Of a stretch of 64,000 bases of DNA, positions 1-64,000 are shown piece by piece. The position numbers were made by a program, and so were the translations under genes. The notes under the pieces are model-generated. The model did no database searches. It was not told the DNA's origin and saw nothing but the letters and a program-made list of their open reading frames with translations. Each line of letters opens with the position of its first letter. The first letter of the stretch is position 1. This DNA comes from Cornus controversa (Eukaryota; Streptophyta; Magnoliopsida; Cornales; Cornaceae): contig CM048845.1 in the NCBI GenBank assembly GCA_026545225.1, forward strand, positions 91,576,533 through 91,640,532, given 5' to 3'.

Positions 1-294
1 ATCCTATAATTATCTTTTATGATAATTTTGATAATTATCCAATATATATATATATATATATATATTAGACCCATTTTCAAGTGGGCTTTGACTTCTTAGA
101 CAATATTTAGACCAGCCCATAACTCATTTATTTGTGGTGGGTCTGACTTCAAATTATCTGACTCATTGGGCCATATTTTAAAGTGGGCTAAACTGAACAT
201 AAACCCAAATTGTATTTTGGGTCTATCATGTAATTTTTTAATGTCTACAGTCTCATTACGAGAGGTATTGATGTGTACACGCCAATGTAATGAC
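1..294. other. intergenic flank, no gene
   Basis: AT-rich non-coding DNA with an (AT)n run near 42-65. No open frame of interest and no repeat family recognised. The last eight bases (287-294, GTAATGAC) are the left target-site duplication of the adjacent MITE. Confidence 0.6.
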
Positions 295-1003
295 TAGGGG
301 TGCACACGGTACGGTTCCTCACGGTTCTTGGTGGAACCGGAACCGGAACCGTTACCAACGGTTCCTGATTTTCGGAACCGGAACCGGAACTGTTGGGGGT
401 TGGAACCGTGAGGAACCGTACTGCGGTTCTCGGTACGGTTCCGGTTCCGAACCGCGGTTCCTTAGGATTTTTTTTTTTTTTTAATGAAACTTGAAAATAC
501 AAAATATATATATATATATTCATTAAATAAATGTGAGACCTACAATCTAAAAATGACACCCTATATATATATAATTATTATATTATATTATAGATATATA
601 TACATTACATATAATGTATATATATTATGTATAGTAATTATATTATAATATAATTATTATATATAATATATGATAATATAATTATTATACATAATATATA
701 TACATTATATATAATTATTATATGTAATGTATATATATATATATTATATATAGTTATTATATTATATATATATATACACATATTTAATATAAAACGGTTC
801 CGGTTCCGGTTCCAAGGAACCGTTACCCCCAACGGTTCCGGTTCCGGTACGGTTCTACTGGTCCTGGAACCGGAACCGGAACCGTTGGTAACGGTTCCTA
901 ATTTTAGGAACCGGAACCGGAACCGTAGCCACGGTTCGGTACGGTTCCGGTACGGTTCCCCTCGGTTCCGGTTCCGGTTCCGACGGTTCTTTGTGCACCC
1001 CTA
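295..1003. mobile_element. hAT-type MITE 1 with GGTTCC-rich subterminal repeats
   Basis: The 709-bp element is bounded by inverted termini beginning TAGGGGTGCACA. It is flanked by a perfect 8-bp duplication GTAATGAC (287-294 and 1004-1011), the target-site size of the hAT superfamily. The first ~170 bp and last ~210 bp are packed with CGGTTCCGG/CCGGAACCG words in both orientations, so the ends can fold into long hairpins. The middle (about 500-785) is almost pure A+T. There is no transposase, so it is non-autonomous. Its termini resemble the 3' end of the decayed hAT gene ending near 10285, a possible source of transposase for this family (inference). Confidence 0.9.
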
Positions 1004-1011
1004 GTAATGAC

Positions 1012-1281
1012 TGTTTGAAAGCTTTCGCACTGAGTTGAGATTTTTGAGATGATTAGGTGAGGTGAGAACTCAGTCATCCTTGGTCTTCGGAGAACGGGAA
1101 TCGGGGCGTGACATCACCTCTCTCTCTGTATCTCACGATTCTCACCTCTTGGCTCTCTCTCTTTGTGGATCTCAAGAAGGCACTTCACGGCTCACGCACA
1201 ACTAACCACGGAATCGTCATCATCTTTCTCAATTGAGATAAGAGCTAAATTAATTTATGGTCAAACCAATGCAAATATGAA

Positions 1282-1320
<39 letters not shown>

Positions 1321-2340
1321 GTTGATGAAGAAAAATATATAAAGACACAAATACTGATGCTTTACTCTGAATTTATGTGATTATTGGACAACTATAGTAC
1401 TTAGTATTACTTACATGTAAATATATATTTGTGGTGTATATGAATTTGTGTGTGTAGTCGAATATGGGGGTTGAGACCTAAGTTCAGGTTGTCTAATTTG
1501 AGAAAATTAGTATTGTTGTGTTCATTTAGCTTGATTGGGTCAAAATAAGAGTAAAGTTTGGTTGTTGCAGATGGGTTTGGTAATGGTTACTGTGCATCTT
1601 TAATTTCTGACCCATTGTATGGAATCTTACTTCTGTAAAAATAGTCCTGCTTTTGGTAATTCCCTTCTTGGGATAACAAGTCATTCTTTTGTTATTTTGT
1701 TCTTTAAATTGTTATGGACTTATAACATTCTTTTATTAACATGATTGAATGTTTGGTCCTATCTTCTGAATATTTACTTTTGTACATAGTTTTTGCTTTT
1801 TTTGGAGAAATTTAACACTAATAAACTTTTAGTACACGTGAGTTTAATTGTGGGCTTTTAGTATACTTTTTATGAAGAAAGATAAAAAGAGCAAAAATTT
1901 CCCAAAACAATTAAAAGAACCAACATCTAGGCCTCTGTCTAAAAAAGAAGGAAGCAAAAGTTTATTTCTTTTAGATATGTATTGAAACTGCTGTCAGTAT
2001 GATTGTAATCAATCCTCTCTAAAACTTCTTATACAGTTACCTAAAGCATTAATATTTCCTTGGTAGGGTTATATACTTGCAAAATCTTATTTGATATATA
2101 TATATATGTTTTGGTTAGGAAATTTTTATTTGATTTTTTTTTTAGTTCTTTTCTTTTTAAATTTTTTGTTGTATTTGGTAAAACATAAGAAACATTCTAT
2201 AAAAGAACCAACTTTAGAACAACATCTCTGACTCTCATTCTGAATCTCCATTTGTTTTTCTCTTTTTTATATATAAATGGAGTGAATAAAGAAAGTATCA
2301 ACCAACTATTTCTTTTTCTTTTTTCATTTTTTCTTAATGT
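1012..2340. other. non-coding stretch upstream of the hAT gene
   Basis: No coding region recognised. A pyrimidine-rich patch with higher GC lies at about 1080-1215, and an (AT)n microsatellite at 1285-1318. This probably includes the 5' end and leader of the decayed hAT element that follows, but no left terminal inverted repeat or matching 8-bp duplication was found. Confidence 0.5.
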
Positions 2341-3604
2341 TAGATGTCAAGAACCGAAGATGGAGATGCTAGTAATCCTATTTTTTATTTCGGAAGAACC
2401 CACTGAGATAATAAGAGAAATCGATCTGATGTTTGGGATCATTTTATAGAAATTGAATCAAAAGGAGGAGGATGTGCTAGACGTAAGTATTGTAATGCAA
2501 CTTATCAATGGAAATGTAAAAATGAGACTAGTACATTAAGAAAACATACTATTAAGCGTCAAAAGAGTCCAAATCAAGATAATAAACAAACACTTTTATC
2601 CTTTCAATCTATATCAGAAAAGCTCATGATAGTACTAGCTTGGGTGTTTGAAAATTTGACCATGATCTTTGTAGGGAAATACTTGGATAAATGATTATCA
2701 TGGATGAGTTGTCATTCAATTTTGTAGAGCGTGAAGGTTTTTATTATTTTCTTAGTGTGTTGTAACCTAGGTTCAAAATCATGTCATGTACTACAATAGC
2801 GAGGGATTGCTTCGTGTTATATGCTAGTGGGAAGAATAAGTTGAATGATTCATTTCTTAAATCAAATCAGAGACTTTCTCTCATTACGGGTTGTTGGAGC
2901 TCACTCCAAAACCTTTCTTATATGTGCATTACTGCCCACTTTATTGATAGGGATTGGAAATTGCACAAAAGAATTCTTAATTTTTGTGTAATTTTTAGTC
3001 ACAAATGTGAAACAATTGGTAAAGCAGTGGAGTGATGTTTGAATAATTGGGGTTATAGATAAACTTTGCATACTTACTGTTGACAATGCAAGCTCAAATG
3101 ATCTTGCTATTCAATATTTAAGGACAAAGACGATTAAAAAGAGTGACACTTTCATTTTAGGTGGTGAAAATTGTCACATGAAATGTTGTGCACATATTCT
3201 TAATTTACTTATGAGAAATGGGTTAAATGAATTGAAAAATTCAATAACTCGAATTCGTGGGGCTGTGAGGTATGTCAAGAGTTCTCCACAAATAGAACAA
3301 AATTTCAAGCATTGTGTGGAGATGGGGAAAATAACATCTAAAAGTTCTTTGTGTTTAGATGTCTAAATTAGGTGGAACTCCACATATCTTATATTAAAAG
3401 CAGCATTAAAGTTTGAAAAGACATTTGGGAAAATGGAAGATAAATACCCACATTTTGTCATATAATTTAAGCACAAGCCTCCTACCAATAGTGATTGGAA
3501 TGATGCTCGGGTTTTTAAAAAAAATTTAGAAAAACTCTATGATGCCACTACTCGCATGTCCGATTCTTTATATGTTACTTCTAATGTTTATTTTCATGAA
3601 GTGT
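2341..3604 (+). pseudogene. hAT transposase pseudogene (RICESLEEPER-like), N-terminal part
   Basis: Conceptual translation gives, in order, a BED-type zinc-finger region (about 2425-2560), the block around TAHFIDRDWKLHKRIL (about 2930-2980), the VDNASSND motif of the hAT catalytic core (about 3080-3105), and the CCAHILNLL and RWNSTY blocks (3187-3385). These are diagnostic of plant hAT transposases of the RICESLEEPER/DAYSLEEPER type. The copy is dead: two zinc-ligand cysteines of the BED finger read as arginine (CGT for TGT), stops interrupt the frame (one just before RWNSTY, another near 3463), and frames shift repeatedly. The C-terminal half continues after the nested LTR element at 8774. 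An active copy would cut and paste DNA in the nucleus. Confidence 0.88.
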
Positions 3605-3609
3605 GTAGC

Positions 3610-4794
3610 TGATAAGTGCACAAAACTTGCTATTTTATATCATAAAATAAGTTTTTAATTCATCTTTTATTTTATTTAAAGGTTCTTATCTTTGCATTTT
3701 ATGTTTTATAGGGGTTGATTTCCAAATAAGAAGAAAAGCAACAAAAGAGGGCTAAAAAGGATATATATAGCCAAAGATGAACATAAGAAGAATTGTAGGA
3801 GAGATGGTATTCTGTGCAATCTACTTCACAAGAGGTCTCAAGTTCAAAACTTTGCCAAATATTTTGTACACGGCCACGTCTGCAGTCCAGAATTGAAAAT
3901 ATGGAAATCAAATTTTAGATATTCAAATTCAAAATTTTGTATTTTGAATTTTTGTTTTTGAATTTTGAATTTGGTATTTCAAATTTGTATTTTGAATTTT
4001 GTATTTAAAATTTTTCCCACCTAAACCATTCTCCTCTAACTCTATAAATAGGGGGTCTTAGGGGATGGTGAAGGGGGGTAGAAATTGTAGAGAAATTGTA
4101 GAAAAAAATAAAGTGTAGTTGTAAATATTTTTTTGTATTCATTTTCTTTTCTTGTAAACACACCTCTCAAGGGAGTAATGAAGCCACTATGATGAAATAT
4201 AAGTAAGTTCTTTATTTTCTTTTCTAATTTTTCCTCCCAAGAGCATTCTTCTACTCTTCTATTCTGGATTTTTATTTTCTAAAATTAGAGGGAGGATTCT
4301 TCGTGTTTGCCAAATAATGGTAATTCGAAGAATGCCTACCTCTATTTACCTAGCCAATGTGCATCAGATTAAGTAAATGAATGTCTCTCTTATATATAAT
4401 CAAGTCATTCTTTTTTATTCCATATTTTCCTTCATCTTTTCAAGTTCTAATTGGATTGGTGAAGTGTATTGATTATTGAAAAAAAAAACTAGATAAGAAT
4501 ATTAGAAAATTTATTTATGTGGATTCATGGTGGTGGATTCCCTTCCCTTAAGATTTATTTTATTATTATAGTTTTATTTATTCATTATAATTCCAAAATA
4601 AAAAATATTTTTAAAAAAATAATTTTCATTCCATAAATTAGTGTGTGAATTTGAGCTCATTCGAAATCTCACTTGAGAGTGGTTCGACCCTGCTTACTAC
4701 TATACAGTTTTTAGTAAAGTTTTTGCAGGTTTTATTATTTTTTGTACGAAGTGTAGAAAAGCAACGACAAACATCCACTATTCTACACTCGTCA
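3610..4794 (+). repeat. 5' LTR of the LARD-like element
   Basis: A 1185-bp LTR beginning TGATAAG and ending GTCA. It carries a TATA box (TATAAATA, 4043-4050) and an AATAAA poly(A)-type signal at 4107-4112, about 60 bp downstream, giving a plausible U3-R-U5 order. The first ~400 bp include a run of ATTTTGAATTTT-like words (3915-4000). It is paired with the copy at 7584-8768. Confidence 0.93.
4041..4050 (+). promoter_or_regulatory. LTR TATA box
   Basis: TCTATAAATA, in a GC-richer context than its surroundings and upstream of a G-rich stretch. It is the likely core promoter of the 5' LTR. The same box lies at 8015-8024 in the 3' LTR. Confidence 0.6.
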
Positions 4795-4796
4795 AA

Positions 4797-4809
4797 TGGC
4801 GCCGTTGCC
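4797..4809 (+). other. primer-binding site, tRNA-Asp type
   Basis: TGGCGCCGTTGCC starts two bases after the 5' LTR. It is complementary to the 3' end of plant tRNA-Asp, a primer used by Athila-type and related gypsy elements. The match breaks at the next base. Confidence 0.85.
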
Positions 4810-4810
4810 A

Positions 4811-7569
4811 AATCAAGTTTGGGAATTCGAAGCACAAATATTCAACACTATAATTTTTTTTTTGGGAGCCCACCCAAACTTTCCTTCCCTTACTCCTATT
4901 CTTTTATTTTTTATTTTATTTTTTAGTTTTTTTTATTTTTATTTTTATTTGAAGAAAATAATGAAAAAAAAAAAATTGCCATGGCAGGTTCTTATGATGA
5001 ATTGCTTCTGTTGATGCCACCATCAAACATTCTTAGAAGAGGAACAATAGCTGTCATCCAGGTAAGTACCTAATTCTTTTACATCATTTTTCTTTTCTTT
5101 TTAGATTAAGAAAACATAGTTTTTTTTAGGTTGATAACTTTCACATGCGAACTCTAGGATAAAATAACTTAGAAATATCCCTAAGGTCACACTTTCTTCA
5201 TTTTTTTTCTTTTATTTTTTGTTTTTTTTTTTTTATAAAAAAAAAAAAAGAAGAAGAAAGACCACACACTCACTCATTTTTTTATTTTTATTTTTATTAC
5301 TTATTTTGTTTGTACATCTTTAAATTAACATTTTTTTGTGAATTTTAATTTAGGATTTTTGTAGTAATGCTCTTTTTATTATTTAAAAATATTTATAAAA
5401 GTAGAGCTAACTCTTGGTAACTCCAGTGAGCACCTTCCAACTTCACAATGTCTAGGAAAGTTCTGTCTAAGGAGTGTGGGCGTACCGTCATTAAGCAGGC
5501 CAAGCGCCTCTCCACACTTTCCTGGGAACTTTCCTGGTTGTGTTGTTGGCAGACCTTAACTGGTAATCCTCGAGTTACTTTAATAAACAAAAAAACAAAA
5601 ATTGTAGGAGTTGTAATTTTATTTATTTATTTTTTATTTGTTGAAAAAATAAGAAACAAAAATTGCATTTTTCATGCATAGTATTGAACTTTTCATGTGA
5701 TTACTAATGCTTCATTTTTGTTTAATGAAAAGTTAAAGTAAATCAATTCATTCTGATTAAGGTAATATTATTTCAACCTTCTATTTGTGCTTAATCGTTA
5801 TTTTGTCCAACATTGAGGACACTATTGAGTTTAGGTTTGGGGGTATGACATTAAATTTCTAAATTTTCAGAAAAAGCGTTGAATTTGCAATTTTTTTGAA
5901 AAATATTTTGTGATAATGGTAATTTTCACACTATGATTTGATTTTTTTATATTAAATGTGTATAAATTTTAAAAATAAAATCTTTAAGCTTTAGTGCATT
6001 AATAAGTTCTTAAAAGTTAAGATTTTATCCTATCTTTCAGTTAGAACAATTTCATGAATTTCTAAAACTCAGAAAAAAAAAATTCACTAAAGCCCCATAA
6101 TAGGATTTGAAATTGATAAGTGATTGCATGTTAAATTTCTGACGAATAAAAGTGGAGATTTAACCCAGTGAGGTATTGTACCATTCTTTTTATTTTGAGG
6201 GTTATATGCTAATTACTCTATTTTTTCTTGAAATTCACATAATTTTGTTGATTAGTCTCATTATTTCATTCTTTTGGTCAAATATTAAGAATTCACCATA
6301 TTATGCCACATAATTTATTTTTTTGAGCTCATGTATGTTGAAGAACTATACCTATCCTTCAGAAATGATTTTAGGCCATCTTTCATTGTTTGAGCCTTTC
6401 AATTTTTTTTTCTTAGTTATGAATTACCACTTGTTAACCAGTTGAACTTTTTGCCCATTCTTTCTTTTATAACCATATTTTTTTTTTTGGTTTTTCGAGA
6501 ATGGATGTGATAACCAGTGAAGCTTTTTGGTCTAGCCTTTCTTTTATAACCATTTTTAGGTTTTTCGAGAATGGATGTGATCAATGTACAAGCGGGTGAA
6601 AAAAAAGAAAAAAGAAGAAGAAGAAAAAGAAAAAAAAAAAGAAAAAAGAGGGAGTATAATTGTTGATGAGATTTTGAGAAGTGTATATAAAAAGAAGTGA
6701 TATAGAAAGTATTCAATTGACAAAATTTTGGAAGAAAAAGTTGAAAGTAATATGCTCTAAGTGAGTAGTTCCTCCAAAACATTCTCGAATACATCTTACC
6801 ATTATCATTATCACTTTTTTATCTTCCTTTTACCTAAAGTTACATCCTAATAAAAGTCCTTTTTGATCTTAAGGATAGTATAGTTCGGATATGGACATGA
6901 CTAAGTTATATTGTTGTGTGGTATAAATTCTTAATATTTGATATTCCTTTCATGAGACCAATGCATTTTCTTGAAAAATTCGTTCTTTGTTGAAAATATG
7001 TGAGGTAATTTGCATTTGTTCTATATTATTCTACTCACATATACTTGAGTGCAAAATTAGCCAATCTCTTAGTGTTCAATTTTGAGTGAAATATCATAAG
7101 TGAGATTTGAAATCAAAGCTAATTTTCTAAGAAAATCTAAAATGCAGTTGCTTTAAAATTGAGAATTATATTATTGGTGGCTATTCACACACACACTCTG
7201 AGTCAAGAATAGTAATGAAATTTTTTAACTTTTGAATAGTATTTAATCTTTTCTTTTAATTTTTTATTTCGCACTAAAGTGGAATAATTGAGTTATTCTT
7301 GATTTATACACATTAATAGAAAAAAAAAAATCTTTGAGTGTTAATTACCATTTTTTTTTTATGTTTGTGGGTATCATTATTGAAACCCTCACGAGGCTAT
7401 AGCTCGTCCACTAGGGGTAACCTAGGGGTTTAAGGCCTTATTGCATATGGTAAATGCAATCGAAACAGCCTGCGAAAGTGGCACATCTTTAGTTAGGAGT
7501 TAAATAAAAGTAGCAGTTTTGTGCTCTAATATCTTTTGCTTGTATTTGCTAGAGGACTAGCAAAAGCTC
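4811..7569 (+). other. non-coding interior of the LARD-like element
   Basis: No gag, protease, reverse transcriptase or integrase motif in any frame. Notable contents: long poly-T/poly-A tracts (4855-5300); a short GC-richer block at 5400-5590 that differs in composition from the rest and may be captured sequence of unknown origin; an internal GTTTGGGGGTA tract at 5835-5845 matching the terminal one; a roughly 45-bp duplication (about 6466-6515 and 6538-6582); and a purine-only stretch at 6596-6655. Confidence 0.7.
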
Positions 7570-7583
7570 GTTTGGGGGTAATT
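7570..7583 (+). other. polypurine-type tract before the 3' LTR
   Basis: GTTTGGGGGTAATT abuts the 3' LTR, where the plus-strand primer of LTR retrotransposons lies. The 11-base core is repeated exactly at 5835-5845. Confidence 0.6.
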
Positions 7584-8768
7584 TGATAAGTGCACAAAAC
7601 TTGCTATTTTATATCATAAAATAAGTTTTTAATTCATCTTTTATTTTATTTAAAGGTTCTTATCTTTGCATTTTATGTTTTATAGGGGTTGATTTCCAAA
7701 TAAGAAGAAAAGCAACAAAAGAGGGCTAAAAAGGATATATATAGCCAAAGATGAACATAAGAAGAATTGTAGGAGAGATGGTATTCTGTGCAATCTACTT
7801 CACAAGAGGTCTCAAGTTCAAAACTTTGCCAAATATTTTGTACACGGCCACGTCTGCAGTCCAGAATTGAAAATATGGAAATCAAATTTTAGATATTCAA
7901 ATTCAAAATTTTGTATTTTGAATTTTTGTTTTTGAATTTTGAATTTGGTATTTCAAATTTGTATTTTGAATTTTGTATTTAAAATTTTTCCCACCTAAAC
8001 CATTCTCCTCTAACTCTATAAATAGGGGGTCTTAGGGGATGGTGAAGGGGGGTAGAAATTGTAGAGAAATTGTAGAAAAAAATAAAGTGTAGTTGTAAAT
8101 ATTTTTTTGTATTCATTTTCTTTTCTTGTAAACACACCTCTCAAGGGAGTAATGAAGCCACTATGATGAAATATAAGTAAGTTCTTTATTTTCTTTTCTA
8201 ATTTTTCCTCCCAAGAGCATTCTTCTACTCTTCTATTCTGGATTTTTATTTTCTAAAATTAGAGGGAGGATTCTTCGTGTTTGCCAAATAATGGTAATTC
8301 GAAGAATGCCTACCTCTATTTACCTAGCCAATGTGCATCAGATTAAGTAAATGAATGTCTCTCTTATATATAATCAAGTCATTCTTTTTTATTCCATATT
8401 TTCCTTCATCTTTTCAAGTTCTAATTGGATTGGTGAAGTGTATTGATTATTGAAAAAAAAAACTAGATAAGAATATTAGAAAATTTATTTATGTGGATTC
8501 ATGGTGGTGGATTCCCTTCCCTTAAGATTTATTTTATTATTATAGTTTTATTTATTCATTATAATTCCAAAATAAAAAATATTTTTAAAAAAATAATTTT
8601 CATTCCATAAATTAGTGTGTGAATTTGAGCTCATTCGAAATCTCACTTGAGAGTGGTTCGACCCTGCTTACTACTATACAGTTTTTAGTAAAGTTTTTGC
8701 AGGTTTTATTATTTTTTGTACGAAGTGTAGAAAAGCAACGACAAACATCCACTATTCTACACTCGTCA
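7584..8768 (+). repeat. 3' LTR of the LARD-like element
   Basis: Same length (1185 bp) and apparently same sequence as the 5' LTR, at a constant offset of 3974 bp with no indel. It contains the TATA box at 8015-8024 and AATAAA at 8081-8086. The right target duplication GTAGC follows at 8769-8773. Confidence 0.93.
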
Positions 8769-8773
8769 GTAGC

Positions 8774-9700
8774 ATTGAAAGAAACTTGTCCTTATGGTCA
8801 AAGAGTTTGGATCTCGTTTAAGTGTCATGGCTATCAAAATGAAGAGCAAATTTGACAAGTATTGGGGTAACATTGAGAAAGTGAATATGATGTTAGTACT
8901 TGCCGTTGTGTTAGATCGTGGCTACAAGTTGAATTATGTGAGTTTTTATTACTTTAAAGTTTATCCTCCTACATGGTGAGTGATCTCATTAAAAAATTAA
9001 GGGAAACGTTGGATTGTATTTATAGTGAGTATCAAAAGTTTGAGTTGGACACTTCATCTTTAACTCAAAATTGTAATGTCATGGAAGTTGATCAACCAAG
9101 TAGTGGAAGTGTTGATTTAAAAAATATCCAATTAGAGTATTTACAACATTTGAAACAAGTAGGAAGTGGTAGAAACAAATCAGAAGTGGAGAGATATTTA
9201 GAGGAAGTTTGTACAAAGCATGATAACTTTGACATCTTGAGTTGGTGGAAGGTAAATAGTTCAAGGTATGAGATTCTTTTTAAAGTTGTACGTGACATTT
9301 TAGCTATTCCTAATTCCACTGTTGCTTCTGAATCAACTTTTAGTACGGGAGGTCGTGTTTTTGACCCATTTCGTAGTTCTCTTACTCCTAAGATTGTGGA
9401 GTGTTTGATTTGTGCACAAGATTGGTACCATGCCTCACCACTCCTGATTCAAGTTGAAGCAAAAGCCGATGAAATTGAAACGATTGAATCAATTGATTTT
9501 CATTTTATCAAACAATTTACTTGTAAGTATTTGTTAATTGTTAACCGTTTTTTTTATAAGAATATTTGTTAATTGTTAACTTGAATAATATTATTTACTT
9601 TTGCAGCCATGAGTCGCTTAACTATTGCATGAGGACATTTGAGAATTTACTTTTGCAGCCATGAGTTGTTTAACTATTGCATGAGGACATTTGAGATTGA
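8774..9700 (+). pseudogene. hAT transposase pseudogene, C-terminal part with dimerisation domain
   Basis: Continues the transposase broken at 3604. Blocks KSKFDKYWGNIEK (about 8842-8880) and LAVVLDRGYKLNYV (about 8900-8940) precede a 199-codon open stretch (8973-9572). That stretch carries the hAT C-terminal dimerisation domain: RYLEEV, FDILSWWKVN, ILAIPNSTVASESTFSTGGR and LICAQDWYHA, ending near 9445. Stops and a frameshift lie before 8850. A GTAAGT at about 9524 and TTTTGCAG ending at 9606 look like an intron, and the acceptor is duplicated 52 bp later. This half is better preserved than the N-terminal one. Removing the LTR element rejoins the two halves at the GTAGC duplication. Confidence 0.9.
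9593..9696 (+). repeat. 52-bp tandem duplication over the hAT 3' splice site
   Basis: Two near-identical copies start at 9593 and 9645 (ATTTACTTTTGCAGCCATGAG...). Each carries a polypyrimidine-CAG acceptor and the following exon start. A shorter duplication (TATTTGTTAATTGTTAAC) lies immediately upstream, about 9527-9580. Confidence 0.8.
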
Positions 9701-10285
9701 GTTCGGGTAGCAACATGCATTTTATTTTTTAGTGGACTTTTGTTCTCTCATTGATGCCAAACAAAGAATTTCGGAGGCTTGGAACTTGAGAATTGTTGTT
9801 TGAATTCTAGTTATGAATCTGTATTGTATTGAGATTTTAATTAATTACTTTGAATTTGTGTAACTTTTGAAAGTTTAGTTTTGCTTGGGATTTTAATTTG
9901 TATTATGTTTGAAGTTTGTTTGATACTAGATATTATATTTTTACTTGGATTATTATGTTATTACTGTCATTTGTATTAGTTGTATTATGATTTAATTAGG
10001 TTCACACTTGACAAGTAATAACTTTTAAAAGATTTAAAATTGATGCCTGAAATTGGTTGACAGTAGACTTGAAATTGAGACTTAAAACAGATTGGCAGTA
10101 AGGCTTAGAGTATAGGCTTGAAAGTTTGAAAGAGGTTGGTGAACCGTTGAATCAAACTAGTTCTTCACGATTCAGTTCAGTCTGATTCCATTGGTTCAAA
10201 CGGTTTTGTCCGATTCTATTTTTAGTGAAACTGGATCATATAATTTGATTCCAAAACTAGATTAAACGGATTATGTGCACTCCTA
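9701..10285 (+). mobile_element. 3' non-coding tail and terminus of the decayed hAT element
   Basis: AT-rich tail after the transposase. From about 10140 it shows GGTTC/CGGTT-type subterminal words and ends ATGTGCACTCCTA (10273-10285), an inverted match to the TAGGGGTGCACA termini of the MITEs at 295 and 15230. The next eight bases (ATGTCACC) would be the target duplication. No left partner was found, so the boundary is inferred from terminus similarity alone. Confidence 0.65.
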
Positions 10286-11812
10286 ATGTCACCATCCTAT
10301 CTTAGTTGTTTGTGAAAGCTTAATACAAAGGCCAAAGAAAATAAATATATATACATTTGATTGTCTAGTCTAGTAATAAATAATAGCGACCATCCACCCC
10401 AGTCATGGTGGAAAGAAAAAAAAGGGAAATGTAAAGAATTGTCATTTTATGAGCTTGTAGTAAAACGTGTTGGCATTGATAATGTAGAACTTCGCCTCTG
10501 ACTGGAGACTGGCTAGCTTCAGGGGCAAGATAATTAATCTGAGAAATAAGGAGCTGGGTAGAGAGATAATAGATCCAAGCCCCACTTCTTCGCATCCTGC
10601 TCCTCTGCAATTTCTGGCACCGACCAACCACCATCGGTCAATTCGCTTTGGGGCCACCCCTTACTCTACCATTAGTATAGGAGTTTCGAAGTTGACTTGT
10701 TGCGTTGACTTCATTCATACACTTGTCAGCTTAGATAGTGAAGACACAGTGTCATCACCTCATTGGTCGAAGGCCCAAGGGGTTCATAGTACCGTCCAAA
10801 GGGAAGTTGGACAAGAAGACGGACAAATGCTTGTTGGTTGGATCTTCATTAGTTCAATTAATGCCTTGGATTTGGATGTCCCCTTAATTATTTTCCTTCT
10901 TGTTAAAAAAATATATATATATATATATATTCCATCATTTATTATATTTACACATTAATTAATTCCAACATTCCAATCAAATTCTGAGTCCTCTATTTCT
11001 CCCTGACAACAATAGAAAATTCTAACGGGTTTGAGCTATACAACTCTTATAATTTGACTCAAAACTTAAAATATTAAATGGTGATACCTTTTTATTTTTA
11101 TTTTTTGTCAGTCCAAAATCCACTATGTTCCAATCTAATGTGAGACATGACATTATTGTCCTCTCATTAAGTCCAAGAGAAATTGGACCTTTAGCTTTGG
11201 CCCATATGTCAGCATGATTGGCCCATGATTCAAAAAAGCAACTTCATAGTCAACCAATGGCTTAGCCTGTTAAACCCATAACATCTCAACATTTAACATT
11301 AGATCGAGAGATGGAGATCTCGGTTGAGAGGGTGTGATTCAAAAAACAATCCTTATAATAAATAAATTTTCCCTTTATTAGTTTACAAGTATTGGACTTT
11401 TTTTTCTTCTTTTTATTCAGATTTCAGACCATGTGTCCAAGTCCGGAACGATAAAATGAAGCAAAACCCAACTTCCACGGATTCAATTTAAAAATCAAGT
11501 CAAAAGATTCTTGCTATTTGGGCCGAATTCAACCCAGACCAACAGGCACGAGATGGATGTGGGATCCATTGGAGTCTGTCAGTTTTTGGCCCAATTCGGT
11601 CCAAAAATAATTTTCCTTCTATAAAATATTTTTGGTTAAAAACATGGGCTAACCTGAATTCAGATTGAAATTGGTCAAAGATGTTAGATAAATTAACTAT
11701 TAGAATAATCAGATGATACATTTTTATAATATATATGGTGATGGTGACAAAAGAATCTCAAATAAATTAAAAGAACAATTCTATATGAGAGTTATTAGGC
11801 ACCTATATATAT
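10286..11812. other. intergenic, no recognised gene
   Basis: Mostly non-repetitive. A GC-richer block at about 10440-10860 has short open frames on both strands but no family I recognise, and no consistent frame or splice pattern. An (AT)n run lies at 10908-10930. The rest is AT-rich spacer. Confidence 0.5.
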
Positions 11813-12232
11813 GTGGTATGCAGCAGAGTGTTGGTTCTTGAAAAAGAAACAAGAACAACGTTTATTAATTTAGGAAAAATGAAAATATTGTATGATAAGA
11901 GTAACTAGAAAAGATAGGATTTGTAATGAATTAGTTAAGAGTAATTTAGGGATAACTCCTATTAGTGATAAAATTAGAGAAAGTGGGCTGAGGTGGTATG
12001 GGTATATACCTTATAGAGCCGAAGATACATTAGTTAGAAGAGGAAGAGTTTATATAGAAGGTAAACGACAAAGAGACTATCCAAAACTTACATAGAATGA
12101 AGTAGTTAAAAATAATTTTAAAACATTAAATATTGTAAGATACATGATTTATAATAGAAAATAATAATAAAAAATAATTCAAGTGGCGGAATCTCATAAT
12201 TATGGGACACATACAAGAATGATGATGATGAA
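11813..12232 (+). pseudogene. 5'-truncated RTE-like LINE, 3' end of the reverse-transcriptase ORF
   Basis: Translation shows the C-terminal tail typical of plant RTE-clade LINE proteins: AAECWFLKKK (about 11818-11850), then after a frameshift TRKDRICNELVKSNLG (11901-11950), IRESGLRWYGYIPYRAED and GKRQRDYPKL. A stop follows and then VVKNNF...QVAES remnants. The end near 12220 is GATGATGATGA-like, as is usual for RTE 3' ends. Only the last ~400 bp were inserted, so it cannot transpose. A second fragment of the same family lies at 31055-31515 on the minus strand. Confidence 0.82.
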
Positions 12233-12739
12233 TGTATATTTCCGTAAATACAGTAGAACAGATAAAATGATATTAAGATTCCAACACAAGTACTCTGCAT
12301 GAGGTTCTCCGATTCTTATAAGTTATAACCATCTATCATAACATATATGGTGTCTCCACACTCTGCATGTTTTCTTGATAATAGTTATGAACTTTCTTTA
12401 ACCGAGGTCAGATTATTATTTTTTCCTAATAGATGTAGAGAATTGCTTTTAATTCAGTGGTTCGTAAAGGAGAAGTAATCAGTACTCTTCACATGCATGA
12501 TGAGAGACACCTTGGTAGTCTTACTATTTACATAATAAAGCTGAGGGTAATGGACAATAATTGGGAATTTGTGTTGGCTGTACGTACTGTTAATTAATGG
12601 CTATGATTTGTTGATAAATGTGAGAAGGTAATACTATAAAAAAAAAAAAAAAAAAGACAGAAAGAAATATAATGAATTGTGAAGCATTAAGTATATTTAT
12701 ATATGTCCTTTACTCCATTAGCTTCTGTCTGTGTGTGTG

Positions 12740-12774
<35 letters not shown>

Positions 12775-13252
12775 ATCAAATAGAAAAGTTGGTATTATGA
12801 ACACAAAGGGAGGCCAACATCTTTACAATGCTTTTTGAACATGAAAAGTCAACTTACATAGTTTGTAGCTGGCCATGGCACCATGAAATTTCACGACAAA
12901 TAATTCATTCATTCCTGCAAGATAGCTAGCTATATAAAACTGTGATGAATCATCAGCTTTTGAAGATGCATGCCACCATATACTGTTTTGCTTTTTCTAA
13001 GTCTACGGGACAAAAAGCACCCAACAAAGCGTCAAAGATCAAAATATATACTACTACTAGTTGGCTTGGGAAGCGTGTTCTCTCTCTCTCTCTCTTTCTC
13101 CCTCCCTATGCCTTTCTGCTCTCTCTCTTCCCCTCTCTGTGCCTTTCTTTGATCATCTGCCTGTCTAGTAAGCTAGGTCTTCCCCTCTCGTGTGTGCACC
13201 TACGCACACATACTTTATGGAAAGACAAACATGCCATTCTTGTTATGTAAAT

Positions 13253-13283
<31 letters not shown>

Positions 13284-14810
13284 CACACACACACACTTTA
13301 GCTAGAGAGAGAACATTACAATATTAAATGCAACACTATCTGCCACACTTCTGTCAAGTGAGGCAAAAAGAAAGGTATTGACAAACATGCCATTCTTTCC
13401 TAGCTAGCTTTAATTTAGATATGGCCATAAAAATATGCCATTACTCTTTCTCTCTCAGGAAATAATATAACATTAAGAGAGTGGTGAGTTTAGAGGAATC
13501 TGTTGCAGCTGTTTCGTTTTCATTTTTCCACTTTAATTTGATACTGTAGTTAAAGCAAATGAATTCAAATAAATTAAACACAGGTGCTAATACCACTTTT
13601 TGATGTTAGTCCATATATATATACACACACACATCTGCATTGAGTCATTGACCTACCACAGGAATATCTGCACAGATTCTAAAGTTTTACATAGGAGTAG
13701 CTACTTTATTTGATGATAGGCTAATGATACCTTAGCTGATAACATCAGATATGGATTACTTAATACTCACCCCCACTCTCTCTCCCCCTCAAATTCGATG
13801 AACAAGTTTCAAGAATTTTCGTCATAAAGTAATTAAAGTAAGATTCAATATTTTAAACCTCGAGAAGATGAACAATGACATATTTGGTGGATGGTCCATC
13901 TGTTTTTTTTTTTCCCCACCACAAGGGAGGCATAGCCTAGCAAAAATGGCCATGCTAAACAACAAATATGCCATATCTTTGACTGGGGCTTAGCTATGCC
14001 AGATCTTTAGCTTCTTTGCCTGGTTGTTGCCCAGTGGCTAGCTTCTTGTTATGGGCCTTATTTGACTCCTCCTTTAATTTTGTATATTCTTGCTTCTTTC
14101 TTAATATTAATTATTCATTGAAAAAAGAAGTAGGGCAAATTGCTCTAACACCTTCTAGGTTTGCTTTAATTGTTCATGAAAAATAGTTGTGTCCAAAATG
14201 ATAGTCAAACTCTCCCATGTTTGGATTACCTTGTCCTCACACCCCCTTTGGTTAGTTGATCGTCAAACATGTTAAAAGTCAACTAATTTAAAAACTAAAA
14301 TGCCAAAACTACTATTATTATTTAAAATTCAATTTTAACCTCAAATATTTGGAACTTTATACCCCTCTTCTCTTAGTGTTTGATTATCACATAAACCTAA
14401 AGATTTTTTCTCTCTAAATATGTCTTTGAAACCACATATCTTTGAAACAACTTATATACATATATATATACACACGTACATATATGCATCTCTGAAACAA
14501 CCCAAACCACCATTACCACCCAAACCACAATTACCACGATCGTGTATATTAAACCACCATTACCATCATCGTGTATATGTATGTATGTGTGTGTGTGTAT
14601 GTTTATATGCATTATATGAGAACACGAATCTATGTGGATTTGAACTTAGTGCCGAATTTCTCTAAGAAACAGTTTGAGTTTGTGGATTTGAAGAAATTTT
14701 GGAATTTAATGTATGAAACCCTAGAATTTTGAAATTGGGAACTCTTGATCTAGGCCACGATTGAGGAAGATTTTCATTCCAATATGTATATTTAAGAATG
14801 GGGAGTTGAT
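12233..14810. other. intergenic spacer with microsatellites
   Basis: No coding region supported. Contains a poly-A run (about 12638-12655), (AT)n/(GA)n at 12739-12774, (CT)n at 13079-13101, (AC)n at 13251-13296 and smaller AT/CA runs at 13615-13635 and 14455-14480. Short frames across the CT and CA runs are compositional. Confidence 0.6.
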
Positions 14811-14813
14811 TGG

Positions 14814-15900
14814 TGTCTATGGGGTTAAAAAATGTAGTGGTATTGGTGGTGGTGGTCGTGATGGAGCTGGAAAATCGATTATCGAATCAGGGGATTTTGA
14901 TCTCAAGCTTCTTAGGCTCGAAATTAGTGGCATAGAGGGACTGCTACACATGGAATGAGTTGGAGAAGCAGAATCGGAAGATGGGTATGATGTAGTCCTC
15001 AAATTCAAGCTTCGACTTCCTAAATTTTCAAATTTCACAGCTTAAAGCTCTCTCCAAGAGTTCAATCCAACACCAATTAGACTCTCTTTACCTTCCGAAG
15101 ACCTTCTCGGTGAGAAAAACTCTTCATCTTCGTCATCTTCATTGTCCCCAAAAGAGCCCACTTCGACATTATGCTGGAAAATTTGACAACGACGGAAGAG
15201 GGTGGAGCTCCAGCGAACCCAGTTTCTGGTAAGGGTGCACACGGTCCAATTCTGTCCGATTTTGGTATTTTTTGGAACCAAACCGTACGGTCCAGTTCCA
15301 CTAAAAATGAAACTGAACCAAACCATTTGGACCAATGGAATCGAACAGAACCGAACCGTAAAGAATCAGGTTGGTTCTATTCGGTTCGGTTCCACGGTTC
15401 CATTATTAATGTCTTAGTAGGTTATTATATTATTATAAATTGTATAATATATATTATATAAAGTATAAACGATTCTCATAGTAAGATTATTAGTACATTA
15501 CATTATTAGTTACACACTTACACTTACAAATTTACAACTTATTTATATTAATTTATATAATATATTTTTTATACAAATGGTCCAGTCTAGTCCCAAGGGA
15601 CATGAAACCGGACCGTTAATTCATGGTTCCAATATTTTAGAATCGTGACTGAATCGAACTGTATAAAAATTGAACTGAATTGTCCGATCCAGTTCGATTT
15701 GGATGAATTTTTGTGCACCCCTAGTTTTTGATAGCCGGTAACACTCGAAGAACTGTTGTTGCTTATATTCACCACATGGTTCTCGTCGTTTGTTCCTTTA
15801 GAGTTCACGAGAGTACCCAAGTAGAGAACCTCCAAGCTGGTATTGGCCTGGACACGTTGTGTGTTGGCCGATGACAACCGTCGGAGGCAGTGGCGTTGGG
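14814..15900 (-). pseudogene. fragment of a class I formin (FH) gene, broken
   Basis: Read on the minus strand, the conceptual protein follows the segment between the membrane anchor and the FH1 domain of plant class I formins. It shows LEVLYLGTLVNSKG (about 15780-15825), SLELHPLPSL (about 15195-15225), DEDEEFFSPRRSSEGKESLI (about 15070-15130), a serine-rich stretch with SASPTHSMCSSPSMP, and PKSPD/PPPP-like sequence leading into FH1 (to 14817). The acidic EEFFSPR block is especially characteristic. It is non-functional: a stop and frameshift near 15170, an in-frame TAA at 15042-15044, no FH2 domain, and the MITE at 15230-15723. Intact formins nucleate actin filaments. How this fragment arrived (retroposition or transposon capture) is not shown. 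Confidence 0.75.
15230..15723. mobile_element. hAT-type MITE 2, inserted in the formin fragment
   Basis: A 494-bp element with termini TAAGGGTGCACA and (inverted) TAGGGGTGCACA, flanked by an imperfect 8-bp duplication GTTTCTGG (15222-15229) and GTTTTTGA (15724-15731). The subterminal parts contain GGTCC/GGTTC words in both orientations, related to MITE 1. The middle is AT-rich and there is no coding capacity. Removing it together with one duplication restores a continuous formin frame across the junction. Confidence 0.87.
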
Positions 15901-15934
15901 AGGGAACAAACGGAGACTGTCGAAGCTATATATC

Positions 15935-16355
15935 TATACATATATCAATATATCAGTTCATAAAAGGGGGAGAGTTTGTAAATTTAAAGGGCATTTATGT
16001 CATTTTGCATTGGAGTGGTATATGTAATTAATGATGTCAACAATCTCATTATGGCAAAATAATAAAAACACTTGCATTGTTAAATTTAAATGCCCGTTAT
16101 CTCTTACAAGGAATATCAGAGCAAATTTTGACACAATACATATATCAATATATCAGTTCATAGAAGAGGGAGAGTTTGTAAATTTAAAGGGCATTTATGT
16201 CGTTTTGCATTGGAGTGGAATACGTAATCAATGACGTCAGCAATCTCATTATAATATGGTTAAATATATGAGGGCAAAATAGTAAAAACACTTGCACCGT
16301 TAAATTTAAATGCTCGTTATATTTTACAAGGACTGTCAGAACAAATATTTACACA
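15935..16355 (+). repeat. ~200-bp imperfect tandem duplication
   Basis: Copy 1 (about 15935-16138) and copy 2 (about 16139-16355) share ATATCAATATATCAGTTCAT, GAGAGTTTGTAAATTTAAAG, CATTGGAGTGG and TAAATTTAAATGC in the same order, with scattered substitutions and a small insertion in copy 2. Family and function unknown; no TIRs seen. Confidence 0.8.
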
Positions 16356-16702
16356 ACTATTCTCTGTGAACAATTAAAGCAAATCTGAAAAGATGTAAGA
16401 CCATTTTGCCCAAAAAAAAAAAAAATTTACATTTCACATACCTGCATGTCACATGAGTTATTAGTATTTTTCATCCTTTTCCTTTCTGATAACCGCATGC
16501 AGACCAAACTCAGCATGCACTATTGACGAAGACAGGGGCTTAACCCTCAATTTGAGGAGAAAAATACCACTAAAACTAAAGTACGTCTAGATGGTTATCT
16601 TTAATCTTCAGTTGAAAAACTCTCTCTCCATCTTTCAACTCTTTTTAGATAAAGATAGATGTATTTGTTACATATATTATATGTATTTATATCTCTATAA
16701 TT

Positions 16703-16775
<73 letters not shown>

Positions 16776-18185
16776 AAATGATTCACATGTGGGTAGTACG
16801 ACCTCTGTGATTGAAAATTCAAGAAACTATACATAACTATTGGTACAATGGAATATTAGAAAGACACAAGCTAAGACATCCCCTTCTTACTGGCATAGTG
16901 TATGGTCAACCTCATGAACATCAAATTCATCTTTCCTCGGGATTGAATCCCACTAGCACCCACAGCAGGGGCCAAACACTCAAACAGCATCTCTTTTTTT
17001 CCATTATTTTAATTTTATTTTTCTAATATGCAAATAAGCAACAATTTTGGTATCTATGTTCCATGAGACTATGTGAGAGAATCCTATGCTTTTATAGTTT
17101 TATACACATCAACCGTATATACCAAACTTAATTAATTTATAACCCGTATATAATCGTATATTCAAACTTTTTAATTATTTTAATAAATATATATATAGAG
17201 AGAGAGAGAGAAGAAAGTCTCGAATAGGGTGCATTTATTTCATTTAATTAATCATCAGATTTTTTGATGGTTTGACATCCCATATAAATTCAAAATACTA
17301 AATTAATTTATTTAATTGGGTAGACTATTTTATTGTATGATAAGGACTCACAGTACACATTGTTTGCTTTGCTGATGAAGATGTGCCTAACAATTGAACC
17401 ACACCATTACCATGAAGCATTACATTTGTAGTACTTAAAATTAAACCCACTTCAATTAATAAACTATATAGTGATAAATTAAAGCATTACATTTTACGTA
17501 GGACTAAAAATTAAACCAACTTCATTTAATAAATTATATAGTGAAAACCATTCTTGCCCAATAAAAATACATGGTAAACCATTATTTCCCATACAAAATG
17601 GGGTGTGTGTATATATATATATATACATACCAGTCGCCCGAACCTTTCAGAAGATATATAGAGCACTCATTAGACTGGCCACTACTTTCATTGCGTGAAT
17701 TATTCAAATGGATAGGACGAACTATACCGTTCAATCTTCAATTAAAGTACCATGCATTAAGTGTACGTGATAAATTGAGCAAAAAGAGGAAGGAAAAAAA
17801 GAAAGAAAATGAAAGGAAAATCCATATCAAGAAGTCATTCTAATTTCTACCTCAAACTATTGTTTTTCAACGAGTAAGGAATAGTTTTACAACCCCAAAG
17901 AAACAAAATATATACAACACATCTCAATGTAGGCAACCAAAATCATCCAAATCACCCAGCATATGAAAATGTCCGTATATATATATATATATAAGTAACA
18001 AAAAGGCTAGGGTTTCCCTTCCTGGTTTCTTTATTATGTCTAACCACAGATGGAAAGTTACAAATAATTACTTTCAAAAGAAAGACCTTCAAAGAACATT
18101 CATGGAATGTATATCTAACACATTGGGGTTTGAGAGAAGACAGAGTTGCAAAGAAGAAAATTAAAGGTGCTTAATTAATTAAGAG
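16356..18185. other. intergenic, 3' side of the IDD gene
   Basis: No supported gene. (CT)n followed by (AT)n lies at 16703-16770, (AT)n/(GA)n at about 17168-17210, and (AT)n at 17606-17625 and 17978-17992. Part of the last few hundred bases is expected to be the IDD 3' untranslated region (minus strand). Confidence 0.55.
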
Positions 18186-20426
18186 CTAACCTTGCCATGA
18201 CTTTTGGGATTGATTTCCATTCTCATGAGGACTGCTCATGCAATTACCAAGACCAGCTATTTTGAGAATGTCACTATGGGAGAGTGGTCTTAGACCCAAA
18301 AAGTCTCTTGTCATACCATCATGTATACCACCACCACCACCACCACCATTACCTCCACCTTCATCAGCCCTACCAAAATGATGAGTTGCTGTTGTCTTTG
18401 AGAGAGTTTCATGGAGACTACCATCTTTTTTTGAATTCAGTATACCACCAAATGTATCATCAAAGGAAGACCCATCATCAAACTGGTCATTTGCAGAAGA
18501 AAGAGAAGTCACCATGTCTTGAAGAAGAGAAGGAGGTGCACCTGATCCTGGTCCTGCAATGTTTGCAGCTTTATTCCCAAAAGGAGCCAGGCCATGTACA
18601 AACCCACTTGTCATCTCTCCACATGAGGACAAATTAAGACCAAAGCCAGTTGTGTTGTTAGCAGAACCAACAGACATGTGTTGACCTTGATGGGGCCTCA
18701 TCATGGCCTGTGGTGGACAAGTATTGCTGCTCATGGTTGCACCCATCTGAGCTGCTTTTTGCAGTAATGCAGTTGCAGACATGTGAGGGATGCCTGTTGG
18801 ATGGTAGGGTGGCAGCCTAGGTCCAAGATTAGGGTTAGGGTTTGGGTTATTTTGGTTTATTTTTAAATCTTGGGTAGGTGTGAATTCTTGATCTAATGAC
18901 CTTGTGGTGGTGAAAATTGATGAGGTGAGATCTATTGGTGGTGGGCCAGCTAGCCAAGGTGGAACCTCTGGCCTTGGACTAAAATTTTGTTGCTCTTTTT
19001 TCATTGAAAATGCATGGAGGTCATGATGGCTACTGAAATGGGGTACTTGAAGGTTGATATGAGATGTTGAATTGGCAGATGCTTGAGAGGAGAGAAGTGA
19101 ATTATATCCTGAATTTGCTCTTACACCCTCTTGTGCTAAAGCATCACAGAATGCTCTGTGAGTGATGAAACTATCCCTCCTGAAACCAAACAGAATCACA
19201 CACAAGAAAACAAAATTAGACCATCATAAAGTGCCAAAATAGTGCTGAAGTGAATTTCTCTCTCTCTCTCTCTGTCTCCTTCTTCTCTCTCTATATATTT
19301 CAGTCCATGGGCTCTGAAGATGGTCCATATGTATTATAATATATTAGCTGGTGCAACTAAAATCTTCCATACCTATATCTCTGGATTAGGAGTTTGTTAG
19401 TGGGATCTTAATTAACAATTAACCCCAATGAAAATGTTATAAATTACATATTAAATGGAGAACTCTTCCTCTCTCTCTTTCCTTTGTAATCCCCCTAGTC
19501 ACAAACTACACACACACACATATGTATATATATGTATATATATCTCATGAATATATGAAGACTTAATTTAAAAGCTAGCTATATGTTGTGCTTTAATAAG
19601 AGAATTTGTGTTGAAGCACTTTTCCTAAAAATGATGATTTGGGTTAGTTATATACCTTGAGAAAAGGGTTCCACAGTCACATCTGTACTCTCTGGTGCCA
19701 CAGGTTTTGGAATGAGCTTTCCAATCTGATTGAACTGCATAACGCTTTGAGCACTTGTCACATTTCCACTTCTTCTCACCATGCTTTCTGCAAAAGTGCT
19801 TCTTGATTCCTGTCAGGTCCCCAAGAGCCCTTGACGGGTCATGGTGGACACAACTAGCTTCTGGGCACACATACACCTTCTTCCTCACCTCTTTGCTTGT
19901 TCTCTGCTTCAGCTTCCATGGCAGATTATGCCCTCTTCTGTGAAGCTGAAGATTCTGATCTCTCTGAAACCCTTTGTTACAGATCTCACATAGGAATCTA
20001 TTGGTTGCCATCAGAGTCGTGGGTGACAAAGCTATCACTTCTGCATCTGGGTCTGACTCAAAACCAAGAAAGATTAATTAAAACCCAAATGAGAAAATTA
20101 ATTGATAATAGTACTAAAGTAACTAATTTATAATAATTAAGAAAATTAAGAAACAAATTAAAGATTGGAATTGATGAGCTAGACAAGGAATATTTGAGAT
20201 CACCTGGGTTGCCAGGAAGGTTTCTCTTCCTCTTGAGTGCTGGTTGAGTTTGAGTTTGAGTTTGATTTGGTGGAGAAAAATAGTGTTGAGGATAGACAGA
20301 GGCAGTTTGATCAGTTCTGTTACCTGAAGAAACACTTGCTTGATCACCAGATGCAGAAGTTAAATTAGACATGTTCTCTTCCAATACAAGTGGTTGTTGT
20401 TTTTGGATTGTCAAATCTTTCATCAT
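18186..20426 (-). CDS. IDD: INDETERMINATE DOMAIN (IDD/BIRD) C2H2 zinc-finger transcription factor
   Basis: Three exons on the minus strand: 20204-20426, 19656-20052 and 18186-19179, all with GT-AG introns, encode 537 residues. Exon 1 supplies MSNLTSASGDQASVSSGN and the KRKRNLPGNP nuclear-localisation motif (about 65-74). The ID domain has four fingers: C96/C99/H112/H116, C137/C142/H160/H165, C172/C175/H188/C192 and C199/C201/H214/C218. Intron 2 falls inside codon 207 in finger 4, as in known IDD genes. The C-terminal region has MSATALLQKAAQMG (340-353), a poly-Gly run (~485-491) and TRDFLG (497-502). In the family the fingers bind DNA and contact SCARECROW/DELLA GRAS proteins, while the last two motifs are conserved C-terminal features. 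From memory the ends resemble Arabidopsis IDD7/IDD11; the exact orthologue is uncertain. The first of two adjacent ATGs was chosen. No disabling change was seen. Confidence 0.96.
19180..19655 (-). other. IDD intron 2
   Basis: 476-bp intron, GTATAT donor and TTTCAG acceptor, splitting an arginine codon in the fourth zinc finger. It contains a (CT)n tract at 19256-19274 and AT/AC runs near 19508-19545. Intron 1 (20053-20203, 151 bp) is simple AT-rich DNA. Confidence 0.9.
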
Positions 20427-20524
20427 CTTCTTCCAGAGATTTTCTCTTTTAGGTGTGATAGAGATGTGTGAGATCTAAAGACAAAATTCAACGTACAAAG
20501 AGCTAAAAGAAGGAGATAACTGGG

Positions 20525-20543
20525 TATATATATATATATATAT

Positions 20544-20575
<32 letters not shown>
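20525..20575 (-). promoter_or_regulatory. (AT)n-(GA)n tract in the IDD 5' region
   Basis: Lies 99-149 bp upstream of the IDD start codon: (AT)n at 20525-20544 followed by (GA)n at 20544-20575 on the plus strand, so CT then TA when read with the gene. A second GA run is at 20849-20867. GAGA repeats are bound by plant BPC proteins and are common in transcription-factor leaders. A role here is inferred from position and composition only. Confidence 0.45.
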
Positions 20576-21697
20576 GTTGAATTTGAGCTCTAAAGGAGCT
20601 AGCTAATTTGAACCCCCAAATACTTCAGCGGCCTCTTGATGGTTTTTTCTTGCTTTGGCATCAACCCAAGAGACAATTTTTGTTTTTTGAGTACAAAAGG
20701 GGGGAGAGAGAGAGAGAGCTAACTGAAACTGAAATGGATCCTCCATCCACTCTTTACCTTCATGTTTACTAAAAACAAAGAAAAATCAGAATCCAACAAT
20801 AACCATTCAAATATATAGCAACAAATAAACTAGCTAAACGACCTAGTTAGAGAGAGAGAGAGAGAGATGTGGATGAGGAGGAATCCCTGTAATCCTCCAG
20901 ACGTCGTCCAAAACCATACCCTAAGGCTAACTCTGACGTGCACTTTCTGTCCTTTCCTTTGTTCTCTTCCCAAACCCATCACTCTTCTTTCTTTACTATA
21001 TTTACTTTTAACTCTATACTTACTTTCTGACTTTCAGTGTGTGACACCTTGAATATTTTAACTGACAAATTTACCCTTGACCACACAGGACTCTCATTGT
21101 CTCTCTTCGCATAGCAAACCCAATTGAGTCTTTAGGTTTTCTTCTTCATTCTTTTTATTTTTATTTTTATTTTTATTTTTGTGCAGCAAACTTGAGTCTT
21201 ATGTTCTGTTGGTAGAGTTTGTGCTTCCACTTTTATTTAGAAGAAGAAAAAAAAAACAGAAATTAAATAAGGAAGCTGATATATACTATCAGTTCTTTTT
21301 TAACGTTCTTTTTTAATTACGAAATTTTTCAGTTTTACCAATTCAAATATTTTCCAAAACACTTTTGAACTTGAATAGTCGAAAGTCGTTTTTCAAAAAC
21401 CAATTCAAACAGAGCTTTAGTCTACATAATTGTCTCTAAAAGTACAACTATTAGTTTGTATAGAAAAATAAATGGATAGTATTACTTTTAGTGACAAAAG
21501 ACTTTTCACCTCATTTATATTAACAAAAAAATTATCTTAACTTCTTAGAATTTTAAATAAAATATTTATCAACAAATTATCATATTCACTCTCAGTATTA
21601 CTTGTCATGTTCTACTTTTATCTCTTCACTTTCTCTACTTTTCAAGAAAGTTGAGGGCTCAACTTGGACAATTATCAAATTTTCTTTCTTATTGGTA

Positions 21698-21740
<43 letters not shown>

Positions 21741-22326
21741 ATTTGTTGCTGAAAGTTCACACATTTGTAGTAATTCATTTTTCTTAATTATGAATTGTGT
21801 CGTTTGCCTCATGTTCTGCAACACAATTTACTTTTTGTTATGAACACCTTTCCACCCATAATTGACCATGGCATAAAATTTTTGTGTCATAACTTTTGTG
21901 AAAACGTTTTGCGACGGGGATGATAGTGTGACTCTCAATGATTTTGCGATGATATTTGCTCTATTTAGTGACAGTTTGGTTTCGATACTAAAATCTGGTT
22001 GAAAGCCCTTGAATATGAAAAATACAGAGAATTATTTAATAAGAGTAAGATTTTAGTGTAATCAAACGTTTTCATTAGGAGTGGATCATAAAGCTCAACC
22101 TGAACTTTAGGATTTCAAATGAATGGACTTTAGAAAATTATATATGTGTGAATTTCAAATAACAAGGTATATATAAGGAATTATTTGAAGTATAGGCAAT
22201 TCAAGTTGTAAAATAATTTTAATAAAATATTTCTCCTATATTTAACATCATCATGAATTCCACAATCCAACTCTAATAGCCAAATTTACTGATGTAAGAT
22301 ACTCCAATACTTAAATTCAATGAAAA
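20576..22326. other. IDD upstream flank and spacer
   Basis: Presumed promoter region (to about 21100), then AT-rich spacer. An (AAT)n microsatellite covers 21698-21739. A short TTTTGCGACGGGGATGA...TTTTGCGATG patch at about 21907-21955 resembles words seen in some DNA transposons but is too short to classify. No coding region supported. Confidence 0.5.
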
Positions 22327-22543
22327 TGTTGAAATATATCAATATATTTTATATTCAATTAACTTTTTTCATATCAAATTATGATTCCTATGATTGGGGA
22401 CTTACATGTATAGGATAATTTGCTCCCCATTCACCTACCTCTTTTCCTTCTCCTATATATATGTTCTCACTGTATATTATTTTATATACCATTCATTAAT
22501 ATAATTCAGAGATAATTCAGTCTAATTTTCTCTTATTTTAACA
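22327..22543 (+). repeat. copia 5' LTR
   Basis: 217 bp, TGTTGAAATATATC ... TTTTAACA. It contains TATATATATG near 22460 as a possible TATA region. Confidence 0.85.
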
Positions 22544-22555
22544 TGGTATCAGAGC
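22544..22555 (+). other. primer-binding site, initiator tRNA-Met
   Basis: TGGTATCAGAGC directly after the LTR, the standard initiator methionine tRNA site of plant copia elements. Confidence 0.92.
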
Positions 22556-22644
22556 TTATCAATTCCTATAGTCTTCATAGTTTATCCTCGTCGATTCACT
22601 TGAGTAAGAACCTCCCCTGGACATCTTCATGACTATCATTATTT

Positions 22645-24185
22645 TCATGCTCTTACAACCTTTCATGAACCTTACACTTTTTGCGAGGTCTTCTCTAACC
22701 CTTTATTGCAACAAGTAATGAAAGAAGAATTAGATGCACTTGCCCAAACTCATACATGTGATCTAGTTGAATTGCCTCAAGGAAAGTTTGCCATTGGATG
22801 TAAATGGATCAACAAAATTAAGACTTATTTAGATGGGTCTGTTGAGCACTATAAAGCCCGACTTGTGGTGAGGGGGTTCACACAGGAGTATGGCGTCGAT
22901 TAGAAGGAGACTTTTGCTCATGTTGCTTGTCTTCCTTCTGTTCGTACTCTTATTATTGTGGCTGCTTCCCGTCATTGAAAACTTTTTCAGATAGATGTAA
23001 AAAATGCCTTCCTCAATGGTGATTTGCTTGAGGAAGTTTATATGAAGCCTCTTGCAGGTTTTAATCATCCACCTCATTAGGTTTGTCGGTTTAGGTGTGC
23101 TCTATATGGTCTTAAACAGACAACTCGAGCTTGATTTGTCAAGTTCAGTTCTAATATTTCTCGTTTGACTATTCTACCAGAACATATGATTCAACTTTAT
23201 TTATTCGGCATACTACAAATGGTGTTATTCTTCTCTTACTTTATGTTGATGATATGATCATCACTGGGGATGATACTCAGGGTATTCAGGAATTTAAGTA
23301 GTTTCTCAATCATCTGTTTGAAATGAAAGATATTGGACCTCTCATTTATTTTCTTAGCTTGAAAATTACTAGAACTACTAATGGCTACTACCTTACTCAT
23401 GCAAAGTACTGTTCCAATTTTCTTTCCAAAGTTGGTATCACAAACAACAAAATTACAGATACTCCACTTGAGCCTAATGTGAAACTTACTCCACATGATG
23501 GTGAACTTCTTAGTGATGGTACTATGTATCGTCAGTTGGTTGGTAGTCTGGTATATCTTACTGTCACTCATCCAAATATTTCTCATACTGTTCATATCTT
23601 CAGTCAGTTCATGGCTTCGCTGAGATTAGTTCACTTTACTATTATTCTTCGTATTCTCCGCTATGTCAAGGGTACTATATTTCATGGACTCTTTTTCTCT
23701 CATCATTTTTCATTGGTGCTTCGTGCTTATTTTGATGCAGATTGGGCTGGTGACCCAACAGATTGTCGTTCCATTACAAGATATTTCTTCTTTCTTGGTA
23801 GCTCACTGATCTCTTGGTGTAGTAAGAAACAGTTCGTTATTACTCGATCTAGCAATGAGGTCGAGTATAGAGCACTTGTCGATGCTACTTTTAAGCTTTT
23901 ATGGTTACGATGGCTTCTTCAGGGTATGGGTGTTTCTTCATCCACTGCTACTCACATCTATTGTGATAATAAGAGTGTTATTCAGATTGAACACAAGATA
24001 TTTTTTATCAACGGACCAAACACATTGAGATAGATTGTCATTTTATTCATCATCATCTACTCCAGAATATCTTGCAGTTATGGTCAGTCACATCATATGA
24101 TAAGATAACAGATATCTTCACCAAATCTCTTCCATTAGGGTGCTTTCGAGAGCTTGTTTTCAAACTCCAAATGGCATTATATAAC
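22645..24185 (+). pseudogene. copia pol remnant: reverse transcriptase and RNase H
   Basis: Starts in the RVT_2-type reverse transcriptase with MKEELDALAQTHTCDLVELP (22721-22780), then IGCKWINKIKT and KARLVVRGFTQEYG. The catalytic YVDD box is at about 23242-23253, followed by PLIYFLSLKI, VGSLVYLTVTHPNI and the RNase H blocks DADWAGDPTDCRS, LISWCSKKQ and IYCDNKSVIQI. Several stops (for example at 22903, 23080 and 23298) and frameshifts (near 23160 and 24000) disable it. The longest intact piece is 23323-24033. Confidence 0.92.
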
Positions 24186-24207
24186 CTACCTTGAGTTTGA
24201 GGGGGAG

Positions 24208-24412
24208 TGTTGAAATATATTAATATATTTTATATTTAACCTTTTCTATATCAAATTAGAATTCCTATGATTGGAGACTTACCATGTATAAGATAACTTA
24301 CTCTCCACTCACCAACCTATTTTCCTTCTCCTATATATATGCTATTTTCTTTTTGTATTGTTTATCAAAATATCAATCAAATACACAATTCTCTCTCTCA
24401 ATATTTCTAACA
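24208..24412 (+). repeat. copia 3' LTR (shared with the next remnant)
   Basis: 205 bp, TGTTGAAATATATTAATA ... TTTCTAACA. The polypurine tract GAGTTTGAGGGGGAG precedes it. It also serves as 5' LTR for the following leader, which begins TAGTATCAGAGCC at 24413. Confidence 0.83.
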
Positions 24413-25070
24413 TAGTATCAGAGCCACCAATTCCTGGTAGTCTTCATTGTCCATTGCCCTCACTGCCGGGGATGACACCATCAGCTTCATCCCCGATGGT
24501 CTCGGTTAATCATAGAAAATAACTTTTGCCTTATATATATACATATATACAAGTTTTCAAATGTGTTTCACAGCCACCAACTTCATTAGCTAGCTCTTCC
24601 TCGGTGGTTATGTCCAAGACAATGTCGTTTCACCCGTTTGTCAGTTGTGGTGTATGTTCTCCGACTAATTTCACGTGACATCTCCAACACTGCACGCATC
24701 ATCACCAATCCACGATGGGTCACAAAGAAACTTTCTCTTCTTGCGACGAAACTGTTGTTATCTGTCGATTTGTTCTTTATGAGTTTTGTTCTCTGGAGAT
24801 TCGTTGGCCATTTTTTGGCATGTGATACCATGACACTTTTTTTTGACGAGTTCTTCATTTGCCATCGTGAATCGATTGCTCTTTTGTTGCCTGTTCTAAA
24901 TTAGATCGAATGATTGTTGTCGTGGGTTGGACTGTGTCGTTATCATATTTTCGTTGTCGTCTTCACTGAAAAGATCCAGATCGCTTGGCTTCCGTTAAGT
25001 CGCATGTATTCAAGATTTTGCTCCAAACTCAAATTGGTTTCATATAACTCACCTTGACTTTGAGGGGGTC
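24413..25070 (+). mobile_element. second copia interior, collapsed to leader plus 3' end
   Basis: Starts with a mutated Met primer site (TAGTATCAGAGC) and a leader parallel to that of the first element. It ends with TTGACTTTGAGGGGGTC (25054-25070), matching the copia polypurine tract. Between them only ~650 bp remain, with no pol motif. A gag-like start (ATGACACCATCAGCTTCATC, about 24472) is the only coding hint. Confidence 0.75.
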
Positions 25071-25225
25071 TGTTAGATAATATATTTAATATTATGTTCC
25101 CTACTATTTTGGTTTTATCCTAAACCATCTAGGACTAAGATTTCTTATACAATTTCCTAAACCATCTAGGACTAGGATATCTTATACCCTTTCCTAAACC
25201 ATATAGGACTAGGATTTCAAAAAAG
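25071..25225 (+). repeat. partial LTR with three 37-bp tandem repeats
   Basis: Begins TGTTAGATAATATA right after a polypurine tract, as an LTR should, but differs from the LTRs at 22327 and 24208. It contains three copies of CCTAAACCATCTAGGACTA with starts at 25119, 25156 and 25193. The right boundary is not visible. Confidence 0.55.
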
Positions 25226-26160
25226 TAAGATGGGATAAAGGAATTGGGAATGCTCGAAGAGTCAAAGTACAAAGTGTTGGTTTAGTTTTAGAAAATAATT
25301 TCTTTTTTTTCTTTCCTGAATTCTAGAAAACAATTTCGGTTTTTCAGTATGCATGCATGTTTGATTTAATTATCTGATTATTTTTTTAGAAGTCCAAAAA
25401 TAAATTCAGTTTTTAGAGGATTATAGAAAACATTTTTTTTCTAAAAACAAATCATTTTTTAACTCAATTTTCTAGAAAAAAATTTCCCAGAAAACTATCA
25501 ACCAAAATAATATATATTATTATTATTTATTATTTCTTTGATGTCACCATTTATGTGGGCGAGTGCGAGGCACTGAGCGAGCTACCACACTGACAAGTTA
25601 TGAGTGTTATGATCCTGCATCACCTGAAAAAGGTGAATGACTTATATGTATGTTCGCGCCCTTATATGACACAACGCGTTTTAAAATCATGATAGTCGTG
25701 AATCCATCAAAACTCCACAATTAGTCTCTGATTTAGAAGAGCCAAAAATCGACAATATTGTGTTAGGTAGTGTGAGGTGTTACATCTAATAATAGGTTTT
25801 TTTTGTCAGAAAATTAAACGGATCCTTCTATTTGGTTGACAATTTTCTGAGAATGTTTTTTGGAAATTGAATTAAAAAAAAAAGTTTGTTTTGAAAGAAT
25901 ACTTTTTAATTATAAAATTCTAAAAGATGTAATAAATTTCCAAAATTTCGAAATTTTATTTTTAGAAAACTCAACTAAACAAGTTGAAAGTTTTGATACT
26001 TAATTGGTAGTTAATGGTCATTTGAATTTGAAAAAAAAATAGAAAATAAAAAATAATAGGATATATTAAAAAAAAAGAGATGTGGGAAATTATAGGAGAA
26101 GGGACGACCGCGTTTGAAAAATAAAAAACAAAAACTAAAGAGAGTTTTATTTGTCATTAA
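25226..26160. mobile_element. inverted-repeat (foldback/MITE-like) element with an LTR-like insert
   Basis: An arm at about 25435-25508 (AACTCAATTTTCTAG...AACTATCAACCAAAATA) is the imperfect inverse of about 25818-25890 (TTTGGTTGACAATTTTCTGA...). The similarity continues weakly outward on both sides. Between the arms (about 25545-25800) sits GC-richer sequence ending AATCGACAATATTGTG...GTGTTACA, which resembles the 3' part of some gypsy LTRs. No coding capacity. Exact termini and target duplications were not found. Confidence 0.45.
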
Positions 26161-26969
26161 TTTATTATGATAGAATTAGAGAGTGGAATGCCGGTTCCGT
26201 TTTTCTGAAGTGACACTAGCTTCTCCCTTCGTATAATGGCAATACCTTTCCTTTCCCGTGAAAGTGAACCCAAAAAAAAAAAAGGGAGAAAAAGGCAACC
26301 ATGAAGAGAGAGAGAGAGAGATCTGCATATATAGTGTATACACACACACACACACATATATATTAATATATATATATATATTAATTTACATGATGGGTAG
26401 TAGAGCCTTTCAGCTTTGTAGACCTACAGGGTCATGATTGATTCATTGATTAAATCCTAGACATGATTTTGGCTAAAAGTTAACCCTATAATTTAAGTCC
26501 TAACAGACATGATCTTGGCTAAAAGTTAAGCCTATATATTTCTCTACTTTACAACTTTTTTTAATCTTTCAATGTCGATCATTATCAATAAAGACCAATT
26601 ATTAACAATTACAAGTGCAGAAATTTCTCACATTTTTGCATGGTGCTCTAATTTATTTAATATATGTTAACTATATATATCAGATAATAAAAATGACATT
26701 AATTATAACTTAATTGAAATGTAAGTAAAAATTGGAAGAGTAGAGTAAGGAATCGTAGAAAATATATATGGCTGGCTGGGTAAGCCCTCAAATCATCGTG
26801 AAAACATGTGGTGAATACTGAATAGGGTTTAGTCCAATTGACTACAAATTAATTTTTAAATATATATTCTTGTTGATTGACTCAACTGTTTGATTAATTG
26901 CAGTAGATATGGTAAAAGTAAAAACTAGAGGAAATTCAGAAACATACATGTGTTGGTTGTGCTACCGAC

Positions 26970-27016
<47 letters not shown>

Positions 27017-28542
27017 TCATCTAAAGAGAATATATGTGAGTACTTATGGAGCTACATTATCTTTATGCATGCCTGCCTGTCCATGTTCTTATATGAGTTA
27101 GTGTCTCTTAAAAGATAGAAGGTATAAAAAAGGTGAAATAAACAAGTATTTTTCTTTTGTCATTTTCTTGTTTTATTCTTCAATGATTTAGATTTTGAAA
27201 TGGGGTCATGCTCGACCCAAGTCCCAAACATTCCCTTCCAGCTCATCTATTCGTAATTATTAATTACTACAAAAATACAAACATATATACATACTCATAT
27301 TTAGAAATTGGAATCATTAAATATTTGTATTGTATATAATGGGTTTCTAATCTTCTATTAAGCCTTCCGGAGCCATGTGGTACGTACGATTCAGATACAT
27401 TGATCTAATAATACAAATCAACACAGAGAATAGTGATGTGAAATTAGATCTAGAGCTCTTATACTACTTGTTATATATAATATTCAATAGGTATAAATGA
27501 CTCTTTCAATGTGATTATTGTTGTCTCTCTAATCTCTGTCTAGAGAATAAAATCACAAAAATAGAATGGTGGATGCTAAATTTAAAGGTTTCTTCAGAGT
27601 TGGGCTTCAGAATGAGGTAGGTCCCATGATGGAAACACATCAAGATCTAACAGCTAAAAGTTCCTACTAGCTAGTAGCTAGGTTATATATATATATATAT
27701 AAAGCTACAGGTTCTTTCATTGTAAGATACAAGTCCATAACAGATCACTCCTCCTAGGTAGCTCATCTGGTAAAATCATAGAAGAGGTGGAATCAAAACT
27801 CTTTTCCTGATGAGTACAATATTATATAACTAGGCAGGTCTCATCTATATGAAGTGTGTATTTACTAATCTGATTAGGTAAATTGTCTTCACCGGTAACT
27901 AAAAATCCCTTTTCACAATCAAAATTTACGTCCCAATTTAAGTCACATTTTAAAATACATAATTTTTTAAAATGGACTCGAACTGTCATACCACCACTCG
28001 TTTTATATAACATAGAATTTGACGTTCTTGCATTCTCTTTCTCGCTATAAATTTAATTAACATTGAAAGTCATTATCCAATATTGTGCTTGGTGTTAACC
28101 TTTAAAATAGTGAATGGGAAACAAATCTGATCTTTGAAATTGAAAATTGTCTCATATATGTGGGGGTGTGTTATAAACCTACAAATATATTGGAAATTAC
28201 ATATCATCTCAAAATCACTTTTCATCTAGCTCTAGTTAGTTATTATTTCTAATTTTTCAACGAAAGCTATTTTTGTAACATTAATCAAATCTATACCGTC
28301 CGAATTTAACTACCAAAACAACTCCTTATTCACTTAGTGACTAGTGCGAGTAAAATCTCTTTACAGCATTCCTTATCCACTTGGTCCTTACCATCTTACT
28401 TAATGAAAGAACGTCTTCATAGGATAAGATTAATTTTTAATAAGTTGTTCTCATACTAAGCATCAATCAGCTTAATTAATTGTTAAAATATGTAGTGCTA
28501 TCTCCATTATGAAGTTCAGCCACTGAAACCATGGAAATTTCA

Positions 28543-28601
<59 letters not shown>

Positions 28602-30084
28602 GCTAAATATTTACTGGTACTGAACTAGTAACTCAATAAACGTGAGAATACCATTCAAAAAGCTCAGTGTGAACCAAGTAAGGATGAAACAGACAGCAAG
28701 AGAATAATAAAAAATTGCAACTGAGAGAAGTTCACGAGGAGGCAATATGAAAAGCATTGGGTCCCACACTAAATGATTGAGAGATCACTGGGCCACACTC
28801 AGTCCATGCATATCTAAAATTTCCATACAATTATATCTACAATTTGAGCATGCCAATCCAAATTCTATTTAAATTAATACCTTCACATTGATTGAACTCC
28901 TTTCTTACTTTTGCTTCATTTTAGGATGAATTTTCAACCCGACTTCAATTCAAGTTGGTCTCGGTCAGAAATTCAATCTACCCAAGTCCAACTTGATCCA
29001 CTTATATTATTTATTAATATAGTATTATTAAATTAAATAATTAAATAACTCCCGTCTAACTCACTACAACTTAATTAACCCTTCTTTAACTGAACTTAAC
29101 TTGACTAATTGAGTCTAATTTGACTTTACAAGAGTATGTATTACAGACTCCATTATTCTCTCGTGCGTGAATTCTCTACCATAACAACACGGTGTTTATC
29201 CTAACACGTGTAATTTTATAGTAGTCCATTACACGATATTATGTTGTTATAGTAGACAATTATATTAATGTTCTCACTCTAATAGACAACATTAGGATAG
29301 ATGATCACACTCTATTAGTTGTACACGACATAGATTCACTCAATATATTAAATCAGATGCATGATAAATGTTTTCTACTGTGATGATAATAAAAAAGGTG
29401 TTACCATAGAGTTTAGTATAGTAGGTACTCTTAGAATTTCAAGTCAATAGCAACAAGCCACGTATCTTTATTTATTTTAACACTTGTCCTAAGTGAGCAT
29501 TATTATTGGTTTGGAAGTACTAGGCCTTGGAGAACGTGATAATTTCTCACTGTCAAGAGTAACTTAGGTCAACTAGAAAGAAATGGTGGTATCCACGTGT
29601 AAGGTATTTGGGATGAGAGTTCATGAAAAATGATGGATCTTAGGAGCAATTCTTTTACCCTCAAGTCTCAATAAAAATCACAAAACTGGTGGGTTCTAAA
29701 ATAAACGTGAGGTGACAGCGACGTACGCCTTTCACCACCCGTGAAAAGGACTGATCGACATCGAGGTCTCGTCCTTGACCGACACTCATATGTGGCAAGT
29801 AGTGATTGGAACCGTACTACAAAGTCATGCAAATTGCGTGACATTATCGAACCCCTCTCCCTATACAAGTCTCTGACACTGACAACGAGTTCGTTGTCAG
29901 AAGGGCGGCAGAATTCCTTTTGACATCTGTAATCAATTTTCCCTTCCTCACTCTAACCTTCTGCTGGGCCCACACCAGCTCATAGTCAAACAAGGAGGTA
30001 TAAAGCTAGCCAATTAGCAACAGTTTTCAACTTTTGCAAAACTACAATCTAAAGATATTGTCATCAATAATTCATGGGCAAACT
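26161..30084. other. gene-poor spacer
   Basis: No gene supported. Microsatellites: (GA)n about 26306-26321, (CA)n/(AT)n 26339-26382, (AT)n 26978-27014, (AT)n 27685-27701, and (CT)n-(AT)n 28551-28601. A GC-richer block at about 29700-29930 carries a perfect palindrome (29879-29900) and short frames without recognisable homology. The rest is AT-rich DNA. Confidence 0.55.
29879..29900. other. perfect 10-bp-arm palindrome
   Basis: CTGACAACGA, two bases, TCGTTGTCAG. The arms are exactly complementary. It sits in an unusually GC-rich, non-repetitive 230-bp block. Function unknown. Confidence 0.7.
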
Positions 30085-30905
30085 GAAGAAAAAATAAAAC
30101 CCTCAACTATTTTTCATTGAAAAAAAAAAAATTCTCAATTAATAAAATGCCCCTTCTAATTTAGAAAAGAAAAGAAAATGCAAAAAAAAAAAAAAAAAAA
30201 AGAGAGAAAAACAAGTGGGTCAAACTCATTACAATAAAAAAATATCAATAAATATTACTTTTTCTATTGAAGGACTATGTTATCAATTTTAAATAATACC
30301 ATTAATTCATACATTTTGATTAATATTTTCATGTTAATTTTACATCTTTCAAACTTTTAGCTTTATCATTTATAATTTGTAATTGCATATTTTTTCAATT
30401 TATTAAATGTTAATGTTCATTTTTACTTTTCTCTAAAGAAATTTTATTTATCCTTGTAATATTAGTTTTTTATTTGAAAAAAATTTGAATAACTTCTTAG
30501 AGGATAATAATATTCAATAGTTTTCTGAAATAAAAATATTACAATATTAGAGGTTAAATAAAATTTCTTTAGAGAAAATTAAAAATGAACACTAATATTC
30601 AATAAATTGCAATAATATATAATTATAAAGGATAAAATTGAAAGTTTGGGACATTTAAAATTAACAGGAAAATATTTATACAAATGTATGAATTAATGGT
30701 ATTATTGAAATTCTTTTTTATTATTATGAAGAGATTGCCCACTTTTATTTTTTGTTTTTTCTTCCATTTTCTACATGTGTAGGGGCATTTTTGTCACAAT
30801 TACCCTCTCATGAGGTTTCCATTAGTTGAGGGGATTTTTTTCCCAAAAAAAAATGCATAAGGGGTTTTTTCTGCCAATGAGAGATAGTTAGAGGGGTTTT
30901 TTTTT
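30085..30905. mobile_element. long inverted-repeat foldback element
   Basis: Left arm about 30285-30470 and right arm about 30540-30715 are imperfect inverse copies over roughly 170 bp. AATACCATTAATTCATACAT pairs with ATGTATGAATTAATGGTATT, and TTCTCTAAAGAAATTTTATT pairs with AATAAAATTTCTTTAGAGAA. Weaker inverse similarity (CCCTCAACTA/TAGTTGAGGGG, ATGCCCCTT/AGGGGCATT) extends the arms outwards to about 30085 and 30905. No coding capacity. Likely a non-autonomous DNA transposon; superfamily undetermined. Confidence 0.75.
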
Positions 30906-31054
30906 CTTTTCATATTATCCATAATTCATTGATAATTTCCTGCATATTTTAATTCTAATTTTTCATAAATAAAATAATTAAAAAAGAATTTCATACTTCT
31001 TATTATGTTTTGAGAGACAAAATCATCCGAGTTTAATTAGTGAGAAAGAATGGA
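30906..31054. other. short AT-rich spacer
   Basis: No feature seen between the foldback element and the LINE fragment. Confidence 0.5.
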
Positions 31055-31515
31055 GAAAAGTAATTGCATCATTATCATTCTTAGTTTAATTTCATATAAA
31101 TGAAGTGAGTCACATGAATTTTCTCTCGTTATTCTTTTCTATTGCACATCATTTCTCTTACCATGTTTAATCTTTTAAAGTAATTTTTAATAACTACATC
31201 CCATGTTATTTTTTTGGTTGCCCTCTTCGTCTCTTACCTTCTATTGCAACTAGTCTTCATCGCTTCACCAACACATCACTAGGCCTCCAAGATACGTGAC
31301 CAAATTATCTCAATCTACTCCCTCTAATATTTTCACAAATGAATGCTATACCTAACTTTTCTCTCATCCTCTCATTAGAGATCTTATCTCTTCTAGTCAT
31401 GTCAATCATCTACCTTAGCATTCTCATTTTCGCTACATGAAGGATATGTTCTTATCCCTTTTTCAGGGCCCAACACTCCTTCCCAAACAATATAGTTGTG
31501 TGTAAGATAAAAAGA
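31055..31515 (-). pseudogene. 5'-truncated RTE-like LINE fragment
   Basis: On the minus strand the translation reads KECWALKKG (about 31465-31490), a frameshift, MRMLRWMIDMTRRDKISNER (about 31375-31440), a GIAFICENIRGSRLR block, FGHVSWRPSDVLVKR, GKRRRGQPKKITWDVV and KIHV towards 31090. This is the same C-terminal tail as in the LINE at 11813-12232 but with different lesions, so the two are separate insertions of one family. Stops occur, for example, within the GSRLR-FGHV and VKR-RLV joins. Confidence 0.8.
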
Positions 31516-31529
31516 GTTCTCTTATGAAC

Positions 31530-31675
31530 ACCACTAATTTAATCGAGTTAATTGTCATCAATGATCTCACAGAGGTGTAGACCCTACCATCATATTTTGG
31601 TAGATCCACACCCTCTTATGAGATAGTCGGTGGCAACGGACTCGATTTGTCACTAGCTCAATTAAAATATAATTA
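31530..31675. mobile_element. short palindromic MITE
   Basis: The left half (ATCGAGTTAATTGTCATCAA ... GGTGTAGACCCTACCA) is the imperfect inverse of the right half (TGGTAGATCCACACC ... GGACTCGATT), with a spacer of only about ten bases at 31597-31606, so the whole ~145 bp can fold into one hairpin. No coding capacity. It adjoins the LINE fragment. Confidence 0.65.
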
Positions 31676-33931
31676 TTTCTCTTTTATTTAGTAGAGAAAA
31701 AAAAATATTACAAAAGGGCTTTCTCTCATTTGTCCAAATTGAGATGCATAACAGGACTTTTTAACTTCTTTGTTTCTCAAAAAATTTTTATTTTTTATTT
31801 ATAAGTACAAAAATCAAATTTCTTAATATCTTTTTTCCTTCTTATTTAGCTATCTCATTTATCATTTAACCATGAACATGAACTGGTTTACGTTACATCT
31901 GGTGTAAATATACTAAGTGAATTTGGGTCGTACGTGTTATACACGCACGATGAGTTCTACCATGATTGTTGTACACACATGATTGAGATACACTAAGTGC
32001 ACGGTGCACCGGGTGTATTGTAGATATTCTCTTTAACCATATGATATAAACTAATACACATGTAAGGAGGGTAAGATGTATGAAATCTGGGGTAGCACTG
32101 GCTTGGGCTGTGTTTTGTTCCTAATGTTATCTTTTTGTCTTTTGAGGAATTGGGCCTGGGTGTCAAGCCTGTTTGATAGCCCATGGCCTTTAGCCTCTAA
32201 CACTGTATATCCTTTATATATCTACATTTAACTTGAAATTCCAAAAAAAAGAAAGATGTATGTACCTTTTTATTTGCATACAGATGTTATTTAATTGAAT
32301 CCAATATGTAATCTCAGGTCATAATGGAGCAACCTTATCATTGAACTAATGTCCACTCTCAAAACTATACCATCTATTAACATAATAAATCCAATCAATG
32401 ATCTCCACAATATAAATGAACATACGAAAAATAAAAAATAAAAAACAAATCACTCCAATAAAACTAACTAAAATAAACAAGCTTAGAATGAAAATTGTTA
32501 AAAACAATCATTGCTCATATACTATTACCACATATTTCACATTTTAATATATAATTAATTGTTATATTTCTTTGCAACCATAATTGAAATCCAGTACACA
32601 GTTTTTACTCAACCTCAACCCGTAATAATTATTATATACTCACCTTAATAGCTAGATAATAAATATATCATTCATTATCATATAATAATTAATATATCAT
32701 TAATTTTTATATTATATTATATTATAAAATTCAGACAATTTCCCCATAATCAACTTTCATAATACCAATAATTATCTTGATTAAATTTTATTAAAATTAA
32801 ATTGGTTAGTTAATTTTCTTCATTAACTTTTATTAAAATTTCATTCAATAAACGTGAGTGCTCCAATAAATTGAAGTTGCTCATTCTAAAACCCACGAGT
32901 ACAAAATCAAACACACTCGTACTCTCAAGTCTCAACCTTCGTCTATCACATAGTGTGAGTTCCGGGAACCACAAACATGTGACTGGGTTTATGCATCTAC
33001 TCATCCACACATGGCCATAGCACATTCACATCAATAATGAATAAATCAATAATGAAACTTAGGAGGCAATAAAGTCAATTACACATGTGAAAGTAGTGAC
33101 ATATATAATTCAAAGAGTAGTGCTAGCTACCGAGACTAACTCAGCCCCAAGTTTCTTTTTCCTAATTCAAATGCCCAAGTAGAGTAATGTTATTAAAGGC
33201 CAAAAAAACTAGGCAGAGTAAACAACACGAAAATAAAAAAACCTATAGATACAATCACTTCGATCATCTAATCAATGCTTACTAGAGAACATATGATTGA
33301 TGACAAGCTTGAAGAGTACGCTTCGATGGATAAAACCCACAGCTCGAAACTGATATTGAAGACTTGGAATGAGAAAATTGGAGGCTTGAATGGGTTAACA
33401 AGATTAAGAAGGAACAGGACCAACGATAGTCCATACCCACAATATATATATATAGAGAGAGAGAGAGAGAAGGGTTCTCTACGCAACGTGAGGCTCATGT
33501 AAGACAGTAAGAGAAGTTTTTGTGGCCTTTGGAGAAATTGGTGGACTAACAACGTACTACAACCTGTTTGGGCCTACAACTACAATCAAGTCCAAAACGG
33601 GTCAGTTGCTTTTTCTGTCATAAACACATACTCGAACTTTAAGCTCTGGGCTTTAGTTTATTTAACCTGGTCCAGCCCGCTTAATGCACGACCCTGTTTG
33701 TGGCCCAATTAATTCTTCCTAAAGGTATTTTTTTTTTATAACTTAATTTGTAACACATATATTCTCGGATATTTGAAGACATGTTGAAAAAGAAGTTTCA
33801 AACATTAAAATATAAGTTTTTGGGTAAATTTGATTCACACCCCCTTGGACTTATAGCCCAGGCCAACCTCCAATGAACCCATCCCCACAACCACGCAAAC
33901 TGAACTCACACATACACACATATATATATAT
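31676..33931. other. intergenic spacer
   Basis: No gene supported. A possible short retroposed tail ends in AACTTGAAATTCCAAAAAAA (about 32229-32249). A (AT)n/(GA)n run lies at 33445-33471. Short frames at 33268-33552 overlap on opposite strands and show no homology. Confidence 0.5.
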
Positions 33932-33953
33932 ACTAGTTTAAAGTACGTGCGAT

Positions 33954-34082
33954 TAGGGATGGCAATTTGTCCCGTCCCGTTTAAGGAAACGGGGTGAGAA
34001 TGGGGTTAGGAAAAATAATTCGCACTTAAACGGGATGGGGACGGGGTAAGACCCTATCCCGACGAATACCCACACCTTTTAA

Positions 34083-34142
<60 letters not shown>

Positions 34143-34422
34143 AAGAAAATATTAATAATACATAAAAGAAATATTAATATTATATATATCATGCAACTAT
34201 AAAAGTCTATTATATCAGTAATGGATGACTCAATATTAGACATTATATTGCGTGAACCTAAATGTGTGTTTTTGATGTATATGTATTGAAATATCATATT
34301 TATTATTATAAAAAATTTTGCATTAAAAAAAAAAGTATAAACGGGACGGGGCAAAGAAAGTTAAACGGTTATGGGAATGGGGAAGTCAAAACCCACCCCG
34401 CCCTGCCTCGTTGCCATCCTTA
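33954..34422. mobile_element. hAT-type MITE 3, inserted in the Helitron terminal hairpin
   Basis: 469 bp with termini TAGGGATGGCAA and (inverted) TAAGGATGGCAA, flanked by a perfect 8-bp duplication CGTGCGAT (33946-33953 and 34423-34430). The subterminal sequence is rich in CGGGG/CCCCG words; the centre has an (AT)n tract (34086-34136). Non-coding. Confidence 0.92.
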
Positions 34423-35721
34423 CGTGCGATGCACGTTGATTAAAAATAAATTAAAATTTTATTATAATACCCAAAACATTCAAAACTATTATAACACATC
34501 CAAACACATTAATTCAAACACCCAAAACTATTTTCATTATGTAACCTTAGTAATATAAACTCATTTGTTTTTAAAAAATAAAACTAAAAATTAACTATTA
34601 TTGACATGGAAGGAATCAAGTATAAACTATAAGAAATCAAAAGATATAATTTTAACCATTTTTAAACAATCTATTACTATTCTTTTGAAAATTCTCAACA
34701 CTTTATCCTTTTTATATTTCTGAATTCTTTAAATAAATTATTCTCAAGTGAAATTCCATTGATAACTGTCACCACAAAACTATTTTTGACTATGTCATTT
34801 TTATTATTGTCTATCTTGATCATAAAAAGAAACAATTTTCCTTTGTAACTTGTCACTTTGTCATAAAATTCATTCATCTCCACGTCCTACAAAAAGAACA
34901 AATTTATTTTAGTTATATTGATACATTTCAAATGAATTATTTTATCCATAAATTTTATGAGTGAGAAAAAAAATATTACTTTACTTTTTAACTGTATTAG
35001 CTCATCTAGTGAACAATTTCTTAATGATTGAGAATCATCAAATATTGTTAGATATGCATTATTTGTTATATCTTTGACTCAAAGTTGCATCATAAATCTG
35101 CATAAATGAGTATACTTTATTGACACATAATAATAAAGAATAACATATTTGTCATATTATAATTTTTTTAAAAGTAGAATGTTTAAAGATATAATAATAC
35201 TTTTGAAAGCATTTAGCGTCTTTTATTTTGCAATTAGTACAACTGAGTCCATTATTTCGTGCTTCAATTTCTTCTTGCATTGCTTACATGCATTGTACTA
35301 TGGTTTGCCTACATTTTTAATCTCTATAATTATTGTTTCAAAAAATTAATGTGTTTTCTGCAAGTTGAGTGACAAAATATATTTTTTTAACATAAATTAA
35401 TTATAATCATGTGATATGATAAAGAAAAATTAAATGAATATATAAAAAATAATAATAATTTAATACATTGAATGCCATTGTGGAATTTTCAATTATATCT
35501 TCAAGTGGAAGTTTCTCAACCTCTTTGAATAATTGATATTTTGAACTTGAAATGAGAGCATATGTGCCATTGTTATTTATGCTTTCTTCAAACCTGTCAA
35601 AGCATAATAAATTATTGGAACAATATGTTGTTGATATGTTCAAATGCACATACACACAATCATTAATTATACCTTATTATGAGTTTTATGAATAAAGAAA
35701 GTTATAATTTTTGTTTATTTT

Positions 35722-37145
35722 TGATAAGTGTTCAATTCTATGCATTTGAACCCTCTTTATTGCATATGTTAGTTCCATTTTTGCGTTTACCGAGATATGT
35801 TTACGGTATTTTTGTGTTTTTGATGTATTGCAGGTATTGGAGTAAATGGAGCAAAGTTGGAAGTTTTCTGCAGTCAAGAGATGAAATCAGAAACTGTTGC
35901 CAAGGCATTTCGATCAATCGAGATGTGGATTTCGATCAATCGAAATTTCGATTGATCGAAATCTCATTTCGATTGATCGAAATCTCGATCAATCGAAATG
36001 CAATTTCGATCAATCGAAATGCTGCAGAGCCCACTTGGCCACTTGCTCACCTGCTCTCCCACTTGCAACAAAATCCCCCTTTTTGCACGACTTAAGGGGA
36101 TTGTCTGACTTGAACAAGACTTTTGGGGGCCTTCTTGATACAAGAGATATATATAATGATATATATATATATATGGTGGGCCCAAAGGAGCCAAAAAGCA
36201 TACAAAAAGCACCAAAAGCCACATATCTCATATCTCTCAAGATATACAAATCAGAAGAAGAAGAGAGAGACCTTCGGGAGAGGAAGAGGAAGGGCTGAAC
36301 CAGACCAAGAAGCTTCATTCTCTTCATCAATGGAAGGGTGCAAGGCAACCATGAGCAACTAACTCTTCTACTAGGGTGTTGGTTTCAACCCCTAGCCATG
36401 TAAACTTGTTCATCTTTGTAGCTCTTGGGACTTGTAATTAAATGTTGATTATTTAGCCTAGTGATTATGTACACAAATACATTTCTTTTATATATTCATT
36501 TGATTTGGAATTTATTCTTGTCTTAGAGTAGGTTTTGTCACTTGAATGCACAACATTTGCATATTCCACAAGAAGTGCAAATGATGGCTAGATAATGGTG
36601 TTTAAATGAATGTGTGATGCTAGTTTGTATAGACCATGCCAAGACAAGGTAGTTTGGATGCATGTAGTGTTCACTTAGAGAGTAGAGTAAGTAGGTAGTT
36701 AGTTAGGTTGAAGAGCTATGCTTGTTGAAGATGGATTATGATAGGTTAGCACACACATTGATCTTTTGATATGTCATTGAGGTCACAAGCCTAATGTCAT
36801 TGTTAGGCATTTAATTAATGAATCCCTTGCTTGCTACACTTATGAACATGTGAATGGCTAGGGGTGGAAACCAACCCTAGTTCTCTCTCCCAACTTTACT
36901 TTTTAATTTTATTGTCATTTCCTTTATGCAATAGTTTCTAAACACAAAACCAAAAATCTGTTTTGTTTGAATTAAAGTAGAATTAATCTTTCTCTAAGAC
37001 AATTAACGACTAGTCCTCGTGGGATCGATACCCTCTATATAGAACCTTATCTGCAAAGATTCGTGCTCTTGCGAGTGGTTAAATTATATTTTGATAAAAA
37101 GGGCAAAAATTAAGCTTGCAATATAATTTAGTTCCGACCACATCA
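35722..37145 (+). mobile_element. solo LTR of a gypsy-like retrotransposon
   Basis: 1424 bp from TGATAAGTGTTCAATTC to CGACCACATCA, flanked by a perfect 5-bp duplication ATTTT (35717-35721 and 37146-37150). No interior and no second LTR, so it is a solo LTR left by LTR-LTR recombination. The start TGATAAGTG is shared with the LARD-like element at 3610, and the TCGTGGGATCGATACCC region near its end resembles that element's TTCGACCC region, suggesting one lineage. Short frames inside it are not genes. Confidence 0.9.
35907..36020 (+). repeat. six-copy palindromic TTTCGATCAATCGAAA cluster in the solo LTR
   Basis: Six copies of CGATCAATCG or its inverse CGATTGATCG start near 35910, 35932, 35950, 35970, 35987 and 36007, in the order forward-forward-reverse-reverse-forward-forward, with TTTCGA/TCGAAA borders. 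The whole can fold on itself. It lies in the U3-like half of the LTR. Confidence 0.85.
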
Positions 37146-37717
37146 ATTTTCAATTTGATTTTTTAACTTTTGATAGTGGATTAGCTTCCACCTATCATGT
37201 TATACCAGTCATTATATTTTTTAAGTAAAATAAATAATTAAAACTTAATATAAGTAAGAAGAAATAAATAACAAATCAATATCGTAATGTTTTAACTTTT
37301 TCAATTTCAATGTTAAATTGTAATGTAGATCTAGTTCGGTTGTGTTTGAAGACCCAAACCTAAAATATAATATTATTTTTTATTTTATATTCATTTAGAT
37401 ATAATAAAAAATATAAAGTGAATAATTTCAATGTTATGTGATAAGTTACCTTTGAATGTGTTGATTAACAAATGTGTAACTGTGATAATAGGCTTTTCGT
37501 TTATTAGTTTCATTATTAAATTTTCTTCATTCTCAGCAAGATCATCCCACAATGTCAAAGTACTTGAACTGTTATAAAAAATAATAATTCAATAATTTAT
37601 AATGGTAATTATGAGCATTTATGTATATCCATTATAATGATATCTCACAATTTAGATGTCCCTCCATTATTCTTCTTAGCTATGTTAAATGCAGACTTCA
37701 ATAATGATTTTCAAAGC

Positions 37718-38415
37718 TAGGAGTGACAGAATTAGACACAATAGCACGACATGAATTAAGCGAGTTTGAATTTGAAGTAAGCAGACACGTTTAGTAAATA
37801 GGTTAACACGAACACGACACGCAAAAATTAAGTTGAGTTTAAATTTAAGTTGTTTAGCCCGTGACACGATTAAAACACGATTACGACATAAGTTATTCAT
37901 ATGTTATGATTTTATACAAACTTATATATACATAATTATATATATTATAATTGTTTGTAATTTATTTGTTTGTTTATAGGATTGATGTAGCCATAAAATG
38001 CAAATATGAGATTGTTATGGTATTTTTCCAGTTGTTAAATCACCTTAATAAGTTTTTAAGTTTATATATAGATAAAAATTTTATAATATAGTTTGATTTT
38101 ACGATTTATGTATTGATATGTACTTTATTTTTTATATGATCTTCAGAGAGATTTTTAGGGGTGGAGAAACTCATATGATATAAGATAAACAGATTAAAAA
38201 GAATATTAAACAAGTTATGTCATTGTAAAATATGTTTATTAAACAGGTTACATGGGTCTATACGGGTAACACGTTGAATAAACGGGTTGGGTTAGTGTTA
38301 GGGTATCTGATGCAATTATTACATAAGTCGGGTTAGGGTTGAACTGTTTAGTAGAATACTTATAGATTGACACGACATCATGAACACAACATGGGAATAC
38401 GAATTGCCACCCCTA
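37718..38415. mobile_element. hAT-type MITE 4, inserted in the RPA-like pseudogene
   Basis: 698 bp with imperfect termini TAGGAGTGACAGAATT and (inverted) TAGGGGTGGCAATTCG, flanked by an 8-bp duplication with one mismatch: TTCAAAGC (37710-37717) and CTCAAAGC (38416-38423). The subterminal regions are full of ACACGA/TCGTGT-type words. Non-coding. Confidence 0.85.
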
Positions 38416-41400
38416 CTCAAAGCATCTAGCGAGAGTAAAAATTAAACTTATAGATTTATATATAAGAGAAAGTATATATAAGGAGAATAAAGAGTTAAAA
38501 GAAAACAAACCTATATATATATTTTTTTCATCAATGTACTTGTTCAAGTCCTTAAAGTCCACAAAATTATATTTTATTTTTTTAAAACTTACAACTTCAA
38601 GCTCATCTCATATAATTTTATTTTAGATAATAATTCCATAAGTTTTACGGTATAACTTTAATTTTATATTAGTATATTATTTCACCATCAAAATAATAAA
38701 ATATCAAAGATATACGCGCACACACACACACACAATTACTAAAAGTACAAAGAGGTTTAAAAGTTTTATTAAATTTTTTATTTTTATAATGCATTCTTAT
38801 TTTTTTATTATAATATATTTATTTTAATAAATATATAGAAACATAATATTTCCATAAATCTTAAACACCAAGTGTTCTTTTCTAATTCTATTTATTATTT
38901 GCCTCAAACATTATCTCTAACAAAAAATTTTCCTATTTCAGAAAAAATAAAAATAACATTATAATTCATACTTTTATAAATTTTCTAATTCTATTTTTTT
39001 AATTTCAAAAATAAAAAAGAAAGGATTTTGTTGACTAATTCTATTTTTTTAATTTAAAAACAAAAAAATAGTGTACTGAAACTAAAAAACGCCTTTTGTA
39101 CTCTTAATAGTAGTATAGATTTTAAATTTTAAAAATAAAAAGGAAAGGGTTTTGCTTGGGTAATTCTATTTTTTTAATTTCAAAATAAAAAAGAAAATGA
39201 TTTTGCTTGAGTAATTCTATTTTTTTAATTTAAAAATAAAAAAAATAGTGTACTGAAACTAAAAATCCCCATTGTACTTTTAATAATAGTATAAATTTTT
39301 AATTTCAAAATAAATAGGAAAGGGTTTTGCTTTGGTAATTCTATTTTTTTAATTTTAAAATAAAAAAGGAAAGGATTTTGCTTGAGTAATTCTATTTTTT
39401 TAATTTAAAAATAAAAAATGAAAGGGTTTTGCTTTTTTAAATTTAGAAATTAGATATAAAGACAAAGGGTTTTGCTTGGAAAAGTGTTTTACTTGGGTCA
39501 TTTTATTTTTTTAATTTCAAAATAAAAAAGGAAAGGGGGTTTTGCTTGGCTAATTCTATTTTTTTAATTTTAAAATAAAAAAAGAAAGGATTTTGCTTTA
39601 GTAATTCTATTTTTTTAATTTAAAAATATAAAAAAGTGTATAGAAACTAAAAATCTCTTTGTACTTCTAATAGTAGTATAGTTAATGTACTGAAACTAAA
39701 ATCCCCTTTACACTTTTAATAGTAAGTATAGATTTTTAATTTCAAAATAAAAAAGGAAAATGTTTTTTATTTGCATAATTCTATTTTTTTTATTTCAAGA
39801 TAAAAAATGAAAGGATTTTACTTGAGTAATTTTATTTTTTTAATTTAAAAATAAAAAATGAAATGGTTTTGCTTTTTTAAATTTAGAAATTAGAAATAAA
39901 AAGAAAGGGTTTTGCTTGGAAAAAGATTTTACTTGGATAATTTTATTTTTTTAATTTCAAAATAAAAAAGGAAAGGGTTTTGCTTGGTAATTATATTTTT
40001 TTAATTTCAAAATAAAAAAGAAAGTGACTTTTTTTGAATAATTCTATTTTTTAATTTAAAAATAAAAAAATAGTATATTGAAACTAAAAACCTCTTTGTA
40101 CTTTTAATAGTACTATAAAATACTATTTTTTTAATTTTTTTAAAAAAATAGTGTACTGAAACTAAAACCACTTTGTACTTTTAATAGTAATATAGATTTT
40201 TAATTTCAAAATAAAAGGAAAGGGTTTTGCTTGGATAATTCTATTTTTTTATTTCAAAACAAAATAAGGAAAAGATATTGCTTGAGTAATTCTATTTTTT
40301 TAATTTAAAAATAAAAAAAATAGTGTACTGAAACTAAAAAGTCCCTTTGTATTTTTAATTTTGTACTTTTAATAGTAGTATAGAAATTCTATTTTTTTAA
40401 TTTTAAAATAAAAAAATAGTTTACTGAAACTAAAAAACTCCTCTGTACTTTTAATAGTAATATAGATTTTTTAATTTCAACATAAAAGGAAAGGGTTTTG
40501 TTTGGGTAATTCAAATTTTCTAATTTCAAAATAAAATAAGGAAAATATTTTGCTTGACTAATTCTATTTTTTTAATTTAAAAATAGATAATAGTGTACTG
40601 AAACTAAAAAGTCCCTTTGTATTTTTAATTTTGTAATTTTCATAGTATTATAGAAATTCTATTTTTTAAAATTTTAAAATAAAAAAATAGTGTATTGAAA
40701 CTAAAAAACAACTTTGAACTTTTCATACTAATATAGATTTTTAATTTCAAAATAAAAGGAAAGGGTTTTGCTTGGTTAATTCTATTTTTTTAATTTCAAG
40801 ATAAAATAAGAGAAAGATTTTACTTGAATAATTCTATTTTTTTAATTTAAAAATAAAAAAATAGTGTACTAAAAGTAAAAAATTCCTTTGTACTTTTAAT
40901 AGTAGTATAGATTTTAAATTTCAAAAATAAAAAGGAAAGAGTTTTGCTTGGGTAATTCTATTTTTTTAATTTCAAAACAAAAAAGAAAATTATTTTTGCT
41001 TGAGTACTTCTATTTTTTTAATTTAAAAATAAAAAATAATAGTGTATTGAAACTAAAAAAACCCCTTTGTACTTTCAATAGTAGTATAGATTTTTAATTT
41101 CAAAATAAAAAAGAAAAGAGTTTTATTTGGATAATTCTATTTTTTTAATTTAAAAATAAAAAAATAGTATATTGAAACTAAAAACCTCTTTGTACTTTCA
41201 ATAGTACTATAAGAATTCTATTTTTTTAATTTAAAAAAGAAATAGTGTATGGAAACGAAAAAACTCCTTTCCACTTTTAATACTAATATAGAATTTTAAT
41301 TTCAAAATAAAAGGAGAGGGTTTTGCTTGGATAATTTTATTTTTTTAATTTCAAAATAAAGAAGGAAACGATTTTGCTTGAATAATTCTATTTTTTTAAT

Positions 41401-41639
41401 TTAAAAATAAAAAAAATAGTGTACTGAAACTAAAAAACTCCTTTGTACTTTTAATACTAGTATAGATTTTTAGTTTCAAAATAAACGGAAAGGGTTTTGC
41501 TGGGTAAAATCTATTTTTTTAATTTCAAAATAAGAAAGGAAAGGATTATGTTTGAATAATTCTGTTTTTTTAATTTAAAAATAAAAAAAATAGTGTACTA
41601 AAAGTAAAAAACCACTTTGTACTTTTAATAGTAGTATAG

Positions 41640-43530
41640 ATTTTTAGTTTCAAAATAAAAGGAAAGGGTTTTGATGGATAAAATCTATTTTTTTAATTTT
41701 AAAATAAAAAAAGTAAAGGATTTTGCTTTAGTAATTCTATTTTTTTAATTTAAAGATAGAAAAAAGTGTACTGAAACAAAAACCTCTTTGTACTTTTAAT
41801 AGTAGTATAGTTAGTGTACTTAAACTAAAAACCCCTTTGCACTTTTAATAGTAAGTATAGATTTTTAATTTCAAAATACAAAAATAAAGCATTTTACTTG
41901 GGTAATTCTATTTTTTTATTTCAAAATGAAAAAGGAAAGTATTTTGCTTGAGTAATTATATTTTTTTAATTCAAAAATAAAATAAAAATAGTGTACTGAA
42001 ACTAAAAACCCCTTTGTACTTTTAACAGTAATACAAATTTTTAACTTCAAAATAAAAAGGAAAGGGTTTTGCTGGGTAAAATCTATTTTTTTAATTAGAA
42101 AATAAAAAAGGAATAAATTTTGCTTAGGAATTCTTTTTTTTTTAATTTAAAAATATAAAAAAGTGAACAGAAACTAAAAACCTCTTCAAACTTTTAATAG
42201 TAGTATAGTTAGTGTACTGAAACTAAAAACCCCTTTGCACTTTTAATAGTAAGTATAGATTTTTAATTTCAAAATAAAAAAAGACATGTTTTACTTTTGT
42301 AATCTTATTTTTTTATTTCAAAATGAAGAAGGATATAATTTTGATTGAGTAATTTTATTTTTTTAATTTAAAAATAAAACAATAGTGTACTGAAATTAAA
42401 AAATCTCTTTGTACTTTTAATAGTACTATAGATTTTAAATTTCAAAAATAAAAAAGAAAGGGTTTTGCTTGGTTATTCTATTTTTTTAATTTCAAAATAA
42501 AAAAGGAAATGATTTTCCTTGAGTAATTCTATTTTTTAAATTTTAAAATAAAAAAAAGTGTACTGAAATTAAAAAAATCTTTGTACTTTTAATAATAATA
42601 TAGATTTTAAATTTAAAAAATTAAAAGGAAAGGGTTTTGATTGTGTAATTCTATTATTTTAATTTCAAAATAAAAAGGAAAGGATTTTTTTGAGTAATTC
42701 TATTTTTTTAATTTAAAAATAAAAAAAAATAGTGTACGGAAATTAAAAAACTCCTTTGTACTTTTAATAGTAGTATAGATTTTTAGTTTCAAAATAAAAG
42801 AAAAGGGTTTTGCTGGGTAAAATCTATTTTTTTGATGGTTAAAATCTATTTTTTTAATTTTAAAATAAAAAAAGTAAAGGATTTTGCTTTAGTAATTCTA
42901 TTTTTTTAATTTAAAGATAGAAAAAAGTGTACTGAAACAAAAACCTCTTTGTACTTTTAATAGTAGTATAGTTAGTGTACTTAAACTAAAAACCCCTTTG
43001 CACTTTTAATAGTAAGTATAGATTTTTAATTTCAAAATACAAAAATAAAGCATTTTACTTGGGTAATTCTATTTTTTTATTTCAAAATGAAAAAGGAAAG
43101 TATTTTACTTGAGTAATTATATTTTTTTAATTCAAAAATAAAATAAAAATAGTGTACTGAAACTAAAAACCCCTTTGTACTTTTAACAATAATACAAATT
43201 TTTAACTTCAAAATAAAAAGGAAAGGGTTTTGCTGGGTAAAATCTATTTTTTTAATTAGAAAATAAAAAAGGAATAAATTTTGCTTAGGAATTCTTTTTT
43301 TTTTTAATTTAAAAATATAAAAAAGTGAACAGAAACTAAAAACCTCTTCAAACTTTTAATAGTAGTATAGTTAGTGTACTGAAACTAAAAACCCCTTTGC
43401 ACTTTTAATAGTAAGTATAGATTTTTAATTTCAAAATAAAAAAAGACATGTTTTACTTTTGTAATCTTATTTTTTTATTTCAAAATGAAGAAGGATATAA
43501 TTTTGATTGACTAATTCTATTTTTTTAATT
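41640..43530. repeat. 1.16-kb segmental duplication inside the older array
   Basis: The segment starting about 41640 recurs at an offset of about 1160 bp (TAAAGATAGAAAAAAGTG at 41751 and 42912) and stays nearly identical for roughly 700 bp, including rare variants such as TACAAAAATAAAGCATTTTA. It is a local block duplication in an otherwise diverged part of the array. Confidence 0.85.
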
Positions 43531-46500
43531 CAAAAATAAGAAAAATAGTGTAATGAACCAAAAAAACTCATTTTCTACTTTTAATAGTAAAATGAATTTT
43601 TAAATTCAGAATAAAAGTAAAAGGTTTTGCTTGGATATTCTATTTTTTTAATTTCAAAATAAAAAGGAAAGGATTTTCCTTGAGTAATTCTATTTTTTTA
43701 ATTTAAAAATAAAAAAATAGTGTACTGAAATTAAAAATTTCTTTGTACTTTTAATAGTAGTTTAGATTTTAAATTTAAAAAATAAAAAGGAAAGGATTTT
43801 GCTAGGTAAAATCTAGTTTTTTGAATTTTAAAATAAAAAAGTAAAGGGTTTTGCTTGGATATTCTATTTTTTTAATTTCAAAATAAAAAGGGAAGGATTT
43901 TCTTTGAATAATTCAATTTTTTTAATTTAAAAATAAAAAAATAGTGTACTGAAATTAAAAAATCCTTTTCTACTTTTAAAAGTAGTTTAGATTTTAAATT
44001 TAAAAAATAAAAAGGAAAGGGTTTGATTGTGCAATTATTATTTTTTATTTCAAAATAAAAAAAGAAAGGATTTTTTTCGATAATTCTACTTTTTTAATTT
44101 AAAAATAAAAAAATAGTGTACTGAAATTAAAAAATTCCTTTGTACTTTTAATATTAGTATAAATTTTAAATTTCAAAAATAAAAAGGAAAGGGTTTTGAT
44201 TGTGTAATTCTATTTTTTTAATTTCAAAATAAAAAACGAAAGGATTTCCCTCAAGTAATTCTACTTTTTTAATTTAAACATAAAAAACTAGTGTACCGAA
44301 ATTAAAAAATTTCTTTGTACTTTTAATATTAGTATAGATTTTAAATTTCAAAAATAAAAAGGAAAGGGTTTTGATTGTATAATTCTATTTTTTTAATTTA
44401 AAAATAAAAAAGGAAAGGATTTTCCTTGACTAATTCTACTTTTTTAATTTAAAAATAAAAAATAGTATACCGAAATGAAAAAACTCCTTCGTACTTTTAA
44501 TAGTAGTATAGTTTTTTAGTTTAAAATAAAAGGAAATGGTTTTACTGGGTAAAATCTATTTTTTTAATTTCAAAATAAGAAAGGAAAGGGTTACGCTTGG
44601 ATATTTTCTTTTTCTAATTTCAAAATAAAAAGTAAAGGGTTTTGCTTGGTTATTCTATTTTTTTAATTTCAAAATAAAAAATGAAATGATTTTCCTTCAG
44701 TAATTCTACTTTTTTAATTTAAAAATAAAAAAATAGTGTACCGAAATGAAAAAACTCCTTTGTACTTTTAATAGTACTATAGTTTTTTAGTTTAAAATAA
44801 AAGGAAATGGTTTTGCTGTGTAAAATCTATTTTTTTAATTTCAAAATAAGAAAGGATAGGATTATGCTTGGATATTTTCTTTTCTTAATTTCAAAATAAA
44901 AAGTAAATGGTTTTGCTTGGTTATTCTATTTTTTTAATTTCAAAATAAAAAAGATAGTGTACTGAAATTAAAAAAGTCTTTGTACTTTTAATAGTACTAT
45001 AGTTTTTTAGTTTCAAAATAAAAGGAAATGATTTTGCTGGGTAAAATCTATTTTTTTAATTTCAAAATAAGAAAGGAAACGATTATGCTTGAATAATTCT
45101 ATTTTTTTAATTTAAAAATAAAGAAAATAGTGTACTGAAACTAAAAAACCACTTTACAATTTTAATAGTAGTATAGATTTTTAGTTTCAAAATAAAAGGA
45201 AAGGGTTTTGCTGGTTAAAATCTATTTTTTTAATTTTAAAATAAAAAAGTAAAGGATTTAGCTTTAGTAATTCTATTTTTTTAATTTAAAGAAATAAAAA
45301 AGTGTACAGAAACAAAAAATCTCTTTGTACTTTTAATTGTAGTATAGTTAGTGTACTTAAACTAAAAACACTTTTGCACTTTTAATTGTAAATTTAGATT
45401 TTTAATTTCAAAATACAAAAATAAAGGATTTTACTTGGGTAATTCTATTTTTTTATTTCAAAATGAAAAAGGAAAGGATTTTACTTGAGTAATTATTATT
45501 TTTTAATTCAAAAATAAAAAAAATAGTGTACTAAAACTAAAAATCCCTCTGTACTGTTAATAGTAGTACAAACTTTTAACTTCAAAATAAAAAAGAAAGG
45601 GTTTTGCTGGGTAAAATCTTTTTTTTTAATTTGAAAATAAAAAAGGAATAAATTTTGCTATACTAATTCTATTTTTTTAATTTAAAATTTTAAAAAGGTG
45701 TACAGAAACTAAAAACCATTTTTTACTTTTAATGGTAGTATAGTTAGTGTACTGAAACTAAAATCCCCTTTGCACTTTCAATAGTAAGTACATATTTTTA
45801 ATTTGAAAATAAACAAGGAAATGGTTTTACTTGGGTAATTTTATTTTTTTATTTCAAAATGAAAAAGGAAATAATTTTGCTTGACAAATTCTATTTTTTT
45901 AATTCAAAAATAAGAAAAATAGTGTAATGAACCCAAAAAACTCATTTCTACTTTTAATAGTAAAATGAATTTTTAAATTCAAAATAAAAGTAAAAGGTTT
46001 TGCTTGGATATTCTATTTTTTTAATTTAAAAATAAAAAAGGAAAGAATTTTCTTTGAGTAATTCAATTTTTTTAATTTAAAAATAAAAAAATAGTGTACT
46101 GAAATTAAAAAATCATTTTCTACTTTTAATAGTAGTTTAGATTTTAAATTTAAAAAATTAAGAGGAAAGGGTTTTGATTTTGTAATTCTATTTTTTTCAT
46201 TTCAAAATAAAAAAGGAAAGGATTTTCTTTCTCTACTTTTTAATTTAAAAATAAAAAAATAGTATACTGAAATTAAAAAATTTCTTTGTACTTTTAATAT
46301 TAGTATAGATTTCAAATTTCAAAAATAAAAGGGAAAGGGTTTTGATTGTGTAATTCTATTTTGTTAATTTCAAAATAAAAAAGGAAAGTATTTCCCTTCA
46401 GTAATTCTACTTTTTTAATAGAAAAATAAAAAAATAGTGTACTGAAATTAAAATATTCCTTTGTACTTTTAATATTAGTATAGATTTTAAATTTCAAAAA

Positions 46501-49500
46501 TAAAAAGGAAAGGGTTTTGATTGTGTAATTCTATTTTTATAATTTCAAAATAAAAAAGGAAAGGATTTTCCTTGACTAATTCTATTTTTTTAATTGAAAA
46601 ATAAAAAAATAGTGTACCGAAATGAAAAAACTCCTTTGAACTTTTAATAGTAGTATAGTTTTTTAGTTTAAATTAAAAGGAAATGGTTTTGCTGGGTAAA
46701 ATCTATTTTTTTAATTTCAAAATAAGAAAGGAAAGGATTATGCTTGGATATTTTCTTTTTTTAATTTCAAAATAAAAAGTAAAGGGTTTTGCTTGGTTAT
46801 TTTATTTTCTTAATTTCAAAATAAAAAAGGAAATGATTTTCCTTCAGTAATTCTACTTTTTTAATTTAAAAAAAAAAAATAGTGTACTGAAATTAAAAAA
46901 CTCCTTTCTACTTCTAATAGTGGTATAGATTTTAAATTACAAAAATAAAAAGGAAAGGGTTTTGCTTGGTTATTCTAATTTTTTAATTTCAAAATAAAAC
47001 AGGAAAAGCATTTCCTTGAGTAATTCTATTTTTTTAATTTAAAAATAAAAAAGAAAGTGTACTGAAATTAAAAAACTCCTTTGTACTTTTAATAGTACTA
47101 TAGCTTTTTAGTTTCAAAATAAAAGGAAATGGTTTTGTTCGGTAAAATCTATTTTTTTAATTTCAAAATAAGAAAGGAAACGATTATGCTTGAATAATTC
47201 TATTTTTCTAATTATAAAATAAAAAAAATAGTCTACTGAAACTAAAAAATCACTTTGTAATTTTAATAGTAGTGTAGATTTTTAGTTTCAAAATAAAAGG
47301 AAAGGGTTTTGCTGGTTAAAATCTATTTTTTTAAATCTATTTGAAATTTAAAAAATAAAAAGAAAAGGGTTTTGATTGTGTAATTCTATTTTTTTCATTT
47401 CAAAATAAAAAAGGAAAGGATTTTCATTCAGTAATTCTAATTTTTTAATTTAAAAATAAAAAAATAGTGTACTGAATTTAAAAAATCCCTTTGCACTTTT
47501 AATATTAGTATAGATTTTAAATTTCAAAAATAAAAAGGAAAGGGTTTTGATTGTGTGAATCTATTTTTATAATTTCAAAACAAAAAAGAAAGGATTTTAC
47601 TTGACTAATTCTATTTTTTTTATTTAAAAATAGTAAAATAGTGTACTGAAATTAAAAATCCCTTTGTACTTTTAATAGTGGTATAGATTTTAATTTTCAA
47701 AAATAAAAAAGAAATGATTTTGCTTGGTTATTCTGTTTTTTTAATTGTAAAATAAAAAAGGAAAGGATTTTCTTTGAGTAATTCTATTTTTTTAACTTAA
47801 AAATTAAAAAAATAGTGTACTGAAATTAAAAAACTCCTTTGTACTTTTAACAGTAGTATAGATTTTATATTTCAAAAATAAAAAGAAAAGGGTTTTGCTT
47901 GGTTATTCTATTTTTTTAATTTCAAAGTAGAAAAGGAAAGATTTTTTTGGAGTAATTCAATTTTTTTAATTTAAAAATAAAAAAATAGTGTACTGAAATT
48001 GAAAAATCCCTTTGTACTTTTAATTAAAAAATTCTTTTCTACTTTTAATAGTAGTTTAGATTTTAAATTTAAAAAATAGAAAGGAAAGGGTTTTGATTGT
48101 GTAATTCTAATTTTTTAATTTCAAAATAAGGAAGGAAAAGATTTTCCTTCAGTAATTCTACTTTTTTAATTTCAAAATAAATAAATAGTGTACTGAAATT
48201 GAAAAATCCCTTTGTACTTTTAATATTAGTATAGATTTTAAATTTCAAAAAGAAAAAGGAAAGGGTTTTGATTGTGTAATTCTATTTTTATAATTTCAAA
48301 ATAAAAAAGAGATGGATTTTCCTTGAGTAATTTTTTTTTTTTAGTTTAAAAATAAAAAAATAGTGTACTGAAATTAAAAATCAATTTGTACTTTTAATAG
48401 TGGTATAGTTTCAAAATAAAATGATAGGGTTTTGTAGGGTAAAATTTATTTTTTAATTTTGAAATAAAAAAACAGTGTACTGAACCCTAAACCCTGAAAT
48501 TAAAATTAAAGGATTTTTTTTTATTGATTCAATTTTTTAATTTAAAAATAAAAAAACAGTGTACTGAAATTAAAAAACTCCTTTCTATTTTTAATAGTAC
48601 TATAGATTTTAAATTTCAAAAATAAAAAGGAAAGGGTTTTGATTGTGTAATTCTATTTTTTTTAATTTCAAAATAATAAAGGAAAGAATTTTCCTTGAAA
48701 AATTCATTGTTTCTAATTTAAAAATAAAAAGATAGTGTACTGAAATAAAAAAAACTCCTTTATACTTTTAAGAGTCGTATAGATTTTAAATTTCAAAAAT
48801 AAAAAGGAAAGGATCTTGCTTGGTTATTCTATTTTTTTAATTTCAAAGTAAAAAAGGAAAGGATTTTCCTTGAATAATTCAATTTTTCTAATTTAAAAAT
48901 AAAAAAATAGTGCACTTAAATTAAAAAATCCTTTAGTACTTTTAATGGTACTATAGATTTTAAATTTCAAAAATAAAAAAGAAAGGGTTTTGCTTGGTTA
49001 TTCTGTTTTTTTAATTTCAAAATAAAAAATGAAAGGATTTTCCTTGAATAATTCTATTTTTTTATTTTAAAAATAAAAAAATAGTGTACTGAAATGAAAA
49101 AACTCTTTGTACTTTTAATAGTAGTATAAATTTTAAATTTAAAAAATAAAAAGGGAAAGGTTTGATTCTGTAATTCTATTTTTCTAATTTCAAAATAAAA
49201 AGGAAAGGAATTTCCTTGAGTAATTCTTTTTTTTTTAATTTAAAAGTAAGAAAAGGAAAGGATTATGCTTCAAATAATTCTATTTTTTGAATTTAAAAAT
49301 AAAAAAATAGTTTACTAAAACTAAAAAATCACTTTGTACTTCTAATAGTAGTATAGATATCTAGTTTCAAAATAAAATGATAGGGTTTTCTATGGTATAA
49401 TTTATTTTTTTAATTTTGAAATTAAAATTAAAGTATTTTTTCTTATTAGTTGAATTTTTTAGTTTAAAAATAAAAAAATAGTGTACTGAAATTAAAAAAC

Positions 49501-50930
49501 TCATTTGTACTTTTAATAGTAGTATAGATTTTAAATTTAAAAAAAAAAAGGAAAGGGTTTTGATTTTGTAATTCTATTTTTCTAATTTCAAAATAAAAAA
49601 GGAAACGAATTTTCTTGAGAAATTTTATTTTTTTAATTTATAAATAAGAAAAATAGTCTACTGAAAATAAAAACTCCTTTGTACTTTTAACAATAGTATA
49701 GTTTTTAGTTTTAAAATAAAAGGAAATGGTTTTGCTGGGTAAAATCTATTTTTTTAATTTCAAAATAAGAAAGGAAAGGATTATGCTTGAATAATTCTAT
49801 TTTTTGAATTTAAAAATAAAAAAATAGTGTTCTGAAACTAAAAAATCACTTTGTACTTCTAATAGTAGTATAGATTTCTAGTTCCAAAATAAAATGATAG
49901 GGTTTTGTATGGTAAAATTTATTTTTTTAATTTTGAAATTAAAATTAAAGGATTTTTTTTTATTAATTCAATTTTTTAGTTTAAAAATAAAAAAACAGTG
50001 TACTGAAATTAAAAACTCCTTTGTATTTTTAATAGTACTATAGATTTTAAATTTCAAAAAGAAAAAGTAAAGAGTTTTGATTGTGTAATACTATTTTTTT
50101 TAATTTCAAAATAATGAAAGAATTTTCCTTGAAAAATCTTTTTTTCTAATTTCAAAATTAAAAATTAGTGTACTGAAATAAAAAAATCTCCTTTGTACTT
50201 TTAAGAGTCGTATAGATTTTAAATTTCAAAAATAAAAAGTAAAGAGTTTTGCTTGGTTATTCTATTTTTTTAATTTCAATGTAAAAAAGGAAAGGATTTT
50301 CCTTGAATAATTCAAGTTTTCTAATTTAAAAATAAAAAAATAGTGCACTTAAATTAAAAAATCCTTTAGTACTTTTAATGGTACTATAGATTTTAAATTT
50401 CAAAAATAAAAAGAAAGGGTTTTGCTTGGTTATTCTGTTTTTTTAATTTCAAAATAAAAAAGGAAAGGATTTTTCCTTGAGTAATTCTATTTTTTTGATT
50501 TAAAAATAAAAAAATAGCGTACTGAAATTAAAAAAACTCTTTGTACTTTTAATAGTAGTATAAATTTTAAATTTAAAAAATAAAAAGGGAAGGGTTTTGA
50601 TTTTGTAATTCTATTTTTCTAATTTCAAACTAAAAAAGGAAAGGAATTTCGTTGAGTAATTTTTTTTTTTTAATTTCAAAGTAAGAAAAGGAAAGGATTT
50701 TCCTTGACTAATTCTATTTTTTTAATTTAAAAATAAAAAAATAGTGTACTGAAATTAAAAAACTCTTTGTACTTTTAATAGTACTATAAATTTTAAATTT
50801 AAAATATAAAAAGGAAAGGGTTTTGATTTTGTAATTCTATTTTTTTAATTTCAAAATAAGGAAAATAATGTACTGAAATTAAAAACTATTTTGCACTTTT
50901 AACAGTAGTATAGTCTTTTAGTTTCGAAAT

Positions 50931-52788
50931 AAAAGGAAATGGTTTTGCTTGGTAAAATCTATTTTTTTAATTTCAAAATAAGAAAGGAAAGGATTATGCT
51001 TGAATAATTCTATTTTTTGAATTTAAAAATAAAAAAATAGTGTACTGAAACTAAAAAATCACTTTGTACTTCTAATATTAGTATAGATTTTTAGTTTCAA
51101 AATAAAATGATAGGGTTTTGTCTGGTAAAATTTATTTTTTTTATTTTTAAATTCAAAAAATAGAATTACTGAAATTAAAAAATTCTTTGTACTTTTAATA
51201 GTAGTATAAATTTTAAATTTCGAAAATAAAAAGGAAAAGGTTTTGCTTGGTTATTCTATTTTTTAAATTTCAAAGTAAAAAAGTAAAGGATTTTCCTTGA
51301 ATAATTAAATTTTTCTAATTTAAAAATATAAAAATAGTGTACTGAAATTAAAAAACTCTTTGAACTTTTAATCGTAGTATAAAATTTAAATATAAAAAAT
51401 AAAAAGGGAAGGGTTTTGATTTTGTAATTCTATTTTTCTAATTTCAAACTAAAAAAGGAAAGGAATTTCCTTGAGTAATTTTTTTTTTTTTTAATTTAAA
51501 AGTAAGAAAAGGAAAGGATTATGCTTCAAATAATTCTATTTTTAGAATTTCAAAATAAAAAAATAGTTTACTGAAACTAAAAAATCACTTTGTACTTCTA
51601 ATAATAGTATAGATTTCTAGTTTCAAAATAAAATGATAGGGTTTTGTATGGTTAAATTTATTTTTTTAATTTTGAAATTAAAATTAAAGGATTTTTTTTT
51701 ATTAATTGAATTTTTTAGTTTAAAAATAAAAAGATAGTGTACTGAAATAAAAAAAACTCATTTGTACTTTTAACAGTGGTATAGATTTTAAATTTCAAAA
51801 ATAAAAAGGAAAAGATTTTGCTTGGTTATTCTATTTTTTTAATTTCAAAGTAAAAAAGGAAAGAATTTTCCTTGAATAATTCAATTTTTCTAATTTAAAA
51901 ATAAAAAAATAGTGCACTGAAATTAAAAAATCCCTTAGTACTTTTAATGGTACTATAGATTTTAAATTTGAAAAATAAAAAGGAAAGGATTTTGTTTGGT
52001 TATTCTGTTTTTTTAATTTCAAAATAAAAAAGGAAAGGATTTTCCTTGAGTAATTCTATTTTTTTAATTTAAAAATAAAAAAATAGTATACTGAAATTAA
52101 AAAACTCTTTGTACTTTTAATAGTAGTATAAATTTTAAATTTAAAAAATAAAAAGGGAAGGGTTTTGATTTTGTAATTCTATTTTTCTAATTTCAAAATA
52201 AAATAGGAAAGGAATTTCCTTGAGTAATTCTTTTTTTTTTTTAATTTAAAAGTAAGAAAAGGAAAGGATTATGCTTCAAATAATTCTATTATTTGAATTT
52301 AAAAATAAAAAAATAGTGTGCTAAAACTAAAAAATCACTTTGTACTTCTAATAGTAGTATAGATTTATAGTTTAAAATAAAATGATATGGTTTTCTAGGG
52401 TAAAATTTATTTTTTAATTTTGAAATTAAAATTAAACGATTTTTTTTTATTAGTTGAATTTTTTACTTTAAAAATAAAAAAACAGTGTACTGAAATTAAA
52501 AAACTCTTTTGCACTTTTAATAGTAGTATAGATTTTAAATTTAAAAAATAAAAAGGAAAGGGTTTTGATTTTGTAATTCTTTTTTTTTTAATTTCAAAAT
52601 AAGGAAAATAATGTACTGAAATTAAAAAACTCTTTTGTACTTTTAATAGTACTATAGATTTTAAATTTAAAATATAAAAAGGAAAGGGTTTTCATTTTGT
52701 AATTCTATTTTTTTAATTTCAAAATAAGGAAAATAATGTACTGAAATTAAAAACTATTTTGCACTTTTAACAGTAGTATAGTCTTTTA
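50931..52788. repeat. satellite higher-order repeat, 1858-bp variant
   Basis: Bounded by consecutive copies of the marker GTTTCGAA (50931 and 52789). It is about 344 bp, or two monomers, longer than the standard 1514-bp unit. It is less homogeneous than copies to its right. Confidence 0.75.
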
Positions 52789-54302
52789 GTTTCGAAGTAA
52801 AAGGAAATGGTTTTGCTTGGTAAAATCTATTTTTTTAATTTCAAAATAAGAAAGGAAAGGATTATGCTTGAATAATTCTATTTTTTGAATTTAAAAATAA
52901 AAAAATAGTGTACTGAAACTAAAAAATCACTTTGTACTTCTAATAGTAGTATAGATTTTTAGTTTCAAAATAAAATGATAGGGTTTTGTTTGGTAAAATT
53001 TATTTTTTTAATTTTGAAATTAAAATTAAAGGATTTTTTTTTATTAATTCAATTTTTTAGTTTAAAAATAAAAAAACAGTGTACTGAAATTAAAAAACTC
53101 CTTTGTATTTTTAATAGTACTATAGATTTTAAATTTCAAAAATAAAAAGGAAAGGGTTTTGCTTGGTTATTCTATTTTTTTAATTTCAAAGTAAAAAGGA
53201 AAAGATTTTCCTTGAATAATTCAATTTTTCTAATTTAAAAATAAAAAAATAGTGCACTGAAATTAAAAAATCCTTTAGTACTTTTAATGGTACTATAGAT
53301 TTTAAATTTCAAAAATAAAAAGGAAAGGGTTTTGCTTGGTTATTCTGTTTTTTTAATTTCAAAATAAAAAAGGAAAGGATTTTCCTTGACTAATTCTATT
53401 TTTTTAATTTAAAAATAAAAAAATAGTGTACTGAAATTAAAAAACTCTTTGTACTTTTAATAGTAGTATAAATTTTAAATTTCAAAAGTAAAAAGCAAAG
53501 GGTTTTGCTTGGTTATTCTATTTTTTTAATTTCAAAGTAAAAAAGTAAAGGATTTTCCTTGAATAATTCAATTTTTCTAATTTAAAAATAAAAAAATAGT
53601 GTACTGAAATTAAAAAAACTCTTTGAACTTTTAATCGTAGTATAAAATTTAAATTTAAAAAATAAAAAGGGAAGGGTTCTGATTTTGTAATTCTATTTTT
53701 CTAATTTCAAAATAAAATAGGAAAGGAATTTCCTTGAGTAATTCTTTTTTTTTTTTAATTTAAAAGTAAGAAAAGGAAAGGATTATGCTTCAAATAATTC
53801 TATTATTTGAATTTAAAAATAAAAAAATAGTGTGCTAAAACTAAAAAATCACTTTGTACTTCTAATAGTAGTATAGATTTATAGTTTAAAATAAAATGAT
53901 ATGGTTTTCTAGGGTAAAATTTATTTTTTAATTTTGAAATTAAAATTAAACGATTTTTTTTTATTAGTTGAATTTTTTACTTTAAAAATAAAAAAACAGT
54001 GTACTGAAATTAAAAAACTCTTTTGCACTTTTAATAGTAGTATAGATTTTAAATTTAAAAAATAAAAAGGAAAGGGTTTTGATTTTGTAATTCTTTTTTT
54101 TTTAATTTCAAAATAAGGAAAATAATGTACTGAAATTAAAAAACTCTTTTGTACTTTTAATAGTACTATAGATTTTAAATTTAAAATATAAAAAGGAAAG
54201 GGTTTTGATTTTGTAATTCTATTTTTTTAATTTCAAAATAAGGAAAATAATGTACTGAAATTAAAAACTATTTTGCACTTTTAACAGTAGTATAGTCTTT
54301 TA
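52789..54302. repeat. satellite higher-order repeat, 1514 bp, copy A
   Basis: A 9-unit block measured between GTTTCGAA markers. Unit lengths along one full period (52911-54425) are 171, 173, 174, 173, 231, 169, 126, 125 and 172 bp, which sum to 1514. Confidence 0.88.
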
Positions 54303-55817
54303 GTTTCGAAGAAAAAGGAAATGGTTTTGCTTGGTAAAATCTATTTTTTTAATTTCAAAATAAGAAAGGAAAGGATTATGCTTGAATAATTCTATTTTTT
54401 GAATTTAAAAATAAAAAAATAGTGTACTGAAACTAAAAAATCACTTTGTACTTCTAATAGTAGTATAGATTTTTAGTTTCAAAATAAAATGATAGGGTTT
54501 TGTTTGGTAAAATTTATTTTTTTAATTTTGAAATTAAAATTAAAGGATTTTTTTTTATTAATTCAATTTTTTAGTTTAAAAATAAAAAAACAGTGTACTG
54601 AAATTAAAAAACTCCTTTGTATTTTTAATAGTACTATAGATTTTAAATTTCAAAAATAAAAAGGAAAGGGTTTTGCTTGGTTATTCTATTTTTTTAATTT
54701 CAAAGTAAAAAGGAAAAGATTTTCCTTGAATAATTCAATTTTTCTAATTTAAAAATAAAAAAATAGTGCACTGAAATTAAAAAATCCTTTAGTACTTTTA
54801 ATGGTACTATAGATTTTAAATTTCAAAAATAAAAAGGAAAGGGTTTTGCTTGGTTATTCTGTTTTTTTAATTTCAAAATAAAAAAGGAAAGGATTTTCCT
54901 TGACTAATTCTATTTTTTTAATTTAAAAATAAAAAAATAGTGTACTGAAATTAAAAAACTCTTTGTACTTTTAATAGTAGTATAAATTTTAAATTTCAAA
55001 AGTAAAAAGCAAAGGGTTTTGCTTGGTTAGTCTATTTTTTTAATTTCAAAGTAAAAAAGTAAAGGATTTTCCTTGAATAATTCAATTTTTATAATTTAAA
55101 AATAAAAAAATAGTGTACTGAAATTAAAAAAACTCTTTGAACTTTTAATCGTAGTATAAATTTTAAATTTAAAAAATAAAAAGGGAAGGGTTCTGATTTT
55201 GTAATTCTATTTTTCTAATTTCAAAATAAAATAGGAAAGGAATTTCCTTGAGTAATTCTTTTTTTTTTTTAATTTAAAAGTAAGAAAAGGAAAGGATTAT
55301 GCTTCAAATAATTCTATTATTTGAATTTAAAAATAAAAAAATAGTGTGCTAAAACTAAAAAATCACTTTGTACTTCTAATAGTAGTATAGATTTATAGTT
55401 TAAAATAAAATGATATGGTTTTCTAGGGTAAAATTTATTTTTTAATTTTGAAATTAAAATTAAACGATTTTTTTTTATTAGTTGAATTTTTTACTTTAAA
55501 AATAAAAAAACAGTGTACTGAAATTAAAAAACTCTTTTGCACTTTTAATAGTAGTATAGATTTTAAATTTAAAAAATAAAAAGGAAAGGGTTTTGATTTT
55601 GTAATTCTTTTTTTTTTAATTTCAAAATAAGGAAAATAATGTACTGAAATTAAAAAACTCTTTTGTACTTTTAATAGTACTATAGATTTTAAATTTAAAA
55701 TATAAAAAGGAAAGGGTTTTGATTTTGTAATTCTATTTTTTTAATTTCAAAATAAGGAAAATAATGTACTGAAATTAAAAACTATTTTGCACTTTTAACA
55801 GTAGTATAGTCTTTTAG
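54303..55817. repeat. satellite higher-order repeat, ~1515 bp, copy B
   Basis: Same unit order as the preceding block, with only scattered substitutions: GAAGAAAAAGG for GAAGTAAAAGG at the marker, and TTAGTC for TTATTC near 55027. Confidence 0.88.
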
Positions 55818-58251
55818 TTTCGAAATAAAAGGAAATGGTTTTGCTTGGTAAAATCTATTTTTTTAATTTCAAAATAAGAAAGGAAAGGATTATGCTTGAA
55901 TAATTCTATTTTTTGAATTTAAAAATAAAAAAATAGTGTACTGAAACTAAAAAATCACTTTGTACTTCTAATAGTAGTATAGATTTTTAGTTTCAAAATA
56001 AAATGATAGGGTTTTGTTTGGTAAAATTTATTTTTTTAATTTTGAAATTAAAATTAAAGGATTTTTTTTTATTAATTCAATTTTTTAGTTTAAAAATAAA
56101 AAAACAGTGTACTGAAATTAAAAAACTCCTTTGTATTTTTAATAGTACTATAGATTTTAAATTTCAAAAATAAAAAGGAAAGGGTTTTGCTTGGTTATTC
56201 TGTTTTTTTAATTTCAATATAAAAAAGGAAAGGATTTTCCTTGACTAATTCTATTTTTTTAATTTAAAAATAAAAAAATAGTGTACTGAAATTAAAAAAC
56301 TCTTTGTACTTTTAATAGTAGTATAAATTTTAAATTTCAAAAGTAAAAAGGAAAGGGTTTTGCTTGGTTATTCTATTTTTTTAATTTCAAAGTAAAAAAG
56401 TAAAGGATTTTCCTTGAATAATTCAATTTTTCTAATTTAAAAATAAAAAAATAGTGCACTGAAATTAAAAAATCACTTAGTACTTTTAATGGTACTATAT
56501 ATTTTAAATTTCAAAAATAAAAAGGAAAGGGTTTTTGTTTGGTTATTCTGTTTTTTTAATTTCAAAATAAAAAAGGAAAGGATTTTCCTTGACTAATTCT
56601 ATTTTTTTAATTTAAAAATAAAAAAATAGTGTACTGAAATTAAAAAACTCTTTGTACTTTTAATAGTAGTATAAATTTTAAATTTCAAAAGTAAAAAGGA
56701 AAGGGTTTTGCTTGGTTATTCTATTTTTTTAATTTCAAAGTAAAAAAGTAAAGGATTTTCCTTGAATAATTCAATTTTTCTAATTTAAAAATAAAAAAAT
56801 AGTGTACTGAAATTAAAAAAACTCTTTGAACTTTTAATCGTATTATAAAATTTAAATTTAAAAAATAAAAAGGGAAGGGTTTTGATTTTGTAATTCTATT
56901 TTTCTAATTTCAAACTAAAAAAGGAAAGGAATTTCCTTGAGTAATTTTTTTTTTTTAATTTAAAAGTAAGAAAAGGAAAGGATTATGCTTCAAATAATTC
57001 TATTTTTAGAATTTCAAAATAAAAAAATAGTTTACTGAAACTAAAAAATCACTTTGTACTTCTAATAATAGTATAGATTTCTATTTTCAAAATAAAATGA
57101 TAGGGTTTTGTATGGTAAAATTTATTTTTTTAATTTTGAAATTAAAATTAAAGGATTTTTTTTTATTAATTGAATTTTTTAGTTTAAAAATAAAAAGATA
57201 GTGTACTGAAATAAAAAAACTCCTTTGTACTTTTAACAGTGGTATAGATTTTAAATTTCAAAAATAAAAAGGAAAAGATTTTGCTTGGTTATTCTATTTT
57301 TTTAATTTCAAAGTAAAAAAGGAAAGAATTTTCCTTGAATAATTCAATTTTTCTAATTTAAAAATAAAAAAATAGTGCACTGAAATTAAAAAATCCCTTA
57401 GTACTTTTAATGGTACTATATATTTTAAATTTCAAAAATAAAAAGGAAAGGGTTTTTGTTTGGTTATTCTGTTTTTTTAATTTCAAAATAAAGAAGGAAA
57501 GGATTTTCCTTGAGTAATTCTATTTTTTTAATTTAAAAATAAAAAAATAGTGTACTGAAATTAAAAAAACTCTTTGAACTTTTAATCGTAGTATAAAATT
57601 TAAATTTAAAAAATAAAAAGGGAAGGGTTTTGATTTTGTAATTCTATTTTTCTAATTTCAAAATAAAATAGGAAAGGAATTTCCTTGAGTAATTCTTTTT
57701 TTTTTTAATTTAAAAGTAAGAAAAGGAAAGGATTATGCTTCAAATAATTCTATTATTTGAATTTAAAAATAAAAAAATAGTGTGCTAAAACTAAAAAATC
57801 ACTTTGTACTTCTAATAGTAGTATAGATTTATAGTTTAAAATAAAATGATATGGTTTTCTAGGGTAAAATTTATTTTTTAATTTTGAAATTAAAATTAAA
57901 CGATTTTTTTTTATTAGTTGAATTTTTTACTTTAAAAATAAAAAAACAGTGTACTGAAATTAAAAAACTCTTTTGCACTTTTAATAGTAGTATAGATTTT
58001 AAATTTAAAAAATAAAAAGGAAAGGGTTTTGATTTTGTAATTCTTTTTTTTTTAATTTCAAAATAAGGAAAATAATGTACTGAAATTAAAAACTCTTTTG
58101 TACTTTTAATAGTACTATAGATTTTAAATTTAAAATATAAAAAGGAAAGGGTTTTGATTTTGTAATTCTATTTTTTTAATTTCAAAATAAGGAAAATAAT
58201 GTACTGAAATTAAAAACTATTTTGCACTTTTAACAGTAGTATAGTCTTTTA
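55818..58251. repeat. satellite higher-order repeat, 2434-bp variant
   Basis: Same frame with about 920 bp extra, equal to four ~172-bp units plus one 231-bp unit. The extra part includes the TATTTTTAGAATTTCAAAAT variant (about 57000). Confidence 0.85.
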
Positions 58252-59765
58252 GTTTCGAAATAAAAGGAAATGGTTTTGCTTGGTAAAATCTATTTTTTTA
58301 ATTTCAAAATAAGAAAGGAAAGGATTATGCTTGAATAATTCTATTTTTTGAATTTAAAAATAAAAAAATAGTGTACTGAAACTAAAAAATCACTTTGTAC
58401 TTCTAATAGTAGTATAGATTTTTAGTTTCAAAATAAAATGATAGGGTTTTGTTTGGTAAAATTTATTTTTTTAATTTTGAAATTAAAATTAAAGGATTTT
58501 TTTTTATTAATTCAATTTTTTAGTTTAAAAATAAAAAAACAGTGTACTGAAATTAAAAAACTCCTTTGTATTTTTAATAGTACTATAGATTTTAAATTTC
58601 AAAAATAAAAAGGAAAGGGTTTTGCTTGGTTATTCTATTTTTTTAATTTCAAAGTAAAAAGGAAAAGATTTTCCTTGAATAATTCAATTTTTCTAATTTA
58701 AAAATAAAAAAATAGTGCACTGAAATTAAAAAATCCTTTAGTACTTTTAATGGTACTATAGATTTTAAATTTCAAAAATAAAAAGGAAAGGGTTTTGCTT
58801 GGTTATTCTGTTTTTTTAATTTCAAAATAAAAAAGGAAAGGATTTTCCTTGACTAATTCTATTTTTTTAATTTAAAAATAAAAAAATAGTGTACTGAAAT
58901 TAAAAAACTCTTTGTACTTTTAATAGTAGTATAAATTTTAAATTTCAAAAGTAAAAAGCAAAGGGTTTTGCTTGGTTAGTCTATTTTTTTAATTTCAAAG
59001 TAAAAAAGTAAAGGATTTTCCTTGAATAATTCAATTTTTATAATTTAAAAATAAAAAAATAGTGTACTGAAATTAAAAAAACTCTTTGAACTTTTAATCG
59101 TAGTATAAATTTTAAATTTAAAAAATAAAAAGGGAAGGGTTCTGATTTTGTAATTCTATTTTTCTAATTTCAAAATAAAATAGGAAAGGAATTTCCTTGA
59201 GTAATTCTTTTTTTTTTTTAATTTAAAAGTAAGAAAAGGAAAGGATTATGCTTCAAATAATTCTATTATTTGAATTTAAAAATAAAAAAATAGTGTGCTA
59301 AAACTAAAAAATCACTTTGTACTTCTAATAGTAGTATAGATTTATAGTTTAAAATAAAATGATATGGTTTTCTAGGGTAAAATTTATTTTTTAATTTTGA
59401 AATTAAAATTAAACGATTTTTTTTTATTAGTTGAATTTTTTACTTTAAAAATAAAAAAACAGTGTACTGAAATTAAAAAACTCTTTTGCACTTTTAATAG
59501 TAGTATAGATTTTAAATTTAAAAAATAAAAAGGAAAGGGTTTTGATTTTGTAATTCTTTTTTTTTTAATTTCAAAATAAGGAAAATAATGTACTGAAATT
59601 AAAAAACTCTTTTGTACTTTTAATAGTACTATAGATTTTAAATTTAAAATATAAAAAGGAAAGGGTTTTGATTTTGTAATTCTATTTTTTTAATTTCAAA
59701 ATAAGGAAAATAATGTACTGAAATTAAAAACTATTTTGCACTTTTAACAGTAGTATAGTCTTTTA
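58252..59765. repeat. satellite higher-order repeat, 1514 bp, copy C
   Basis: Standard 9-unit block, nearly identical to copy B, including the same CAATTTTTATAATTT and GTATAAATTTTAAATTT variants. Confidence 0.88.
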
Positions 59766-61854
59766 GTTTCGAAATAAAAGGAAATGGTTTTGCTTGGTAA
59801 AATCTATTTTTTTAATTTCAAAATAAGAAAGGAAAGGATTATGCTTGAATAATTCTATTTTTTGAATTTAAAAATAAAAAAATAGTGTACTGAAACTAAA
59901 AAATCACTTTGTACTTCTAATAGTAGTATAGATTTTTAGTTTCAAAATAAAATGATAGGGTTTTGTTTGGTAAAATTTATTTTTTTAATTTTGAAATTAA
60001 AATTAAAGGATTTTTTTTTATTAATTCAATTTTTTAGTTTAAAAATAAAAAAACAGTGTACTGAAATTAAAAAACTCCTTTGTATTTTTAATAGTACTAT
60101 AGATTTTAAATTTCAAAAATAAAAAGGAAAGGGTTTTGCTTGGTTATTCTGTTTTTTTAATTTCAAAATAAAAAAGGAAAGGATTTTCCTTGACTAATTC
60201 TATTTTTTTAATTTAAAAATAAAAAAATAGTGTACTGAAATTAAAAAACTCTTTGTACTTTTAATAGTAGTATAAATTTTAAATTTCAAAAGTAAAAAGG
60301 AAAGGGTTTTGCTTGGTTATTCTATTTTTTTAATTTCAAAGTAAAAAAGTAAAGGATTTTCCTTGAATAATTCAATTTTTCTAATTTAAAAATAAAAAAA
60401 TAGTGTACTGAAATTAAAAAAACTCTTTGAACTTTTAATCGTATTATAAAATTTAAATTTAAAAAATAAAAAGGGAAGGGTTTTGATTTTGTAATTCTAT
60501 TTTTCTAATTTCAAACTAAAAAAGGAAACGAATTTCCTTGAGTAATTTTTTTTTTTTTAATTTAAAAGTAAGAAAAGGAAAGGATTATGCTTCAAATAAT
60601 TCTATTTTTAGAATTTCAAAATAAAAAAATAGTTTACTGAAACTAAAAAATCACTTTGTACTTCTAATAATAGTATAGATTTCTATTTTCAAAATAAAAT
60701 GATAGGGTTTTGTATGGTAAAATTTATTTTTTTAATTTTGAAATTAAAATTAAAGGATTTTTTTTTATTAATTGAATTTTTTAGTTTAAAAATAAAAAGA
60801 TAGTGTACTGAAATAAAAAAACTCCTTTGTACTTTTAACAGTGGTATAGATTTTAAATTTCAAAAATAAAAAGGAAAAGATTTTGCTTGGTTATTCTATT
60901 TTTTTAATTTCAAAGTAAAAAAGGAAAGGATTTTCCTTGACTAATTCTATTTTTCTAATTTAAAAATAAAAAAATAGTGCACTGAAATTAAAAAATCCCT
61001 TAGTACTTTTAATGGTACTATATATTTTAAATTTCAAAAATAAAAAGGAAAGGGTTTTTGTTTGGTTATTCTGTTTTTTTAATTTCAAAATAAAGAAGGA
61101 AAGGATTTTCCTTGAGTAATTCTATTTTTTTAATTTAAAAATAAAAAAATAGTGTACTGAAATTAAAAAAACTCTTTGAACTTTTAATCGTAGTATAAAA
61201 TTTAAATTTAAAAAATAAAAAGGGAAGGGTTTTGATTTTGTAATTCTATTTTTCTAATTTCAAAATAAAATAGGAAAGGAATTTCCTTGAGTAATTCTTT
61301 TTTTTTTTAATTTAAAAGTAAGAAAAGGAAAGGATTATGCTTCAAATAATTCTCTTATTTGAATTTAAAAATAAAAAAATAGTGTGCTAAAACTAAAAAA
61401 TCACTTTGTACTTCTAATAGTAGTATAGATTTATAGTTTAAAATAAAATGATATGGTTTTCTAGGGTAAAATTTATTTTTTAATTTTGAAATTAAAATTA
61501 AACGATTTTTTTTTATTAGTTGAATTTTTTACTTTAAAAATAAAAAAACAGTGTACTGAAATTAAAAAACTCTTTTGCACTTTTAATAGTAGTATAGATT
61601 TTAAATTTAAAAAATAAAAAGGAAAGGGTTTTGATTTTGTAATTCTTTTTTTTTTAATTTCAAAATAAGGAAAATAATGTACTGAAATTAAAAAACTCTT
61701 TTGTACTTTTAATAGTACTATAGATTTTAAATTTAAAATATAAAAAGGAAAGGGTTTTGATTTTGTAATTCTATTTTTTTAATTTCAAAATAAGGAAAAT
61801 AATGTACTGAAATTAAAAACTATTTTGCACTTTTAACAGTAGTATAGTCTTTTA
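59766..61854. repeat. satellite higher-order repeat, 2089-bp variant
   Basis: About 575 bp longer than the standard, equal to two ~172-bp units plus one 231-bp unit. It shares the TATTTTTAGAATTTC variant (about 60603) with the 2434-bp block but lacks two of that block's monomers. Confidence 0.85.
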
Positions 61855-63368
61855 GTTTCGAAATAAAAGGAAATGGTTTTGCTTGGTAAAATCTATTTTT
61901 TTAATTTCAAAATAAGAAAGGAAAGGATTATGCTTGAATAATTCTATTTTTTGAATTTAAAAATAAAAAAATAGTGTACTGAAACTAAAAAATCACTTTG
62001 TACTTCTAATAGTAGTATAGATTTTTAGTTTCAAAATAAAATGATAGGGTTTTGTTTGGTAAAATTTATTTTTTTAATTTTGAAATTAAAATTAAAGGAT
62101 TTTTTTTTATTAATTCAATTTTTTAGTTTAAAAATAAAAAAACAGTGTACTGAAATTAAAAAACTCCTTTGTATTTTTAATAGTACTATAGATTTTAAAT
62201 TTCAAAAATAAAAAGGAAAGGGTTTTGCTTGGTTATTCTATTTTTTTAATTTCAAAGTAAAAAGGAAAAGATTTTCCTTGAATAATTCAATTTTTCTAAT
62301 TTAAAAATAAAAAAATAGTGCACTGAAATTAAAAAATCCTTTAGTACTTTTAACGGTACTATAGATTTTAAATTTCAAAAATAAAAAGGAAAGGGTTTTG
62401 CTTGGTTATTCTGTTTTTTTAATTTCAAAATAAAAAAGGAAAGGATTTTCCTTGACTAATTCTATTTTTTTAATTTAAAAATAAAAAAATAGTGTACTGA
62501 AATTAAAAAACTCTTTGTACTTTTAATAGTAGTATAAATTTTAAATTTCAAAAGTAAAAAGGAAAGGGTTTTGCTTGGTTATTCTATTTTTTTAATTTCA
62601 AAGTAAAAAAGTAAAGGATTTTCCTTGAATAATTCAATTTTTATAATTTAAAAATAAAAAAATAGTGTACTGAAATTAAAAAAACTCTTTGAACTTTTAA
62701 TCGTAGTATAAAATTTAAATTTAAAAAATAAAAAGGGAAGGGTTTTGATTTTGTAATTCTATTTTTCTAATTTCAAAATAAAATAGGAAAGGAATTTCCT
62801 TGAGTAATTCTTTTTTTTTTTTAATTTAAAAGTAAGAAAAGGAAAGGATTATGCTTCAAATAATTCTATTATTTGAATTTAAAAATAAAAAAATAGTGTG
62901 CTAAAACTAAAAAATCACTTTGTACTTCTAATAGTAGTATAGATTTATAGTTTAAAATAAAATGATGTGGTTTTCTAGGGTAAAATTTATTTTTTAATTT
63001 TGAAATTAAAATTAAACGATTTTTTTTTATTAGTTGAATTTTTTACTTTAAAAATAAAAAAACAGCGTACTGAAATTAAAAAACTCTTTTGCACTTTTAA
63101 TAGTAGTATAGATTTTAAATTTAAAAAATAAAAAGGAAAGGGTTTTGATTTTGTAATTCTTTTTTTTTTAATTTCAAAATAAGGAAAATAATGTACTGAA
63201 ATTAAAAAACTCTTTTGTACTTTTAATAGTACTATAGATTTTAAATTTAAAATATAAAAAGGAAAGGGTTTTGATTTTGTAATTCTATTTTTTTAATTTC
63301 AAAATAAGGAAAATAATGTACTGAAATTAAAAACTATTTTGCACTTTTAACAGTAGTATAGTCTTTTA
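61855..63368. repeat. satellite higher-order repeat, 1514 bp, copy D
   Basis: Standard 9-unit block. The next copy starts at 63369 and is cut by the window end. Confidence 0.88.
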
Positions 63369-64000
63369 GTTTCGAAATAAAAGGAAATGGTTTTGCTTGG
63401 TAAAATCTATTTTTTTAATTTCAAAATTAGAAAGGAAAGGATTATGCTTGAATAATTCTATTTTTTGAATTTAAAAATAAAAAAATAGTGTACTGAAACT
63501 AAAAAATCACTTTGTACTTCTAATAGTAGTATAGATTTTTAGTTTCAAAATAAAATGATAGGGTTTTGTTTGGTAAAATTTATTTTTTTAATTTTGAAAT
63601 TAAAATTAAAGGATTTTTTTTTATTAATTCAATTTTTTAGTTTAAAAATAAAAAAACAGTGTACTGAAATTAAAAAACTCCTTTGTATTTTTAATAGTAC
63701 TATAGATTTTAAATTTCAAAAATAAAAAGGAAAGGGTTTTGCTTGGTTATTCTATTTTTTTAATTTCAAAGTAAAAAGGAAAAGATTTTCCTTGAATAAT
63801 TCAATTTTTCTAATTTAAAAATAAAAAAATAGTGCACTGAAATTAAAAAATCCTTTAGTACTTTTAATGGTACTATAGATTTTAAATTTCAAAAATAAAA
63901 AGGAAAGGGTTTTGCTTGGTTATTCTGTTTTTTTAATTTCAAAATAAAAAAGGAAAGGATTTTCCTTGACTAATTCTATTTTTTTAATTTAAAAATAAAA

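Follow-up and report, generated by a model that had tools for sequence, protein, structure and literature searches.

The satellite at positions 38985 to 64000 of the window (the whole 64,000-nucleotide stretch of DNA that was analysed) is composed of minus-strand units of about 173 bp, and its derivation from the 5' terminus of a Helitron is well supported. It was probably made in two steps from the 5'-terminal part (first ~175 bp) of a Helitron whose family is abundant. In the first step, aberrant rolling-circle replication would have linked sites inside the element to the TC at which it starts; the products would have been composite Helitrons carrying several 5' ends in tandem, and some of these may have spread. 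In the second, at C1:91.6 Mb, one composite would have been enlarged by ordinary unequal exchange, of single units at first and of blocks of about nine units later. Where it meets the array, the element still attached would have been shortened by about 1.8 kb.

The portion within the window is the initial 25,016 bp of an uninterrupted array of 137,970 bp, which ends at position 91,753,486 of chromosome C1 and holds 795 5' ends, all on the same strand. The preliminary description had reported a satellite of more than 25 kb from 38985 with all copies in one orientation, and both statements were borne out. The 21-mer ACTTTTAATAGTAGTATAGAT, which is A|TCTATACTACTATTAAAAGT read on the plus strand, gave 110 matches in the window with at most two mismatches, in a single orientation, and 0 matches in 100 dinucleotide shuffles. 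When up to six mismatches were allowed, 140 minus-strand motif sites were found in the window, with a commonest spacing of 171–175 bp. The motif is therefore present in nearly every monomer, as had been described, but the exact A|TC is not (exact ATCT at 82 of the 140 window sites; exact A|TC in 473 of the 795 units of the whole array). Among the 795 units 252 distinct sequences were counted. On its far side the main array breaks off within a subrepeat rather than at a host TC.

A 20-mer of the 5' end had 1,531 genomic matches (control, 1), 407 of which lie within the array. The initial ~135 bp of the unit was common to 18 of the 26 dispersed loci fetched, with a match to the array unit of 0.835–0.962. 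For the 19 family loci of 27 the mean majority-base fraction was 0.47 at −40 to −6, 0.85 at −5 to −1 and 0.97 at +1 to +26; conservation thus drops sharply at the TC, which in the dispersed loci is preceded by a TATA target and meets unrelated host DNA at a sharp edge. The motif was found genome-wide, yet in the loci read it opens dispersed elements at their 5' side and does not stand in a satellite free of any Helitron tie. Nor is the terminus missing from insertions with empty-site evidence, since maize Hel1-4, for which empty sites have been published, likewise begins with TCTATACTAC. The Helitron body and 3' end were found again on C1–C10. The uninterrupted 3' end had 217 genomic matches with at most two mismatches (control, 0) and, among the matches listed, nine of 39 other body copies carried a 3' end 0.7–2.4 kb downstream on the same strand. 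One locus, L023, combines the TC, a collinear body and CTAG|T within a single 3.3-kb element; its flanks read TATA|TC...CTAG|T, where the A and the T belonged to the search patterns. With the dispersed loci, the sharp TC boundary, the maize terminus and a genuine 3' end on the correct side, the earlier identification of the unit as a real Helitron 5' end stands.

The adjoining Helitron (33933–38984, minus strand) consists of a body and 3' end with later insertions. The terminal part of the 3' end (33933–33950, minus strand) reads CTAG followed by a host T (CTAG|T at 33936–33933), so that the expected CTRR is present together with its preceding hairpin; in the window the hairpin, ACGTGCATCGCACGT, is interrupted by ~480 bp of inserted DNA (approximate limits, 33951–34420) with the 10-bp repeat ATCGCACGTA on both sides. 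A further insert, not found in L023, occupies 37718–38415 and has GCTTTGA at either side, and the ~1.5 kb at 35650–37153, missing from the first Helitron of L023, was read as another insertion. No ORF of at least 200 aa was found in 33933–39119, and RPA-like exons spotted by eye in the body were not confirmed by searches of Pfam, PDB and a large protein set. The window Helitron, in which no RepHel protein was recognised, is at most a non-autonomous member of the family.

The 5' flank of this Helitron is the array itself. The final, 3'-most unit (38985–39119, minus strand; 135 bp) starts at TC and extends as far as the body, and its top matches were 0.924 in the array and 0.91 among dispersed copies. 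The leftmost motif copy, at 39119, had been said to sit exactly where the Helitron should begin; from the window alone that statement was circular, because 39119 had been named the start on account of the motif there, but the genome data now give it independent support. At the joint (38975–39000, minus strand, changing over at 38985) satellite subrepeat gives way to Helitron interior inside a motif that both contain, AATAGAATTA. The view that source element and array are still joined proved only partly true, since the joint has a single occurrence in the genome and omits ~1.8 kb next to the 5' end that L023 possesses.

Higher-order organisation was seen in the core of the array. The 658 central monomers sort into 15 types forming a higher-order repeat of ~1.5 kb (about 1.51 kb), and part of this homogenised core (52459–64000, minus strand) lies inside the window. 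Exact twins were absent from the outer zones (0) and amounted to 0.57–1.00 in the core; the order of the higher-order units varies along the array, the edges are diverged, and junctions B and C are confined to them. A long head-to-tail array with a homogenised core and diverged edges is satellite DNA, and the bulk of the array is the product of later satellite-style expansion. The repeated initiation or failed termination invoked in the preliminary description can therefore explain the seed only, because the bulk consists of higher-order repeats amplified later. Higher-order repeats of the alpha-satellite kind likewise have units of 171–175 bp, a multimeric core and diverged edges; the present array differs in its origin from a transposon end and is far smaller.

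Elsewhere in the genome there are loci in which 2, 3 or 5 of these 5' ends follow one another in tandem. Among the matches listed, junction A was found at ten loci outside both this array and a second one at C1:39.95–39.98 Mb; of these, L024 and L040 were read. The second array has junctions in common with the main array. Since loci picked by their terminus partly favour a restart at TC, the units were found again by means of an anchor inside the unit: 786 of 802 began within at most four mismatches of TCTATACTAC, and a few dispersed units began elsewhere, for example in L024 at 4615. Independent loci with other junctions likewise restart at TC. An A precedes the restart in most kinds of junction. 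The base that follows in uninterrupted relatives is an A for junction A, for class C, for the L013 junction (10 of 10 interior copies) and for the L025 junction (single relative, L020), and a C for the L021 junction (read from L012 in a weak alignment); at junction B the uninterrupted unit goes on with a T. Whole elements in tandem were also sought (TCTATACTAC starting no more than 12 bp after AAACTAGT), and the 4 genomic sites found were no excess over the 16 (9 and 7) obtained with the reversed pattern.

These junctions bear on how the 5' ends were brought together. A Helitron might enter the subterminal repeats of a second family member at an A|T site, leaving two serial 5' ends, and the composite would then be mobilised when transposition began at the outer 5' end and stopped at the first 3' end; such self-insertion was proposed for short (<200 bp) 5' duplications of the FoHelis of Fusarium (PMC5148889). 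Junction B, with its T, and the A ahead of most restarts fit this scheme, but uninterrupted relatives lack the T in five of the six resolvable junction kinds (L022 and L026 fall outside the six), and we regard it as unlikely. That subrepeats of one Helitron 5' end slipped and were expanded by unequal exchange, with no part played by the transposition machinery, is quite improbable: the core clearly evolves by such exchange and the 5' region holds 51-bp subrepeats, but slippage has no reason to choose the terminus, at which nearly all the inner-anchor units begin and the loci with other junctions restart. As judged from the sequences, the restart at TC and the junction bases would favour rolling-circle amplification of 3'-truncated templates over A|T self-insertion.

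Two further explanations concern the locus itself. The array and the Helitron at 33933–38984 may be unrelated neighbours brought together by ectopic recombination through the shared motif at the joint. Because the joint is a one-off, array and body may have met later; moreover, no Helitron stood within 2.4 kb of the 3' side of the second array, where three queries for the body gave no match in 2.5 kb. Family and strand are identical, however, the parts are in the right order, the 3' end is on the expected side and an internal deletion requires fewer steps, which makes chance neighbourhood somewhat unlikely. Collapse or expansion of the array during assembly is scarcely credible as the source of the pattern: assembly is difficult where higher-order repeats are long and identical, and the array is known from the assembly, but the 120 kb retrieved past the end of the window are free of N, both edges are diverged, the unit sequences are numerous and block order varies. 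The length of the array may be off; its existence is not in doubt.

Derivation by way of composites may be taken further, as a tentative extension that could well prove too broad. The whole path from transposon end to satellite would be preserved here: Helitron machinery would recurrently join arbitrary internal points to TC, outside the A|T rule, this would yield composites able to move, each with two to five 5' ends in tandem, the common junctions would trace both arrays to composites, and higher-order-repeat evolution would follow. If so, joining specifically at TC would count as a separate side reaction of the transposase, and satellites would have a dedicated seeding route. Satellite births are usually hard to resolve, the founders being gone. 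This one genome still contains elements with a single 5' end, composites with two to five of them, a second array and the 138-kb array, with identifiable common junctions, so that seeding by joining at TC and expansion by exchange of higher-order blocks are separately testable. A junction census can distinguish between the two models published for Helitrons with multiple 5' ends, and the small intermediates may show how a transposon end turns into a satellite.

Centromeric tandem arrays of truncated Helitrons, including CentHel, have been described in plants (Xiong, Dooner and Du, 2016, Plant J 88:1038, as cited in PMC12628747, PMC7348941 and PMC10095026). As outlined in PMC12628747, they have, like the present array, many 5' ends and a single 3' end, with truncated tandem units in several to several hundred repeats. 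Here 795 same-oriented 5' ends are accompanied by one 3' end, which lies at 33933, and in the window's part of the array three 3'-end queries scored inside the range of 60 shuffles each. Set beside those arrays by their descriptions only, the present one is distinguished by its ~173-bp unit, the number of its 5' ends and its higher-order core. It is a large new case of an array type already described in plants, with unusually good intermediates, and is less unusual than had been thought, because arrays with many 5' ends and a single 3' end have been published. The FoHelis of Fusarium oxysporum also repeat short 5' segments ahead of one 3' terminus, in versions that differ between genomes, but according to the account in PMC5148889 they do so in two or few copies, against hundreds here, and the A|T self-insertion proposed for them misfits five of the six junction kinds that could be resolved in the present genome. 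In animal Helitron and Helentron satellites (DINE-TR1, Cg170/HindIII) part of a Helitron becomes or carries a satellite, and one-sided joins of array and Helitron are reported; as described, those repeats are mostly central arrays within the element, whereas the present unit begins at the 5' terminus (PMC12628747, PMC9659126).

A 22-mer of the unit had 0 matches in viral contigs. To the left of 38985 seven stretches were tested for degenerate satellite, and none exceeded its 200 shuffles; an inverted unit fragment at 38734 (3 edits), equalled by 3 of 100 shuffles, was unconvincing given several tests. The two arrays on C1 lie in opposite orientations, and a fragment of an IDD gene is located about 20 kb from the array.

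The satellite ran from window position 38985 to the right end of the window in tandem units mostly of 171–175 bp, whose 5′ motif lies on the minus strand. When the adjoining 120 kb were read, this main array totalled 137,970 bp and ended at C1:91,753,486, with no gap above 600 bp between successive 5′ ends. It held 795 5′ ends (≤6 mismatches), 473 of them with an exact A|TC, at a GC content of about 18%. The unit consisted of a terminal piece, U (about 68 bp), and usually two subrepeats, S, of about 51 bp; L012, L023 and L024, which are dispersed elements, likewise have U followed by S repeats as their 5′ region. An inner anchor within U was found in 802 units, 786 of which matched TCTATACTAC with ≤4 mismatches, and 15 of the other 16 read as the same start with one extra base. 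Of 140 window units, 88 measured 165–180 bp; among these 88, 37 types were distinguished at 95% identity, and mean pairwise identity was 0.82.

The genome searched was the 772-Mb assembly of 61 contigs, in which the window occupies C1:91,576,533–91,640,532. With ≤1 mismatch, CTTTTAATAGTAGTATAGAT gave 931 + 600 = 1,531 matches (control, 1), 407 in the main array and 1,124 elsewhere, including a second array. Twenty-six loci outside the main array were read, all on C1 and all selected for a perfect match to the 20-mer. Over the first ~135 bp, 18 loci were 0.835–0.962 identical to the closest array unit, L017 and L026 were intermediate (0.70 and 0.74), and six had little in common with the array beyond the terminus (0.62–0.69). 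With L040 added, the mean majority-base fraction in the 19 family loci of 27 was 0.47 at −40 to −6, 0.85 at −5 to −1 and 0.97 at +1 to +26, a sharp boundary; the search pattern itself fixed the first 19 bases and the A ahead of TC, and the upstream fall and the sequence further downstream were unselected. TATA directly preceded TC in 21 of the 27. Maize Hel1-4 constructs, as tabulated in PMC10095026 (Table 3), have the form A|TCTATACTAC...CTAG|T and are accompanied by empty sites, and this table gives independent proof of TCTATACTAC as a Helitron terminus. The derivation of the satellite from a Helitron 5′ end, proposed in the preliminary description, is well supported by the matching dispersed loci, the TC boundary and the maize terminus.

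In the core of the main array (C1:91.629–91.741 Mb), 658 units fell into 15 types, making up about 70 blocks, each of roughly 1.5 kb, mostly in the order FGDECB and then IAH, AHA or a variant. The proportion of units with an identical twin was 0 up to 91.627 Mb, 0.57–1.00 for 91.627–91.741 Mb, 0.18 across the 6 kb beyond the core and then 0. The unit closest to the dispersed elements (0.962) lay near the far edge, and junctions B and C (18 and 4 sites, respectively), internal sequences directly preceding a restarted TC 5′ end, were confined within this array to its edges. The edges have therefore retained an older, mixed organisation, and the core was amplified later. Within the otherwise diverged near edge, a stretch of about 1.16 kb was recently duplicated (window 41765–42258 and 42926–43420); monomers 42209 and 43371 there were 99.4% identical.

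Tandem 5′ ends were also found at dispersed loci: two at L021, three each at L013, L025, L026 and L040, and five at L024. In their 40-bp flanks, the second and third ends were 0.97 alike in L013 and L026 and 0.75 in L025, and the first end had a different flank in all three (0.37–0.59); L024 was less clear (0.38–0.74), in part because of repeated TCTATA hexamers. Such a stutter, TCTATA or CTATA repeated immediately before TCTATACTAC, was present at the L024 and L021 junctions and in the 5′ flanks of L001, L007, L011, L014, L015, L026, L027 and L040, as might result from repeated copying of the first bases or from a target that already had the sequence. L013 also contained an additional, private tandem repeat, a ~90-bp piece present about 12 times. 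Junction A (GAAATTTAAAA|TC or GAAATTAAAAA|TC; ≤2 mismatches) gave 466 genomic matches (control, 6), with at least ten loci outside both arrays among the 100 matches listed, two of which were read. At L040, on C2, a TATA|TC start was followed by junction A and then by a restart where junction B lies.

Junction B gave 85 genomic matches (control, 0): 69 on the plus strand at C1:39.951–39.981 Mb, 15 in the main array and, with 3 mismatches, the look-alike on C2. The second array (L039, L041; C1:39,947,871–39,980,566) consisted of this satellite in the orientation opposite to that of the main array; the 4 kb read had its own ~2.5-kb repeat and all of junction classes A, B and C. On its 3′ side the array stopped within a unit and passed into a different AT-rich repeat, rich in GTTTGGGGTTT, and the 2.5 kb read there had no match to the window's Helitron body, L023 or L012. 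Arrays are therefore not always beside a Helitron.

Restarts at TC were seen in loci with differing junctions. Ordinary self-insertion between A and T, a model put forward for multi-5′-end Helitrons (from the available text of PMC5148889), would have brought in the later 5′ ends, and an uninterrupted relative would then be expected to continue with T. Among the junctions that could be resolved (A, class C, L013, L025, L021 and B, but neither L022 nor L026), this held for junction B alone; the next base was A for junction A, class C, L013 (10 interior copies) and L025 (one relative), and C for L021, a weak reading taken from L012 in an alignment that stops short. Since relatives mostly continue with A or C, the next-base data favour a direct link between internal points and TC, which the rolling-circle model of Xiong et al. 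(as given in PMC12628747) envisages, over self-insertion. Circles as donors are backed by the Helraiser work (PMC5876387). Under the rolling-circle reading, the array would have been seeded by internal element points joined to the element's own TC, and may then have expanded by satellite-like amplification.

PMC12628747 describes, across 27 plant genomes, arrays with many 5′ ends and a single 3′ end, of several to several hundred repeats. The main array is of this described kind. The literature searched, with most subscription papers outside its coverage, yielded no array with so short a 5′ unit and a higher-order core.

To the left of the array, CTAG|T and a hairpin were present at window 33933, and the uninterrupted 3′ end (≤2 mismatches) gave 103 + 114 = 217 genomic matches (control, 0). 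The array-adjacent body (38416–38984) had 39 other near-full-length copies (89–92%) on C1–C10 among 40 scored of 838 candidates; at least nine of the 39 had a same-strand 3′ end 0.7–2.4 kb downstream, with 100 of the 217 3′ ends listed. One of the nine, L023, spanned 3.3 kb from TC through a collinear body to CTAG|T, at a locus where two family Helitrons lay head to tail (CTAGTATA|TCTATACTAC), the upstream 3′ end 3 bases before the next 5′ end. The sequence joining array and body occurred once in the genome; the sole further match (C9, 3 mismatches) read as ordinary element interior. Because AATAGAATTA is present in both joined sequences, the joint looks like recombination between a subterminal and an internal repeat. 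The preliminary description had source element and array still joined. Strand and order are indeed kept, and deletion inside an original composite is therefore preferred; the one-off joint and the distance from TC to the point equivalent to 38984 (about 1.95 kb in L023 versus 135 bp in the window) speak against an intact connection, and a later join bringing array and body together is possible. Some plant Helitrons carry replication protein A-like frames. Frame pieces on the minus strand at window 34698–37588 resembled this protein by eye, and searches gave no confirmation of the likeness there.

An IDD transcription factor fragment lay near the array (best match Cornus florida, 80%), which makes a host within or close to Cornales probable. 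Identical 300-bp direct repeats at window 3610–3909 and 7584–7883, 3,974 bp apart, may be the two ends of a young LTR element. Several repeats at window 332–958 were all based on GGAACCGGAACCGT. A Copia-like reverse transcriptase frame (window 23323–24033; Pfam RVT_2, below cut-off) was bracketed by repeats like CATGTATAGGATAA..TGCTCCCC (22359–22463 and 24236–24341), and a similar string was found at about C1:91,754,430, some 0.9 kb beyond the far edge of the array.
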